Shown: positions 1 to 64,000 of the stretch, in pieces
Layout of the letters: every line of letters begins with the position of its first letter
How positions within the stretch are numbered: the first letter of the stretch is position 1
From: Solilutibacter silvestris
Lineage (GTDB): Bacteria > Pseudomonadota > Gammaproteobacteria > Xanthomonadales > Xanthomonadaceae
Assembly: GCF_002895945.1 (NCBI RefSeq)
Contig: NZ_NPZB01000002.1
Span: 992,001-1,056,000 of the forward strand
Length of the DNA: 64,000 nucleotides
Direction: 5' to 3'
The notes under the pieces: model-generated
Told to the model about the DNA's origin: nothing
The model's database searches: none
What the model saw: only the letters and a program-made list of their open reading frames with translations
Made by a program: the position numbers and the translations under genes

Positions 1-1
1 G

Positions 2-70
2 CCGGGCGAATTCCGCGTTTCCAGCGCCGAAGCGATGCTCGACACGATTGCAGCCCTTCCCCCAGCCTGA
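2..70 (+). CDS. Possible 3' end of an upstream gene (partial)
   Basis: From the left edge of the window one frame is open for 22 codons and ends in TGA at 68-70. It reads as a protein-like C-terminus (PGEFRVSSAEAMLDTIAALP followed by PA). The stop lies 13 bases before the start of the ferritin-like gene, a spacing that would fit an operon. Too little is present to name a family, and a chance open frame in GC-rich DNA cannot be excluded. Confidence 0.35.
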   Translation, partial: PGEFRVSSAEAMLDTIAALPPA

Positions 71-83
71 TCCAGGAGTTGCC

Positions 84-683
84 ATGAAGCACAGTGCCAA
101 GACCGCAAAGAAACATGCTGTATCCGCGAAACCCGCTGCAACGACTGACGAACAAGGATTCACCAGCGTCCAGACCTTGCGCAAACGTGCGCGCGAGGGT
201 TTGGACAAGGGACCGGTCACCTTCACCTACACTATCGACCGCAAGCAACTGGTCGCGAAGCTCAACGATGCGCTCGCCACCGAATGGGTCTGCGTGCTGC
301 GTTACATGCGCCATTACTTCTCGGCGGAAGGCATGCTGGCGGAACCGGTGAAGGCGGAATTCCTGGAACATGCCAAGGAAGAACAGAGCCATGCCGACCT
401 GATCGCCGAACGCATCGTGCAGCTTGGCGGCGAGCCCGACCTGAATCCCGCGACGCTGACCGCGCGCTCGCATGCCGAATACAAGGAAGGCAAGAACTTG
501 CGCGACATGGTCAAGGAAAACCTGATCGCCGAGCGCATCGCCATCGACAGCTACCGCGAACTGATCAACTGGATCGGCGACCGCGACACCACCACCAAGC
601 GCATGCTGGAAGGCATTCTGGCGATGGAAGAAGAACATGCCGATGATTTCCGCGACCTGCTCAACGGCTGGATCGGCGACTGA
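84..683 (+). CDS. Ferritin-like / bacterioferritin-type di-iron protein
   Basis: The 199-residue product is predicted to be a cytosolic ferritin-superfamily four-helix bundle for iron storage or oxidation. The di-iron ligand pattern is visible: Glu67, an ExxH at Glu100-His103, Glu150 and a second ExxH around Glu182-His185. About 50 N-terminal residues are Lys/Ala-rich and probably disordered, which makes the protein longer than a 158-residue bacterioferritin. The ATG at 84 was chosen because AGGAG lies eight bases upstream; an in-frame ATG at 48 has no such site. Whether it binds haem or forms a 24-mer or a Dps-like 12-mer cannot be told from sequence. It may follow an upstream gene that ends at position 70. 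Confidence 0.8.
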   Translation: MKHSAKTAKKHAVSAKPAATTDEQGFTSVQTLRKRAREGLDKGPVTFTYTIDRKQLVAKLNDALATEWVCVLRYMRHYFSAEGMLAEPVKAEFLEHAKEEQSHADLIAERIVQLGGEPDLNPATLTARSHAEYKEGKNLRDMVKENLIAERIAIDSYRELINWIGDRDTTTKRMLEGILAMEEEHADDFRDLLNGWIGD

Positions 684-819
684 AGCCAGCTGCACGGCGC
701 GTCATCACGCAGCGGCATATCGACATGACGACTGCTTCTGCGTTACCCGCCCACCCGGCGTTGTCCTGCAACGTCGCGTGGCCTAGCATCGCATCATCAC
801 TTTCCTGACGAGGTCGGGC

Positions 820-1746
820 ATGACGATTTATTCCGATGTCACCCAGCTGGTTGGCCGCACGCCGCTGGTCAAGATCAACCGCATCATCCAGAGCAAGGCG
901 ACGGTGCTGGCCAAGCTTGAGTTCTACAACCCGGCGAAATCGGTGAAGGACCGCATCGGCGTCGCCATCATCGATGCCGCGGTGGCCAGCGGCGAGTTGA
1001 AAGCGGGCGGCACGATCATCGAGGCGACCTCCGGCAACACCGGCATCGCGCTGGCGATGGTCGGCGCGGCACGCGGCTACAAGGTCGTGCTGACGATGCC
1101 CGATTCGATGAGCAAGGAACGTCGCGCCCTGCTCCGCGCCTACGGCGCCGAGCTGATCCTGACGCCCGCCGCCGAAGGCATGCGCGGCGCGGTCGAACGC
1201 GCGGACGCCATCGCGAAGGAACGCGGTGGAGTGCTGGCGCGCCAGTTCGCCAACGTCGCCAACCCGGCGATCCATCGCAAGACCACCGCCGAGGAAATCT
1301 GGAACGATACCGACGGCGAGGTCGACATCTTCATCGCCGGCATCGGCACCGGGGGCACCATCACCGGCGTCGGCCAGGTGTTGAAGGAACGCAAGCCATC
1401 GGTGAAGGTCTACGGCGTGGAACCGGCGGAATCGCCGATCCTCAACGGCGGCCAGCCCGGCCCGCACAAGATCCAGGGCCTTGGCGCGAACTTCATTCCC
1501 GAGATCCTTGATCGCACCATCTATGACGGCATCATCGATATCGACGCCGACACCGCAGTGGAATGGGCGCGTCGCGCGGCGAAGGAAGAAGGCCTGCTGG
1601 TTGGCATCTCGTCCGGTGCTGCACTCGCCGCCGCCAACCAGATCGCGCAACAGCCGGAAAGCGCCGGCAAAACCATCGTGGTGATCATCCCGAGTTTCGG
1701 CGAGCGTTATCTCTCCACCATCCTGTTCTCCGAACTGCTCGACTGA
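820..1746 (+). CDS. cysK: Cysteine synthase A (O-acetylserine sulfhydrylase)
   Basis: This PLP enzyme makes L-cysteine from O-acetylserine and sulfide in the cytosol. At 308 residues it has normal family length. The PLP lysine is Lys43 in the motif SVKDR, the asparagine/substrate loop TSGNTG is at 70-75, and the glycine-rich phosphate loop GIGTGGT follows near residue 177. The ATG at 820 follows a purine-rich ACGAGG. The gene for serine acetyltransferase begins four bases after the stop, so the two consecutive steps of cysteine synthesis are cotranscribed, and the proteins could form the classical CysK-CysE complex. The CysM isoform is possible, but the pairing favours CysK. Confidence 0.92.
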
Positions 1747-1750
1747 GCGC

Positions 1751-2359
1751 ATGGCCGCGAACAACGCGCCGGGAGCATCTCCCGGCCTGCTCGGCCGTAT
1801 CCACGAGGACATCGCGGCGGTGCTGTCGCGCGATCCCGCGGCCACTTCGCCGTGGATTCCCTTCTTCACCGCGTCGGGTTTGCATGCGCTGTGGCTGCAT
1901 CGGATCGCGCATGGCCTGTGGCAGATCGCGCCATTGCGCTGGCTGGCGCGACTGATCGCCTACGGTTCGCGCATGGTCACCGGCGTGGAGATCCATCCTG
2001 CCGCGAAGATCGGCCGTCGCGTCGTGGTCGACCACGGCATGGGCGTGGTGATCGGTGAAACCGCCGAAGTCGGCGACGACGTGTTGATCTACCACGGCGT
2101 CACCTTGGGCGGCACCGCGAACGCACGCATCAAGCGCCACCCGACCATTGGCGATGGCGTGTTGATCGGCGCAGGCGCGAAGATCCTCGGACCGATCACC
2201 GTCGGCAACGCTGCGCGCATCGGCGCGAATGCGGTGGTGGTGACCGATGTGCCCGCTCATGGCGTGGCGGTGGGCGTGCCGGCGACCATCCGCGTGCCTG
2301 ATGCCCGCGAGGCCGCAGAACACGCCGATCCGTTGATCGATCCGGCGATGTGGATCTGA
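1751..2359 (+). CDS. cysE: Serine O-acetyltransferase
   Basis: It transfers acetyl from acetyl-CoA to L-serine, the committed step of cysteine synthesis. The 202-residue protein has the short N-terminal helical domain seen in the EpsC/short CysE group. After it comes a left-handed beta-helix of hexapeptide repeats from about residue 75, with the catalytic histidine region [13 protein letters not shown] and the CoA-side motif YHGVTLGG. It begins four bases after the cysK stop with no clear ribosome site of its own, so translation may be coupled. The C-terminus ends after the coil without the longer E. coli-type tail. It is the last gene before the convergent gyrA. Confidence 0.9.
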
Positions 2360-2380
2360 TCTTAACGACCTGAAATGAAA

Positions 2381-2400
2381 CGGGCGCCTTGCGGCGCCCG
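2381..2400 (-). terminator. Rho-independent terminator of gyrA
   Basis: Perfect 8-bp arms CGGGCGCC and GGCGCCCG enclose a TTGC loop. On the minus strand the hairpin is followed by TTTCATTT, so it is best read as the gyrA terminator. On the plus strand no T run follows, so it is at most a weak stop for cysK-cysE. Confidence 0.75.
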
Positions 2401-2405
2401 AGTCG

Positions 2406-5036
<2,631 letters not shown>

Positions 5037-5139
5037 CAGGCTTCCGCTGGGTTCGGGAAACCGCCTGCGGCCACGCTGGAATCCACGCCTTGCAGGGCGC
5101 ATCCGGCGCGCCCGCGGGCGGCATCAATTCAGACGCTGA

Positions 5140-5145
5140 ATTCTA
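5140..5145 (-). promoter_or_regulatory. gyrA: Candidate -10 element for gyrA
   Basis: On the minus strand TAGAAT lies about 104 bases upstream of the gyrA ATG, inside the AT-richer stretch 5120-5230 that stands out from the GC-rich surroundings. No good -35 hexamer sits 16-18 bases upstream, so this is only a tentative promoter. Confidence 0.3.
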
Positions 5146-5289
5146 GCATGAATGACGCCTGAAATCACGTCGAATTCTTTTTAAAAATCAGATAGTTATG
5201 GCGAATTTTCGATGGCATGCAAGTACACGAGTCGAATGGTGTTCCGCAGCATGGAAATATCATCGAGTCGACACGCGACCAACGCGTGC

Positions 5290-6357
5290 TCAGCGCCGGA
5301 GCAACGCAGCCATCGAAGCCGCATCCGGCTGCTTCACCACGCCACGCTCGGTCACGATCGCAGTGATGAGTTCATGCGGCGTGACATCGAACACCGGATT
5401 CCATGCGCGCACGCCTTCGGCAACCGTGCGTTCATCACGAAAACTGAGCAGTTCCGCGGAATCGCGTTCCTCGATCTCGATCTCGTCGCCATGCGCTGTC
5501 GCCATGTCCACCGTCGACGACGGCGCCACCACCATGAAGCCGACCCCGTGATGCTTCGCCGCGATCGCCAACTGATAGGTTCCGATCTTGTTGGCGGTAT
5601 CGCCATTGGCGCAGATGCGATCGGCGCCGACGATCACCCATTGCACCTGGCCAGTCTTCATCAGGTGCGCGGCAGCGGAATCGGCGATCAATGTCGCGTC
5701 GATGCCGTCTTGCTGAAGCTCCCACACTGTCAGGCGTGCACCCTGGTTCCACGGCCGCGTTTCTCCCGCGAACACGCGCGCGATTCGTCCCTGTGCAACA
5801 CCGGCTCGAATCACGCCGAGTGCGGTACCGAACCCTGCAGTCGCTAGCGATCCGGTATTGCAATGGGTGAGCACGCCGCTGCCCGCTGCGATCAATGCCG
5901 CGCCCAGCGTGCCCATCGCGTGATTGGCAGCGAGGTCTTCCGTTTCGATCGCCCTCGCTTCGCGCTCCAGCACCTCGCGCCAATCCGCACCCGCCGTCGC
6001 CAGCGCCGCGCGCATCCGCGCCAGCGCCCAGGCCAGATTCACCGCCGTCGGGCGTGCCGCGTTGAGTCGATCCAGTGCAGGCTGCATGCGTGCGAGCGCT
6101 TCATCGCCACTGGCTGCATCGATCGCACGTGCAGCGAGTACCACACCCCAAGCTGCAGCGATGCCGATCGCCGGCGCGCCACGCACCACCAGTGCACGAA
6201 TGGCTGCGGCCACTTCATCGCTGCTGCGCGACGCCAAGTATGTCGTGGAGAATGGCAAGTGGCGCTGATCGAGCAGTTCCAGCGCATCACCCGTCCAGCG
6301 GATCGGGCGAATGCGGTCGTAACGTGCGTAGTCGAAGGTTTCGCTCATGATCGCCAT
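5290..6357 (-). CDS. mtnA: S-methyl-5-thioribose-1-phosphate isomerase
   Basis: MtnA converts 5-methylthioribose-1-phosphate to the ribulose form in the methionine salvage pathway. The 355-residue sequence carries the two catalytic residues of the family: Cys166 in [10 protein letters not shown] and Asp246 in [10 protein letters not shown]. The NKIGTYQ segment that follows is typical of MtnA rather than of eIF2B-alpha. A second in-frame ATG at 6348 could be the true start; neither has a strong ribosome site. It stands alone here, but methylthio-purine phosphorylase (58807) and a methionine aminotransferase-like gene (44692) lie elsewhere in the window, so several salvage steps are encoded without being clustered. 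Confidence 0.93.
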
Positions 6358-6393
6358 TCTAGGCGACCAGCGCTTTTCTCCGCACAGTCGTGC

Positions 6394-6987
6394 TCAGCGC
6401 CTGCGTTCATTCCAGTCGCCACGATCGTCATCGCCATCGCGCCGGCTCCAACCAGTGGTGATGAACTCGGCGCGACAGCCGGCCGTGACCCACACGCCGC
6501 GACGATCTTGTCCCCAGGTCCGTCCTTCGTCGCAGTCGCTGCTGGAAATCTGGCGAACCAGGCGCACGCGCCCGCCGTCAATCGGGCAGTAGATCTGGTG
6601 ACCTTTGCGCGATTCGCAGGTGAAGCGCTGGCCACCGCCATTTCCGTAGCCATAGTTCCCGTAATCACGATTGCCGCCATATCGGTCATCGCCCATCACG
6701 AACTCGCCACGACATCCACCGCTGACCCAGATGCCACCGCGACTCACGCCCCAGGTGCGCCCTTCTTCGCAGGCGCTGTCGGACAACTGGCGCGCAAGGC
6801 GCATGCCGTAACGGGTATCGGCCTGGCACTGGCTGGTGCGGCCGTTCATCGATTCGCAGCGGATCATGCCCATGCCCTGCCCCGCTGGGTATCCGCCATT
6901 GCCGGGATAACCGGAATACTGCGCATGGCTGGCGGGCGCGGCGAAAGCGAGCGCGGCGAACATCGGCAGATGACGAATCATGGACAT
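6394..6987 (-). CDS. Exported DUF3011 protein with two repeats
   Basis: The 197-residue product has a signal peptide of about 20 residues ending ASHA-Q, a Gly/Tyr-rich linker, and then two copies of the DUF3011 module. Each module is about 55 residues with the pattern CES..G.....C, a central RQLS..C.EGRTWG and a final GIWV..GCR.EF, giving four conserved cysteines that could form two disulfides. The family is typical of xanthomonads, and its function is not known. The ATG at 6987 follows ACAGGAG; upstream in-frame codons lack this. It lies next to a larger protein built from four of the same modules, so the pair probably arose by duplication. The C-terminus is rich in Asp/Arg. Confidence 0.75.
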   Translation of the reverse strand: MSMIRHLPMFAALAFAAPASHAQYSGYPGNGGYPAGQGMGMIRCESMNGRTSQCQADTRYGMRLARQLSDSACEEGRTWGVSRGGIWVSGGCRGEFVMGDDRYGGNRDYGNYGYGNGGGQRFTCESRKGHQIYCPIDGGRVRLVRQISSSDCDEGRTWGQDRRGVWVTAGCRAEFITTGWSRRDGDDDRGDWNERRR

Positions 6988-7101
6988 GGCGCGCTCCTGT
7001 TCAGGGTCGGGAAGACGCTCCGAATCTAACGCGCGATTCCATAACGCCAGCCCAAACACGCCTGTTGGTGCTGGCCGGTGTTGCCACCCATTCAGCCGAT
7101 A

Positions 7102-8067
7102 TCAGAGGACGTGGAAATCCGCGCGACAACCGTGGCTCACGTGCAAGCCATCACTGCGCACTTCCCAGTTCTTGCCTTCCACGCAGGGCGTATTGGATCG
7201 CTGTTCCTGCACCCGCACGCGCGCGCCAGCTGGCAACGGGCAGATGTTTTCCTTGCCGTGGTTCGAATCGCAACGCACCGCCTGGCCCGCCTGCGCAGGA
7301 TCGACGTCGATGGTGAAGATCGCCCGGCAGCCGCGCGTCACCCACACGCCATCCTCGTCGTAGTCCCAGGTCTTGCCTCTGGTGCACGCGAGATTGGACA
7401 ACTGTCGCGACAGCGCCACGCCGCGTCCGGTATCGACACTGCAACTCTGGCGCCCGCCATTGTTGGATTCACAGCGGATCGTTCGCCCCGGTGACGCCGC
7501 TACCGGCATTTCGCCAACCAGGAATTCACCGCGACAACCTCCCGCGACCCAGATGCCGGTGGCATCGGTGCCCCAGGTCTGGGAACGGATGCACGATGCG
7601 TCGTTGTTGTTGCGCTGGCGTGCCAGGCGAATGGTCTGGGTGACATCGGCGTCGCAATGCGCCCAGCGCGATTGCCACGATTCGCAGACGACCAATCCGC
7701 GCCGCGCAGAGCGCGCAGGTGCGAGCACGGGTGCAGCCGGTTTCGCAGCAGGCGCCGGCGCGGCCGCATTGCCTGCCGCCGCCGCAGTTTCGCCGAGTTT
7801 GAAATCGGCGCGACAGCCGTGATCGACCCAGATGCCGTTGGCGTCGATATCCCAATCGCGCCCACGCACGCATTCCGTCTTCGATCGTTGCAACGACAAC
7901 GTCACGCCCTTGGTGGCATCGGCATCGCAATGGACACGCTCGCCGTTCTTCGAATCGCAGGCGACGACGTCGCCGGGATGGCGTTTGAACCACGAACGCC
8001 AGTCCGCCCTAGGCTCTGGGCTTGCGGCGGCGGCGCCGGCCATGGCGATGACGAGAACGAAATACAT
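7102..8067 (-). CDS. Exported DUF3011 protein with four repeats
   Basis: The 321-residue product starts with a short hydrophobic signal (MYFVLVIAMAGAAAAS) and is composed almost entirely of four DUF3011 modules. They start near residues 34, 128, 197 and 261, each with four Cys and the TW/NW...GCRADF ending. An Ala/Pro-rich linker (about residues 94-124) separates module 1 from the rest. The last module is the most diverged (NWEVRSDGLHVSHGCRADF). Secretion or periplasmic location is inferred from the signal and cysteine pairs. No catalytic motif is visible; carbohydrate or cell-wall binding is a guess. It lies 114 bases upstream of the two-repeat paralogue on the same strand, so the two may be cotranscribed. 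Confidence 0.72.
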   Translation of the reverse strand: MYFVLVIAMAGAAAASPEPRADWRSWFKRHPGDVVACDSKNGERVHCDADATKGVTLSLQRSKTECVRGRDWDIDANGIWVDHGCRADFKLGETAAAAGNAAAPAPAAKPAAPVLAPARSARRGLVVCESWQSRWAHCDADVTQTIRLARQRNNNDASCIRSQTWGTDATGIWVAGGCRGEFLVGEMPVAASPGRTIRCESNNGGRQSCSVDTGRGVALSRQLSNLACTRGKTWDYDEDGVWVTRGCRAIFTIDVDPAQAGQAVRCDSNHGKENICPLPAGARVRVQEQRSNTPCVEGKNWEVRSDGLHVSHGCRADFHVL

Positions 8068-8122
8068 GCCAAGAATCTAGCTTGCAACGCGCAAGATGGC
8101 GAGAGGACGCTGGTGTACGGGT

Positions 8123-11909
<3,787 letters not shown>

Positions 11910-11997
11910 TGCGGTTCCTCTCCGTCTTCAACCGATGAGTGTAGGACGATCGTGCCGGCGCGGCCATCGCGCGCCGGTCACGATGGCCGGATGTGGG

Positions 11998-14900
11998 TCA
12001 GGCGACACCGGCCAGGCGACTCGCTTCGGCAAGATCGACCGAGACCATGCGGCTCACGCCGGCCTCGCGCATGGTCACGCCCAGCATCTGCTCGGCCGCT
12101 TCCATCGTCGCCTTGTTATGGGTGACGAACAGGAACTGCACGGCGTCGCTCATCTCCTTGACCATCGTCGTGAAGCGGCCGACGTTGGCCTCGTCGAGCG
12201 GCGCGTCGACTTCGTCGAGCAGGCAGAACGGCGCGGGATTGAGCCGGAAGATGGCGAACACCAGCGCGACCGCGGTCATCGCCTTCTCGCCGCCCGAGAG
12301 TAGCGAGATGTTGGAAACGCGCTTGCCCGGCGGACGCGCCATGATGGCGACGCCGGTATCGAGGAGATCTTCGCCGGTGAGTTCGAGATAGGCGTGGCCA
12401 CCACCGAACAGGCGCGGATACAGTTCCTGCACGCCGGCATTGACGCGATCGAAGGTGTCCTTGAAGCGGCCACGGGTCTCGCGATCGATCTTGCGAATGG
12501 CGTCTTCCAGCGTGTCCAGCGCAGTGGTGAGATCGGCGTCCTGGGCATCAAGGTATTCCTTGCGCTGGGCGGACTCGGCGTGTTCCTGGATCGCGGCGAG
12601 GTTGACCGGTTCAAGGCGCCGCATGCGCGTTTCGAGGTCGCCGACCACGCGTTCCCACGCCTGCGCATCGGCATTTTCATCCAGCGTGTTGATGACATCG
12701 TCGAGTGCGAAGCCGGCACCGGTCACGGCGACGCGCAACTGTTCCGCTGCCAATGCCAGTGCTTGTTGATCGAGCTTGCGCTGGCTGATCGCTTCGCGCT
12801 GGGTGATCGAATGGCTGTCGCGCTGCTGGCGGGTCTGTTCGAATTCACGCAACTCGTTGTCGATCGCTTCCAGTTTCGCGCGCGCCGCGGTCAATCCCTG
12901 GTCGACGCGCACGCGCTCGGCCAATGCCGCCTGGCGTTGCTGGTCGAGCGCCTGCACCGGTGAATCGCCTTCGGCCAGCTGGCCGACGAGTTCGCCCAGT
13001 CGCGTATCGAGCTGGCCACGCTGGCTGCCCATGCGATCGAGCGACTGCATCAACGACACCACCTGTGCACGCTGGCTCTCCAGCGACAATTGCAACGCGT
13101 GCAAGGCGTCGCGTGATTCACGGGCGGCATGTCGGGCGGCATCGCGCTGTTCACTGAAGCTGCGACGCTCGGCCTCCAGCGCCGCACGCGCCTGCTCCAG
13201 TCCGGCCATGCGTTCAACAGTCGATTCCAGCCGCGCGCGTGCCTCGCGGGCACCCGCCTGGGCTTCACCGCCCGCCTGCGCGATCTGCGCCAACTCGGTC
13301 TCGATGGCGGCGATGCGATCGCGCGCGCTCTGCAAGCGGCCCTGCTGGCTCTGCAGGCGACCCGCCAGTTCGGAGACATTGCGATGCGCGTGGTACAGCG
13401 CACGCTGCGCGTCTTCGCGTTCCTGCTCGGCGGCGAGCGCACGATCGCGTGACGAAGCGATCTTCTGGTCGAGCTCGCGTTCGCGCCCCTGCAGCGCGTC
13501 GATGCTCGAACGCAGCGACTGGATCTCGCGTCCGCGGATCAGCGCGCCCTGCTTGACCGCGCCCGAACGCATCACCCGCACCCAACCCGGGCCGAGGCGT
13601 TCGCCGGCACGAGTGATCACCGAAGCGCCCTCGCCCAGCGTCGCCAGCAAGGCGCGCGCCTCGGGCAGCGTTTCCGCGACATGGAGATTAGCGAGCAGGC
13701 GACGGATCGCCAGCGGCCCCTTCACCCGCGCCGCCAGCGAAGTGTCGGCGAATTCGTCATTGCCTGCGTCCGGCGACACCAGCGTCAACCGGCCTTCGCC
13801 GAGTTCGCCCAGCGCTTCCACCAGCGCTTCCGGCGACTCCACCAGCACGCCTTCGATCATCTGGCCAAGCGCGCCTTCGACGGCAGCTTCCCAGCCTTCC
13901 TGCACGTCCAGCGTTTCGCCGACGCGACGCGCGCTGTCGAGCCCGTGCTTCTTCAACCATTCGACCGCGGCGCCCTGCTCCTGCCCGAGTGCGGCATGCT
14001 GCAGCGCTTCCAGCGACGACAAGCGACCACGCGCACCCTGCAATTCCTTGCGCACTTCGGCAAGTTCGCCCTGCGCAGTGCGTTGGTCTTCCTGCAACTG
14101 CGTGACCGTGGCCTTGCGCGTTTCGAGATCACTGGTGAGCCCGTCCAGTGCCGCCTTATGCGTGTCATGACCCTGCTGCGCTTCCGCGAAGGCGTTGGCC
14201 AGCGCATCGAGATCGTGGCCGGAACGTTCCGCTTCGAGTTTTTCACGACGGCGCTCGCCATCCAACAACTGGCGGTCGAGATAATCGACGCGGGTGCGAT
14301 CGACATCGCCACTGCGCGCGGCTTCGTTCTGCTCGCGGACATGCGTATCCCAGCGCTGCTGCAAATCGGCCAGCGCGGCATCGGCATCGCGCAACGCGGC
14401 CTGTTTGGTCTCGTCGTCCGCTTTCAACTGGGCCAGGCGCGGTTCCGATTCCTCCAGCGCGGCTTTCAACGCCGCGAGCTTGTCGCCATCGCCACTGATG
14501 TGGCCAACCAGCTCCATCAGCGCCGCTTCGGCTTCACTGCGTGCCTGCTGCAGGCGCGACGACATTTCCTTCTGGTGATGGATCTGCTGTTCGATGCGCG
14601 CCAGCGTGCCGCCCACTTCGTACACCTCGGCCTGCGCCTTGGCATGCACGTCGGTGGCTTCCTGATGGCGAATGCGGCCGGTTTCGATCTGGCGTTCGGC
14701 TTCGCGTTGCTCGGCGACCAGCTGCTCCAATCGGGTTTCATCGGCAGCCAGCGCCTGGCGATGCGTTTGCAACTGGACATCGAGCGCGCGGAACTGCAGC
14801 GCCTTCCACTCGGCATCCTTGACCAGCCGTTCACTCTGCAACGCGGTGTATTGCTCGGCCTGCTTGGCCTGGCGCGCCAGGTGCTGCAACTGCTTGCCGA

Positions 14901-15501
14901 CTTCATCGCGCAGGTCGGTCAGGCGTTCGAGATTCTCGCGAGTGTGGCGGATGCGGGTCTCAGTCTCGCGCCGGCGTTCCTTGTACTTGGAAATGCCGGC
15001 AGCTTCTTCCAGATAGACGCGCAGTTCTTCGGGCTTGGCCTCGATGATCTGGCTGATCATGCCCTGCTCGATGATCGAGTAGCTGCGTGGGCCGAGACCG
15101 GTGCCGAGGAACAGGTCGGTGATGTCGCGGCGACGGCATTTGGTGCCGTTGAGGTAGTACTGGCTCTGGCCATCGCGACCGACGCTGCGCTTCACCGAGA
15201 TTTCGTTGAAGGCGGCGTATTCGCCGGTGATGGCGTGGTCGCCGTTGTCGAAGATCAGTTCGACCGTGGCCTGCGACACCGGCTTGCGCGCGTTCGATCC
15301 CGAAAAGATCACGTCGGTGGCGTTGTCGCCGCGCAGGCGGCTGGCCGAGGATTCGCCCATCACCCAGCGCACGGCATCGATGATGTTGGATTTGCCGCAC
15401 CCGTTCGGACCGACGATGCCGGTCATGTTGGTCGGCAAATGCAGCGTGGTGGGATCGACGAACGATTTGAAACCGGCGAGCTTGATGGTGGACAGACGCA
15501 T
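11998..15501 (-). CDS. smc: Chromosome segregation protein SMC
   Basis: SMC is the ATPase of the bacterial condensin SMC-ScpAB. The 1167-residue protein has the N-terminal Walker A GPNGCGKSN (about 32-40), a long coiled coil from roughly residue 170, a hinge near 510-670, the returning coiled coil and a C-terminal head. The head carries the signature LSGGEKAMTA and Walker B CLLDEVDAPLD. Its partners scpA and scpB lie about 24 kb away at 39098-40752. The ATG at 15501 matches the conserved MRLSTIKLAGFKSF opening. A near-perfect 24-bp palindrome lies 54 bases upstream. Many gammaproteobacteria use MukBEF instead; presence of SMC-ScpAB fits xanthomonads. Confidence 0.97.
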   Translation of the reverse strand: MRLSTIKLAGFKSFVDPTTLHLPTNMTGIVGPNGCGKSNIIDAVRWVMGESSASRLRGDNATDVIFSGSNARKPVSQATVELIFDNGDHAITGEYAAFNEISVKRSVGRDGQSQYYLNGTKCRRRDITDLFLGTGLGPRSYSIIEQGMISQIIEAKPEELRVYLEEAAGISKYKERRRETETRIRHTRENLERLTDLRDEVGKQLQHLARQAKQAEQYTALQSERLVKDAEWKALQFRALDVQLQTHRQALAADETRLEQLVAEQREAERQIETGRIRHQEATDVHAKAQAEVYEVGGTLARIEQQIHHQKEMSSRLQQARSEAEAALMELVGHISGDGDKLAALKAALEESEPRLAQLKADDETKQAALRDADAALADLQQRWDTHVREQNEAARSGDVDRTRVDYLDRQLLDGERRREKLEAERSGHDLDALANAFAEAQQGHDTHKAALDGLTSDLETRKATVTQLQEDQRTAQGELAEVRKELQGARGRLSSLEALQHAALGQEQGAAVEWLKKHGLDSARRVGETLDVQEGWEAAVEGALGQMIEGVLVESPEALVEALGELGEGRLTLVSPDAGNDEFADTSLAARVKGPLAIRRLLANLHVAETLPEARALLATLGEGASVITRAGERLGPGWVRVMRSGAVKQGALIRGREIQSLRSSIDALQGRERELDQKIASSRDRALAAEQEREDAQRALYHAHRNVSELAGRLQSQQGRLQSARDRIAAIETELAQIAQAGGEAQAGAREARARLESTVERMAGLEQARAALEAERRSFSEQRDAARHAARESRDALHALQLSLESQRAQVVSLMQSLDRMGSQRGQLDTRLGELVGQLAEGDSPVQALDQQRQAALAERVRVDQGLTAARAKLEAIDNELREFEQTRQQRDSHSITQREAISQRKLDQQALALAAEQLRVAVTGAGFALDDVINTLDENADAQAWERVVGDLETRMRRLEPVNLAAIQEHAESAQRKEYLDAQDADLTTALDTLEDAIRKIDRETRGRFKDTFDRVNAGVQELYPRLFGGGHAYLELTGEDLLDTGVAIMARPPGKRVSNISLLSGGEKAMTAVALVFAIFRLNPAPFCLLDEVDAPLDEANVGRFTTMVKEMSDAVQFLFVTHNKATMEAAEQMLGVTMREAGVSRMVSVDLAEASRLAGVA

Positions 15502-15554
15502 GGGTCGATGGGGCTTCCTGCGCCATCCGGCGCATCGATTTCAGATGAGATTTC

Positions 15555-15578
15555 GTCTATAACCAATTGATTATAGAC
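15555..15578. promoter_or_regulatory. 24-bp palindrome between smc and a small exported-protein gene
   Basis: Arms GTCTATAA and TTATAGAC are perfect, and the eight central bases contain CAATTG. Eleven of twelve base pairs are therefore symmetric around 15566/15567. It sits in an AT-rich island in the divergent intergenic region, 54-77 bases upstream of smc, where a dimeric repressor could cover the smc promoter. No T run follows, so it is not a typical terminator. The binding protein is unknown. Confidence 0.55.
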
Positions 15579-15751
15579 ATAAGGTGTCCCGAAAACCGTA
15601 CGGGATTCCGCAGTATAGCGGGCTGACAATCGGTTGACCGCGGAGCATGGACCGGGGATGACGAAACTGTCACTCAACCTTGGAGGGGATCGCCCGTTGA
15701 TGGTTGCGAATCCACCGCGGATTCCCACCCCCACCACGAAAGGAAACAGCC

Positions 15752-16108
15752 ATGATCCGCAACCTCATCATCGCCACCGCCCTCGCCGGCCTGTCCATCG
15801 CCGCCATCGCCCCGGTCACCGCTTCGGCCGCGACCACCACCAAGAAGCACGAGTCGCGCTGGGATCGCCACCACCCGCGCCGCGACGAAGTGAACGACCG
15901 CCTGGCCAATCAGCGCAAGCGCATCCGCGACGAGCGCAAGGAAGGCGATCTCAGCAAGTCCCAGGCGCAAACCCTGCGCAAGGATGACCACCAGATCCGC
16001 CAGGAAGAACGCGACATGGCGTCGCAGAACCATGGTCACATCACCAAGAGCGAACAGAAGACGCTGAACCAGCAGGAAAACGCCGTCAGCAAGAAGATCG
16101 GCGAATAA
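15752..16108 (+). CDS. Small basic exported protein of unknown function
   Basis: The 118-residue product has a clear signal peptide (MIRNLIIATALAGLSIAAIA, cleavage near TASA-A). The mature part is very hydrophilic and helical, rich in Lys, Arg, Glu and Gln: heptad-like segments with NDRLANQRKRIRDERKEG and KSEQKTLNQQENAVSKKIGE. It probably forms helical hairpins in the periplasm. AAAGGAAA precedes the ATG at 15752. No family with known function was recognised. It is divergent from smc and ends three bases before the convergent ABC-ATPase gene, leaving no room for a separate terminator. Confidence 0.7.
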   Translation: MIRNLIIATALAGLSIAAIAPVTASAATTTKKHESRWDRHHPRRDEVNDRLANQRKRIRDERKEGDLSKSQAQTLRKDDHQIRQEERDMASQNHGHITKSEQKTLNQQENAVSKKIGE

Positions 16109-16110
16109 GG

Positions 16111-17211
16111 CTACGCAGGCGCTCCCGCATCCAGTCGCACTCCACTGGCGGGATCGAACAGCAAGGCATGGCGACCGTCGCAGGACACTGCGGCGGTCGC
16201 GCCGAGCGGCGGCGGCTCGGCATCGCCTGGCATCCTCGCGACACAGGCCTGGCCTGCGATGGCGAGATGCGCGCAGGTTTCGTTGCCCAACGCTTCCACC
16301 GCAGCGACCGTAGACCTCGTACCCTGCGCGCCTTCGGGCCGGACCTGCACATGTTCCGGACGCACCCCGATCTTCACCTCGCGCCCGTCCCAATCGCGGC
16401 GCACGACGATGCCATCGAGGTCCAGCAGCGTGCCGTCGCCCAGTCGCAGCTGATGGCCAGCATTCAATTCCAGGCGTCCGCGCAGGACATTCATCGCCGG
16501 ACTGCCGAGGAAGGTGGCCACGAACAGATTGGCCGGATCGCGATACAGCGCCATCGGCGTGTCGATCTGCTGGATGCTGCCATCGCGCAACACCGCGATG
16601 CGCTGGCCCAGCGTCATCGCTTCGACCTGGTCGTGGGTGACGTAGACCATTGTCGTTCCGAGGCGCGCATGGATACGCGCGATCTCGGTACGCATCGACG
16701 CGCGCAACTTGGCATCGAGGTTGGACAGCGGCTCGTCGAGCAGGAACACCTTCGGTTCGCGCACCAAGGCACGGCCCAAGGCAACACGCTGGCGTTGGCC
16801 GCCGGACAACTGGCCGGGCCGGCGATCGAGCACCGCATCGAGTTCGAGGATCTGGGCGGCATCGTCGACGCGACGGCGGATTTCGCCCTTGTCGACACGG
16901 CGCAGCATCAACGCAAAACCGAGATTCTCCGCCACCGTCATGTGCGGATACAGCGCATAGCTCTGGAAGACCATGGCGATGTCGCGATCCATCGGCGCGA
17001 CATCGTTGACCACCCGTTCGCCGATCCTGAGCGTGCCTGTGGAGATCGCTTCCAGCCCCGCGATCATCCGCAGCAAAGTGGACTTGCCGCAGCCCGATGG
17101 GCCGACCAGTACCAACCGTTCTCCATCGGCAACTTCGAAACTGGCGGCTTCCACGGCCACATGGCCGTTCGGGTACACCTTGCGGACCTGATCCAAGCTC
17201 ACACTCGCCAT
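16111..17211 (-). CDS. Sugar ABC transporter ATP-binding protein (MalK/UgpC type)
   Basis: This is the cytosolic ATPase of a CUT1-family sugar importer. The 366-residue protein has Walker A GPSGCGKST at 37-45, the Q-loop in FQSYALYPHMT, signature LSGGQ at 135-139, Walker B VFLLDEP at about 155-161 and the switch His of VTHDQ. C-terminal OB-fold regulatory domains (about residues 240-366) are typical of MalK/MsmK. The permeases and binding protein lie 4.6 kb away as a separate operon, so this single ATPase probably energises them. A LacI-type palindrome 62 bases upstream, shared with the divergent GH1 gene, supports co-regulation. The longer open frame reaching 18789 is antisense to the GH1 gene and is not coding. 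Confidence 0.93.
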   Translation of the reverse strand: MASVSLDQVRKVYPNGHVAVEAASFEVADGERLVLVGPSGCGKSTLLRMIAGLEAISTGTLRIGERVVNDVAPMDRDIAMVFQSYALYPHMTVAENLGFALMLRRVDKGEIRRRVDDAAQILELDAVLDRRPGQLSGGQRQRVALGRALVREPKVFLLDEPLSNLDAKLRASMRTEIARIHARLGTTMVYVTHDQVEAMTLGQRIAVLRDGSIQQIDTPMALYRDPANLFVATFLGSPAMNVLRGRLELNAGHQLRLGDGTLLDLDGIVVRRDWDGREVKIGVRPEHVQVRPEGAQGTRSTVAAVEALGNETCAHLAIAGQACVARMPGDAEPPPLGATAAVSCDGRHALLFDPASGVRLDAGAPA

Positions 17212-17272
17212 GCACAGCGCTCCATTGCGGCAGCATTGGATGCAAATGGCGCGATGCCGCGATATCCTGCAA

Positions 17273-17286
17273 TGTAACCGCTTACA
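17273..17286. promoter_or_regulatory. LacI-type operator between the ABC-ATPase and GH1 genes
   Basis: TGTAACCGCTTACA is a perfect palindrome. It is the same TGTAA-NCGN-TTACA type seen at three other promoters of this locus. It ends 12 bases before the GH1 ATG and lies 62 bases upstream of the ATPase ATG, so one bound regulator could repress both divergent genes. Confidence 0.75.
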
Positions 17287-17298
17287 GACCGATCCGCC

Positions 17299-18672
17299 AT
17301 GCCGAATTCCGCAACCGCGTCCGCCCGATTCCCCGATGGTTTCCTGTGGGGAGCGGCGACCGCCGCCCACCAGATCGAAGGTTCGCCGCTGGCGGATGGC
17401 GCCGGTCCCAGCATCTGGACCCGCTTTGCGCATACGCCCGGAATGATCGTGAACGGCGATACCGGCGACATCGCCTGCGATCATTACCACCGCTGGAAGC
17501 AGGACGTCGCCCTGATGCGCGAACTCGGCCTCAAGGCCTATCGCTTCAGCACATCGTGGTCGCGCATCCTGCCCGAAGGTACCGGGCGCGTGAACCAGGC
17601 CGGCCTCGATTTCTATTCGCGGCTGGTCGACGAGTTGCTCGAGAACGGCATCGAGCCGCTGCTCACGCTGTATCACTGGGATCTGCCGGCGGCGCTGGAC
17701 GATCGTGGCGGTTGGCTGAATCGCGACATCGCGCAATGGTTCGCCGAATACGGCGACGTGCTCTATCGCGCGCTCGACGGACGCGTGAAGAAGTGGGTGA
17801 CGTTGAACGAACCGTGGGTCGTCACCGATGGCGGCTATCTGCACGGCGCATTGGCGCCGGGACATCGCAGCAAGTACGAAACGCCGATCGCCACCCACAA
17901 CCTGATGCGCGCGCACGGCGCTGCAGTGCAGGCGTATCGCGCCACCGGCAAGCACGAGATCGGCCTGGTCGTGAACATCGAACCCAAGTATCCGGCCAGC
18001 GATTCCGCGGATGACGCAGCGGCAGTGAAACGTGCGCATGCCTACATGAACGAGCAGTACCTCGATGCCGCCTTGCTCGGCCGTTACCCGCCCGAACTCA
18101 AGGACATTTTCGGCGACGCCTGGCCGCAATGGCCGCAGGAAGATTTCGACCTGATCCGCCAGAAGCTCGATTTCATCGGCATCAACTACTACACCCGCAG
18201 CGTCACCAAGGCGGCGCAGAGCTATCCGCTGGATGCTGCGGTGGTGAAGCAGCCGCTGGGCACCTACACCGAAACCGGTTGGGAAGTATTTCCGCAAGGC
18301 TTGGTCGATTTGCTGGTGTGGGCGAAGGATCGCTACGGCAACATTCCCACCTACATCACCGAAAACGGTGCGGCGTTCTTCGATCCGCCGGTCGCGGAAG
18401 GCGGACGCATCCGCGATCCGTTGCGCATCGACTACCTGCAGAAGCACCTCGGCGCGATCAGGCAAGCGATCGCCGCCGGTTGCGACATCCGCGGCTACAT
18501 GGTGTGGTCGCTGCTCGACAACATGGAATGGTCGCTGGGCTATTCCAAGCGTTTCGGCATCGTCCACGTCAATTACGGCACGCAGGAACGCACGCCGAAA
18601 GACAGTGCGCACTATTACTCCAAGATCGTGGCAAGCAACGGCGCCTCGCTGGGCGAGCCGCTGCCCTACTGA
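17299..18672 (+). CDS. Beta-glucosidase, glycoside hydrolase family 1
   Basis: A retaining GH1 (beta/alpha)8 enzyme predicted to release glucose from beta-linked oligosaccharides in the cytosol (no signal peptide). At 457 residues it has normal length. The acid/base Glu171 lies in TLNEPW, the nucleophile Glu355 in ITENG, the glycone-site motif AAHQIEG is at about 22-28 and the C-terminal WSLLDNMEWSLGYSKRFG is intact. The gene is divergent from the ABC-ATPase and shares its operator. It converges with the discoidin gene, whose stop overlaps it by seven bases. Among GH1 specificities beta-glucosidase is most likely; the linkage preference cannot be read from sequence. Confidence 0.93.
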   Translation: MPNSATASARFPDGFLWGAATAAHQIEGSPLADGAGPSIWTRFAHTPGMIVNGDTGDIACDHYHRWKQDVALMRELGLKAYRFSTSWSRILPEGTGRVNQAGLDFYSRLVDELLENGIEPLLTLYHWDLPAALDDRGGWLNRDIAQWFAEYGDVLYRALDGRVKKWVTLNEPWVVTDGGYLHGALAPGHRSKYETPIATHNLMRAHGAAVQAYRATGKHEIGLVVNIEPKYPASDSADDAAAVKRAHAYMNEQYLDAALLGRYPPELKDIFGDAWPQWPQEDFDLIRQKLDFIGINYYTRSVTKAAQSYPLDAAVVKQPLGTYTETGWEVFPQGLVDLLVWAKDRYGNIPTYITENGAAFFDPPVAEGGRIRDPLRIDYLQKHLGAIRQAIAAGCDIRGYMVWSLLDNMEWSLGYSKRFGIVHVNYGTQERTPKDSAHYYSKIVASNGASLGEPLPY

Positions 18673-21600
18673 GCGATCGCGATCTCGACGCGGCGGGCGT
18701 TGGCCGGAATCGCCAGTGTTCCATTGATCCATCGCGCCGGGCGCCCATCGATGCGCGTCATGCCCGGTTTGCGATCGGGATACGGCCACGGCAACAGGAA
18801 TCCCTGTCTCGGTTTCGCATCGCCGGAGAAGCTCAGCTGCAGGCGTTTGTCGTTTTGTCGCAATGTGTAATCAAGTCGTCCCCATGGCGTGCGCATCCCG
18901 TGGATGCCGATGCCGCGGCCTGTCAGCCATGACGGTGGCAGTCCGGCCGCAAGCACCATGCGCCCACCGTCGTCGACATACGCGAACATGTCGAGCGCGG
19001 ATCGCGCGAATTCCGATTCCACCCATGCATGCGGCAGATCACCGACGAAGAACGGCGTGCGTGGCGTCCGCGACACCACCTCGGCCCACTGGTTCCATTG
19101 CGGGGGTTGCTGTTGCGACAGGAACCATGTCATCGCATCGACTGCGCGCACACGCCAGCCCAGCCGCACGAATGTGCCGACCACGCGCAATTCGTAGGGC
19201 GTGTAGTCCTTCCACTCTAGTTGTCCGGAACGGCGCTGATCGAAACGCGTCCAATATTGCTCGAAGGTATTGCGCAGCAGATCCGGCGGCAGGCGCTCGC
19301 GCATGTCCGCGGGCGACAGCAATACCGAGGTCGAAGTGGCATCGAAGTCGCCGAGTTCGGCAGCGCCAGGAATGAAGTCGATCTTGTGCTGCGCGCTGGC
19401 AAGTCGGATCGATGCGAGGAACGCTCTCTCGAACTCGTCCGCATCACGGACATAGCGCGACTGCTCGGCCTTGTGGCCCAGCCAACCGGCGATGTCGGCG
19501 GCATCGCGATAACCGCGCAGCGCCCAGGCATCGTCGAAGTAGGAATGCATCGGCTTGGCCGAATAGCCTTCGTGGCTGATCGACGCCGGCATCAACCCGC
19601 GCAATGCCGGATTGGCGATGGCGTCGGGCTTGGCATCGTTCTCCTTGCGCAGTTGATCCATGTAAGCGACGGCATTGCGCACGCGCGGCCACATCGTTTC
19701 CAGCAAGGCGCGATCGCTGGTGTAGCGATAGTGCTGGGCGATGGCGTGGATCAGTTCGCCATGGCTGTCGTTCTCCGGCACCGGATCGCTGCCTCGTTCG
19801 TCGACGCAACATGGCACCTTGCCGTTATCGAACTGGTACGGCGCATACCAGCGCAGAAAATCGGAGACCGCATCGTCGTGCCCGAACGCCAGCAGCACGT
19901 CGCCGATCATCGCGCCGTCGCGAATCCACGAGCGTGCGTAGGATCGCGTTCCCGGCTGCAGGCGCGGGCCATCACGCGAAATCAGCATCCACGCCAGCGC
20001 GGTCTTGACGCTGTTGGCGAGATGGCGCCCCTCCGCTGGCACATCGACGCGCACGCGCCCGAGCATTGCGCGCCATTGCGCGGCGACGCGCGCCTGAGCC
20101 CGGGCGGCATCGCCGGGTGATAGCGTGACGGCATCGCCCTCCATCCGCGCCGACCAGTCGAATTCGCGGGTTTCCCCGGGCTTCAATGTCATCCGGTAGA
20201 TCGCCGCGCCCGAGGCCAAACCATCGGCATCATTCGCCGCAGGTGCACCGGATGTCTCGCCGCGATCGAGTCGCGCCGCGATCTCGCCGCCATCGAAATG
20301 GCCAGCAAATGCAGCGTCCGGCGCTTGTGCCAGCTGCACCCGATCCTTGCCGTCGAGTTCGATCCGTTTGCCGTTGAACGCCAACGCATGGACCGGTGCG
20401 TGCCCGCCCGGCGTGCTGAGGAACTGCTTCGGCGGATTGACCTGCAACGGTCGCAACGCGAGTGCCAACGCGATCTTCATCGGTTTCGTCGTGGTGTTGC
20501 GCAGGCGGTAGCGCGTGATCAAGCGCGACGTGCCTGGCTTGCCATCGGCGAAACTGGTGATGTCGAGCGTCCAGCGCGGATGCATCCATTGCACGCTGGG
20601 GATCGGCAAGGCATCGTCCTGCAGCGATTGCCCTGTGCGCACGTCAGCCCAGGTGACCAGCTTGTCGTGATCGCGCGCGCCGTCTTCGATGACGAACGGT
20701 TCGATGCTGGACTGGCCGCGACCAAGTTCCACCGCACCGTCTTCGCCCATCAAGCCATGCTGATGGCCACCACTGATGCCGAGCAACGTCCAGTAAGGCT
20801 GTTCGCCGGAAAAACCGCGCGGCCACAGGCCACGACGCGCACTGCTCGCCACTGTTTCAAGGAAGGCGGTCGGGCTTGCCCCCATGGCCAAGGGTTGCAG
20901 CACGGCTTCCGCCAGTGCATAGCCCTTGTCGCTCGCACTGCGCAACACCCGCAGGCGCAGGTAACGGCTTTCCGATTCCGGCAGCCACAACAGATCGACA
21001 TCGCCATCCCCGCCATGCACGTTGCGAGCCGTTTGCCAGTGCTTGCCATCATCGGAGAGATCGATGGCGTAATCGCTCGCGTGCAGTCCCGGCAGCCATT
21101 GCAACCGCAACCCGCCGAACTCACGCGCCGCGCCGAAATCCAGCGTCAACGCATGTTCACCGACAGGTGCGCGCCACGCCGTGGCCGCACTGCCATCCAC
21201 CGCAGCGGAGGCACCGCCATCGGGCAAAGAGACATCGGCGGTGGCGTGGATCGGCCCCGGTGCGGCGACAGGTGGAAGTTCACGGAAACCGAGATCGGCG
21301 ATGCAAGCTTGGCCCGCCCCACCCTTTGCCGCGCTCACCGTCAGCTCGAACGATGCGCTTTCCTTCAGCATAGGGTCGCTGGCCGGTCCCCACGCGAAGT
21401 CGATCTGGCGCTTGCGGATGCGCAGCGGCGTCCAAGCCGAAGGCAATTCCAGTGATGGCTTGCGCGACCACCAGACGTTGTCGCCCGAGGCATCGCCCAG
21501 TTTGAATTCGATGTGGTTGGCCGGCCCGGTGCCGCGCCATTGCAGGTCGAAGGCGTAGTTGTCCGGATAACGCAATGGCAATGCGCGTCGCGCAACGGCA

Positions 21601-21806
21601 TAGCCGGAACGACCACGGAAGTCGTAGTCGAGGCACAGTGCCTTGCCTCCCGGGCCATCGACCTGCCTGATTTTCGCGCCGACGCCATCGGATGCCACCG
21701 CCGTCCAGCGCGAGATGTCGCTGAAATCATCGAGGATGCGGCGATCCTGCGCATGCACACCGGTTGCGGCGAGCATCGTCAATCCAACGAGCAACGATTT
21801 CCTCAC
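18666..21806 (-). CDS. Exported discoidin / six-hairpin glycosidase-like protein (paralogue A)
   Basis: The 1046-residue product has a signal peptide (ending GVHA-Q) and a beta-rich N-terminal region (about 20-170). A discoidin (F5/8 type C) domain near 195-295 and a large C-terminal part that looks like an (alpha/alpha)6 catalytic barrel follow. The barrel carries RSWIRDGAMIGD, SHGELIHAIAQHY, SISHEGYS and DDAWALRGY, also found in the paralogue at 26528. The start is GTG at 21806, whose GTGA overlaps the permease stop. An open frame continuing to 22547 is antisense to the permease genes and is discarded. It closes an operon of GH144-like enzyme, binding protein and two permeases. A periplasmic or surface glycan-active role is inferred; no characterised family was assigned with certainty. 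Confidence 0.78.
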   Translation of the reverse strand: MRKSLLVGLTMLAATGVHAQDRRILDDFSDISRWTAVASDGVGAKIRQVDGPGGKALCLDYDFRGRSGYAVARRALPLRYPDNYAFDLQWRGTGPANHIEFKLGDASGDNVWWSRKPSLELPSAWTPLRIRKRQIDFAWGPASDPMLKESASFELTVSAAKGGAGQACIADLGFRELPPVAAPGPIHATADVSLPDGGASAAVDGSAATAWRAPVGEHALTLDFGAAREFGGLRLQWLPGLHASDYAIDLSDDGKHWQTARNVHGGDGDVDLLWLPESESRYLRLRVLRSASDKGYALAEAVLQPLAMGASPTAFLETVASSARRGLWPRGFSGEQPYWTLLGISGGHQHGLMGEDGAVELGRGQSSIEPFVIEDGARDHDKLVTWADVRTGQSLQDDALPIPSVQWMHPRWTLDITSFADGKPGTSRLITRYRLRNTTTKPMKIALALALRPLQVNPPKQFLSTPGGHAPVHALAFNGKRIELDGKDRVQLAQAPDAAFAGHFDGGEIAARLDRGETSGAPAANDADGLASGAAIYRMTLKPGETREFDWSARMEGDAVTLSPGDAARAQARVAAQWRAMLGRVRVDVPAEGRHLANSVKTALAWMLISRDGPRLQPGTRSYARSWIRDGAMIGDVLLAFGHDDAVSDFLRWYAPYQFDNGKVPCCVDERGSDPVPENDSHGELIHAIAQHYRYTSDRALLETMWPRVRNAVAYMDQLRKENDAKPDAIANPALRGLMPASISHEGYSAKPMHSYFDDAWALRGYRDAADIAGWLGHKAEQSRYVRDADEFERAFLASIRLASAQHKIDFIPGAAELGDFDATSTSVLLSPADMRERLPPDLLRNTFEQYWTRFDQRRSGQLEWKDYTPYELRVVGTFVRLGWRVRAVDAMTWFLSQQQPPQWNQWAEVVSRTPRTPFFVGDLPHAWVESEFARSALDMFAYVDDGGRMVLAAGLPPSWLTGRGIGIHGMRTPWGRLDYTLRQNDKRLQLSFSGDAKPRQGFLLPWPYPDRKPGMTRIDGRPARWINGTLAIPANARRVEIAIAQ

Positions 21807-22627
21807 CCTTTTACGCTTCCCACCAGCAGTCCCTGGATGTAATAGCGCTGCAGCATCAGGAACAACACCAGCACCGGCAGGATCGTCACCACCGAGCCGG
21901 CCATCATCAGTTCGTTGTCCTGCACGTGTTCGCGCGACAGTGATGCCAATGCAACCGGGAGCGTCTGCTGCGCCTGGTCGCCGAGCACGATCAGCGGCCA
22001 CATGAAGTCGTTCCACGCGCCGAGGAAACCGAAGATCGCCAGCGTGACCAGTATCGGTTTCAGCACCGGCAATGCGATCTGCCAGAAGATCCGCCATTCG
22101 CCGGCGCCATCGATGCGCGCGGCTTCCAGCAGTTCGTCGGGGATCGAGCGCGCGTATTGCCGCACCAGGTAGATGCCGAAGATACCCGCGAGCCCCGGCA
22201 CCATCGCGCCCAGATACGTGTTCACCAGCCCCATCTGCTTGAGCAGCAGGAACAGCGGCATCATCGCCACTTGCGCGGGAATCACCAATGCCGCGAGCAA
22301 CGAACGGAACACTCGGTCGCGCCCGCGCGAACGCAGCTTGGCGAAGGCGTATCCCGCGAGCGTGTTCATCAACAACGACATCACCATCACTCCGCTGGCG
22401 ATGGCGAGACTGTTGATGAAGTGCCGGCCCATGCCGGCGCGATCGAACAGTTGTCGATAGTTGTCGAGTGTCGGCGTCGATGGCAGCAAGGGCGCCGGGA
22501 AATGACTGGCTTCGCCCGGGTGCATGAACGAGACCGACAACATCCACAGCAGTGGTCCGAGGCTGAGCACGGCGATGACCGCCAGCAATGCATTCACCAC
22601 GATGGTGGCGTAACGCTGATTCATCAT
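21803..22627 (-). CDS. Sugar ABC transporter permease (MalG type)
   Basis: Inner-membrane subunit of a CUT1 importer. The 274-residue protein has about six membrane helices and the EAA loop EAARIDGAGEWRIFWQIALP, which contacts the ATPase. The ATG at 22627 overlaps the stop of the preceding permease (ATGA); a second ATG directly after it is equally possible because GGAGG is close to both. Its own stop overlaps the GTG of the discoidin gene. The tight ordering of binding protein, MalF-type and MalG-type subunits is the usual one for this family. Confidence 0.93.
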   Translation of the reverse strand: MMNQRYATIVVNALLAVIAVLSLGPLLWMLSVSFMHPGEASHFPAPLLPSTPTLDNYRQLFDRAGMGRHFINSLAIASGVMVMSLLMNTLAGYAFAKLRSRGRDRVFRSLLAALVIPAQVAMMPLFLLLKQMGLVNTYLGAMVPGLAGIFGIYLVRQYARSIPDELLEAARIDGAGEWRIFWQIALPVLKPILVTLAIFGFLGAWNDFMWPLIVLGDQAQQTLPVALASLSREHVQDNELMMAGSVVTILPVLVLFLMLQRYYIQGLLVGSVKG

Positions 22628-23505
22628 GCCTCCGTCCCGCGTCGGCGCGCCAGCCACATCAGCCCGCCGGTGCACACGCTCATGATCACGAACAGCAGGA
22701 AGGCGATCGCCGAGGCGTTGCCGAGGTTCCACCACTTGAAGCCTTCCTCGTACATGAAGTACAGCACGCTCTCGGTGCTCTGCAGTGGGCCACCTTGCGT
22801 CATCACATAGGGTTCGGCGAACAGCTGGAAATAGCCGGCCATGGTCAGGATTCCGACCAACACCAGGATCGGCGCCAGCGTCGGCAGCGTGATATGGCGG
22901 AACTGCTTCCACGTCGAAGCGCCATCGATGCGCGCGGCTTCGTACAGGTCTTCCGGAATCGCCTGCAATCCGGCGAGGAAGATGATCATGTTGTAGCCGA
23001 AATTCTTCCACACCGCGAACAGGATGATGGTCGGCATCGACCAGCGCGGCGAACCAAGCCAGTCGACGGGATCGATGCCGACGGCCGCCAGTCCGGAATT
23101 GACCATGCCGTAGCGGGTATGGAACAAGTAGCGCCAGATCACCGCCACTGCGACGATGGTGGTCACCACCGGCGCAAAAAATGCAGTGCGGAAAAACGGT
23201 TTGAAGCGCGCCGTCCGTGCATGCAGCAATAATGCAGCACTCAGCGACGCCGCCACCGACGCCGGTACGCCGACCAGCACGAAGTAGAAGGTGTTGGCCA
23301 GCGATTTCCAGAACAACGGCGTGTGCAGCAACGTCCAGTAATTGTGCAGCCCGACCACGCGCAAGTTGTGGCGATCGGCCAGCGCGTAGATGTCGAAGTC
23401 GGTGAAACTCAGCGCCAGTCCGGCCAGCACCGGCAGCAGGAAGAACAGGCCGATCACGATCAGTGCCGGTGCGACGAACATCCATCCGGCGATGCGGATG
23501 TTCAT
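22624..23505 (-). CDS. Sugar ABC transporter permease (MalF type)
   Basis: The 293-residue inner-membrane protein has six predicted helices, starting with WMFVAPALIVIGLFFLLPVL. Its EAA loop, EAARIDGASTWKQFRHITLP, lies near residues 185-205. It pairs with the downstream MalG-type subunit and with the lipoprotein binding protein whose stop overlaps its ATG by four bases. It lacks the large periplasmic P2 loop of E. coli MalF, like most CUT1 permeases. Substrate is inferred from the neighbours to be an oligosaccharide released by the GH144-like enzyme. Confidence 0.93.
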   Translation of the reverse strand: MNIRIAGWMFVAPALIVIGLFFLLPVLAGLALSFTDFDIYALADRHNLRVVGLHNYWTLLHTPLFWKSLANTFYFVLVGVPASVAASLSAALLLHARTARFKPFFRTAFFAPVVTTIVAVAVIWRYLFHTRYGMVNSGLAAVGIDPVDWLGSPRWSMPTIILFAVWKNFGYNMIIFLAGLQAIPEDLYEAARIDGASTWKQFRHITLPTLAPILVLVGILTMAGYFQLFAEPYVMTQGGPLQSTESVLYFMYEEGFKWWNLGNASAIAFLLFVIMSVCTGGLMWLARRRGTEA

Positions 23506-24794
23506 GGCGTCGCCTGCCCGCGTTGGTGATCGAGCATCCAGCGGCGCTTGGCTAGGATCGCATCGGCGCGGCGATCGAGATCGGCGGCCGCGGCATCGAC
23601 ATCCACCCTGCCCTGCGCCACCTGTTCACCGACGATGCGCATCTCCTGCGCGATGCGTTCCCATTCCGGCACCTTGGGCGGCGGCACCGCGCGCTCCATC
23701 TGCTCGCGGAACACCGCCATCATCGGATCGTTCGCCAGCGACGGCACGGCCCATGCCGAACGTCGCGATGGCAGGTCGCCAGTGAGTCCATGCAGGCGCA
23801 TCAGTTGCGCGGGTTGCGACAACCATTGCACCAGTGCCCACGCCTCGTCTTGTCGTTGTGAAGAACGGAAGACCACGAAACTGGTGCCGCCGGCGATGGA
23901 GCGACCGGGACAATGATCCGGACAATCGGGACCGGGCAATGGCATCGTGCCCCAGGCACCATCCAGCGAGCGCGGCAGGCGTTTGCGGAATTCCGAAATG
24001 TTCCACGGCCCGCTGATGTAGTACGCGAACAGGCCATTGCCGAATTCGTCCCAGACATTGGAGATGCGCGTGTTGTCGAGTCGCGGCGCGAATCCGGCAT
24101 CGAACATCTTCTTGTAGAACGCCAACGTGCGATGGAAACCTGCGCTGCGAAAATTGCCGAAGCGTCCGCCATCGCGCAGCAAAGGCTCTTGTTGCTGGAT
24201 GGCGAGATTGAGCAGCGGCTCGAATTCGTTGGTCGGCAGCAGGATGCTGTAGCGATCGCTGCCCTGCCGTGCCTTCATCGCCGTCATCGCGGCGAACCAG
24301 GTGTTCCAATCGCGCGGTAGCGTGGTGACGCCTGCCTGCTTCAGCAGATCACGTCGATAGAACGGCAGGCGCGTCTCGACATACCACGGGATCGCCCAGG
24401 TGCGGCCGTCGATGCGCCCGGCATCCCATGGACCGGCGAAAAAATCACCACTGTCGATGCCCGACCCTGCGATACGCACGTCCAGCGGCGCCAGTGCACC
24501 CAATGCCTCGAATTCCGGAATCCAAGTCGTGCCCAAGGGCACAACGTCCGGCAACGCATTGCCGGCGAACGCCGTCAGCAGCTTTTCATGCGCGGCTGTC
24601 CACGGCACCTGCTGCAAATCGACGCGAATGTCCGGATGCAGTCGCTCGAATTCCGGCAGCAATTTCGCCACCGCCTCGCCTTCCTGCCCCATCGCCCAGA
24701 AGCGCACGACCTTGCGCGAATCGTGCTGCCCGCCGCACGCAGCCATCGTCACCAGCAGCAGTGCGACCACGCCGCGACGCAAGGCATGCTTCAT
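23502..24794 (-). CDS. Extracellular sugar-binding lipoprotein of the ABC importer
   Basis: The 430-residue protein is a family 1 solute-binding protein. It begins with a lipoprotein signal whose lipobox MAAC places the modified cysteine at residue 20, so it is anchored on the periplasmic side. The mature part shows the expected fold markers (VVRFWAMGQEGEAVAKLLPEF early, then LPDVVPLGTTWIPEF). The aromatic and acidic pattern fits carbohydrate binding. The ATG at 24794 overlaps the stop of the GH144-like gene (ATGA), and the product's stop overlaps the permease, so the four genes are translationally linked. The frame open to 24959 is not part of the protein. Confidence 0.92.
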   Translation of the reverse strand: MKHALRRGVVALLLVTMAACGGQHDSRKVVRFWAMGQEGEAVAKLLPEFERLHPDIRVDLQQVPWTAAHEKLLTAFAGNALPDVVPLGTTWIPEFEALGALAPLDVRIAGSGIDSGDFFAGPWDAGRIDGRTWAIPWYVETRLPFYRRDLLKQAGVTTLPRDWNTWFAAMTAMKARQGSDRYSILLPTNEFEPLLNLAIQQQEPLLRDGGRFGNFRSAGFHRTLAFYKKMFDAGFAPRLDNTRISNVWDEFGNGLFAYYISGPWNISEFRKRLPRSLDGAWGTMPLPGPDCPDHCPGRSIAGGTSFVVFRSSQRQDEAWALVQWLSQPAQLMRLHGLTGDLPSRRSAWAVPSLANDPMMAVFREQMERAVPPPKVPEWERIAQEMRIVGEQVAQGRVDVDAAAADLDRRADAILAKRRWMLDHQRGQATP

Positions 24795-26236
24795 CCGCGC
24801 GCACCACGCAACCAACCGCCGCTGAAACCGGCGCGCTTCAGGCCCTGGACGATATGCGGATTGCGCCGCATCACCTTCCACACCAGTTCGCTGCGATGGT
24901 TTTCGATCATCAGCACGATCGGCCCCTGGTCGAGGCCGAGGTAGTCCTTGTCGACCCATACGCCATCGACGATGTGTCCATGCTGCAGCTTCACCGTGGT
25001 GTCGGTCAGCGTGGGATTGAAGGCGTCGAAGAATCCGTAGCGCCCATAGATCGCCTTGCCATAGCGCGCGTGCATGGTTTCGATTGCACGCGTCGCGAGC
25101 TCCGGCGCGAACGCGATCGACGCCGCCGCCGCGGTCGGCGCGATGGTGCCGTCATCCAGGATGTATTCGCGGCCGACGCCACGCGCGGTATAGGTGTGGA
25201 ACTGGCGTTTCACTCCATCGATCGTCAATGCGACGTCGGCCGGTCCGTCGGATGGCGTCAGGCCCCAGATATCGGCGCCGTAGCCGCGCCAGCCCATCGG
25301 ATTGGCGATGGCATAGGCACGATGTGCCAGTGCCGCGCGACGACTGTTCTCGAAATAATCGATGCCGGAGCCGCGCGCCCAATCGTCGCGGATGCCGCGG
25401 AAATCGATCCAGACATGGCTGAACTGATGGCCGAACAGCGGCGGAAAACTCAGATAGGTTTGCCCGTGGAATTCGCCCCAGCTGACGTTATAGGTTTTGG
25501 TCCAGGCATCGTAGGCACCGCGCTGGACCGGATGCGTCGGCGAGGCCAACGCCAGCACGTAGACCAGCAAGGCTTCGTTGTAGCCTTCCCAATCACTCTT
25601 GATGAAGCCGCTTTCCGGCTTCCAGCCCATCCCGATCAGCGGCTTGCGCACCTGCATCCATGTCCAGTCGACGCGGCGATAGATGCGTTCGGCCAGCCGC
25701 CGGATTTCGCCTTCACTGGTGGTATTGCGATCAAAATAACTCTGCGCGAACAGCACGCCGGCGAGCAGCCAGGCCGTATCGACAGACGACAGCTCGCAGG
25801 TCGCGGTGCGCGTCCCCTCCGGCATGTCGAGGAAGTGGTAGTAGAAGCCGTGGTTTCCGGCAACGCCGTGGGCATCATCGCCCTGTTTCGCGCGGTCGAA
25901 GAAACGCAAGGTCAGCAAGGTGCGGCGCGCGGCTTCTTGTCGTGTCATCCAGCCGCGTTTGACGCCGACGCCGTAACTTGTCAAGCCGAACCCGACTGCC
26001 GCGATGCTGGAAAACGAAGGACTGGGCCAGCGATCGGGAATCAATCCATTGGATGGATCGGCACGCTCGGCGAAGAAATCGAAGGTGCGATGCTGCAGAT
26101 CATCGACCAGCGCGGGCACCGCGTGGGTGTCAACCGGAGCTCGATGCAAAGACGTCGACGACTTCGCGGACGTTCCACAGGTAAACGCCACGAGCAGGCA
26201 AGCCAAGGCCAGCTTTCCCTTGATCGTGGCCACCAT
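24791..26236 (-). CDS. GH144-like endo-beta-1,2-glucanase (glycoamylase-like domain)
   Basis: The 481-residue protein has a signal peptide (ALACLLVAFTCGTSA) and one large domain of the glycoamylase-like Pfam family that includes GH144 endo-beta-1,2-glucanases. Family hallmarks are visible: TFDFFAERADPSNGLIPDRW, FGHQFSHVWIDFRGIRDD, the LTPSDGP segment, YGFFDAFNPT and LDQGPIVLMIENHRS. GH144 enzymes cut linear beta-1,2-glucan to sophoro-oligosaccharides by inversion, so this is the main clue to the substrate of the locus. It is often labelled glucoamylase, which the family does not support. The ATG at 26236 follows TTGAGAG; a TTG twelve bases earlier is possible. It heads an operon with a LacI-type operator 40 bases upstream. 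Confidence 0.82.
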   Translation of the reverse strand: MVATIKGKLALACLLVAFTCGTSAKSSTSLHRAPVDTHAVPALVDDLQHRTFDFFAERADPSNGLIPDRWPSPSFSSIAAVGFGLTSYGVGVKRGWMTRQEAARRTLLTLRFFDRAKQGDDAHGVAGNHGFYYHFLDMPEGTRTATCELSSVDTAWLLAGVLFAQSYFDRNTTSEGEIRRLAERIYRRVDWTWMQVRKPLIGMGWKPESGFIKSDWEGYNEALLVYVLALASPTHPVQRGAYDAWTKTYNVSWGEFHGQTYLSFPPLFGHQFSHVWIDFRGIRDDWARGSGIDYFENSRRAALAHRAYAIANPMGWRGYGADIWGLTPSDGPADVALTIDGVKRQFHTYTARGVGREYILDDGTIAPTAAAASIAFAPELATRAIETMHARYGKAIYGRYGFFDAFNPTLTDTTVKLQHGHIVDGVWVDKDYLGLDQGPIVLMIENHRSELVWKVMRRNPHIVQGLKRAGFSGGWLRGARG

Positions 26237-26275
26237 GCGCGCTCTCAACCCATCTTGATGCAGAGTTGAATCGAA

Positions 26276-26289
26276 TGTAAGCGTTTACA
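26276..26289. promoter_or_regulatory. LacI-type operator of the GH144-ABC operon
   Basis: TGTAAGCGTTTACA (13 of 14 bases symmetric around the central CG) lies 40-53 bases upstream of the GH144-like ATG, a position where a repressor would cover the promoter core. It matches the palindromes at 26466 and 35291 in all but one base. Confidence 0.8.
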
Positions 26290-26314
26290 TATCGAAATGC
26301 AAAGCGCCTTGCTG

Positions 26315-26358
26315 CAACTTTCGATGGCGCATTGCAGCAATTCTCAACGGTATGTTTT
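26315..26358 (-). repeat. Conserved 44-bp promoter block, copy 1
   Basis: This block matches 35329-35372 at 37 of 44 positions. In both places it begins 38-39 bases beyond the start of the LacI-type operator and about 80 bases upstream of the ATG it serves. On the transcribed strand its core reads GAATTGCTGC followed by GCGC and ATCGAAAGTTG. It probably holds the -35 region and perhaps a second regulator site. Confidence 0.6.
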
Positions 26359-26465
26359 CGGGCGATGCAATCACGTCAATGCCTGGCGGTTGGCCGCCCG
26401 GCCCTCGCCCGCACGACGCATCCGCGCTTTGGCGCATGTCGCAATACGAGGCCGCGCGCGTTGCG

Positions 26466-26479
26466 TGTAAACGTTTACA
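26466..26479. promoter_or_regulatory. LacI-type operator of the second discoidin gene
   Basis: TGTAAACGTTTACA is a perfect 14-bp palindrome 49-62 bases upstream of the ATG at 26528. It is identical to the one before lacI. With the operator at 26276 it brackets the divergent intergenic region, so looping between the two sites is possible. Confidence 0.8.
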
Positions 26480-26527
26480 TCCCTAGTATCCAGGCAGTTG
26501 TTGCTCGCGAAAATCGGGAACGCAGAA

Positions 26528-29500
26528 ATGAAACTCATGCGATGGTTGCTGCCGCTCACAGTGCTGTTGCCTGTCGCGTTTGCGCATGCCGGCAGCGACG
26601 GGCTTCCGCCTCGTGCGCAATGGAAGGCGACGACATCGTCCACCGAGGAACCGGGAATGCCGGCGGCGTTCGCCATCGACGGCGATCCGAAGACGCGCTG
26701 GGGCGGCGCATTCTCGCCGGGCAACTGGTTCCAGGTCGATCTCGGTCGCAGCGCGGCGATCGGTGGCGTGGAAATCCAGTGGGAATGGGGCGGAGCCCGC
26801 GCATATTCGATCCAGGTTTCGGATGATGCACAGCATTGGCGCACTGCGTTCGAGACCAGCGACAACAAGGGTGGCATCGAGTACGAAGTTTTTCCTGCGG
26901 TGCGCGCGCGTTACGTGCGCCTCGCCGCACCCGCGCGCACGGCGGATTGGGGCGTGTCGATTTTCGAGTTCCGGCCGCTCGCGCAAAGCGAAGCGCCCAG
27001 GCTGTCGCTGCACGATGGCGATGCGCTGTGGTCCTCCTCCTCCGATACGTCGCCGCGGGCATTGCCGAAACGCGATGATGGTGCACAGGAACTGACGATC
27101 GATCTGCCGCGCCCATTGCCGCTTGCCGGACTCGAAGTGTCTTGGGGCGAGGCGCCGGAATCGGTCCGGCTGGAAGGACGCGACGAGGAAGGCAAGTGGA
27201 CCACGCTGGCGGATGATCCCGATGCGCTCGGTGAAAGCGCATTTCTCGCCACGGCCGCGCCGCGCACTTTCACCGCGTTGAGATTGAGTGCGACCGCGGC
27301 CGGGAAACCCGCCAGTGCGAAACGCCTGCGGCTACTCGGCCCGAAGCAGGCGATGACGCCGATGAAGCGTTACCAGCTCGCTGCCGCCAAACGCAATGCG
27401 GCGCTGTTTCCGTCCTCGTTGCACGAGCAGCAGGTGTACTGGACCGTGGTCGGCATTCCGGCCGGCCGGCAGAAAGCGGTGTTCGACGAATACGGCAACA
27501 TCGAAGCGTGGAAAGGCGCCCCGCTGGTGCAGCCGATATGGCGCGATGCTTCGGGCAAGGCGGTCGCGGCGACGTCCGCGACACCGATCGAACATCGCTT
27601 GCGCGACGGCTGGATGCCGCTGCCGGGTCTCGACTGGTCGCCGCAGGATGGATTGCAGCTCACCAGCGAAGCGATCGCGATCGAGCGCAACGGCGCGCCA
27701 GTCGTGCTGGTGCGGCATCGCTTGAGCAATACCGGCAAGGTCGCGGTTGGCGGTACGTTCTCGCTGCTGACGCGCCCGATGCAGATGAGTCCGCCATGGC
27801 AGAACGGCGGTTTGGCGCCGATCCACGACATCACGCTCGAAGGCGACGCCGTGCGCGTCAATGGCCGCGTGCTGTATCGCAGTGTGCTGCCCGATGCGAA
27901 AGGCGCATCGGCATTCGGCGCCCATGGCGAAGATGAAATCACCCGCTTCGCCGCGGATGGAATCACACCGCCGCAGGCACAGGCGCACGACGACGAAGGG
28001 CTCGCCGCGGCGATGCAGAGCTGGCGCGTCGATCTCGCACCGAATACGCATCGCGACTTCGTCCTCGCCTTCGCGCTCGGCGATCGTCGTATCGATACGG
28101 AAAAGCTACCGCTACCCGCCGCGCCCGCGTTGCCGGAATCGTTCGACGGCGCGGCATTCGATCGTCTCGCGGACGAAACCGCAAAGCAATGGCAGCAGCG
28201 CCTGGGAAGCATCGGACTGTCCCTGCCCGATCGCTCGCTGGTCGACATGCTGCGCGCGCAGGCCGCGTACATGCTGTTGAACCAGAGCGGCATGGCAATG
28301 CAGGCCGGGCCGCGCAACTACAACCGTGCGTTCATCCGCGACGGCGCAGCCACGGCGGCGATCCTGCTGCGCATGGGCATGGCAAAGACGGCACGCGACT
28401 ACGCCGATTGGTACGGCGCGCACGCAGTGCACGAAGACGGACTCGTCTCGCCGATCCTCAACGACGACGGCACGGTCAACACCGGCTTCGGTTCCGACAT
28501 CGAATACGACAGCCAGGGCGAGTTCGTCTGGCTCATCGCCGAAATCGCCCGCCTCGACGGCGGCGCGGCCAGCGTGCGCGCCCATCAACGGCAGGTCACG
28601 CAGGCGCTGCGCTTTTTGCAGAAGCTGCGCGAACGCACGCTGGTCGGAGGCTATCAGAAGGACAAGCCGGCACCGGAACGTTTCCGCGGCATCATCGCGC
28701 CGTCGATCAGTCACGAAGGCTACTCGACACCAACGCACAGTTACTGGGACGACTACTGGGCGCTGAAAGGCTGGCACGACGGCGCGTGGCTGTTGCAACA
28801 GTGGGGCGATCGCGACGGCGCGAAATGGGCGCGCGGGCAATACACCGCGTTGCGCGAATCGGTCGCGGCATCGATCCGCGCGACGATGCGGTGGAAAGGC
28901 GCGGACACGATCCCCGCCGATGCCGACACCGGCGGCAGCGACCCGACCAGCGTTTCCATCGGCCTTGATCCTGCTGGCCAGCAGGATGTGATGCCCGCCG
29001 ATGCGCTGCACCGCACGTTCGCGCGCTATCTCGACGATGTGCGCAAACGTGACGCGCCCGATGCGCTGTACGCATACACGCCATACGAACTGCGCAACGT
29101 GTTGACCTATGTCCACCTCGATCAACCGCAGGCGGCGAACGAATTGCTGATGCGTTTCCTTGGCCATCGTCGGCCGCTGGCGTGGCAGGTATTGGCCGAG
29201 GTCGTCTATTCCGACTTGCGCCACGCGATCTATCTCGGCGACATGCCGCACACCTGGATCGGTTCCGAATATGCGCGTGCGCTGTTCGGCATGCTGATGC
29301 ACGAAGGCGACCACGAACTCGAACTGCTGCCCGGCGCGCCGCCGGCGTGGCTCGCAGGCGATGGCTTGCGCATCGACAGGTTGCCGACCGCGCATGGCGC
29401 ATTGACGATGGCGGCGCGCGAGCGCGACGGCGAGTTGCATGTCGAACTCGGGCGAGGACTCGTCGCCGGCACGACGTTGCGAGTGCACTGGCCGAATCGA

Positions 29501-29605
29501 CGCAAGCCTTCGAGCGTGACGGTGGATGGCAAGCCAGCCGCGGATTTCGACGCGGACGGTATCCGCATCGGCAAACCGTTCGCAACATTGGTCGCGCGCT
29601 GGTGA
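26528..29605 (+). CDS. Exported discoidin / six-hairpin glycosidase-like protein (paralogue B)
   Basis: The 1025-residue product starts with a signal peptide (WLLPLTVLLPVAFAHA-G). A discoidin-like domain follows at about 25-140, with the typical AFAIDGDPKTRWGG and YVRLAAPAR ends. Next come a second beta-sandwich and a C-terminal (alpha/alpha)6-type region. The barrel shares RNYNRAFIRDGA, SQGEFVWLIAEIA, SISHEGYSTPTHSYWDDYWALKG and MPHTWIGSEYA with the paralogue at 18666, which is otherwise quite diverged. No ABC subunit accompanies it. The ATG at 26528 was chosen because the signal peptide follows directly; ATG at 26537 is an alternative. It is convergent with the halogenase-like gene (six-base gap). 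A glycan-active enzyme working with the GH144-like protein is inferred. Confidence 0.78.
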   Translation: MKLMRWLLPLTVLLPVAFAHAGSDGLPPRAQWKATTSSTEEPGMPAAFAIDGDPKTRWGGAFSPGNWFQVDLGRSAAIGGVEIQWEWGGARAYSIQVSDDAQHWRTAFETSDNKGGIEYEVFPAVRARYVRLAAPARTADWGVSIFEFRPLAQSEAPRLSLHDGDALWSSSSDTSPRALPKRDDGAQELTIDLPRPLPLAGLEVSWGEAPESVRLEGRDEEGKWTTLADDPDALGESAFLATAAPRTFTALRLSATAAGKPASAKRLRLLGPKQAMTPMKRYQLAAAKRNAALFPSSLHEQQVYWTVVGIPAGRQKAVFDEYGNIEAWKGAPLVQPIWRDASGKAVAATSATPIEHRLRDGWMPLPGLDWSPQDGLQLTSEAIAIERNGAPVVLVRHRLSNTGKVAVGGTFSLLTRPMQMSPPWQNGGLAPIHDITLEGDAVRVNGRVLYRSVLPDAKGASAFGAHGEDEITRFAADGITPPQAQAHDDEGLAAAMQSWRVDLAPNTHRDFVLAFALGDRRIDTEKLPLPAAPALPESFDGAAFDRLADETAKQWQQRLGSIGLSLPDRSLVDMLRAQAAYMLLNQSGMAMQAGPRNYNRAFIRDGAATAAILLRMGMAKTARDYADWYGAHAVHEDGLVSPILNDDGTVNTGFGSDIEYDSQGEFVWLIAEIARLDGGAASVRAHQRQVTQALRFLQKLRERTLVGGYQKDKPAPERFRGIIAPSISHEGYSTPTHSYWDDYWALKGWHDGAWLLQQWGDRDGAKWARGQYTALRESVAASIRATMRWKGADTIPADADTGGSDPTSVSIGLDPAGQQDVMPADALHRTFARYLDDVRKRDAPDALYAYTPYELRNVLTYVHLDQPQAANELLMRFLGHRRPLAWQVLAEVVYSDLRHAIYLGDMPHTWIGSEYARALFGMLMHEGDHELELLPGAPPAWLAGDGLRIDRLPTAHGALTMAARERDGELHVELGRGLVAGTTLRVHWPNRRKPSSVTVDGKPAADFDADGIRIGKPFATLVARW

Positions 29606-29611
29606 GCCGCC

Positions 29612-31132
29612 TTATGTCATCGCGGGGGCCTTGCAAAGGCGATCGATGAACGCCTGGTGCGGGGGCATGGCCTGCGCACAGGCCGAAATCACCTTGCCGA
29701 CGTGTTCGACGAACTTGAACACTTCTTCTTCCGGCATCTGATCAACGATTGGGTGGCAGACCTCGGGCACGATTCGTTGCCCCAGCAGCACCTGCACCCA
29801 GCTCTGCATGGCGAAGAACTCCTCGCCATCGCGATAGAAACGGCCGGAGCGCCGGAACAGATCGATGTTCTCCTGCAGGCTGTCGGGAACGGACATGGTG
29901 CGGCAATGGTTCCAGAACGGCGTGTCATCGCGTTCGGTCGCCTTGTAATGCAGGACGATGAAATCGCGGATGCGGTCGTAGTCGAAATCGACGGCGCGGT
30001 TGTAGCGCTCGACCAGCCCCGGATCGAAGCCCACATCCGGGAACATGTCGATCAGGCGCACGATGCTCATCTGGATCAAATGAATGCTGGTCGATTCGAG
30101 CGGTTCCATGAAACCGCTGGCCAGGCCGACCGCAACGACATTCTTGTCCCAGAATTTCCTGCGCTTGCCGGTGATGAAGCGCAGCGGCCTCGGCTCGGCC
30201 AGCGCCTCGCCATCCAGATTGGCCAGCAGGGCCGCAGCGGCTTCGTCATCGCTGACGAAACGGCTGCTGTAAACGTAGCCATTGCCGACGCGATGCTGCA
30301 GGGGAATCCGCCACTGCCAGCCGGCAGGCCGCGCCGTGCAGCGTGTATATGGTGTCGGTGCTTCGGTCGTGGCGCAAGGCACGGCCAGCGCACGGTCGCA
30401 AGGCAGCCAGTGGCTCCAATCTTCATAGCCGGCCTTCAGGGTCTGCTCGATCAGCAAACCGCGAAATCCCGAGCAATCGATGAACAGATCGCCGGCGATG
30501 CGCTCGCCGCTTTCCAGCACCACCGCGTCGATGAATCCATCGTCCGGCCGCTGCGACACCTGCACGATCTTGCCTTCGTGCCTGACCACGCCCAGCTTTT
30601 CGGCATAGCCCCGCAGATACTTCGCATAGGATGCCGCATCGAAGTGGTAGGCATAGGCGATGTTGGCCAGCGGCGACGTTGCCGGCACATCGCTGGCCGG
30701 CGGCATGAAACGCCCTTGTTCGGCTGCTTCCGATTGCAGGCCATAGTGGCAATAGTCTTGCGCACGCCCTGCCCCGCGGGCGCGCAGCCAATAGTGATGG
30801 AACGGCACCGGACCGAGGTCCTGCCCCACCGAACCGAAGCCGTGATAGTAGGTATCGCCGATGCGCGCCCAGTCGCGGAACTGGATGCCGAGCTTGAACG
30901 TGCCCTGGGTGGCCTTGACGAAATCCGCTTCGTCCAGTCCCAGCACTTGCGCGTTGAAGGTGCGGATGTGCGGAACGGTGGCCTCGCCCACGCCGACGAT
31001 GCCGATCTCGTCGGATTCGACCACGCGGATCTTGCGATTCTTGCCGAGATGCCTGGCCAACGCGGCGGCGGCCATCCAGCCGGCCGCACCCCCGCCCACC
31101 ACGACGATGTCCCCGATCGCGTTTTCGTCCAT
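29612..31132 (-). CDS. Flavin-dependent tryptophan-halogenase-like protein
   Basis: The 506-residue protein has the FAD motif GGGAAGW at 13-19 and the halogenase hallmark WxWxIP (WQWRIP, 272-277). It also has both catalytic residues of PrnA/RebH at equivalent numbers: Lys80 (GTFKLGIQF) and Glu346 (MEPLEST). Such enzymes chlorinate or brominate aromatic substrates with FADH2, oxygen and halide. Relatives next to TonB-dependent receptors are common in xanthomonads, Caulobacter and Shewanella, but the substrate there is not established. The ATG at 31132 follows GGAGCAGG. It is 65 bases downstream of the receptor gene and probably cotranscribed with lacI and the receptor. A flavin reductase partner is not encoded in the window. 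Confidence 0.87.
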   Translation of the reverse strand: MDENAIGDIVVVGGGAAGWMAAAALARHLGKNRKIRVVESDEIGIVGVGEATVPHIRTFNAQVLGLDEADFVKATQGTFKLGIQFRDWARIGDTYYHGFGSVGQDLGPVPFHHYWLRARGAGRAQDYCHYGLQSEAAEQGRFMPPASDVPATSPLANIAYAYHFDAASYAKYLRGYAEKLGVVRHEGKIVQVSQRPDDGFIDAVVLESGERIAGDLFIDCSGFRGLLIEQTLKAGYEDWSHWLPCDRALAVPCATTEAPTPYTRCTARPAGWQWRIPLQHRVGNGYVYSSRFVSDDEAAAALLANLDGEALAEPRPLRFITGKRRKFWDKNVVAVGLASGFMEPLESTSIHLIQMSIVRLIDMFPDVGFDPGLVERYNRAVDFDYDRIRDFIVLHYKATERDDTPFWNHCRTMSVPDSLQENIDLFRRSGRFYRDGEEFFAMQSWVQVLLGQRIVPEVCHPIVDQMPEEEVFKFVEHVGKVISACAQAMPPHQAFIDRLCKAPAMT

Positions 31133-31197
31133 CACCTGCTCCGAAAGACAAGACCCGCTTGCGCGGGCCCTGTCGACTTGCTGCACCTTGCGGCGCG

Positions 31198-34100
31198 TCA
31201 GAAGAACACCCGCATGCTCATGAACAATGTGCGTGGCGGGGTGTACTGGGAACCATATTTCTTGACCTGGATGTTGGTCGCCTGGCCGTTGACCCAGGTC
31301 CAGGTGTAGTCGTTTCGGTTGCCCCAATTGAACGCATTGATCAAATCGCCACGGAACTGCACGGTCAGCCCCTTGTAGATCTTGATGTCCTTGGACAAGG
31401 ACAAATCAAGTTCCTTCACGCCGTACGCGCCCGGCACATCGAATGCCAGCGGCGTCGGAATGTTGCCCGACCCGGACCATCCGTCGGCCACTTCATTGCG
31501 TGGCGGCGGCGTGGACAGCGTCAGCTTGCCCGAAGAGGTGATCCCCCACGGCAAGTCATAGATGCCCGTTACGACGAGGCGATGCACGGGCACCGCTTTC
31601 AAAGGGATGAACGGGTAATTGCCGATGGTGGCGGCATCGAACGAGTAATGCTCGTCACCGCCGCGATTGCCGCTCGCGTGCGAGAAGGTATAGGCCACCG
31701 AAGCGCCCCAGCCCGAAGACTTGGTGTAGGGCTTGTCCGCCGACAACAGCAACTGCGCGGTCCGGGTTTCGATGCCGTTGTCGCCCAGGATCAGGCCACC
31801 GAAACCCGGCGGATTGTGTTCCCACGGCTGGGCGGTGCCGCCCCACGAAGGCGTGCCCCAGAAGGCGCCATTCGGGTAGCGGTTGCCCAGGGTGAAGACG
31901 AAGCCATTCTTGCTGATGATTTTCGACAACGTCGCCGACGTATTCCACTCGCCCAGCTTGGCGCGCAAGCCCAGCGAATACTGATCCGAATACGGCGTCT
32001 TCATGTTGTTGTTCAACAAGTCGATTTCGCCATTGCGTACGCCGGGCGTGACCAGACCCGCCATCCCGGCGCTGCCGCCGCTGAGGTAACCCGGATTCCA
32101 GTTTGCACAAGTATTCGGGGCTGGCGTGCAGCCGGTCGACTCGGCGAACTTGACGGTGTAGCTGGACAGCGCCGACTTGACCTGTTCCAGTCCCATGTAG
32201 TCGTACAGGTTGCGGTCGTAGCTGCGACCCGCACCGCCGAACAGCACCAGGCTTTCGTCGCCACTGATGTCGTACGAGAAGCCCAGGCGCGGCGCCCAGT
32301 TGTTCTTGGGCGACTTGCGGTTATGGCCGTTGCCGATGTAGTTGTCGATGTTGATGCCGCCCTTCGCCAGCGTTTGCCGGTAGGTCTGGCCAGCAGGCGC
32401 ACCCGATGTGGTGTCGGGTCCATTCAACGCCGCCAGGACTTCCGACGGGGTGACGAAATTGGTGTACGAGGGAATCTTTTCGTAATCCCAGCGCACGCCC
32501 AGATTGAATTGCAGCCTGTCGGTGACGTCCCAGTCGTCCTGGATGTAGAAGCCGTACTGCTTGTCCTTGGTCGTCACCGACGGCGTGCCGCCGACGAACG
32601 GCAGGTTGAACTTGACCTCGTACGGAATGGCGCTGGTGCCGGTCGGACCGGGAGCACTGCCATCGTTGACCATGTAATAGAACGACGGGTTGACCGTGGA
32701 ATTTTCGCTCTGGGTCAGGTCGACCTGCTTGTACTTGAAGCCGACCTTGATGACATGGCTGCCATGCCAGTCGATGCGATTGAAGGTCAGGTCGTCCTGG
32801 AACGCCGGACCCTTTTGCCCCTTGCGCTGGATCGCAAGGCCACTGGTCGCGTCATCGAACATCAGGACGTCGCTTTCGCTCTGCTGCTTGGTGTAGACCG
32901 ACTGGTTGCCGAAGTTGTACGCGGTCGGGTTGAACAGCACGTCTTCGTACGTCACCCTTGCCTCGTTCAGAAACGACTCACCGTAATGCTCCCAGCGCAG
33001 GTCGTAGCGGTTTTCGCGATTCGCGTTGTTCTTGGCGGCGCGCGCCGTGGTTTGGGCACCGACGCTGTCACGGCTGTCTTCCTTGCGAACCTTGGCGGAA
33101 AACTCCAGCTTGTCGTTGTCACCGATCTCCCAGTCGATCTTGCCGAAATACAGGTCTTCCTTGAACGGTCGCGTTACCGGGCCGAACTGCTGCTGCACTC
33201 GCTGCGGCAGATATGGCGCATAGCTGGCGAATTGGGAGGGCACGGTCACCGGATCGGCTGGCGTCACGAAGTTCTTGCCCTCGTAACTCACGAAGAAGTG
33301 CATCTTGTCCTTGATGATCGGGCCACCCAAGGCGAAGCCATATTCGTTCTGGCGCGTCTTGAGCTTGTCCTTGCCCGGCTCCTGTTCCGCTGCCGTGCGA
33401 TCGCGCCAGCTCGTGTTGGTATGGCGACCGAACACTTCGCCATGGAACTGGTTGCCGCCGGACTTGGTCTGGGCGATGATCGCCGCCGAACCGACCTGGT
33501 CGAATTCAGCCTTGTAGTTCGAAGTGACGACCTTGTATTCGCCGATGGCAAGCTGCGGGAACGGGTTGCCGGCGCTCTGTTGCTGCCCCGACACACCACC
33601 GAACAGATAGCTCTTCTGGCCGACACCGTCGATGTAGACGTTGACCGCCGAGGTTTGCTGGGCGCCGCCGCGGATATCCGAATGGCCGGAGCCATCGGTG
33701 GTGAACTGCATGCCCGGCACGGTGTCCGCAAATTCGAGGAAATTGCGCGTCAGCTGCGGCACCGTATTGATCTGCTTCAGCGAAATGTTCTTGCCGACTT
33801 CGGAAGTCTTCTTTTCGACCAGCGCCCCGGTCACCGTCACCTTGCCCAGTTCGCCTGTCGTCGCTGCGGCCGCGCCGCCGGCAAGATTGAGGTTGACCGA
33901 AGTCGCCACCGCCAGGGTCACGGTTTGTGCGGCGCCGCCTGCCGCCTCCACCCGATAGGTGCCGGGCTCCAGACCGACCAGCGCGTAACTGCCATCAGCA
34001 TTGGCACTGACCTTGCGGGTCGCCCCCGAGGCCGTGTTGGTCGCGGTGATTTGCGCCCCGGGCGGCGCCTTGCCGCGCAAGGTCGCATTCGACGACTGCG

Positions 34101-34200
34101 CGAACGCCGGCGTCGACATCGCGGCAATGCAGCTGCACAACGCGACGGCAAGCAGGCTGCGTTGCAGGCGGGAATGGGAGGATCGGTGTTCGTTCTTCAT
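31198..34200 (-). CDS. TonB-dependent outer-membrane receptor (Oar-like)
   Basis: The 1000-residue protein should carry the glycan substrate across the outer membrane using TonB energy. It has a signal peptide ending AFA-Q, a small carboxypeptidase-regulatory-like domain (about 38-105, TNTASGATRKVSANADGSYA) and a TonB-box-like segment GKVTVTG. The plug domain contains DIRGG and YIDGVGQ. A beta-barrel of about 750 residues ends in Phe (MSMRVFF), the signal for barrel assembly. The ATG at 34200 follows ATGAGG; an upstream GTG is weaker. It starts 10 bases after the lacI stop, so regulator and receptor share a transcript. No SusD partner is present, as expected in Proteobacteria. Confidence 0.9.
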   Translation of the reverse strand: MKNEHRSSHSRLQRSLLAVALCSCIAAMSTPAFAQSSNATLRGKAPPGAQITATNTASGATRKVSANADGSYALVGLEPGTYRVEAAGGAAQTVTLAVATSVNLNLAGGAAAATTGELGKVTVTGALVEKKTSEVGKNISLKQINTVPQLTRNFLEFADTVPGMQFTTDGSGHSDIRGGAQQTSAVNVYIDGVGQKSYLFGGVSGQQQSAGNPFPQLAIGEYKVVTSNYKAEFDQVGSAAIIAQTKSGGNQFHGEVFGRHTNTSWRDRTAAEQEPGKDKLKTRQNEYGFALGGPIIKDKMHFFVSYEGKNFVTPADPVTVPSQFASYAPYLPQRVQQQFGPVTRPFKEDLYFGKIDWEIGDNDKLEFSAKVRKEDSRDSVGAQTTARAAKNNANRENRYDLRWEHYGESFLNEARVTYEDVLFNPTAYNFGNQSVYTKQQSESDVLMFDDATSGLAIQRKGQKGPAFQDDLTFNRIDWHGSHVIKVGFKYKQVDLTQSENSTVNPSFYYMVNDGSAPGPTGTSAIPYEVKFNLPFVGGTPSVTTKDKQYGFYIQDDWDVTDRLQFNLGVRWDYEKIPSYTNFVTPSEVLAALNGPDTTSGAPAGQTYRQTLAKGGINIDNYIGNGHNRKSPKNNWAPRLGFSYDISGDESLVLFGGAGRSYDRNLYDYMGLEQVKSALSSYTVKFAESTGCTPAPNTCANWNPGYLSGGSAGMAGLVTPGVRNGEIDLLNNNMKTPYSDQYSLGLRAKLGEWNTSATLSKIISKNGFVFTLGNRYPNGAFWGTPSWGGTAQPWEHNPPGFGGLILGDNGIETRTAQLLLSADKPYTKSSGWGASVAYTFSHASGNRGGDEHYSFDAATIGNYPFIPLKAVPVHRLVVTGIYDLPWGITSSGKLTLSTPPPRNEVADGWSGSGNIPTPLAFDVPGAYGVKELDLSLSKDIKIYKGLTVQFRGDLINAFNWGNRNDYTWTWVNGQATNIQVKKYGSQYTPPRTLFMSMRVFF

Positions 34201-34210
34201 GAGTTGCACC

Positions 34211-35248
34211 TCATGTTGCGGGTTGTTGGAGGGCGCTGTGGATCGGGGGAGATGCGTTGTGCCGCGTGTCGCGCGTCGACTCGCGCACGATCAATTTCGG
34301 CGTGACCAGTTCTGCGTGGGCACCATCGGCGGCGAGCAGGCGACGCACCGCGCGCGCACCAAGCTCGACGATGTCTGTGCCTGCGGTGGTCAGGCGCGGC
34401 CAGGTGCAGGCAGCCAACGGGATGTCATCGAATCCCGCCAGCGCGATGTCGTCGGGAACGTGCACGCCCTTGCGGGCGAGCGCGAACAGGCAACCCAGCG
34501 CCATCTGGTCATTGGCGGCGAACACCGCGTCCGGACGTTCGGCCAAGCCGGCAAGGAATTCGCCCGCTTCATGTCCGCGCGTCACGGTGAAATCACCCGG
34601 CAGGACCCATGGCGTCAGCGATGGCGACAGTTCGCGCAATGCATCGACATAGGCACGCAGGCGTTCGCGCGCCTCGAAGTTGTCTTCCGGACCGGCGATG
34701 AAGGCGATTCGGCGATAGCCGCATTCCAGCAGATGCTCGACGATGGCGCGGGCGCCGGCATGGTTGTCCACGTTGACCGTGGGCAGTTCCGCGCAGGCCG
34801 GCAAATGGCTGTTGATCAGCACCGTCGGGATGCCCGGAAACAGGTTCTCCAGCAGTTGCGCACCGCTGTCCACCTGCGGCGACATGATCAGCAATCCATC
34901 GACACGACCACGCATCGCCTGCAGGACCTGTCGCTGCAGGTCTGGATCGGTATGGCTGCACGACACCAGCAATTGGTGACCCTGCAGCCGCGCTTCGCGT
35001 TCGATGCCGTGGATCAGTTCCGAGAAGAACTCGCCTTCGAAATCCGGCAGCACCACGCCGACCGTATGCGTGCGCCGACTGCTGAGGCTGCGCGCGGCAT
35101 GGTGCGGCTGGTAACGCAGTTCCGCGGCTGCCGCCAACACCTTGGCTCGCGCTTCCTCGGTCACGCTGTCCTGGCCGTTGAGCGCACGCGACACGGTCGC
35201 CACCGACACCTTGGCGAGCACTGCTATGTCCTTGATGGTGACCGCCAT
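34211..35248 (-). CDS. LacI-family transcriptional regulator
   Basis: The 345-residue protein has the N-terminal helix-turn-helix (TIKDIAVLAKVSVATVSRAL, residues 4-23), the hinge helix near 50-60 and a periplasmic-binding-protein-like sensor domain. The recognition helix SVATVSRAL is of the type that binds TGTAA-NCGN-TTACA palindromes, and four of these occur at the locus, including one 43 bases upstream of its own ATG. It is therefore the likely local, autoregulated repressor, relieved by a sugar from the imported glycan. It sits at the head of the lacI-receptor-halogenase operon and downstream of the GH3 gene on the same strand. Confidence 0.93.
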   Translation of the reverse strand: MAVTIKDIAVLAKVSVATVSRALNGQDSVTEEARAKVLAAAAELRYQPHHAARSLSSRRTHTVGVVLPDFEGEFFSELIHGIEREARLQGHQLLVSCSHTDPDLQRQVLQAMRGRVDGLLIMSPQVDSGAQLLENLFPGIPTVLINSHLPACAELPTVNVDNHAGARAIVEHLLECGYRRIAFIAGPEDNFEARERLRAYVDALRELSPSLTPWVLPGDFTVTRGHEAGEFLAGLAERPDAVFAANDQMALGCLFALARKGVHVPDDIALAGFDDIPLAACTWPRLTTAGTDIVELGARAVRRLLAADGAHAELVTPKLIVRESTRDTRHNASPPIHSALQQPAT

Positions 35249-35290
35249 GTCGTGCCGACCAACCCGTCCGATCCGCTGAGTCGAGTCGAA

Positions 35291-35304
35291 TGTAAACGTT
35301 TACA
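35291..35304. promoter_or_regulatory. LacI-type operator upstream of lacI
   Basis: TGTAAACGTTTACA is a perfect palindrome 43-56 bases upstream of the lacI ATG. It implies autoregulation and control of the receptor and halogenase-like genes behind it. The flanking TCGAA on the left is also shared with the GH144 promoter. Confidence 0.82.
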
Positions 35305-35328
35305 AACGAAGGTGTAAAGGTTTCGTCA

Positions 35329-35372
35329 CAACTTTCGATTGCGCGTCGCAGCAATTCGTATCGGTATGTTGT
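35329..35372 (-). repeat. Conserved 44-bp promoter block, copy 2
   Basis: Partner of 26315-26358 (37 of 44 identical), at the same distance from the operator and from the start codon. It lies just outside the GH3 stop at 35391, so the likeness cannot come from coding constraint. It is absent at the 17273 and 26466 operators as far as can be seen. Confidence 0.6.
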
Positions 35373-35390
35373 GCTTGTCGCAGCGCAGCA

Positions 35391-37634
35391 TCAATGCTGC
35401 GCGATGACCTCGAACGAACCTGACAGCGTGGCCTCTGAGCTGCCGCCGACAAACACACTGAAGCGTCCAGGCTCCACGACTTTGCGCATCCCGGCATCAT
35501 GGAATGCGTAGTCTTCGCGCCCGAGTTCAAACGTGATCGCCCCGCTCTCTCCTACAGCCAGGTGAATGCGTCGGAACCCGCGCAGTTGTCGCACCGGTCG
35601 CGTCACGCTGGCCACTTCATCGCGCAGATACAGCTGCACCACTTCATCGCCAGCCCGCGTGCCGGTATTGGTCACCGTGACCGTCACTTTCTGGCGGCCA
35701 TTCGCGGTGATGCGTGGCGACGCGATCCGCAGCTTGTCGTAACCAAAGGTGGTGTAGCTCAGGCCGTAGCCGAAAGAAAACAGCGGCGTCCACGGCGCGT
35801 CGATGTACTTCGATGTGTATTTCTCTTCCGCGCGCGGTGGACGTCCCGTCATCTTGTGCGCGTAATAGATCGGCACCTGGCCGACGTTGCGCGGGAAGGT
35901 GATGGCGAGACGTGCCGCCGGATTGACGTCACCGAACAGGATGTCGCTGATGGCGTTGCCGCCCTCGATACCGGGGAACCATGCTTCGACCAGCGCCGAT
36001 GTTTCCTCTGCCAGTTTCCCGACTGAAAGCGGCCGCCCATTCAACAGCACCGCGACCACCGGCTTGCCCGTCGCGACCAGCGCATCGGCCAGTGCCTGCT
36101 GGTTGCCGGGGAGATCAAGCGACGTGCGGCTCGCCGCTTCCGCGCTCATCTCCGGACTCTCACCCACGAACAACAACACGACATCGGAATCCCGCGCAGC
36201 TTTCACTGCTGCCGCGAAACCCGAGCGGTCGTCGCCGATCAATTCGCTGCCACGCGCGTACACCACGCGTTTCTCTCCCAGGGTATTCCTCAGCGCGGCC
36301 AGCGGCGTCACTGCATCTTCGGGTTTCCCTGCACCCGGCCAGTTGCCGACCATCGCCCATGGTTGATCGGCCAACGGCCCGATCACTGCGACCTCGCCGA
36401 TGTCCTTGCGCAACGGCAACACGTCGCGCGCATTCTTCAGCAAGACGATGGAACGACCGGCTGCGACACGCGCGACCTGGCGATGTTCGGGCGTGAGGAT
36501 GGACGCACGCTCGCGTGCTGGATCGGCACCGCGATACGGATCATCGAACAGTCCGAGCCTGCATTTGGCGACCAGTACGCGCTGCACCGAGGCGTCGACG
36601 ACGGCGAGCGGCAATCGTCCGGATGCCACCCGTTGTGGCAGCTCCTTGCTGTAGATCTCACTGATCATGTCGACATCCACGCCGGCACGCAGCGCGCGTT
36701 CGCCGGCATCGCCGCGATTGCCGGCGACGCCATGGTTCATCAGCTCCATCACCCCGGTGTAATCGCTGACGACCACGCCATTCCATCCCCATTGCTTGCG
36801 CAACAGGCCATTGATCAGCGCGCCATTGGCGTGCATCGGCGTGCCGTCGAGTTCATTGAACGCGGCCATGATCGATCCCACGCCGGCGTCGACGGCTGCC
36901 TTGAACGGCGGCAAGTAGACGTCTTGCAGCGTCTGCGGCGACATCGAGGCGATGTTGTAATCGCGGCCGCCTTCCGCGGCGCCGTAGCCGACGAAATGCT
37001 TGGCGGTGGCGAGCACGCTGTCGTGCGCCGAAAGATCGCGGCCCTGGAAACCGCGCACGCGCGCCGCCGCCATCATTGAACCCAGATAGGGATCCTCGCC
37101 CGATCCTTCGACGACACGACCCCATCGTGGATCGCGCGCGATGTCGACCATCGGTGCATAGGTCCAGTGGATGCCGCTGGCACTTGCTTCCACTGCCGCG
37201 ATACGCGCGCTGCGTTCGGCTAGTTCCGGATCGAAACTGCCCGCCTCCGCCAACGGCACCGGGAAGATGGTGCGATAGCCGTGGATCACGTCATCGGCGA
37301 ACAGCAGCGGGATCTTCAATCGCGAACGCGTCACCGCGATTTCCTGCAAACGACGCGTATCGGCGACGCCACGCACGCCGAGGAATGAGCCAACGCCACC
37401 GGCAGCGATCACTTCATCGCCGCCGGCTTGTCCTTGCGATCCAGCTGCACCGGTCGCGATCGCCTGCCGGGCAAGCTGGTTGAGCTGCCCGAGTTTCTCG
37501 GCCGCCGTCATCCGTGCCATCAGGTTGCGGATGCGTGGGGAAGCGGCGCTGCAATCGGCGGCACTGGCGTATGCGGGATGCAACAGCGCCGTCAAGGCGG
37601 TGATCAACGAAAGACGCCGGATGGAACTGTGCAT
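35391..37634 (-). CDS. Beta-glucosidase, glycoside hydrolase family 3 (BglX-like)
   Basis: The 747-residue protein has a signal peptide (ending YASA-A), so it is periplasmic. The GH3 N-terminal barrel carries the substrate-binding motif GSGEDPYLG and KHFVGYG, and the nucleophile Asp291 sits in VVSDYTG. The alpha/beta sandwich follows, then a fibronectin-III-like C-terminal domain from about residue 650 (VTVTVTNTGTRAGDEVVQLYLRD split over that region). The layout is that of E. coli BglX. Together with the cytosolic GH1 enzyme this gives beta-glucosidases in two compartments. It precedes lacI on the same strand, but an operator lies between them and none is seen upstream of GH3, so it may have its own promoter (37640-37700). 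Confidence 0.92.
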   Translation of the reverse strand: MHSSIRRLSLITALTALLHPAYASAADCSAASPRIRNLMARMTAAEKLGQLNQLARQAIATGAAGSQGQAGGDEVIAAGGVGSFLGVRGVADTRRLQEIAVTRSRLKIPLLFADDVIHGYRTIFPVPLAEAGSFDPELAERSARIAAVEASASGIHWTYAPMVDIARDPRWGRVVEGSGEDPYLGSMMAAARVRGFQGRDLSAHDSVLATAKHFVGYGAAEGGRDYNIASMSPQTLQDVYLPPFKAAVDAGVGSIMAAFNELDGTPMHANGALINGLLRKQWGWNGVVVSDYTGVMELMNHGVAGNRGDAGERALRAGVDVDMISEIYSKELPQRVASGRLPLAVVDASVQRVLVAKCRLGLFDDPYRGADPARERASILTPEHRQVARVAAGRSIVLLKNARDVLPLRKDIGEVAVIGPLADQPWAMVGNWPGAGKPEDAVTPLAALRNTLGEKRVVYARGSELIGDDRSGFAAAVKAARDSDVVLLFVGESPEMSAEAASRTSLDLPGNQQALADALVATGKPVVAVLLNGRPLSVGKLAEETSALVEAWFPGIEGGNAISDILFGDVNPAARLAITFPRNVGQVPIYYAHKMTGRPPRAEEKYTSKYIDAPWTPLFSFGYGLSYTTFGYDKLRIASPRITANGRQKVTVTVTNTGTRAGDEVVQLYLRDEVASVTRPVRQLRGFRRIHLAVGESGAITFELGREDYAFHDAGMRKVVEPGRFSVFVGGSSEATLSGSFEVIAQH

Positions 37635-37707
37635 GTCGGATTCACCACGCAGTCGAAAGCGAAAAATGCAGCTATATCACGCGCACTTTATCGCAGCAAC
37701 GAAGCGC

Positions 37708-37980
37708 TCACTCCTGCGGCGTCTTCGCCTCGATCTGCAACGCGTGGATGTCGGTCTGCATCAACGTCCCGAGCGCGTCGTACACCGCGCGATGCCGTGC
37801 CAGCAATCCCTGCCCAGCAAATACGCCCGATACAACCCGCACCTTGAAGTGGCCGCGGCCATCACGGGCGCCGGCGTGGCCGGCATGACGTGCGCTGTCG
37901 TCGATGACGTCCAATGCTTCGGGCTGCAGTGCCGTTTCCAGCGCCGATCTGATGGCATCGACTCGCGCGTCCTTGTTCAT
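37708..37980 (-). CDS. bolA: BolA-family protein
   Basis: The 90-residue protein is a BolA/IbaG-type protein. These work with monothiol glutaredoxins in iron-sulfur trafficking, and some act as transcription regulators under stress. The class II KH-like fold is indicated by the helix [22 protein letters not shown], the conserved histidine in [11 protein letters not shown], and the C-terminal [11 protein letters not shown] with the helix that follows. The ATG at 37980 overlaps the stop of the YCII-domain gene (ATGA), so the pair is one operon. Paralogues are hard to tell apart, hence only family-level certainty. Confidence 0.88.
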
Positions 37981-38276
37981 GGCAGCACCTTGCGGAACGG
38001 CCGCACCTCCACCCGCGTGTAGACACCAGCGCTGCGATAAGGATCGGCCTCGGCCCAGGCACGGGCGTCCTCCAGCGACGGGAACTCCGCGATCACCGCG
38101 CTGCCGCTGAATCCCGCCGGGCCCGGATCCTCGGCATCGATGGCCGGACACGGCCCGGCGAGCAGCAATCGTCCTTCATCCAGCAATGCCTGCAGGCGCG
38201 CCAGATGCGCCGGACGCTGGGCCAGCCGCTGTGCCAGCACGTCGGCGCCGTCATAGCCTTCGATCAGATACCACAT
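37977..38276 (-). CDS. YciI-like protein (YCII domain)
   Basis: A 99-residue protein of the YCII ferredoxin-like fold. The family markers are the N-terminal MWYLIEGYD strand, the [19 protein letters not shown] segment with its histidine, and the [18 protein letters not shown] segment. Enzymatic role is unknown; the fold resembles muconolactone isomerase and chlorite-dismutase-like domains. It is translationally coupled to bolA, an order frequent in xanthomonads. A perfect CRP/Clp site lies 72 bases upstream of its ATG. Confidence 0.87.
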
Positions 38277-38347
38277 GCGTTGTTCCTCGAACCGGATGAT
38301 GCCGACAGTCTACGCAGCCGCCCGACCATCGCGGCCGTGTATGCTGA

Positions 38348-38363
38348 TGTGAGCGCAATCACA
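38348..38363. promoter_or_regulatory. CRP/Clp binding site
   Basis: TGTGAGCGCAATCACA has both perfect half-sites of the CRP consensus TGTGA-N6-TCACA, which the xanthomonad regulator Clp also recognises. It lies in the divergent region between yciI-bolA (72 bases to its ATG, activator range) and the membrane-protein gene (12 bases before its ATG, a repressing position). Confidence 0.7.
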
Positions 38364-38374
38364 CAACGCCCGGC

Positions 38375-38881
38375 ATGAAGTGGGACACTTTCACCATTCT
38401 CGAACAGATGCTGATCCTGCTGACCATCTGCGGGCAGCTGTGGATTTCCGCCAAGGTCATCCTTGCCGCGCATGGCAATGAACGCTACGTGCGCAGCATG
38501 GCCTTCGCCACCGGGTTGCTGCTGTTCCTGCTGTGCCGGCCGCTGGGCGTCACTTTCGCCGACCTGATGCTCAAGGCCCACGCTCAGGACAACACCTTCA
38601 ACCTGGTCCTGATCGGTGGCGCGATGCCCTTCCTGATCGGCGTGCTGGTCTCGGAAGGCACGGTGCTGGCCCTGCACATGCGCAAGCCGGTGTTCGTGCG
38701 CTTCATGCTGATCGTCGCCGCTTTCACCCTGTCGCAGGCGGCCTATACCAATTACACGGCGGTGACCACGCATGTCACCACGCTCGACAAGGCCTACATC
38801 CCCAACCTCTGCTATGCGGTCGCGGTCGGTCTGTGGATGACCTTCCGCTACCACGACCGCCGCGGCGAGGCGCTGGCCTGA
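38375..38881 (+). CDS. Small polytopic membrane protein of unknown function
   Basis: The 168-residue product has four to five hydrophobic segments (about 8-30, 42-62, 77-99, 108-128 and 145-160) joined by short loops, and a charged C-terminal tail (RYHDRRGEALA). No catalytic or transport motif was recognised. Two histidines and several tyrosines occur in the loop before the last helix. It may be the first gene of a plus-strand group leading to scpA, but a 216-base gap with no clear gene separates them. A perfect CRP/Clp site lies directly upstream of the ATG. Confidence 0.68.
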   Translation: MKWDTFTILEQMLILLTICGQLWISAKVILAAHGNERYVRSMAFATGLLLFLLCRPLGVTFADLMLKAHAQDNTFNLVLIGGAMPFLIGVLVSEGTVLALHMRKPVFVRFMLIVAAFTLSQAAYTNYTAVTTHVTTLDKAYIPNLCYAVAVGLWMTFRYHDRRGEALA

Positions 38882-39097
38882 ATCGCCCGTTGCAAACCGC
38901 CCGACTGGACAAGCCGCCCGTGGCCGCTTACGCTTGGTCCCCATACGCGACCAGCGTGCCCCGCCGTTCCCCCACACGGCACCCCGGGCCCGCTCCCGCC
39001 CTCCGCTCCGATTCGCGCGACCCGACCGCCCCCGCGGCTGTGGCGACGTGCAACCCGTTGAACCAGAGCCTGACACCGCCGGCCCCGCGCCGAATGC

Positions 39098-40018
39098 ATG
39101 ACTGAATCCGAACAGCCGATCGCCGTCGAGGCGCCAGCAACTCCCGAACACCCCGGTGCCCCGCGGCAGCAGGAAATGCCGCTGGCGACCGTGCTCGGCC
39201 AGCCGCTGCTGCAAATCCCGCAGGATCTCTACATCCCGCCGGATGCGCTCGAGGTCATCCTCGACGCGTTCGAGGGTCCGCTCGACCTGCTGCTGTACCT
39301 GATCCGCCGCCAGAACCTCGACATCCTCGACATTCCGGTCGCCGAGATCACCCGCCAGTACGTCGACTACATCCAGGCCATGCACGAAATGCGTTTCGAG
39401 CTGGCCGCCGAATACCTGGTGATGGCCGCAATCCTGGCCGAGATCAAATCGCGCCTGCTGCTGCCGCGCCCGCCCAACGAGGAAGGACTGGAAGACGATC
39501 CGCGCGCCGACCTGGTGCGCCGTCTGCAGGAATACGAACGCTACAAGCAGGCCGCCGAGGATCTCGACACCCTGCCCCGGCAGGATCGCGACACCACCGT
39601 CGCTTCGGCGCATGTGCCCGACCGCGCCGCGGTGCGGGAGCCGCCGCCGGTGGAACTGAAGGAGATGCTGCTCGCCCTGCACGATGTGCTGAAGCGCGCT
39701 GATCTCTACACCCACCACGCGATCAAGCGCGATGCCTTGAGCGTGCGCCAACGCATGGCCGAACTGCTCGACCGCCTGCACGATGGCGCCTTCCACCGCT
39801 TCGAGTCGCTGTTCACGGCGGAAGAAGGACGTCTCGGCATCGTCGTCACCTTCCTCGGCATGCTCACGCTGGCCAAGGAACAGCTGATCGAAATCGTGCA
39901 GGAAGCCGCGCTGCAGCCGATCTACATCAAGTCGCTTGCCAGCGCCGACGCACCTGCGGAAGTGCCGGACAGCGAATTCGATTCACCCGTCGCCGACACC
40001 GCGACCGACAACACCTGA
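39098..40018 (+). CDS. scpA: Segregation and condensation protein A
   Basis: ScpA is the kleisin that bridges the two SMC heads. The 306-residue product begins with about 45 variable residues and then enters the conserved N-terminal domain (AFEGPLDLLLYLIRRQNLDILDIPVAEITRQY split across 57-90). It continues with EYLVMAAILAEIKSRLLLPRP, which touches the SMC neck, and ends in the C-terminal winged helix that binds the SMC cap. A longer N-terminus than the B. subtilis protein is usual in this group. Its scpB partner starts six bases after its stop. The matching smc gene is at 11998. Confidence 0.95.
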   Translation: MTESEQPIAVEAPATPEHPGAPRQQEMPLATVLGQPLLQIPQDLYIPPDALEVILDAFEGPLDLLLYLIRRQNLDILDIPVAEITRQYVDYIQAMHEMRFELAAEYLVMAAILAEIKSRLLLPRPPNEEGLEDDPRADLVRRLQEYERYKQAAEDLDTLPRQDRDTTVASAHVPDRAAVREPPPVELKEMLLALHDVLKRADLYTHHAIKRDALSVRQRMAELLDRLHDGAFHRFESLFTAEEGRLGIVVTFLGMLTLAKEQLIEIVQEAALQPIYIKSLASADAPAEVPDSEFDSPVADTATDNT

Positions 40019-40023
40019 GCCCG

Positions 40024-40752
40024 ATGGACCAGACCCTGATCAACCGCATCGTCGAAGCCGCCCTGCTGGCAGCGCCGCAACCGCTCACCGTGGTACAGCT
40101 CCATGGGCTGTTCCCGCTCGACGAGCCCGCACCCGACGGCAGCGTGCAGGCCGCGCTGGAAACCCTGCAGGCGGAATGCCAACCCCGTGGCGTGGAACTG
40201 GTGGAAGTCGCCAGTGGCTGGCGCTACCAGGTCAAGGCCGACGTCCACGCCTGGGTGGCGCGGCTGTGGGCGGAACGCCAGACCAAGTACACTCGCGCCA
40301 CGCTGGAAACGCTGGCGCTGATCGCCTATCGCCAGCCGATCACCCGCGGCGAGATCGAACAGATCCGCGGCGTCGCGACCAACAGCAACATCATCAAGGC
40401 ACTGGAAGAACGCGAGTGGATCCGCGTGGTCGGCCATCGCGACGTTCCCGGACGACCGGAACTGCTCGGCACGACGAAGGGCTTCCTCGATTATTTCGGA
40501 CTGAAGCGCCTCGACGAACTGCCGCCGCTGTCGGAACTCAAGGATTTCGGCGAGCTGGATCCGCAATTGCAATTCGATCCCGCATCGGCGCCCGTTTCGG
40601 TTAATGCATCGATGAATGATGAAGCCGCATCCGGCGACATCGACCACGATGAAGCTGAAGCTTCATCTTCCCCTGAAACACACGACGTCGAACACGACGA
40701 AACACCCGCCCTCGCCGAAGACGGCGACAGCACTGGAGCTAAACATGAGTGA
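40024..40752 (+). CDS. scpB: Segregation and condensation protein B
   Basis: ScpB dimers clasp the centre of ScpA in the SMC-ScpAB condensin. The 242-residue protein has the two winged-helix domains (LINRIVEAALLAAPQPLTV at the start, then TRATLETLALIAYRQPITRG and EWIRVVGHRDVPGRPELLG). An acidic, probably disordered tail of about 50 residues rich in Asp, Glu and Ser follows. It is in an operon with scpA and overlaps the rluB start by eight bases, a gene order found widely in Gram-negatives. Confidence 0.95.
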   Translation: MDQTLINRIVEAALLAAPQPLTVVQLHGLFPLDEPAPDGSVQAALETLQAECQPRGVELVEVASGWRYQVKADVHAWVARLWAERQTKYTRATLETLALIAYRQPITRGEIEQIRGVATNSNIIKALEEREWIRVVGHRDVPGRPELLGTTKGFLDYFGLKRLDELPPLSELKDFGELDPQLQFDPASAPVSVNASMNDEAASGDIDHDEAEASSSPETHDVEHDETPALAEDGDSTGAKHE

Positions 40753-42400
40753 CCAACCGATCAAACGCACCCTGTCCCTGAAACAACGCGAGGCTGCCGC
40801 AGCCGCCGCGCCCAGGCTGGAAGAACGCCTGCAGAAAGTGCTGGCGCAGGCCGGATTGGGATCGCGCCGCGCGCTGGAACAACGCATCGCCGCGGGCGCA
40901 GTGAAGGTCAATGGCGAAGCCGCCACGGTTGGCATGAGCGTGGGCGGCGGCGACAAGATCGAACTCGACGGCAAGACCTTCGTCGCCAGCGCACTGACCG
41001 AACCGGCACGCGTGCTGATCTACAACAAACCGGAAGGCGAAGTCACCACGCGCGAGGACCCCGAAGGTCGCCCGACCATCTTCGATGCACTGCCGACGCT
41101 GAAGGGCGCGCGCTGGATCGCCATCGGTCGCCTCGACATCAACACCACCGGCCTGTTGCTGCTCACCACCGATGGCGAGCTGGCCAACGCGATGATGCAT
41201 CCCTCATTCGAAGTCGAACGCGAATACGTTTGCCGCGTGCGTCCGCCTGAAGGCGAGGAACAGGTCAGCGACAAGCTCCTCCTCACATTGCGTCGTGGCG
41301 TCGAGCTGGAAGACGGCCCGGCCAAGTTCGACGATATCGAACGCATCGGTGGTTCCGATTCGCACGATTGGTTCAAGGTGCTGCTGAAGGAAGGCCGCAA
41401 CCGCGAAGTGCGTCGCCTGTGGGAATCACAGGGTTGCCAGGTGTCGCGCCTGAAACGCATCCGCTATGGCACGGTGACGTTGCCGCAGCAGCTGCTGCGC
41501 GGCCAGTCGCAGGAATTGCCGGATGCGCAGGTGGAAGCGCTGCGCAAGAAGCTTGGTCTGGAAGATGGCCCGCCGTCGGCGCTCACGCTGCAGCCGGTGA
41601 TCGGCCAGCGCAAGGCGAGCAAATCGGCCCATCATTTCAATGAACGCCGCAGCGAAGGCTATGTCAGCGGCCACAACGCCGCCGATGAAGGCCGCGAACT
41701 GCGTCGCTTCGACAACGTCCGCGAGGATCGTCGTGGTCGTGGCGGCCCGCGCAAACCCGGCGCGCTCACGGTGACCGGCGATGCCGCCGCCAATCAGGCC
41801 AACAAGCGCTTCAAGATCAAGGGCGCGGATCGCCAACCCGGCCAGCGCATGCGCCCCGGTGAAGTGCGCGGTGGCGACAATCCGGCAGCGATGAAGACCT
41901 GGTACGTGCCGGAAGGCGTCGATACCGGCCCGACCGGTCATCGCAATGTCGATGGCAATCGCGCGCCGAAGAAATACGGCCAGAATCGCGAATTCGGTCA
42001 GAACCGTGGTCCCGGAGGCCCCGCACGCGGACCTGGTGGTCCGGGTCGTGGTCCCGGCGGTCCTGGTGGCCCCGGTCGTGGACCCGGTGGTCCGGGTCGC
42101 GGGCCGAATCGTGGCGATGGCGGCGGCAATCCCTACGGCGCATCCCGCGGCGAAGCCAAACCGCATCATCCCTACGGACATCCCGGCAACGCGCCGAGTT
42201 TTCCCTCCGATCATGCCAATCCGGGCAGCTTCAATCCCTACGGCGAACGGCCGCGCAGCGCGCATCCGGGTGGCCCGCGTCCCGGCGGCAATCGTCCCGG
42301 TGGACCTGGTGGACCGCGCCCGCAAGGCAATCGTGGCCCGCGCCCCGGTGGCGGTGGACGTCCGGGCGGCGGCGGTCATCGCGGCCCGCGTGGCGGCTGA
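40745..42400 (+). CDS. rluB: 23S rRNA pseudouridine synthase B with long Gly/Arg-rich tail
   Basis: RluB isomerises U2605 of 23S rRNA. The 551-residue protein has an S4 RNA-binding domain (about 24-85) and the RsuA-type catalytic domain with the nucleophile Asp131 in GRLDINTTG. The conserved core ends near residue 275. The remaining 275 residues are basic and low-complexity, with Arg/Asn-rich stretches and tandem Gly-Pro-Gly-Arg units (bases 42005-42110), close to RGG-type RNA-binding tails. E. coli RluB is 291 residues. The ATG at 40745 was chosen because it overlaps scpB and starts the conserved MSDQPIKRTLSLK; the frame open to 40616 lies within scpB. Confidence 0.9.
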   Translation: MSDQPIKRTLSLKQREAAAAAAPRLEERLQKVLAQAGLGSRRALEQRIAAGAVKVNGEAATVGMSVGGGDKIELDGKTFVASALTEPARVLIYNKPEGEVTTREDPEGRPTIFDALPTLKGARWIAIGRLDINTTGLLLLTTDGELANAMMHPSFEVEREYVCRVRPPEGEEQVSDKLLLTLRRGVELEDGPAKFDDIERIGGSDSHDWFKVLLKEGRNREVRRLWESQGCQVSRLKRIRYGTVTLPQQLLRGQSQELPDAQVEALRKKLGLEDGPPSALTLQPVIGQRKASKSAHHFNERRSEGYVSGHNAADEGRELRRFDNVREDRRGRGGPRKPGALTVTGDAAANQANKRFKIKGADRQPGQRMRPGEVRGGDNPAAMKTWYVPEGVDTGPTGHRNVDGNRAPKKYGQNREFGQNRGPGGPARGPGGPGRGPGGPGGPGRGPGGPGRGPNRGDGGGNPYGASRGEAKPHHPYGHPGNAPSFPSDHANPGSFNPYGERPRSAHPGGPRPGGNRPGGPGGPRPQGNRGPRPGGGGRPGGGGHRGPRGG

Positions 42401-42414
42401 GTTCGACAAACACG

Positions 42415-42450
42415 AAACACCGCGGCTTGCAGCTGCGGTGTTTTGCTTTA
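42415..42450 (+). terminator. Rho-independent terminator after rluB
   Basis: Arms AAACACCGC and GCGGTGTTT (9 bp perfect, extendable by a few pairs inside) are followed by TTGCTTT on the plus strand. On the minus strand TTTCGTGTTTG follows, so it can also stop transcripts from the convergent omega-amidase operon. Confidence 0.75.
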
Positions 42451-42454
42451 CGCG

Positions 42455-43258
42455 TCAAACCCCGGACAGACTGAAACCATCCCCATCCCGCAACGCTGGG
42501 AATTTCGCGCGCCAGTCGGCAAGATCGGCGGCGAGCAAGGTGGTCGTGGTGGTGAGTTCAGCGTCCGCGCATTCGCTCAATGGATGGCCGAGGAAGTCGA
42601 GCACGGCACTGTCGCCGGAATAGTGCAGGCCGTTGCCATCCTTGCCGCAACGATTGACGCCAGCGACGAAGCAGATGTTCTCGATCGCACGGGCGCGCAG
42701 CAGCGTCTTCCACGCATAGGCACGCGCTGACGGCCAGTTGGCGACGTAGACCAGCAAGTCGTATTCGGGTTCGCCATGGGCATCGAGGCGATTGCGCGAG
42801 AACACCGGGAAGCGCAGGTCGTAGCAGACCAGCGGGCAGATCTTCCAGTCACGCCATTCAACGATCAGGCGATCTTGTCCCGCAGCGTAACGCTCGTGTT
42901 CGCCGGCGTAGGTGAACAGGTGGCGCTTGTCGTAATGCTCGACACCACCATCGGGACGCACGAACAGCATGCGGTTGAAGACGCCTTCTGATGTGCGCAA
43001 TTGCACGCTGCCGCAAATCGCCGCGTCCAGTTTCGCTGCTTGCTCGCGCAGCCAGGCAATGGTCGGGCCGTCCATCGTTTCGGCGTTGCCGATGGCGTCG
43101 TTGGAGAATCCGCTGGTGAAGGTTTCCGGCAGCACGATCAGATCGGTATTGCCATGCATCGGCGCCATCAGGCCGGCGTAGTAGTCGCGATTGCCGGCCG
43201 GGTCATGCCAGCGGGTATCGCCCTGCACCAGGGACACGCGCAGGTCGCGCTTGCTCAT
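42455..43258 (-). CDS. Omega-amidase (YafV/Nit2-type nitrilase family)
   Basis: The 267-residue protein belongs to the nitrilase superfamily, with the catalytic triad Glu45 (LPETF), Lys111 (DKRHLF) and Cys145 (VCYDLRF). The YafV/Nit2 group hydrolyses alpha-ketoglutaramate and alpha-ketosuccinamate. These are the products left when glutamine or asparagine donate an amino group to the methionine-salvage ketoacid. It shares a minus-strand operon with an aminotransferase of exactly that type, with the msr fusion between them. The ATG at 43258 follows GGAGTAGG; the GTG three bases earlier is less likely. Confidence 0.88.
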   Translation of the reverse strand: MSKRDLRVSLVQGDTRWHDPAGNRDYYAGLMAPMHGNTDLIVLPETFTSGFSNDAIGNAETMDGPTIAWLREQAAKLDAAICGSVQLRTSEGVFNRMLFVRPDGGVEHYDKRHLFTYAGEHERYAAGQDRLIVEWRDWKICPLVCYDLRFPVFSRNRLDAHGEPEYDLLVYVANWPSARAYAWKTLLRARAIENICFVAGVNRCGKDGNGLHYSGDSAVLDFLGHPLSECADAELTTTTTLLAADLADWRAKFPALRDGDGFSLSGV

Positions 43259-43322
43259 CACCTACTCCACTCCATCGCCAGTCGATCCCGAGTTTACCGG
43301 CTCGGGACGACCGACGGCAGCA

Positions 43323-44663
43323 TCAACCCTTCACCGGATCGGGCACGAATTTCAGCACCTTGCCGTTGATGCAATAGCGCTTTCCAGTCGGTGGCGGACC
43401 GTCGTCGAAAACGTGGCCGAGGTGGATGCCCGAACTCGCGCTGCGCACTTCAGTGCGATGCATGCCGTGGCTGTCGTCCTGCTCGAACACCAGCGCGCCC
43501 GGTTGCGGATCGAAGAAACTCGGCCAACCACAACCACTGTCGAACTTGGCATCGCTGCGGAACAGCGCGACACCGCTGACCGGATCGACGTAGGTGCCGG
43601 CGCGATGTTCCTCCAGGTACGGCCCCGTGCCGGGCATTTCGGTGCCGCGTTCAAAGGCGATCTGCTGCTGGTCCGGAGTGAGCAGGTTGAAGCCCAGCCA
43701 TTGCCAGAACTTCTGCTTTTCGCCGGTATAGCCGGTGTAGCGCGAGACTTCCTTGCCGTCCTTGAACAAGACAATCGTCGGTGTCGCGAACAGTCGCTTC
43801 TCGAGCGTCCAGCCCTTCGGCGCCTGCTGGGATTTCGTCAGCACGTACGGCACGTCCGACTTCCAGGTCTTCAACACTTCCGCTTCGAAACGCGCGCAGA
43901 ACGGGCAATCCTCGGCTTCGTAGATCACCAGTTGCCGCGCGGTGCTCAACGTCGCCCCATCGAGTTGCGGATACTTGTTGCCCGCTGCCGCGAGCCCGTA
44001 TTTCACTCCGGTACCACCGTGGCCGCAGTAACCGTCGGGATTCTTCACCAGGTAATCCTGATGGCTTTCCTCGGCGCGGTTGTAGTTGCGCACGGGCAGG
44101 ATCTCGGTAGTGATGTGGCCGTAGCCTTCGCGCGTCAGGTCCTGCTGGTAGATGTCGCGGGTCTGTTCGGCCAGGGTCTTCTGCGCCGGCGTGGTGTAGA
44201 AGATCGCACTGCGATAGTTGCTGCCGATGTCGTTGCCCTGCCCGCCCACCTGGGTCGGATCATGGCTCTCCCAGAACGCCGCGAGCAGTGTCGCGAGATC
44301 AAGTTTCTTGGGGTCGTAGCGCACCCGCACCACTTCGGCGTGGTTCTTCGCATGGCTGCGACCGGCGCGGATCGCCTGTTCCTCGTTCAATACATCCTGA
44401 TAGTTCACCCGTGGCGCATCGCCGCCGGCGTAACCCACTTCCACCTCGGCAACGCCAGGCACGGCCGACAGTCGTTTTTCCGAACCCCAGAAACAGCCCA
44501 TGCCGAAATAGATGTCCTGCAGGTCGGCGGAGGTGACCGGTTTCGACTGTGCCGCGGTTTCGGCCGTCGCCGAACCGGCCTGCACCGACTTCCAGCCACA
44601 TGCAGCCAGCACGCCTGTCACGAACAGCGCGACCAGCAGCGCGATGACTTGGGGGGATTTCAT
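43323..44663 (-). CDS. msrAB: MsrA-thioredoxin-MsrB lipoprotein fusion, methionine sulfoxide reductase
   Basis: The 446-residue protein combines three enzymes that repair oxidised methionine. An N-terminal lipobox (VLAAC, Cys22) suggests membrane anchoring in the envelope. MsrA follows (catalytic Cys57 in GCFWG, about 50-215), then a thioredoxin-like domain (about 240-325) whose active site is CPFC (Cys253, Cys256). MsrB (about 328-440) has resolving Cys378 in SGCGW and catalytic Cys431 in RYCIN. In Neisseria PilB the thioredoxin-like domain comes first, so the middle position here is unusual. The CPFC motif is closer to thiol-disulfide/glutaredoxin types than to CGPC. It lies between the aminotransferase and omega-amidase genes on one transcript. 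Confidence 0.9.
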   Translation of the reverse strand: MKSPQVIALLVALFVTGVLAACGWKSVQAGSATAETAAQSKPVTSADLQDIYFGMGCFWGSEKRLSAVPGVAEVEVGYAGGDAPRVNYQDVLNEEQAIRAGRSHAKNHAEVVRVRYDPKKLDLATLLAAFWESHDPTQVGGQGNDIGSNYRSAIFYTTPAQKTLAEQTRDIYQQDLTREGYGHITTEILPVRNYNRAEESHQDYLVKNPDGYCGHGGTGVKYGLAAAGNKYPQLDGATLSTARQLVIYEAEDCPFCARFEAEVLKTWKSDVPYVLTKSQQAPKGWTLEKRLFATPTIVLFKDGKEVSRYTGYTGEKQKFWQWLGFNLLTPDQQQIAFERGTEMPGTGPYLEEHRAGTYVDPVSGVALFRSDAKFDSGCGWPSFFDPQPGALVFEQDDSHGMHRTEVRSASSGIHLGHVFDDGPPPTGKRYCINGKVLKFVPDPVKG

Positions 44664-44691
44664 GACAAGCTCCTGTTTGCGTTTTCCGTGG

Positions 44692-45840
44692 TTACAACTT
44701 CGACAAGCGATCGATCGCTTGGTTCAACGTTGTATCGCTTTTCGCGAAGCACAATCGCAACAATCGCTGTCCGGCGGACGGTTGGGCATAAAAAGGGGAC
44801 AGTGGGATACCTGCCACGCCATGTTCGGTGGTCAGCCAGCGGCTGAATTCGAGATCGTCGAGGTCGCTGACGTCGGAATAATCGACCAGCTGGAAATAGC
44901 CGCCCGGCACCGGCAGCGGTTTCAGCTTCGTCCCTTCCAGTTGCGCGCGAAAGCGATCGCGCTTGGCCTGGTAGAACGCACCGAGTTCGCGGTAGTGGTC
45001 GGGTTCGGCCACGATCATTTCGGCGAAGGCGAACTGTGCCGGAGTGAAGGTACAGAAGGTGTTGTACTGGTGCACCTTGCGGAATTCGGCGCTCAATGCC
45101 GGCGGTGCGATGCAGTAACCGACCTTCCAGCCGGTGCAGTGGTAGGTCTTGCCGAAACTGGAAATCACGAAGGCGCGTTCGCGCAGTTCCGGGTAATACA
45201 ACGCGGATTCGTGGCGGACGCCGTCGAAGACGATGTGTTCGTACACCTCGTCGGACAGCAGGTAGATGTCGGTGCCGCGCAACAGATCGGCGACCGCCTG
45301 CATGTCGGCGGCGCTGAACATCGCGCCCGAGGGGTTGTGCGGACTGTTGATCATCAGCATCCGCGTTTTCGGAGTGATCGCCGCGCGCACTTTCTCCCAG
45401 TCCGGTGCGAACGTCACCGGATCGAGCGACACGTGCACGGCCCGCGCGCCGGCGAGATCGATCGCCGGTTCATAGCAGTCGTAGCAGGGATCGAGGACGA
45501 TCACTTCCTCGCCTGCGTGCACCACCGCATGGATGGCGTCGAAGATCGCTTCGCTGGCGCCGCTGGTCACGGTGATCTCGCTATCGACGTCGGGACGCCA
45601 GCCGTAGCAGTCCGCGGTCTTGTCGGCGATGGCCTGCCGCAACGCGGGAACGCCGGTCATCATCGCGTACTGGTTGTGGCCGGCGCGCATCGCGCTTTCG
45701 AGCGCGGCGACCAGCCGTTCCGGCACCGGGAAATCGGGGAAGCCCTGGCCGAGATTGACGGCGCCGTGTTTGGCCGCCAACTGCGACATGACGGTGAAAA
45801 TGGTGGTGCCGATCTTGGGCAGCTTGGTGACGGGTTGCAT
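44692..45840 (-). CDS. Methionine aminotransferase-like PLP enzyme (MtnE/YbdL type)
   Basis: The 382-residue protein is a class I aminotransferase with the PLP lysine Lys231 in SSFGKTYHCTGWK. The substrate-recognition motif NLGQGFPDFP and the NSPHNPSG loop are typical of the YbdL/kynurenine aminotransferase group that prefers methionine and glutamine. It probably regenerates methionine from its 2-ketoacid with glutamine as donor. The ATG at 45840 starts the conserved region; a frame open further upstream reaches into the ccmA promoter and is not coding. It is the first gene of the operon with msrAB (28-base gap) and the omega-amidase, and is divergent from the ccm cluster. Confidence 0.9.
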   Translation of the reverse strand: MQPVTKLPKIGTTIFTVMSQLAAKHGAVNLGQGFPDFPVPERLVAALESAMRAGHNQYAMMTGVPALRQAIADKTADCYGWRPDVDSEITVTSGASEAIFDAIHAVVHAGEEVIVLDPCYDCYEPAIDLAGARAVHVSLDPVTFAPDWEKVRAAITPKTRMLMINSPHNPSGAMFSAADMQAVADLLRGTDIYLLSDEVYEHIVFDGVRHESALYYPELRERAFVISSFGKTYHCTGWKVGYCIAPPALSAEFRKVHQYNTFCTFTPAQFAFAEMIVAEPDHYRELGAFYQAKRDRFRAQLEGTKLKPLPVPGGYFQLVDYSDVSDLDDLEFSRWLTTEHGVAGIPLSPFYAQPSAGQRLLRLCFAKSDTTLNQAIDRLSKL

Positions 45841-45961
45841 GGCGACGGGATTCAACCTTCGGAACGATGTGAAAAGTGTACGCAGCTGGCCAGATGAACG
45901 GGTGACAGCCATCTGGATAGAATGACCCCGGGCCCGCGGTCGGGCTGCCACCGCCCTCTTC

Positions 45962-46603
45962 GTGCCCAGCCATACGCCACAACCCGCGCTGCTCTCCGTC
46001 CACGGACTGGGATTCTCCCGCAACGACGAAGCGATCTTCAGCGATCTCGACTTCACCGTCGCGCGTGGCGAAGCATTGCTGGTGCAGGGTGGCAACGGCG
46101 TCGGCAAGACCACCCTGCTGCGCGTGCTGGCTGGCCTGCTGCCTGCCGACAGCGGCAGTTTGCGGATGGACGACGACGATCTCGATCACGCCCGCCGCGC
46201 GTCGGCGTTCGCCTATCTCGGTCACCTGCCCGGCCACAAGGGCGACCTGACCTGCAGCGAAAACCTTGAGGTCGCCTGCGGATTGCTGGGACGCAAGCGC
46301 GATCGCGGCATCGACGCCGCACTCGATCATGTCGGTCTCGCCGGTTACGACGATCAACTGGCGCGCCATCTTTCCGCCGGACAGAAGAAACGCTTGTCGC
46401 TGGCGCGCATCTGGCTGTCGCCGGCGCCGCTGTGGCTGCTCGACGAGCCCTACGCCAATCTCGACCTCGACGGCATCGAACTGGTGAATCGCCTGATCCG
46501 CACCCATCTCGACGACGACGGCGCTGCACTGGTGACGACGCATGGCGCCTACGCCGCGCCACCGGTTCGCACGCGACGGTTGCTGATGGAACGCGCGGCA
46601 TGA
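45962..46603 (+). CDS. ccmA: Cytochrome c maturation ATP-binding protein CcmA
   Basis: CcmA is the ATPase that, with CcmB and CcmC, releases holo-CcmE during haem delivery to apocytochrome c. The 213-residue protein has Walker [13 protein letters not shown] (about 42-53), signature [13 protein letters not shown] and Walker [13 protein letters not shown]. The start codon is GTG at 45962; no in-frame ATG is better placed. Its stop overlaps the ccmB ATG (ATGA). It is the first gene of the ccm cluster, divergent from the aminotransferase gene. A possible -10 (TAGAAT) lies in the intergenic region without a convincing -35. Confidence 0.93.
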
Positions 46604-47283
46604 CCGTCGCAGCGATGTTCCCGGCCATTCGCGCGATACTGCTGCGCGACCTTCGCCTGATCTGGCGCAAGCGTGGCGATGCCCTGCAACCGGTGCTGTT
46701 CGCATTGCTGGTGGTGGTGCTGTTCGCACTCGGCATCGATACCCATTCCGCCGCGATGGCGCAGTCCGCACCTGCGGTGATCTGGCTGGCTGCCCTGCTC
46801 TCCGGATTGCTGGCCCTCGACGCCCTGTTCCGCGGCGATGCCGAGGACGGATCGCTCGAACAATGGCTGTTGTCGCCGCAACCGCTGTCGTTGCTGGTCG
46901 CGGTGCGCGTGTTCACCCACTGGATGACGACGGCGCTGCCGATCATCCTGGTCACGCCATTGCTGGCTGAATTGCTGCATCTCCCGCACGCACAACTGCC
47001 GGTGTTGATGGCCTCGTTGCTGCTGGGCACGCCGCTGCTCAGCCTGGTCGGCGCGGTGGTCGCCGCGCTCACCGTCGGCATCCGTCGCGCCGGTGCGTTG
47101 CTGGCGCTGATCGCATTGCCGCTGTACGTGCCGGTGCTGGTGTTCGGCGCCGGCAGCGTGGTGGCATCGGCGCAGGGACTCGATGCCTCGGGCGCATTGC
47201 TGATCCTCGCCGCGATGCTGGTGGTATCACTGGTCGTCGCGCCGGTGGTCGCAGCGGCTGCCTTGCGGATTGGTTGGCGCTGA
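46600..47283 (+). CDS. ccmB: Haem exporter membrane protein CcmB
   Basis: The 227-residue inner-membrane protein has six predicted helices and the conserved N-terminal cytosolic segment [19 protein letters not shown]. It forms the CcmABC(D) complex with the ATPase CcmA. Its start overlaps the ccmA stop (ATGA). In most gammaproteobacteria ccmC follows directly, but here an azurin gene is placed between ccmB and ccmC, with an 80-base gap before it. Confidence 0.93.
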
Positions 47284-47362
47284 CGCTGGCGTTGATACTG
47301 CTTCATCATCCCTGCGTCATACTTGCACCCACACTGCAACAGCAACGGGGAATCAATCGCGC

Positions 47363-47980
47363 ATGAAACGGCAGACTTGGGCCATTGCCTGCTGTCTGGT
47401 GCTGGCCGCGTGCCAGCAGCGGCAGTCACCCCCCGCGCAATCGCAGCCGGCTGCGTCAGCCAAGCCATCGGTCGAACTCCCCAACACCCCGGAGCCGCCG
47501 CCGAAGCCCGGCGCCGAAGCGACGCCCGAAGCCGTGCTGGCCGCGAAGGAAGTGCCGGTCGAACAGGTCGCGCCTGCACAGCCGTTGCTGCCGCCGGGCG
47601 ATTGTTCGTTCACCCTGCATGCCGGCGATGCGCCAGCGTGGGATGCCGCCAACATCGACGTGCCCAACGCCTGCGAGACCTTCACCATCAAGCTGGAACA
47701 CACCGGCAAGATGCCGCGCTGGATCATGGGCCATAACGTGATCGTGGCGAAGATGGACGACATGAACGGCGTCGAGCGCGCCGGCATCGGCGCCGGTCCG
47801 TATCGCAGCTACGTCGAACCCAGCGACAAACGCGTGGTCGCGCGCAGCAAGCTCGCCGGTGGCGGCGAAAGCGTCAGCGCGACCTTCCCCGTGGCCAGGT
47901 TGCACGCCGGGCATTTCGCCTATTTCTGCACTTTCCCCGGACATTTCAAGGCCATGCACGGAACACTGACCCTGCACTGA
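47363..47980 (+). CDS. Lipoprotein azurin, type 1 copper protein
   Basis: The 205-residue protein has a lipobox (LAAC, Cys17), a Pro/Ala-rich spacer of about 60 residues and a C-terminal azurin domain. The copper ligands are His124 (MGHN), Cys189 (CTFPGH), His194 and Met198, and Cys81-Cys104 matches the azurin disulfide. It should be a small electron carrier tethered to a membrane by the spacer, like the Neisseria Laz protein. It begins 80 bases after ccmB and ends 65 bases before ccmC on the same strand. It therefore sits inside the cytochrome c maturation cluster, which suggests co-expression with c-type cytochromes it could exchange electrons with. Confidence 0.9.
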   Translation: MKRQTWAIACCLVLAACQQRQSPPAQSQPAASAKPSVELPNTPEPPPKPGAEATPEAVLAAKEVPVEQVAPAQPLLPPGDCSFTLHAGDAPAWDAANIDVPNACETFTIKLEHTGKMPRWIMGHNVIVAKMDDMNGVERAGIGAGPYRSYVEPSDKRVVARSKLAGGGESVSATFPVARLHAGHFAYFCTFPGHFKAMHGTLTLH

Positions 47981-48045
47981 GGCCAATTCCGATCCGTCAC
48001 GAACGAGCCCGGCAGGATCGTGGGCTGGTATCCTGTGCGGCTGAT

Positions 48046-48783
48046 ATGCACCCTCTCGTCCGCTGGTTCCACCAACTCGGCTCGCCGCCTTATTTCGACC
48101 GTTTCGCCGCGCGCTGGGCGCCGTGGTGCCACGGCATCGGTGCGGTGACGATGGCGGTCGCGTTGTGGCTGGCACTGTTCCGCATCCCCGCCGACTACCA
48201 GCAAGGCGATGCCTTCCGCATCCTCTACGTGCACGTGCCGATGGCGTGGATGAGCATGGCGGTCTATCTCGGCATGGCGATCTACGCCGCGATCGCGCTG
48301 GTGTGGCGGATCAAATTGGCGGAAATCCTGGCGATGGCCTGCGCCCCGATCGGCGCGCTCTACACCGCTGTCACGCTGGCCACCGGATCGATCTGGGGCA
48401 AACCGATGTGGGGCACGTGGTGGGACTGGGATCCGCGCCTCACGACTGAACTATTGCTGCTCTTCCTTTATCTCGGTGTGATCGGCTTGTACGCCGCCAT
48501 CGAGGATCGCCGCCAGGCCGCACGTGCCGCCGGCTTCCTCGCCGTGGTCGGCGTGGTGTTGCTGCCAATCATCAAGTTCTCGGTGACATGGTGGAACTCG
48601 CTGCACCAGGGCAGCACGATTTCGCTGACCGGTCCGTCGCACATGGACGCCAGCATGCAATTGCCCTTGTGGCTGATGGTGATCGGCACACACGTGTGGT
48701 TCGTCGGTGCCTTGCTGGCGCGTGCGCGCGCCGACAACCTGCGTCGCGAAGCCGGCAAGGCGTGGATCGCGGAGACGGCATGA
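48046..48783 (+). CDS. ccmC: Haem exporter protein CcmC
   Basis: CcmC presents haem to CcmE. The 245-residue protein has six membrane helices, the tryptophan-rich motif WWDWDPRLT (125-133) in the periplasmic loop, and the flanking conserved histidines (YVHVPMAW, His63, and a second in the loop before the last helix). The N-terminal 20 residues before the first helix are typical. Its stop overlaps the ccmD ATG (ATGA). Confidence 0.95.
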
Positions 48784-48938
48784 ATTACCAAAGTTACGTC
48801 ATCGCGGCCTATGTGATCTTCGTGCTGGCGATCCTGTGGGACTGGATCGCGCCGAAACTGCAGATCGCGCGTGCGCGTCGCGAAGCGAAGTTGCGTCTCC
48901 GTCGCGACGCCGCGCGCAAGGGCGAGACGGCACGATGA
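48780..48938 (+). CDS. ccmD: Haem exporter subunit CcmD
   Basis: A 52-residue protein with a single N-terminal membrane helix ([20 protein letters not shown]) and a basic cytosolic tail rich in Arg and Lys, the standard CcmD layout. It is needed to free holo-CcmE from CcmABC. It overlaps both neighbours by four bases (ATGA with ccmC and with ccmE). Confidence 0.9.
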
Positions 48939-49399
48939 ATCCGACCCGTCGTCGCCGACTCGTCTTTGTCGCGTTGCTGGTGCTGGCTTCGGCCATCGCC
49001 GCGGCGTTGATCGCGATGGCGCTGCAACGCAACGCCAGCTATCTCTACACGCCATCGGGTGTCCTCAAGGGCGAGGCCGGCGATCACGCGCGCTTCCGCC
49101 TCGGCGGGATGGTCGCGGCCGGTTCGTTCAAGCGCGCGCAGGGATCGATGGAAGCGCATTTCGATGTCGATGACGGCGACGCGCGCTTGCCGGTCGTCTA
49201 CACCGGCATCCTGCCCGACCTGTTCCGTGAGAAACAGGCAGTGATCGCCAGCGGATCAATGAAGGATGGCGTGTTCGTGGCCGACCAGGTGTTGGCCAAG
49301 CACGACGAAAACTACATGCCCAAGGAAGTGGCCGACAAGATGGCGGAAGCGCATCGCAAGCACGCGGTGCCCGACCAGCCGCCCGCAGGAAACAACTGA
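48935..49399 (+). CDS. ccmE: Cytochrome c-type biogenesis haem chaperone CcmE
   Basis: CcmE binds haem covalently in the periplasm and passes it to CcmF. The 154-residue protein has an N-terminal anchor (about 8-30), an OB-fold beta-barrel domain and the haem-binding His123 in the motif HDENY, with Tyr127 as axial-ligand candidate. The C-terminal tail after the motif is flexible. It starts in an ATGA overlap with ccmD, and its stop shares one base with the ccmF start. Confidence 0.95.
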
Positions 49400-51321
49400 T
49401 GCTGGGTGAACTCGGGCATTACGCCTTGTTGCTGGCACTGGTGGTGGCCTGCCTGCAGACGGTGTTGCCGTTGCTGGGCGCGCAACGCGATCGTCGCGAC
49501 TGGATGGCGGTCGCGCGTCCCGCTGCCTACGCGCAACTCGCGCTGGTCGCCTTCGCATTCGCGGCGCTGACCTGGGCCTTCGTGGTGCAGGATCGTTCCT
49601 TCTCCTACGTCGCCGAGAACAGCAACTCGCTGCTGCCGCTGGTGTATCGCTACACCGCGGTGTGGGGTGCGCACGAAGGTTCGCTGCTGCTATGGCTGTT
49701 GGTGCTGGCGCTGTGGACCGGCGCAGTCGCGACGTTCTCGCGGCGCTTGCCACAGGTCGTGATTGCACGCGTGCTCGGCGTGCTCGGCGCGGTGTCGCTC
49801 GGCTTCCTCGCCCTGCTGGTGTTCACCAGCAGTCCGTTCGATCGGCTGTTGCCGGCACTGGAAGAAGGCCGCGACCTCAATCCGTTGTTGCAGGACCCGG
49901 GCATGGTCATCCATCCGCCTGTCCTCTATTGCGGCTACGTCGGATTCGCGGTGCCGTTCGCCTTCGCGATCGCCGCGCTGCTCGATCGTCACGTCGACGC
50001 GCGCTGGCTGCGCTGGACGCGGCCGTGGACCAATGTCGCCTGGGGTTTCCTCACCCTTGGCATCGCCCTCGGCAGCATGTGGGCGTACTACACACTCGGT
50101 TGGGGCGGCTGGTGGTTCTGGGATCCGGTCGAGAACGCCAGCTTCATGCCATGGCTGGCCGGTGCGGCATTGTTGCATTCGCAGGCGGTGACGGAGAAAC
50201 GCGGCAGTTTCGCGGCATGGACGTTGTTGCTGGCGATCGCCGCGTTCTCGCTGTCGCTGCTCGGCACCTTCCTGGTGCGCTCGGGCGCGATTACCAGCGT
50301 GCACGCCTTCGCCGCCGACCCGACGCGCGGCGTCTTCATCCTCGTCTATCTCGGCGTGGTGATCGGCGGATCGCTGCTGCTGTACGCACTGCGCGCACCC
50401 GACACGACGAGCCATGCCAAGCCGTTCACCTTCGCCTCGCGCGAAACCCTGCTGCTCGCCAACAACCTGCTGCTGGCGGCCGCCTGCGCGATGGTGCTGA
50501 TCGGCACGCTCTACCCGATGTTCGCGGACGCGCTGAACCTCGGCAAGATTTCGGTCGGCCCGCCGTATTTCTCGCTGCTGTTCGTGCTGCTGATGGCGCC
50601 GCTGGTGTTGCTCCTGCCGTTCGGCCCGCTGACGCGCTGGCAGCAGGAACAACCGAACCGCATCATCGCGATGTTGCTGCCATGGGCCGTGCTTGCGGTG
50701 ATCGCTGCGGCCGTCACGTGGTGGCTGGCACCGCAGGGCAAGTTGCGCACCACGCTCGGGATCCTCGCCGCGACGTGGCTGTTCGCCGGCACGCTGCGTT
50801 TCGTGTGGTCGCGTTTGCGCGCGAATGGTCGCCGCTTCACGCCGGAAATGCTCGGGATGACGCTGGCGCATCTCGGTCTCGCGGTGTTCGTCTCCGGCGC
50901 GATGCTGGCCGACGCACTGGTCGAACAACGCGAAGTCGCACTGATGCCGGGACAATCGTTGCAACTGCACGGCGAGTCCTATCGCTTCGACGGTGTCGAT
51001 GACCACGACGGCCCCAATTACCACGCCAGCATCGGCACGATCACCGTGCTGCGCGACGGTCGCGTCGTCACCATCCTGCATCCGGAAAAACGCCACTACG
51101 CCAGCGGCGGCCAGGTGATGACCGAAGCCGCGATCCACGGCGGCATGTTCCGTGATCGCTACGTCGCGCTCGGTGAATCGCTGGGCGGCGGCAGCTGGGC
51201 CGTGCGCGTGCACAGCAAGCCGATGGTGCGCTTCATCTGGTCGGGCGCATTGTTGATGGCGCTGGGCGCTTTCATCGCCGCCACCGACCGTCGCTTCCGC
51301 CGCAAGGAGGATTCCGCATGA
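49399..51321 (+). CDS. ccmF: Haem lyase CcmF
   Basis: CcmF transfers haem from CcmE to the CXXCH motif of apocytochromes. The 640-residue protein has about 13-15 membrane helices and the WWD domain with WGGWWFWDPVENASFMPW (residues about 235-252). The conserved periplasmic histidines and a C-terminal periplasmic domain with HGESYRFDGV are also present. The length and domain order match E. coli CcmF (647 residues). It overlaps ccmE by one base and ccmG by four. Confidence 0.95.
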   Translation: MLGELGHYALLLALVVACLQTVLPLLGAQRDRRDWMAVARPAAYAQLALVAFAFAALTWAFVVQDRSFSYVAENSNSLLPLVYRYTAVWGAHEGSLLLWLLVLALWTGAVATFSRRLPQVVIARVLGVLGAVSLGFLALLVFTSSPFDRLLPALEEGRDLNPLLQDPGMVIHPPVLYCGYVGFAVPFAFAIAALLDRHVDARWLRWTRPWTNVAWGFLTLGIALGSMWAYYTLGWGGWWFWDPVENASFMPWLAGAALLHSQAVTEKRGSFAAWTLLLAIAAFSLSLLGTFLVRSGAITSVHAFAADPTRGVFILVYLGVVIGGSLLLYALRAPDTTSHAKPFTFASRETLLLANNLLLAAACAMVLIGTLYPMFADALNLGKISVGPPYFSLLFVLLMAPLVLLLPFGPLTRWQQEQPNRIIAMLLPWAVLAVIAAAVTWWLAPQGKLRTTLGILAATWLFAGTLRFVWSRLRANGRRFTPEMLGMTLAHLGLAVFVSGAMLADALVEQREVALMPGQSLQLHGESYRFDGVDDHDGPNYHASIGTITVLRDGRVVTILHPEKRHYASGGQVMTEAAIHGGMFRDRYVALGESLGGGSWAVRVHSKPMVRFIWSGALLMALGAFIAATDRRFRRKEDSA

Positions 51322-51863
51322 CCACTCGCCGCTGGTTGCCAATGGCCGTCTTCGCTGTTCTCGCCGTCCTGCTCGCCGCCGGCGTGTGGATGAGTCGTCG
51401 CGCCGATCGCGATGCCCTGCCCTCGCCGCTGATCGGCAAGACCGCGCCGGAGTTCGCGTTGCGCGATCTGTTCAATCCGGATCACGTCGTTCGCCTCAAG
51501 GATCTCAGGGGCGAGCCCTTCGTGTTGAATGTCTGGGGCAGCTGGTGCGTGGCCTGTCGCGAAGAACACCCGACGCTCACTGCGTTCGCCGAAACCAAGC
51601 GCGTGCGCGTGATCGGCTACGACTGGAAGGATGAGCCCGCCGACGCCAAACGCTGGCTGGAGCAGCTCGGCAACCCATTCTGGCTGGTGCTGTCCGATCC
51701 CGAAGGCAAGACCGCGATCGATCTCGGCGTCTACGGCGCGCCGGAAACCTATCTGGTCGACGCCAAGGGCAAGATCCTCTGGAAGCATGTCGGTGCGCTG
51801 ACGCCGACCATCATCCACAACGAACTGGAACCCGCATTGGCCATCGCGGAGTCCGCGCGCTGA
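51318..51863 (+). CDS. ccmG: Thiol:disulfide interchange protein CcmG (DsbE)
   Basis: CcmG keeps the haem-binding cysteines of apocytochrome c reduced. The 181-residue protein is membrane-anchored by one N-terminal helix (about 7-24). Its thioredoxin fold has the active site WCVAC (Cys77, Cys80), with the cis-proline loop in GAPETYLVD. WCVAC instead of the common WCPTC is within family variation. Start and stop overlap ccmF and ccmH. Confidence 0.94.
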   Translation: MTTRRWLPMAVFAVLAVLLAAGVWMSRRADRDALPSPLIGKTAPEFALRDLFNPDHVVRLKDLRGEPFVLNVWGSWCVACREEHPTLTAFAETKRVRVIGYDWKDEPADAKRWLEQLGNPFWLVLSDPEGKTAIDLGVYGAPETYLVDAKGKILWKHVGALTPTIIHNELEPALAIAESAR

Positions 51864-52306
51864 TGCGTCATTGGTTGCTCGCGCTGTTGCTGTTGTGCGC
51901 CGGCGTCGTGCAGGCGCAGATGCAAGCGCCGGACGTGCCGCCGGTATTTCGCGACGCCGCCGAGGAACAACGCTTCCACGCGCTGACCAATGAACTGCGC
52001 TGCGTGATGTGCCAGAACCAGTCGCTGGCCGATTCCAATGCGATGGTGGCGCGCGACCTCCGTCGTGAAGTGCTCGGCCTGATGCACGAAGGCAAATCGG
52101 ATGGCGAGATCAAGCAATTCCTGGTGCAGCGCTACGGCGAATTCGTGCTGTACCAGCCGCGCATGGAACGCAGTACCTGGCTGCTGTGGTTCGGACCGCT
52201 GGCATTGGTCCTGATCGCCGGCATCGCGGTGTGGCGGATCATCGCGCGCAACGCGGCAAAGGCTCGCGACCTGCCGACACCAACAGACGACAACCAGGAA
52301 TGGTGA
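51863..52306 (+). CDS. ccmH: Cytochrome c-type biogenesis protein CcmH
   Basis: CcmH is the periplasmic thiol-redox partner of apocytochrome c. The 147-residue protein has a signal sequence (ending VVQA-Q), the hallmark LRCVMCQNQ (near residue 48-56) and a C-terminal membrane anchor (about 107-125). It is the short form without the CcmI-like TPR part, which is encoded by the next gene. It starts on the last base of the ccmG stop. Confidence 0.93.
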   Translation: MRHWLLALLLLCAGVVQAQMQAPDVPPVFRDAAEEQRFHALTNELRCVMCQNQSLADSNAMVARDLRREVLGLMHEGKSDGEIKQFLVQRYGEFVLYQPRMERSTWLLWFGPLALVLIAGIAVWRIIARNAAKARDLPTPTDDNQEW

Positions 52307-52308
52307 CC

Positions 52309-53301
52309 ATGAAGCTCTTCCTCGTCATCACCATCGTCGCATCGCTGCTGCTGCTCGCTTTCGTGTTGCGCCCGCTGTGGTCGCGTGCGCGACCGCTGGC
52401 CATCGCGCTGGGCGGATCAGGCATCTTCATCGCACTGGCGCTGTACTGGATTCTCGGCACGCCGCTGGCACTCGATCCAGCGATGCGTCGCGCGCCCGCC
52501 ACCATTGACGAGGCGGCCGCACAATTGCAGGCGCGGTTGGCGCTCGATCCAACCAATGCCGACGCCTGGCGCGTGCTGGCGCAGACCTATGCCGCGCAGG
52601 GCCGGCACGACAAGGCCGCCGATGCCGCCAGTCGTGCCGCAACACTGAAGCCGAACGATCCCGACATCCTCGTCGCCGCGGCGGAAGCGCGTGCGTTGGC
52701 TGCACCGGAACATCGCTTCGATGCGCAGGGACTGGCATGGCTCGATGCCGCGATCGCGCGCAATCCGCACCAGCAACGCGCGTTGTGGTTCAAGGGCATC
52801 GCCTTGCGGCAGGCTGGACGCGATGCCGATGCGGTCGCTGTGTGGGAATCGTTGCTGCCGCTGGTCGATGCCAAGGCCGCCGCAGTGCTGGGCGTGCAGA
52901 TCGACGCTGCGCGTGTCGCCGCCAAGCTGCCGCCGCGCGATCACGCGAACCCGCCGGCAGCGAATGGCGTGCAGGTACGCGTCGCGATCGATCCGGGCGT
53001 GGATCTTGGCAAGCTCGATCCATCGACGCCGGTGTTCGTGATCGCGCGCCAGATCGGTGGCCCGCCGATGCCGGTCGCGGTCGAAAAGCACATGTTGTCG
53101 GAACTGCCGCTCACGTTGACGCTCGATGATCGCGACAGTCCGATGCCGACTGCACGCCTTTCCACCATGAAGACAGTCGAAATGCTGGCGCGCATTTCGC
53201 GCTCCGGCTCGGCCACGCGCGGTGATGGCGATATCGAAACCGCGCCGGTCCGCGTCGATCTGCCTGCCCGCGTGCCAGTTGAACTCCATTTCGGCAAATG
53301 A
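52309..53301 (+). CDS. ccmI: Cytochrome c-type biogenesis protein CcmI (TPR domain)
   Basis: CcmI chaperones apocytochrome c and presents it to the CcmF-CcmH complex. The 330-residue protein has two N-terminal membrane helices (about 3-20 and 31-50) and TPR repeats near 65-190 (LALDPTNADAWRVLAQTYAAQGRHDKAAD). A C-terminal beta-rich periplasmic domain (VQVRVAIDPGV onward) completes it. The ATG at 52309 is chosen because AGGA lies nine bases upstream; ATG at 52300 is in frame but too close to that site. It is the last gene of the cluster. Confidence 0.92.
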   Translation: MKLFLVITIVASLLLLAFVLRPLWSRARPLAIALGGSGIFIALALYWILGTPLALDPAMRRAPATIDEAAAQLQARLALDPTNADAWRVLAQTYAAQGRHDKAADAASRAATLKPNDPDILVAAAEARALAAPEHRFDAQGLAWLDAAIARNPHQQRALWFKGIALRQAGRDADAVAVWESLLPLVDAKAAAVLGVQIDAARVAAKLPPRDHANPPAANGVQVRVAIDPGVDLGKLDPSTPVFVIARQIGGPPMPVAVEKHMLSELPLTLTLDDRDSPMPTARLSTMKTVEMLARISRSGSATRGDGDIETAPVRVDLPARVPVELHFGK

Positions 53302-53374
53302 ACGGACGACAGTCGCTTGAAAGGACGACAGCGGATCCGGCGCTAGAATTCCCCATCGAACACCGAACACCGCC

Positions 53375-53980
53375 ATGACCACTTCCGACGCCAATCTCTG
53401 CAGTTTTCCCGGCCGCGACCGTCTGATCGCCGCCGTTGACGACGCCGTGCTCCACGGCGGCGCGGATCGCAGCGAGATCACCCGTCACCTGCGCGACGGC
53501 CTGTGCGCGCTGATGAAGGCCGGCAGCGTCGAACTGCCCGACTGCGTCTTTCAGACCGTTCCCGGCCACTACGCGCGCCGCGAGTTGTACCGCAGCCGCC
53601 GCCATGGCTACGGCGTGGTGGCGATGACCTGGGCGCCCGGCCAAGGCACCAAGATCCATGACCATCACGGCATGTGGTGCGTCGAAGGCGTGTGGTCGGG
53701 CAATATCGAAATCACCCAGTACGATCTCGCCGAACGCGAGGGCGACGAATTCCGCTTCGTCGAATGCAATACGCTGACCGGCAATACCGGCTCGGCCGGC
53801 TGCCTGATCCCGCCGCACGAATACCACACCATCCGCAACGCCAGTGACCGCGATGTCGCCGTCTCGGTCCACATCTACGAACAGCCGATGACCTGCTGCG
53901 GGCTGTTCGAGCAAAGCAGCCGCGGCGATGGCTGGCACCGCTACGTACGCAAGGAACTCACGCTCGACGCTGCGGCATGA
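53375..53980 (+). CDS. Cysteine dioxygenase-family thiol dioxygenase
   Basis: The 201-residue protein is a cupin of the cysteine dioxygenase family. These non-haem iron enzymes oxidise cysteine to cysteine sulfinate or, in several bacteria, 3-mercaptopropionate to its sulfinate. The three-histidine iron site is visible: His95 and His97 (IHDHHG) and His166 (VSVHIYE). Cys102, at the position of the Cys-Tyr crosslink in mammalian enzymes, is present. Which thiol is the substrate cannot be decided. It begins 73 bases after ccmI and probably has its own promoter. Confidence 0.85.
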   Translation: MTTSDANLCSFPGRDRLIAAVDDAVLHGGADRSEITRHLRDGLCALMKAGSVELPDCVFQTVPGHYARRELYRSRRHGYGVVAMTWAPGQGTKIHDHHGMWCVEGVWSGNIEITQYDLAEREGDEFRFVECNTLTGNTGSAGCLIPPHEYHTIRNASDRDVAVSVHIYEQPMTCCGLFEQSSRGDGWHRYVRKELTLDAAA

Positions 53981-54073
53981 ACTGAGCGGACGATCAGATC
54001 GGCGCTCGATCTACCTTCCCTGAATGGAAACTCACCGGGCATGACTTCCGGCAGGGTTCCGATCGCTGGTTTT

Positions 54074-54091
54074 GTAACACTATATCATTAC
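54074..54091. promoter_or_regulatory. Candidate Zur/Fur-family operator
   Basis: GTAACACTATATCATTAC has symmetric ends (GTAA...TTAC) and a symmetric TATA centre, with six of nine pairs matching. It lies 21-38 bases upstream of the TonB-receptor ATG in an AT-rich stretch that also holds the probable promoter. Zur and other Fur-family sites have this GTtATA-like, AT-rich palindromic character. The assignment is tentative. Confidence 0.4.
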
Positions 54092-54111
54092 GTTTATATC
54101 TGGCCCGGTAA

Positions 54112-56286
54112 ATGAAGCAGACTTCCCTCACGCTCGCCATCACTCTCTCGCTGTTTGCCCTCCCGGGCTTCGCCGCCGCTCAGGAGAGCCAGCCGTCCGC
54201 CCCCGCCAAAACCGCGACTGATCAGGGCAACGACAAGGTGCTGGGCTCCGTCGAGGTCAGCGCCAAGCTCGATCGCGCACGCAACCAGCTCTCGCCCAGC
54301 ATCGGCGCCAGCCAGTACGTGATGGATGCCGCAGCGATCGACCGCCTGCCACTGGGCGACTCCACCCCGGTCAACCAGATCCTGTTGCAGGCGCCCGGCG
54401 TGGTCCAGGACTCCTACGGACAATTGCACGTGCGCGGCGACCACGCCAATCTGCAGTACCGCATCAACGGCGTGATCCTGCCGGAGAGCATCAGCGGCTT
54501 CGGGCAGTCGCTGGACCCGGACATCATCGAAAAAGTGCAACTGCTCACCGGCGCGCTGCCGGCGCAGTATGGCTATCGCACCGCGGGCGTGGTCGAAATC
54601 ACCACCGAAAGCGGCGCGCATCGCCACCACGATCAGGATGGCAGTGGCGGCGACGGCAATTTCGGCGGCAAGGCCAGCCTCAATGTCGGTTCGCAAGGCA
54701 CGATCAATCCGCAATTGTCGCTGCACGGCAGCGGCGAACGCTGGAGCTGGTTCCTCACCGGCGAATACCTGAAGAACGATCTCGGCATCGAAAACCCGAC
54801 GCCGGCGCGCAATGCCATCCACGATCGCACCCATCAGACACGCGGTTTCGGCTACGTCTCCTACCTGTTCAACGAAAACCTGCGCGCGAGCTTCATGTTC
54901 GGGCAGAGCAACAGCCGCTTCCAGATTCCGAACAATCCGGGGCAAACCCCGAGCTTCGATCTTGCCGGCGCCACCCCGCCGGATTCGGCAACGCTCGACC
55001 AGCGCCAGCGCGAAATCACCCGTTTCGGCATCCTGTCGCTGCAGGGCGGCTTCGGCGCAACCGATTACCAGATTGCGGTCGGCCAGCGCTACACCTCGGT
55101 CGATTATCGTCCCGACACCGTCGGCGACCTGATCTTCAATGGCGTCGCCGGCACCATCCATCGCGGCAATCGCGCCAATACCCTGCAAGCCGATTTTTCC
55201 ACGCCGCTGGCCAGCGGCAAGCACACCCTGCGTTACGGCATTTACGCCAGCAGCGAACGCCCGACCAGCAGCAACAACGCGCTGGTGTTCCCGGCCGACG
55301 CCGACGGCAACCAGACCTCGACCACGCCGTTCACCATCGTCGATACCGCGCCGCGCGTCAATGCGCGCACCTATGGCGTGTATCTGCAGGACGAATGGAG
55401 CATCACCGACAAATTCACCCTGAACTACGGCCTGCGCGCCGACAAGGTGAATGCCTATGTGCAAGAGAGCCAGACTAGCCCGCGCATCGGCTTCGTCTAC
55501 CAGATGGCGCATGGCACCACCCTGCACGCCGGTTACGCGCGCTACTTCACGCCGCCGCCGACGGAACTGATTTCCCCCACCGACATCGCGTTGTTCCAGG
55601 GCACCACCAACCAGGTACCCACCAACGTCAATACCAACGTCAAGTCGGAACGCTCGAACTATTACGATATCGGCGTGGCGCAGAAAGTCGGCACGTCGTG
55701 GACCTTCGGTCTCGACGTCTTCGATCGCGAAGTGCGCAATCTGCTCGATGAAGGCCAGTTCGGCACGGCGCTGGTGTACACGCCGTTCAACTACGAGCAT
55801 GGGCGCGTGCGTGGCGCCGAATTCAGCGTGAACTACGCCGGCAAGGACCTGAACGCCTACTTCAACCTGTCGTCGAGCCGCGCCAAGGGCAGGAACATCA
55901 TCACCAACCAGTTCAACTTCGGCCAGGATGAACTCGACTACGTCGCCACGCACTGGGTCCACCTCGACCACGACCAGCGTCTGAGCGGCTCGGGCGGCAT
56001 CAGCTACAACTGGCACGGCACCACCTTTGGCGCCGATTTCCTCTACGGTTCCGGCCTGCGCAGGGGCTACGTGAATTCGGAGCACCTGCCGGAATACTGG
56101 CAGCTCAACCTGTCGGTCGCGCGCAACTTCAACCTGCCGATGATCGGCAAGATCAACACGCGCCTGGCGGTGATCAATGCCACCGACCAGTCGTACCAGT
56201 TGCGCGATGGTTCCGGCATCGGCGTCGGTGCACCGCAATGGAGCCAGCGTGCTGGTGCCTATCTGGTGTTGAGCAAGGCGTTCTGA
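54112..56286 (+). CDS. TonB-dependent receptor with His-rich plug segment
   Basis: The 724-residue outer-membrane receptor has a signal peptide (ending FAAA-Q), a short N-terminal stretch with LGSVEVSAK as possible TonB box and a plug domain (about 60-165, LHVRGDHANLQYRINGV). A beta-barrel ending KAF-stop follows. A small His/Asp cluster, HRHHDQD (170-176), follows the plug; ZnuD-type zinc receptors have similar His-rich loops, so a metal ligand is possible. The barrel contains the usual aromatic strands. It is monocistronic, with a candidate Zur/Fur site at its promoter. Substrate is not proven; siderophore, metal or another small molecule are all open. Confidence 0.85.
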   Translation: MKQTSLTLAITLSLFALPGFAAAQESQPSAPAKTATDQGNDKVLGSVEVSAKLDRARNQLSPSIGASQYVMDAAAIDRLPLGDSTPVNQILLQAPGVVQDSYGQLHVRGDHANLQYRINGVILPESISGFGQSLDPDIIEKVQLLTGALPAQYGYRTAGVVEITTESGAHRHHDQDGSGGDGNFGGKASLNVGSQGTINPQLSLHGSGERWSWFLTGEYLKNDLGIENPTPARNAIHDRTHQTRGFGYVSYLFNENLRASFMFGQSNSRFQIPNNPGQTPSFDLAGATPPDSATLDQRQREITRFGILSLQGGFGATDYQIAVGQRYTSVDYRPDTVGDLIFNGVAGTIHRGNRANTLQADFSTPLASGKHTLRYGIYASSERPTSSNNALVFPADADGNQTSTTPFTIVDTAPRVNARTYGVYLQDEWSITDKFTLNYGLRADKVNAYVQESQTSPRIGFVYQMAHGTTLHAGYARYFTPPPTELISPTDIALFQGTTNQVPTNVNTNVKSERSNYYDIGVAQKVGTSWTFGLDVFDREVRNLLDEGQFGTALVYTPFNYEHGRVRGAEFSVNYAGKDLNAYFNLSSSRAKGRNIITNQFNFGQDELDYVATHWVHLDHDQRLSGSGGISYNWHGTTFGADFLYGSGLRRGYVNSEHLPEYWQLNLSVARNFNLPMIGKINTRLAVINATDQSYQLRDGSGIGVGAPQWSQRAGAYLVLSKAF

Positions 56287-56303
56287 TCTATCCCGCTGGG
56301 GCC

Positions 56304-56318
56304 ATAGTCATCCACTAT
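56304..56318. promoter_or_regulatory. OxyR-type site upstream of katG
   Basis: ATAG and CTAT are separated by exactly seven bases (TCATCCA), the OxyR half-operator ATAG-N7-CTAT. The symmetry extends outward to 8-bp perfect arms (GCCATAGT and ACTATGGC, 56301-56321). It is 121 bases upstream of the katG ATG. The hairpin has no T run behind it, so a terminator for the preceding receptor gene is less likely. Confidence 0.6.
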
Positions 56319-56366
56319 GGCTCCCATCGGAACAATCGAATTCCACAATCGACTTGCTGGCCCTAG

Positions 56367-58613
<2,247 letters not shown>

Positions 58614-58631
58614 TACCGCGGCAAGCGCAAA

Positions 58632-58662
58632 CAAGAAACCCGCCATTTCGGCGGGTTTCTTG
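58632..58662. terminator. Bidirectional Rho-independent terminator
   Basis: A perfect 13-bp stem (CAAGAAACCCGCC with GGCGGGTTTCTTG) closes a 5-base loop. The arms end in T-rich sequence on both strands (TTTCTTG), so it can stop katG from the left and the tRNA-Leu/mtnP transcripts from the right. Confidence 0.85.
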
Positions 58663-58696
58663 TGGACTTCAGCCTCAAAATCCAAGGATCCAACAT

Positions 58697-58782
58697 TGGT
58701 ACCGGTGATAGGACTCGAACCTACACGACATCACTGCCAGCGGATTTTGAGTCCGCCGCGTCTACCATTCCGCCACACCGGC
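58697..58782 (-). tRNA. tRNA-Leu (anticodon CAA)
   Basis: On the minus strand an 86-base tRNA begins GCCGGTG and ends in an encoded CCA. The acceptor stem pairs fully with one G-U at the end. The anticodon stem GCGGA/TCCGC encloses the loop CTCAAAA, so the anticodon is CAA and the codon UUG. The long variable arm (TGGCAGTGATGTC) is typical of leucine tRNA, and the T arm GTAGGTTCGAGTCCTAT is intact. No integrated element abuts it. Confidence 0.95.
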
Positions 58783-58806
58783 ATGCGCATATCTTACCAC
58801 GACGTG

Positions 58807-59568
58807 TCATGGCTCCAGTAGCACGGTCAGCAATTTCCCGACCTGGCCAGTCGCTGCGGCGACGTTGTCGAGCACGTCCTGCAGGGTGATGACTTCGTCC
58901 GGGTTCGGGCCAGTCCCCGCCGCCCAGTTGGCGACGATCGCCACACAGGCGTAATCGAGTGCCATTTCGCGTGCCAATCCGGCCTCCGGCATGCCGGTCA
59001 TGCCGACCAGATCGCAGCCGTCGCGACGCATCCGCGCGATCTCCGCCCGTGTCTCCAGTCGCGGCCCCTGGGTGGCGCCGTAGCAGCCGTCTTCCACCAA
59101 CGCAACATTGGCGCTGCGCGCGGCAGCGATCAACTGTTGGCGCAGGCTGCGCGAATACGGCTCGCCGAAATCGACATGCAACACGTCCGTGCCCGGCTCT
59201 TCGCAGATGGTCGAGATGCGGCCCCAAGTGTAGTCGATCAACTGGTCGGGACAGGCCAGCACACGCGGGCCGAAACGTTCGCTGATGCCGCCGACGGTGT
59301 TGAGCGCGAGCACGCGGGTCGCGCCCAGCGATTTCAGCGCGGCGAGATTGGCGCGATAGTTGATGCGATGCGGCGGCAGCGAATGCCCTTCGCCATGGCG
59401 CGCGAGGAAGGCGACGCGGCGTTCGCCTATCATGCCGACGCGCACCGGCCCCGAAGGTGCACCGTAATGCGTGACTGGCTGGTGCAATTCGGCATCGGCG
59501 AGGTCGGCCAGCGCGTAGACGCCGGTGCCGCCGATCACCGCGAGATCGATCGCCTGCGCTTCACTCAT
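58807..59568 (-). CDS. mtnP: S-methyl-5'-thioinosine phosphorylase (MTAP/MTIP family)
   Basis: This 253-residue nucleoside phosphorylase family 2 protein cleaves the methylthio nucleoside formed in polyamine and quorum-signal synthesis. It shows GGTGVYAL, ARHGEGHSLPPHRINYRAN, the phosphate-site region and TQGPRLETRAEI and DLVGMTGMPEA. The sequence is closest in feel to the Pseudomonas aeruginosa enzyme that acts on methylthioinosine and gives hypoxanthine. The next gene encodes a hypoxanthine-type phosphoribosyltransferase, as expected for that route. The ATG at 59568 follows AAGGGAG at eight bases; two earlier in-frame starts (59574, 59577) are too close to that site. Confidence 0.87.
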   Translation of the reverse strand: MSEAQAIDLAVIGGTGVYALADLADAELHQPVTHYGAPSGPVRVGMIGERRVAFLARHGEGHSLPPHRINYRANLAALKSLGATRVLALNTVGGISERFGPRVLACPDQLIDYTWGRISTICEEPGTDVLHVDFGEPYSRSLRQQLIAAARSANVALVEDGCYGATQGPRLETRAEIARMRRDGCDLVGMTGMPEAGLAREMALDYACVAIVANWAAGTGPNPDEVITLQDVLDNVAAATGQVGKLLTVLLEP

Positions 59569-59597
59569 CTCCATCACTCCCTTTCAGTCAAGCAAGG

Positions 59598-60164
59598 TCA
59601 GTCGCGCAAGGCGTAGATTCCCGGCAGGTTGCGGCCCTGCTCGTGGTAATCCATGCCGTAGCCAAAGACGTAACGATCGGCGACTTCCAGCCCGACGTAA
59701 TCGGCGTGGATGCCATCGACGCAGCGATCGTGCTTCTTCACCGCGAGCACCGCGATACGCACGTCGCGCGCGCCCTGGTCCTCGCACCACTGCTTGACGG
59801 CGAGCATGGTGTGGCCTTCATCGAGGATGTCGTCGGCGAGCAGCACGCGACGATCTCGCATCGGCGTCGCCGGGCGATGTAGCCACGCCAGCCCCGATCC
59901 CGAGGTCTGGCCGCGATAACGCGTGGCGTGCAGATAGTCGAATTCGAGATCGAGGCCGCGCTTGCCGAGTTCCATCGCCAGCGCGCTGGCGAACGGCATG
60001 CCGCCGTGCATCACGGTCACGTACAACGGCACGTCATCCGGATCGTAGTCCGCGCGCACCGCATCGGCCATGCCGGCGATCGCGGCATCGATCGCCGCGT
60101 GATCGTGCAGCAGGTCGGATTTCGCCAAGGCGTCGGCGAGCGGCGGATGCGCCACGGCGGTCAT
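59598..60164 (-). CDS. hpt: Hypoxanthine-guanine phosphoribosyltransferase
   Basis: The 188-residue purine-salvage enzyme transfers phosphoribose from PRPP to hypoxanthine or guanine. The PRPP loop VLLADDILDEGHT lies near residues 108-120. VMHGGMPFASAL and the base-binding region near VADRYVFGYGMDYHEQGRNL complete the family pattern. Its ATG overlaps the nagZ stop (ATGA), and mtnP follows after 29 bases, so the three form one operon. In this setting it can directly recycle the hypoxanthine made by MtnP. Confidence 0.92.
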   Translation of the reverse strand: MTAVAHPPLADALAKSDLLHDHAAIDAAIAGMADAVRADYDPDDVPLYVTVMHGGMPFASALAMELGKRGLDLEFDYLHATRYRGQTSGSGLAWLHRPATPMRDRRVLLADDILDEGHTMLAVKQWCEDQGARDVRIAVLAVKKHDRCVDGIHADYVGLEVADRYVFGYGMDYHEQGRNLPGIYALRD

Positions 60165-61174
60165 GCGTTCCTCCGCAATTCGTCACGATCGATCGCGCGC
60201 TGCGCGCTGTCGTAACGCGCGTCGGCCAGCAACGCGTCCCAACCGAGCGCGCCGCGCCCGATCAGCCCGACCATCGCCATGGTGTTGAGCGGGCCTCGCT
60301 GATCGACCGCCGCCAGCGATTCCTCCACCAGTTGCGGATGACAGACCAGCACGACATCGCAACCGGCATCGTAGTGCGCATCGATGCGTGCCTTGATGCC
60401 ACCGACACCGTGCGCTGCGGCCATGCCGATATCGTCGGAGAACACCACGCCGCGGAAGCCCATTTCCTTGCGCAGGATGCCTTCGATCCACAATGGCGAA
60501 TATCCCGCCGGTTCCGGCGCGACGTTCGGATAAGCGACGTGCGCCATCATCACTGCGTCGGCACCTGCGGCGATGCCGGCTTCGAAGGGAACCAGATCGG
60601 TCGCGCGCAATTCGTCGAGGGTGCGCATGTCCGCGGCATTGTCGAAATGCGTGTCTTCCAGCACCGAGCCGTGGCCGGGGAAATGCTTGAGCGTCGCCGC
60701 CATTCCAGCGGCATGCATGCCCTCGACGTAGGCGCGGGTGAAATCGGCGACGACCTGCGGATCTGGCGAGAACGCACGATCGCCGATGGCGCGATTGCCG
60801 CGACCGAGATCGACCACCGGCGCGAAGCTGAGATCGACGCCCGAGGCGAGGATTTCGTTGGCCATCAGCCACGCATGTTCGCGCGCCAGTTCCAGCGCGG
60901 CAGTGCGATCCTTGCGATACAGCGCATCGAAGCCCTCCAACGCCGGCAATGCGCTATAGCCGTCGCGGAAGCGTTGCACGCGGCCGCCCTCCTGATCGAC
61001 ACAGATCAGTTGCGGGCGCGGCGCGGCCTCGCGGATCGACTGCGACAGTTCGCCGACCTGCGCACGCGAGGCGAAGTTGCGGGTGAACAGGATCACGCCA
61101 CCGCAGGCGGGATGCCGCAGCCAGTCGCGCTCCTGCGCGTTGAGTTCGGTTCCGGCGATGCCAATGACAAGCAT
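60161..61174 (-). CDS. nagZ: Beta-N-acetylhexosaminidase NagZ
   Basis: NagZ (GH3) removes N-acetylglucosamine from 1,6-anhydro-muropeptides during cell-wall recycling in the cytosol. The 337-residue protein has no signal peptide and shows KHFPGHG with its catalytic histidine, DTHFDN, and the nucleophile Asp in FSDDIGM. The single-domain length separates it from the two-domain GH3 beta-glucosidases such as the one at 35391. Its position ahead of hpt and mtnP resembles the nagZ-mtnP order in Pseudomonas. It starts 35 bases after the CYTH gene stop. Confidence 0.94.
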   Translation of the reverse strand: MLVIGIAGTELNAQERDWLRHPACGGVILFTRNFASRAQVGELSQSIREAAPRPQLICVDQEGGRVQRFRDGYSALPALEGFDALYRKDRTAALELAREHAWLMANEILASGVDLSFAPVVDLGRGNRAIGDRAFSPDPQVVADFTRAYVEGMHAAGMAATLKHFPGHGSVLEDTHFDNAADMRTLDELRATDLVPFEAGIAAGADAVMMAHVAYPNVAPEPAGYSPLWIEGILRKEMGFRGVVFSDDIGMAAAHGVGGIKARIDAHYDAGCDVVLVCHPQLVEESLAAVDQRGPLNTMAMVGLIGRGALGWDALLADARYDSAQRAIDRDELRRNA

Positions 61175-61208
61175 GATGACTCCAGGTGGTCAATGCGATG
61201 CGTGCAGA

Positions 61209-61724
61209 TCAGGCATCGCGGGCGTCGCATTCGTCTGCGCGCCATTGCGCATACGGATACGAGGCCAGGTTGAGATTGTAATAGCGCAGCAGATCGGTGA
61301 CTTCGCGGCCCAGCCATGACGGCCGCGTGAACGCTTCATCGACCGAATCCAACTCGATTTCAGCGACGAACAGGCCGGCGTTGTCGCCGAGGAATTCATC
61401 GATTTCCCAAAGGTGTCCATCGTGGTGGACATGGTGGCGACGCTTCTCGATCCGGCCGCCGACACACAACGCCAGCAACGCCTCGCCGTCGGCGACGGGA
61501 ATCAGGTAATCGAATTCCTGTCGCGACGCGCCGGCTTCACGCGACTTGATATTGAGCCGCGCCTGATCGCCCTCCAGTCGCACGCGCACCGACGTGTTCT
61601 GCACGCCCCGTTGCACCGATGCGGCATCGTTGAGGTAGCCCTGCCCCATCGCGATGGTGGTTTCGACAGCGCCGCGCCAATCGTCATTCGCCAGCAGGAA
61701 TTTCCGTTCGATCTCGATGCCCAT
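61209..61724 (-). CDS. CYTH-domain phosphatase (triphosphate tunnel enzyme)
   Basis: The 171-residue protein begins with the CYTH signature EIERKFLL. The alternating Glu, Lys and Arg pairs that line the metal tunnel follow (SVRVRLEGDQARLNIKSR, then FVAEIELDS and WLGREVTD). Members hydrolyse inorganic triphosphate or thiamine triphosphate, and a few make cAMP. Bacterial stand-alone forms of this size are most often inorganic triphosphatases. It starts four bases after the rlmD stop, on the same strand and probably cotranscribed. Confidence 0.88.
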   Translation of the reverse strand: MGIEIERKFLLANDDWRGAVETTIAMGQGYLNDAASVQRGVQNTSVRVRLEGDQARLNIKSREAGASRQEFDYLIPVADGEALLALCVGGRIEKRRHHVHHDGHLWEIDEFLGDNAGLFVAEIELDSVDEAFTRPSWLGREVTDLLRYYNLNLASYPYAQWRADECDARDA

Positions 61725-61727
61725 TCG

Positions 61728-63074
61728 TCACTTCCCCTTTTTTGGCGGTGTGAACACGGCAATCGATTCGACATGCGCGGTCTGCGGGAACATGTCCATC
61801 GCGCCGGCGGACTGCAACGTCCAGCCGGCTTCGTTGACCAGCCAGCCGGCGTCGCGCGCCAACGATCCCGGATGGCAGCTGACGTAGACGATGCGTTCCA
61901 GTCCGTCCAACGGAAGTTGCTTCAACACTTCGATCGCGCCCGAACGCGGCGGATCGAGCAGCAGTTTCGTGTACGGCTGTTTCAGCCACGGCTGGCCGCG
62001 CAACTCGACCGAGAGATCGGCGGCGTGGAAGTCGGCATTGGCGAGACCGTTGCGCTGCGCATTGTCGCGCGCGCGTTGCACCAATCCGGCATCGCCCTCG
62101 ACACCGGTAACGCGGCCGGCCACACGCGCCAGCGGCAGGGTGAAATTTCCAAGGCCGCAGAACAGGTCGAGGATGTGGTCGTCGGCCTGCGGATCGAGCA
62201 GTTCCAGCGCGAGCGCGATCATCCCACGATTGAGGTCGCCATTGACCTGGATGAAATCGAGCGGACGGAACGCCAATTCAACGTTCCACTCCGGCAATGC
62301 GAACGACAATTCCGGTGCGGGCTCCTGCAACGGATGCACCGATGACAAACCGCCGGGTTGCAGGAAGATCGTGAAGCCGTGTTCCACCGCGAATGCCGCC
62401 AGTGCTGCCTGGTCATTGTCACTCAACGGTTGCAGGTGACGGAACACCAGCACCACGTCCTGGTCGCCGGCGATGAATTCGATTTGCGGAATATCGGCGC
62501 GACCATCGAGCGAGTCCACCAGCGTCGACAATGCAGCGACCTTCATGCCGAGTTGCGGCACCACGGTATGGCACTCGCGCAGATCGGCGACGAAGCGCGG
62601 GTCGGTTTCACGGAATCCGACCAGCGTCTTGTCCTTCTTCTCGACACGTTTCACCGAAAAGCGACCCTTGCGACGATAACCCCAGGCGCTGCCGGTCAAC
62701 GCCGGCAACACCTGCTTCGGCGTGACATGACCGATGCGTTCGAGATTCTCCAGCAACACCTGTTGTTTCAGCGCGATCTGCGCGCCGGCGTCGAGGTGCT
62801 GCAACACGCAGCCGCTGCAGGTGCCGAAATGCGGGCAGCGCGGCTCGACGCGATCCGGCGATGCTTCCAGCACGTCCAGCGTCCGCGCTTCGTCGAAATG
62901 CCGGGATTTTCCGGTCTGTTCCACCATCACGCGTTCGCCGGGCAACGCACCGGAGACGAAGATCGCCTTGCCGGCGTGCACGCCCTCCTCGCGACGGGCG
63001 ACGCCACGACCATCGTGGCTGAGATCGGTGATGCGGACTTCGAAAGGCGTGCGGTCGATGCGGTTGCGGGACAC
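61728..63074 (-). CDS. rlmD: 23S rRNA (uracil-1939-C5)-methyltransferase RlmD
   Basis: The 448-residue enzyme methylates U1939 of 23S rRNA using SAM. The TRAM domain is at about 10-70. Four cysteines for a 4Fe-4S cluster follow (Cys80, Cys86, Cys89 and the later one in ECHTVVP). The SAM domain has LDLFCGLGNFTLPLA, the substrate motif LDPPRSG, and the catalytic cysteine in YVSCHPGSLARD. Length fits E. coli RlmD (433). The start is a GTG at 63074, with no strong ribosome site and no better ATG. Confidence 0.93.
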   Translation of the reverse strand: MSRNRIDRTPFEVRITDLSHDGRGVARREEGVHAGKAIFVSGALPGERVMVEQTGKSRHFDEARTLDVLEASPDRVEPRCPHFGTCSGCVLQHLDAGAQIALKQQVLLENLERIGHVTPKQVLPALTGSAWGYRRKGRFSVKRVEKKDKTLVGFRETDPRFVADLRECHTVVPQLGMKVAALSTLVDSLDGRADIPQIEFIAGDQDVVLVFRHLQPLSDNDQAALAAFAVEHGFTIFLQPGGLSSVHPLQEPAPELSFALPEWNVELAFRPLDFIQVNGDLNRGMIALALELLDPQADDHILDLFCGLGNFTLPLARVAGRVTGVEGDAGLVQRARDNAQRNGLANADFHAADLSVELRGQPWLKQPYTKLLLDPPRSGAIEVLKQLPLDGLERIVYVSCHPGSLARDAGWLVNEAGWTLQSAGAMDMFPQTAHVESIAVFTPPKKGK

Positions 63075-63147
63075 GTGGATACCGGCTGGAGCGTGACCGC
63101 GTATTGTCGCATCCGCCGCTGCGGGATGCCCATGCTACGGTTTCGGG

Positions 63148-63846
63148 ATGATGCCCAGAGTCCTGCTGGTCGAAGACGACCCGGTCAACGCGATGTTCCT
63201 GGGCGACGCGCTCGAATCCTTCCCGGCGCAGGTCGATGTTGCGGTCGATTGCGCCGAAGCAATGCGCATGGCGCGTGCGAATGCTTACGACGCATGGATG
63301 ATCGATTCCAACCTGCCCGACGGCAACGGCAGCGACCTGCTGCGCCGGTTGCGCACCGACGATCTGGTGCCACGTCGCGATTGCCCGGCGCTGGCCCATA
63401 CCGCCGATGCTGCGCCGGAAATCGCACGACAGTTGGAAACTGACGGTTTCGTTGCCGTGGTGCGCAAACCATCACCGATCGAGGCTTGGCATCGTGCGCT
63501 CGCGGCATTGCTCTCGGACGATGCCGCAGCTGCGGATTGGGATGACGTCGCCGCGCTGCGCGCGTTGGGCGGACGTCGCGAACACGTCGAGACGATGCGT
63601 GGCCTGTTCCGTGCCGAATTGCCGGCGCAACGCGATTTCATCCTCGGGGCACTGGAACGTGGTGATGCCGATGCCGCCCGCGGGATGTTGCACCGACTCA
63701 AGGCGAGTTGCGGTTTCGTCGGCGCGCTCGCGCTGGCGCAGGCCGCGCGCGACCTGCACGAACAGCCGCTGTCTCAATCGGCGCGTTCGCGGTTTTCCAC
63801 AGCGATCGATTCCGCGCTTGCCGATGCCGGCGACGGATCGCGCTGA
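63148..63846 (+). CDS. Response regulator with C-terminal Hpt domain
   Basis: The 232-residue protein joins a receiver domain (acidic pocket ED at 10-11, phosphoacceptor Asp53, Lys107 in RKP) to a histidine phosphotransfer domain (about 130-225). The phosphoacceptor is His182, in [12 protein letters not shown]. Such fusions relay phosphate between a hybrid kinase and another regulator. No kinase gene is next to it. The ATG at 63148 is followed by a second ATG. Its end overlaps the convergent recO-like gene by 73 bases. DNA binding is not expected. Confidence 0.85.
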
Positions 63847-64000
63847 TCGATCCGCGCCAGTTCCGACGCCATCTCCCAAGCGCGGAGGCCGCGCCCACCG
63901 AGGTGCTGCATCAGCAACTCGCGCATGGCCCGCCGCAGCGCCGGGAGATCGTCCTCGACCGGCTGGCCATCGCCCCCCAACGCCAGCAACACGCGACCGG
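63774..64000 (-). CDS. recO: DNA repair protein RecO-like, C-terminal fragment (cut by window edge)
   Basis: The reading frame on the minus strand is open from the right edge to the stop at 63774. It reads [20 protein letters not shown], then [19 protein letters not shown] and a hydrophilic tail. The HLGGRxLRAW pattern is the usual end of RecO in xanthomonads, a recombination mediator that loads RecA with RecR. The last 20 residues overlap the end of the convergent response-regulator gene, which is unusual. The call rests on one motif and the rest lies outside the window. Confidence 0.55.

What the first reader, a model, noticed from the sequence alone, without database searches (positions are those of the whole stretch)
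16111..37634. A LacI-controlled locus that looks like a full beta-1,2-glucan utilisation system
One region encodes an Oar-like receptor, GH144-like endo-glucanase, binding lipoprotein, two permeases, ATPase, GH1 and GH3 beta-glucosidases and a LacI protein. GH144 is known to act on beta-1,2-glucan, a polymer made by rhizobia, agrobacteria and xanthomonads themselves. The assignment of every other part to this substrate is my inference.
Basis: partly seen in the sequence, partly recalled or inferred. Interest (0 to 1): 0.72.

Follow-up and report, generated by a model that had tools for sequence, protein, structure and literature searches.

The report
Beta-1,2-glucan feeding locus, two unnamed enzymes
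This bacterium carries a switch-controlled gene set that looks built to import and digest beta-1,2-glucans, sugar polymers that other bacteria use in plant infection and symbiosis, and the set includes two uncharacterised enzymes that may cut the one alpha bond closing some of these glucan rings.

Summary
The GH144 protein is closest to characterised Xanthomonas XcSGL and keeps the three clan-defining residues. After 3uor, the binding protein's best solved relative is Lin1841, a sophorooligosaccharide binder. The operator TGTAANCGNTTACA occurs exactly four times in the 2.85 Mb genome, all in this locus; sites with up to one mismatch lie in 67 of 80 homologous loci.

Overlooked: a tryptophan-halogenase-like gene and two related, apparently secreted proteins, SixB (18666-21806) and SixA (26528-29605). 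SixB overlaps the GH144 operon by four bases; in 200 genomes, 40 of 40 SixB genes lie near GH144. Unlinked SixA genes carry the operator in 16 of 21 cases. In four of six other settings SixB adjoins SOGP, MdoG or GH94 genes. The SixB catalytic model fits GH15-type alpha-glucosidases best, with GH15-like catalytic anatomy.

My inference: they remove the alpha-1,6-linked glucose of alpha-1,6-cyclised beta-1,2-glucans. No enzyme activity is shown here.

The parts
16111..17211 (-). MalK/UgpC-type ABC ATPase
   Evidence: ABC_tran, OB_MalK, TOBE_2; NF008653 460.2 bits, cut-off 432 (the untrimmed ORF 16111-18789 was scanned)
17273..17286 (+). LacI-type operator TGTAACCGCTTACA between ATPase and GH1
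17299..18672 (+). GH1 beta-glucosidase; no signal peptide by eye, probably cytoplasmic
   Evidence: TIGR03356 595.6 bits, cut-off 478.5; best solved relative 6jfp
18666..21806 (-). SixB: 1046 aa, signal peptide by eye; F5/8C (CBM32-like) domain, supersandwich and (alpha/alpha)6 barrel; candidate catalytic D630, E746, E909 (model numbering D610, E726, E889)
21803..22627 (-). MalG-type permease
   Evidence: ORF; a match in 71 of 80 homologous loci; not scanned alone in Pfam
22624..23505 (-). MalF-type permease
   Evidence: BPD_transp_1
23502..24794 (-). Sugar-binding lipoprotein, Lin1841-like
   Evidence: SBP_bac_1; 3uor and 5ysb alignments; lipobox by eye
24791..26248 (-). GH144 endo-beta-1,2-glucanase (start may be the ATG at 26236)
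   Evidence: PF10091; 8xul, 5gzh; residue check
26276..26289 (+). Operator TGTAAGCGTTTACA before GH144
26466..26479 (+). Operator TGTAAACGTTTACA before SixA
26528..29605 (+). SixA: paralogue of SixB (30% identity), signal peptide by eye, F5/8C (CBM32-like) domain and the same catalytic motifs (FIRDG, SHEGYS, LAEVV)
29612..31132 (-). Tryptophan-halogenase-like flavoprotein
   Evidence: PF04820 663 bits; a match in 20 of 80 loci
31198..34209 (-). Oar-like outer-membrane receptor
   Evidence: OMP_b-brl_4, TonB_dep_Rec_b-barrel, CarboxypepD_reg; no plug domain in the list at E up to 0.001
34211..35248 (-). LacI-family regulator
   Evidence: PF00356, Peripla_BP_3
35291..35304 (+). Operator TGTAAACGTTTACA before LacI-receptor-halogenase
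35391..37634 (-). GH3 beta-glucosidase, BglX type, signal peptide by eye; membership of the regulon uncertain here
   Evidence: NF011678 789 bits, cut-off 666; no operator before it here

Best explanation
A dedicated LacI regulon for feeding on beta-1,2-glucans. The Oar-like receptor takes glucan through the outer membrane; GH144 in the periplasm cuts it into sophorooligosaccharides; the Lin1841-like lipoprotein, two permeases and the ATPase import them; cytoplasmic GH1 (and periplasmic GH3) releases glucose. SixB and SixA are periplasmic GH15-fold enzymes belonging to the same regulon. Their most likely job, which is inference, is removal of an alpha-linked glucose, namely the alpha-1,6 junction left when rings such as the Xanthomonas 16-mer are opened by GH144. 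Supported by sequence, synteny and operators: the parts, the regulon, the fold. Inferred: locations, substrates, direction of flow, and the alpha-1,6 step (about 0.35-0.4 on its own).
Against: No activity data. With the full-length model the GH15 rows are tied with GH65, alpha-rhamnosidases and others; the corrected GH15 profile comparison is weak (probability 55%). Pfam PF00723 is not in the SixA or SixB list at E up to 5, though filters drop most matches above about 0.1. PMC12446779 warns that conserved catalytic residues do not tell inverting from retaining in this group. The genome has no MdoG (OpgG/OpgD) gene, so any alpha-1,6-cyclised glucan would be foreign. In family f172, 12 of 12 SixB genomes lack MdoG. 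Two of six other SixB settings (L099, L102) show no glucan gene among the three and four neighbour ORFs scanned. 16 of 56 GH144 genomes have no SixB. Five of six f172 SixA genes lack the operator. Relatedness of genomes was not corrected for.
Confidence: 0.8

Rival explanations
1. SixB and SixA belong to the system but act on beta-1,2 linkages themselves (an exo-enzyme or transglycosylase), not on an alpha linkage.
Confidence: 0.3
2. The locus recycles the cell's own cyclic beta-1,2-glucan rather than scavenging that of others.
For: The own genome encodes a 2927-aa protein with GH94 domains and a PF10091 domain, as in cyclic glucan synthase. Within family f1, 26 of 28 SixB genomes carry MdoG and 0 of 8 others do, so users are often makers.
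Against: A TonB-type receptor and LacI control suit import from outside. The synthase-like gene is on another contig and none of the four exact operators lies there.
Confidence: 0.25
3. The locus serves another glucan, such as beta-1,3, beta-1,4 or maltodextrin; GH144 is incidental.
For: GH1, GH3 and MalFGK-type transporters are generic; NCBIfam gives GanS- and MalE-like hits for the binding protein, far below cut-off.
Against: GH144 residues, Lin1841 similarity, a single operator set, and pairing of SixB with GH144, SOGP and MdoG genes.
Confidence: 0.05

Closest known systems
XcSGL / XCC2207 (GH144, Xanthomonas campestris; 8xul; PMC12102758, abstract and passages)
   Same: Closest solved relative of the window GH144 (E 8e-165); the three clan residues and the candidate general-base Asp are the same. 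XCC2208, the next locus number, is listed as a receptor without canonical plug (PMC1790865, passages)
   Different: The enzyme is characterised; in the passages I read neither paper assigns a locus or regulon to beta-1,2-glucan
Listeria innocua Lin1839-1841 and Streptomyces griseus SGR_2423-2427 clusters (PMC12369401, passages)
   Same: Sophorooligosaccharide-binding protein (Lin1841) or its homologue, ABC transporter, GH3 or GH1 beta-glucosidase; in S. griseus a beta-1,2-glucanase family member (GH193)
   Different: GH94 phosphorylase or GH193 instead of GH144; no outer-membrane receptor and no SixA/SixB-like gene mentioned in the passages read
GH15 group: glucodextranase 1ug9, glucoamylase 1lf6, isomaltose glucohydrolase 5z3a, and the GH15 homologue dextran dextrinase 9ju0 (PMC12446779, passages)
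   Same: (alpha/alpha)6 barrel, for three of them with supersandwich aligned; acid Glu in alpha5-alpha6, base (or nucleophile) Glu in alpha11-alpha12, substrate-binding Asp
   Different: 12-14% identity, no PF00723 match, and a beta-1,2-glucan regulon
XccOpgD, GH186 (PMC11228985, abstract and passages)
   Same: Makes the alpha-1,6-cyclised beta-1,2-glucan proposed here as substrate; MdoG-family genes adjoin SixB in L104
   Different: It is the maker, not a degrader; no MdoG in the own genome
Xanthomonas carbohydrate utilisation loci with TonB-dependent receptors, e.g. sux (PMC1790865, passages)
   Same: Receptor, transporter, enzyme and LacI-type regulator together
   Different: Sucrose with a major-facilitator transporter; this locus has an ABC importer and GH144

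Membership tests
GH144 (24791-26248) | PF10091 domain over curated cut-off | tested here: met
   279.4 bits, cut-off 27
GH144 (24791-26248) | Clan residues E239, F286, Y367 of XcSGL | tested here: met
   E, F and Y at the aligned positions; numbering anchored on the Gln of the deposited E239Q mutant
GH144 (24791-26248) | Acidic residue at the CpSGL E142 general-base position | tested here: met
   Asp in SSVDTAW aligns with Glu of CpSGL, read by eye
GH144 (24791-26248) | Endo-beta-1,2-glucanase activity | not testable with these tools
   Needs purified enzyme
Lin1841-type binding protein | Closest solved relatives bind sophorooligosaccharides | tested here: inconclusive
   Best is 3uor (ligand not established here), second Lin1841 E 4.5e-65
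Lin1841-type binding protein | Ligand-contact residues of Lin1841 | not tested
   Paper not held
GH1 beta-glucosidase | NCBIfam equivalog TIGR03356 over cut-off | tested here: met
   595.6 bits, cut-off 478.5
GH1 beta-1,2-glucosidase (SGR_2426 type) | Trp291 and Gln229 equivalents | not tested
   SGR_2426 sequence not obtained
GH15 (SixA, SixB) | PF00723 sequence match | tested here: not met
   Not listed at E up to 5 (HMMER filters drop most matches above about 0.1); so not filed as GH15
GH15 (SixB) | Fold: (alpha/alpha)6 barrel with supersandwich, closest to GH15 | tested here: met
GH15 (SixB) | Acid Glu in alpha5-alpha6 loop, base Glu in alpha11-alpha12 loop, O4/O6-binding Asp | tested here: met
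   E726, E889, D610 by helix counting on the model, invariant in 43 of 43; not superposed atom by atom
GH15 (SixA, SixB) | alpha-glucoside hydrolysis with inversion | not testable with these tools
   Needs assay
LacI regulon | Shared palindromic operator before each transcription unit | tested here: met
   Four exact sites, no others in the genome; the GH3 unit has none here; binding by this LacI not shown
Oar-like TonB-dependent receptor | N-terminal carboxypeptidase-regulatory-like extension and barrel | tested here: met
   CarboxypepD_reg and barrel domains

The most novel reading that the evidence does not exclude
SixB and SixA found an undescribed group of GH15-fold enzymes that dismantle alpha-1,6-cyclised beta-1,2-glucans: after GH144 opens the ring and beta-glucosidases trim the non-reducing end, they remove the alpha-1,6-linked glucose that blocks further digestion. 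This would be the missing degradative counterpart of XccOpgD, the maker of a glucan vital for Xanthomonas infection of model plants.
Probability: 0.35. Interest if true: 0.77.

Novelty: new variant of a known kind. Interest (0 to 1): 0.58.

Why it matters
Beta-1,2-glucans shape plant infection and symbiosis, yet how bacteria consume them is known only in parts. A regulon with receptor, importer, enzymes and operator gives a directly testable model, found in records titled Lysobacter, Stenotrophomonas, Pseudoxanthomonas, Xanthomonas and others. It attaches two large uncharacterised enzyme groups to a substrate, predicts a cut for them, and suggests that the solved binding protein 3uor binds sophorooligosaccharides. 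An enzyme cutting the alpha-1,6 junction would also be a useful analytical tool.

Tried and rejected
Rejected: a cyclic-glucan-synthase domain as the source of the GH144 call; in one search the window protein scores 282 bits and the synthase-type protein 83. Rejected: SixA/SixB as PF10091 proteins; no such hit; GH162 was not tested. Rejected as uninformative: the first GH15 profile comparison (local probability 95%), spoiled by wrong-frame rows; in the corrected one I kept 10 of 16 rows (560-660 aa; dropped were five of 790-824 aa and one of 426 aa) and it gave 55%. The GH94 comparisons rest on two sequences each (44% and 89%). The LacI regulon survey PMC4052901 has none of the six terms I looked for in its main text.

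Led nowhere: neighbours of unlinked SixA genes in L121 and L123 show no glucan theme; the order-wide MdoG test is ambiguous (f1 associated, f172 not); the MdoG neighbours of SixB in L104 are slightly nearer OpgG than OpgD, so a ring-closing type is not shown. Families missing from the fold lists are not excluded. Searches that could have shown a description of this locus or of an enzyme cutting alpha-1,6-cyclised beta-1,2-glucan: 30 of 31 listed; 8 of 51 listed; no listing showed one, but only open-licence papers are held and I read passages, not whole papers.

Rows left out: A1 holds 41 of the 58 SixB-type proteins of 850 aa or more found, plus the window's SixB and SixA; three shorter ones of 61 were left out. 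Recalled, not from a call: 3uor as a Xanthomonas citri protein annotated MalE; the family labels CBM11, GH65 and GH78 where a row title does not state them.
Full report
Anatomy. The interval 16111-37634 holds twelve genes. One minus-strand group runs GH144, sugar-binding lipoprotein, MalF, MalG, SixB, with four-base overlaps (ATGA or GTGA) at all four junctions, which suggests one operon. A second runs LacI, Oar-like receptor, tryptophan-halogenase-like gene. SixA is transcribed away from GH144, GH1 away from the ATPase, and a BglX-type GH3 gene lies upstream of LacI on the same strand. Signal peptides and the lipobox were judged by eye.

Is the glucanase GH144? Yes by the sequence tests available. 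PF10091 scores 279 bits against a cut-off of 27. The best solved relative is XCC2207 (8xul, E 8e-165), followed by chains named putative glucoamylase and by CpSGL. PMC12102758 (abstract and passages) reports activity of XcSGL on beta-1,2-glucan and none detected on the other glucans in the part of its table that I saw, and names E239, F286 and Y367 as clan-defining. The window has Glu, Phe and Tyr there. The acid proposed as general base (CpSGL E142) is Asp in the window, by eye.

Transport and glucosidases. The binding protein matches 3uor (E 6.9e-144; recalled as from Xanthomonas citri) and then Lin1841 (E 4.5e-65), the next protein being at 4.8e-31. PMC12369401 (passages) describes Lin1841 as a binder of Sop3-5 and puts GH3 and GH1 enzymes in such clusters. 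The window GH1 and GH3 both exceed NCBIfam cut-offs; their linkage preference was not tested.

Regulation. A 14-bp palindrome TGTAANCGNTTACA stands at 17273 (between ATPase and GH1), 26276 and 26466 (between GH144 and SixA) and 35291 (before LacI). Shuffled windows give 0.03 matches on average at up to one mismatch. The 2.85 Mb genome holds four exact matches, these four, and none of the backward pattern. Of the 80 loci fetched with GH144, 27 have an exact site and 67 one at up to one mismatch: 131 sites, against none in the reversed-sequence control. By estimated gene starts, 51 lie before LacI, 32 before GH144, 19 before the receptor, 18 before GH1, six near GH3, one before a SixB-type gene, and four had no assigned gene. 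The window's GH3 gene has no such site in front. That this LacI binds these sites is inference.

Conservation. Of the 80 loci, 77 have a match to the binding protein, 71 to the receptor, 67 to LacI, 55 to SixB, 20 to the halogenase-like gene, 19 to GH1, 13 to the ATPase and nine to GH3 in the DNA held; among the 56 with at least 9.5 kb on both sides the counts are 54, 51, 52, 46, 12, 14, 11 and 6. The loci were chosen by similarity to GH144, so they are not independent, and a match to a LacI, GH1 or ATPase may be a paralogue. Three genomes of another family in the phylum sample have SixB in a similar GH144 locus (L118-L120).

SixB and SixA. Both have about 1,000 residues and an F5/8C domain. 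SixB also has a weak six-hairpin hit in Pfam and a weak oligosaccharide-amylase hit in NCBIfam (36.6 bits, cut-off 820.7); no solved chain matches the catalytic part with significance, and an N-terminal match to a domain of endoglucanase H has E 1.6. They share 30% identity. In 200 genomes of the order, 41 matched the SixB query: 40 have a SixB-type gene, one only a SixA type. All 40 SixB genes lie within about 7 kb of a GH144 gene. GH144 at E below 1e-60 occurs in 56 genomes; 16 of these lack SixB, and none of the other 144 genomes has it (paired and counted by eye; Fisher p 2e-29, not corrected for relatedness). In the class sample 12 of 274 genomes matched; the nine strong ones all have a PF10091 protein, the three weak ones (E 1e-11 to 1e-15) have none.

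Other settings of SixB. Three of those nine have SixB in the GH144 locus. [quoted passage not shown] its Pfam domains are shared by cyclic glucan synthase and other GH94 enzymes), and two (L099, L102) show no glucan gene among the three and four neighbour ORFs scanned. Unlinked SixA genes occur in 21 further genomes of the order sample; 16 have the operator just upstream at up to one mismatch: 13 of 18, at 35-99 bases from the estimated start, and 3 of 3 in L121-L123. By family this is 15 of 15 in f1, the window's own, and 1 of 6 in f172. The reversed control at up to two mismatches gave two sites in the 18 regions.

Why alpha-1,6? GH15 enzymes act on alpha-glucosides (PMC12446779). The alpha linkage described for beta-1,2-glucans in the passages I read is the single alpha-1,6 closure found in Ralstonia, Xanthomonas and Cereibacter (PMC11842490; PMC11228985). 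An exo-acting enzyme could not open a ring but could remove the alpha-1,6-linked glucose exposed after GH144 and a beta-glucosidase. This is inference. Against it: the own genome lacks MdoG, SixB also sits beside phosphorylases, and in f172 none of 12 SixB genomes has MdoG. For it: within f1, 26 of 28 SixB genomes have MdoG and 0 of 8 others.

Verdict. The locus is a new variant of a known kind. The most interesting part is what was overlooked: two uncharacterised enzyme groups now tied to beta-1,2-glucan use.

Noticed in passing
29612-31132: A tryptophan-halogenase-like flavoprotein follows the Oar-like receptor; a match is present in 20 of 80 homologous loci. Its role in a sugar locus is unexplained.
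   Followed up: partly
own genome, contig C1 about 751450-760230 (L107), outside the window: A 2927-aa cyclic-glucan-synthase-like protein with PF10091 and GH94 domains, while MdoG is absent: the bacterium may make and eat related glucans.
   Followed up: partly
L070: A record titled Bacillus subtilis carries LacI, receptor, GH144, importer and SixB in the order seen in Stenotrophomonas records, so the record is probably contaminated or mislabelled.
   Followed up: no
window 23502-24794 versus PDB 3uor: The closest solved relative of the binding protein (recalled as a Xanthomonas citri protein annotated MalE) may be a sophorooligosaccharide binder.
   Followed up: partly
L035 and L038: Two GH144 genes in one locus, one before LacI and one in the usual place.
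   Followed up: no
15557-15576: A 20-bp near-perfect palindrome CTATAACCAATTGATTATAG before the SMC-like gene at 11998-15501.
   Followed up: no
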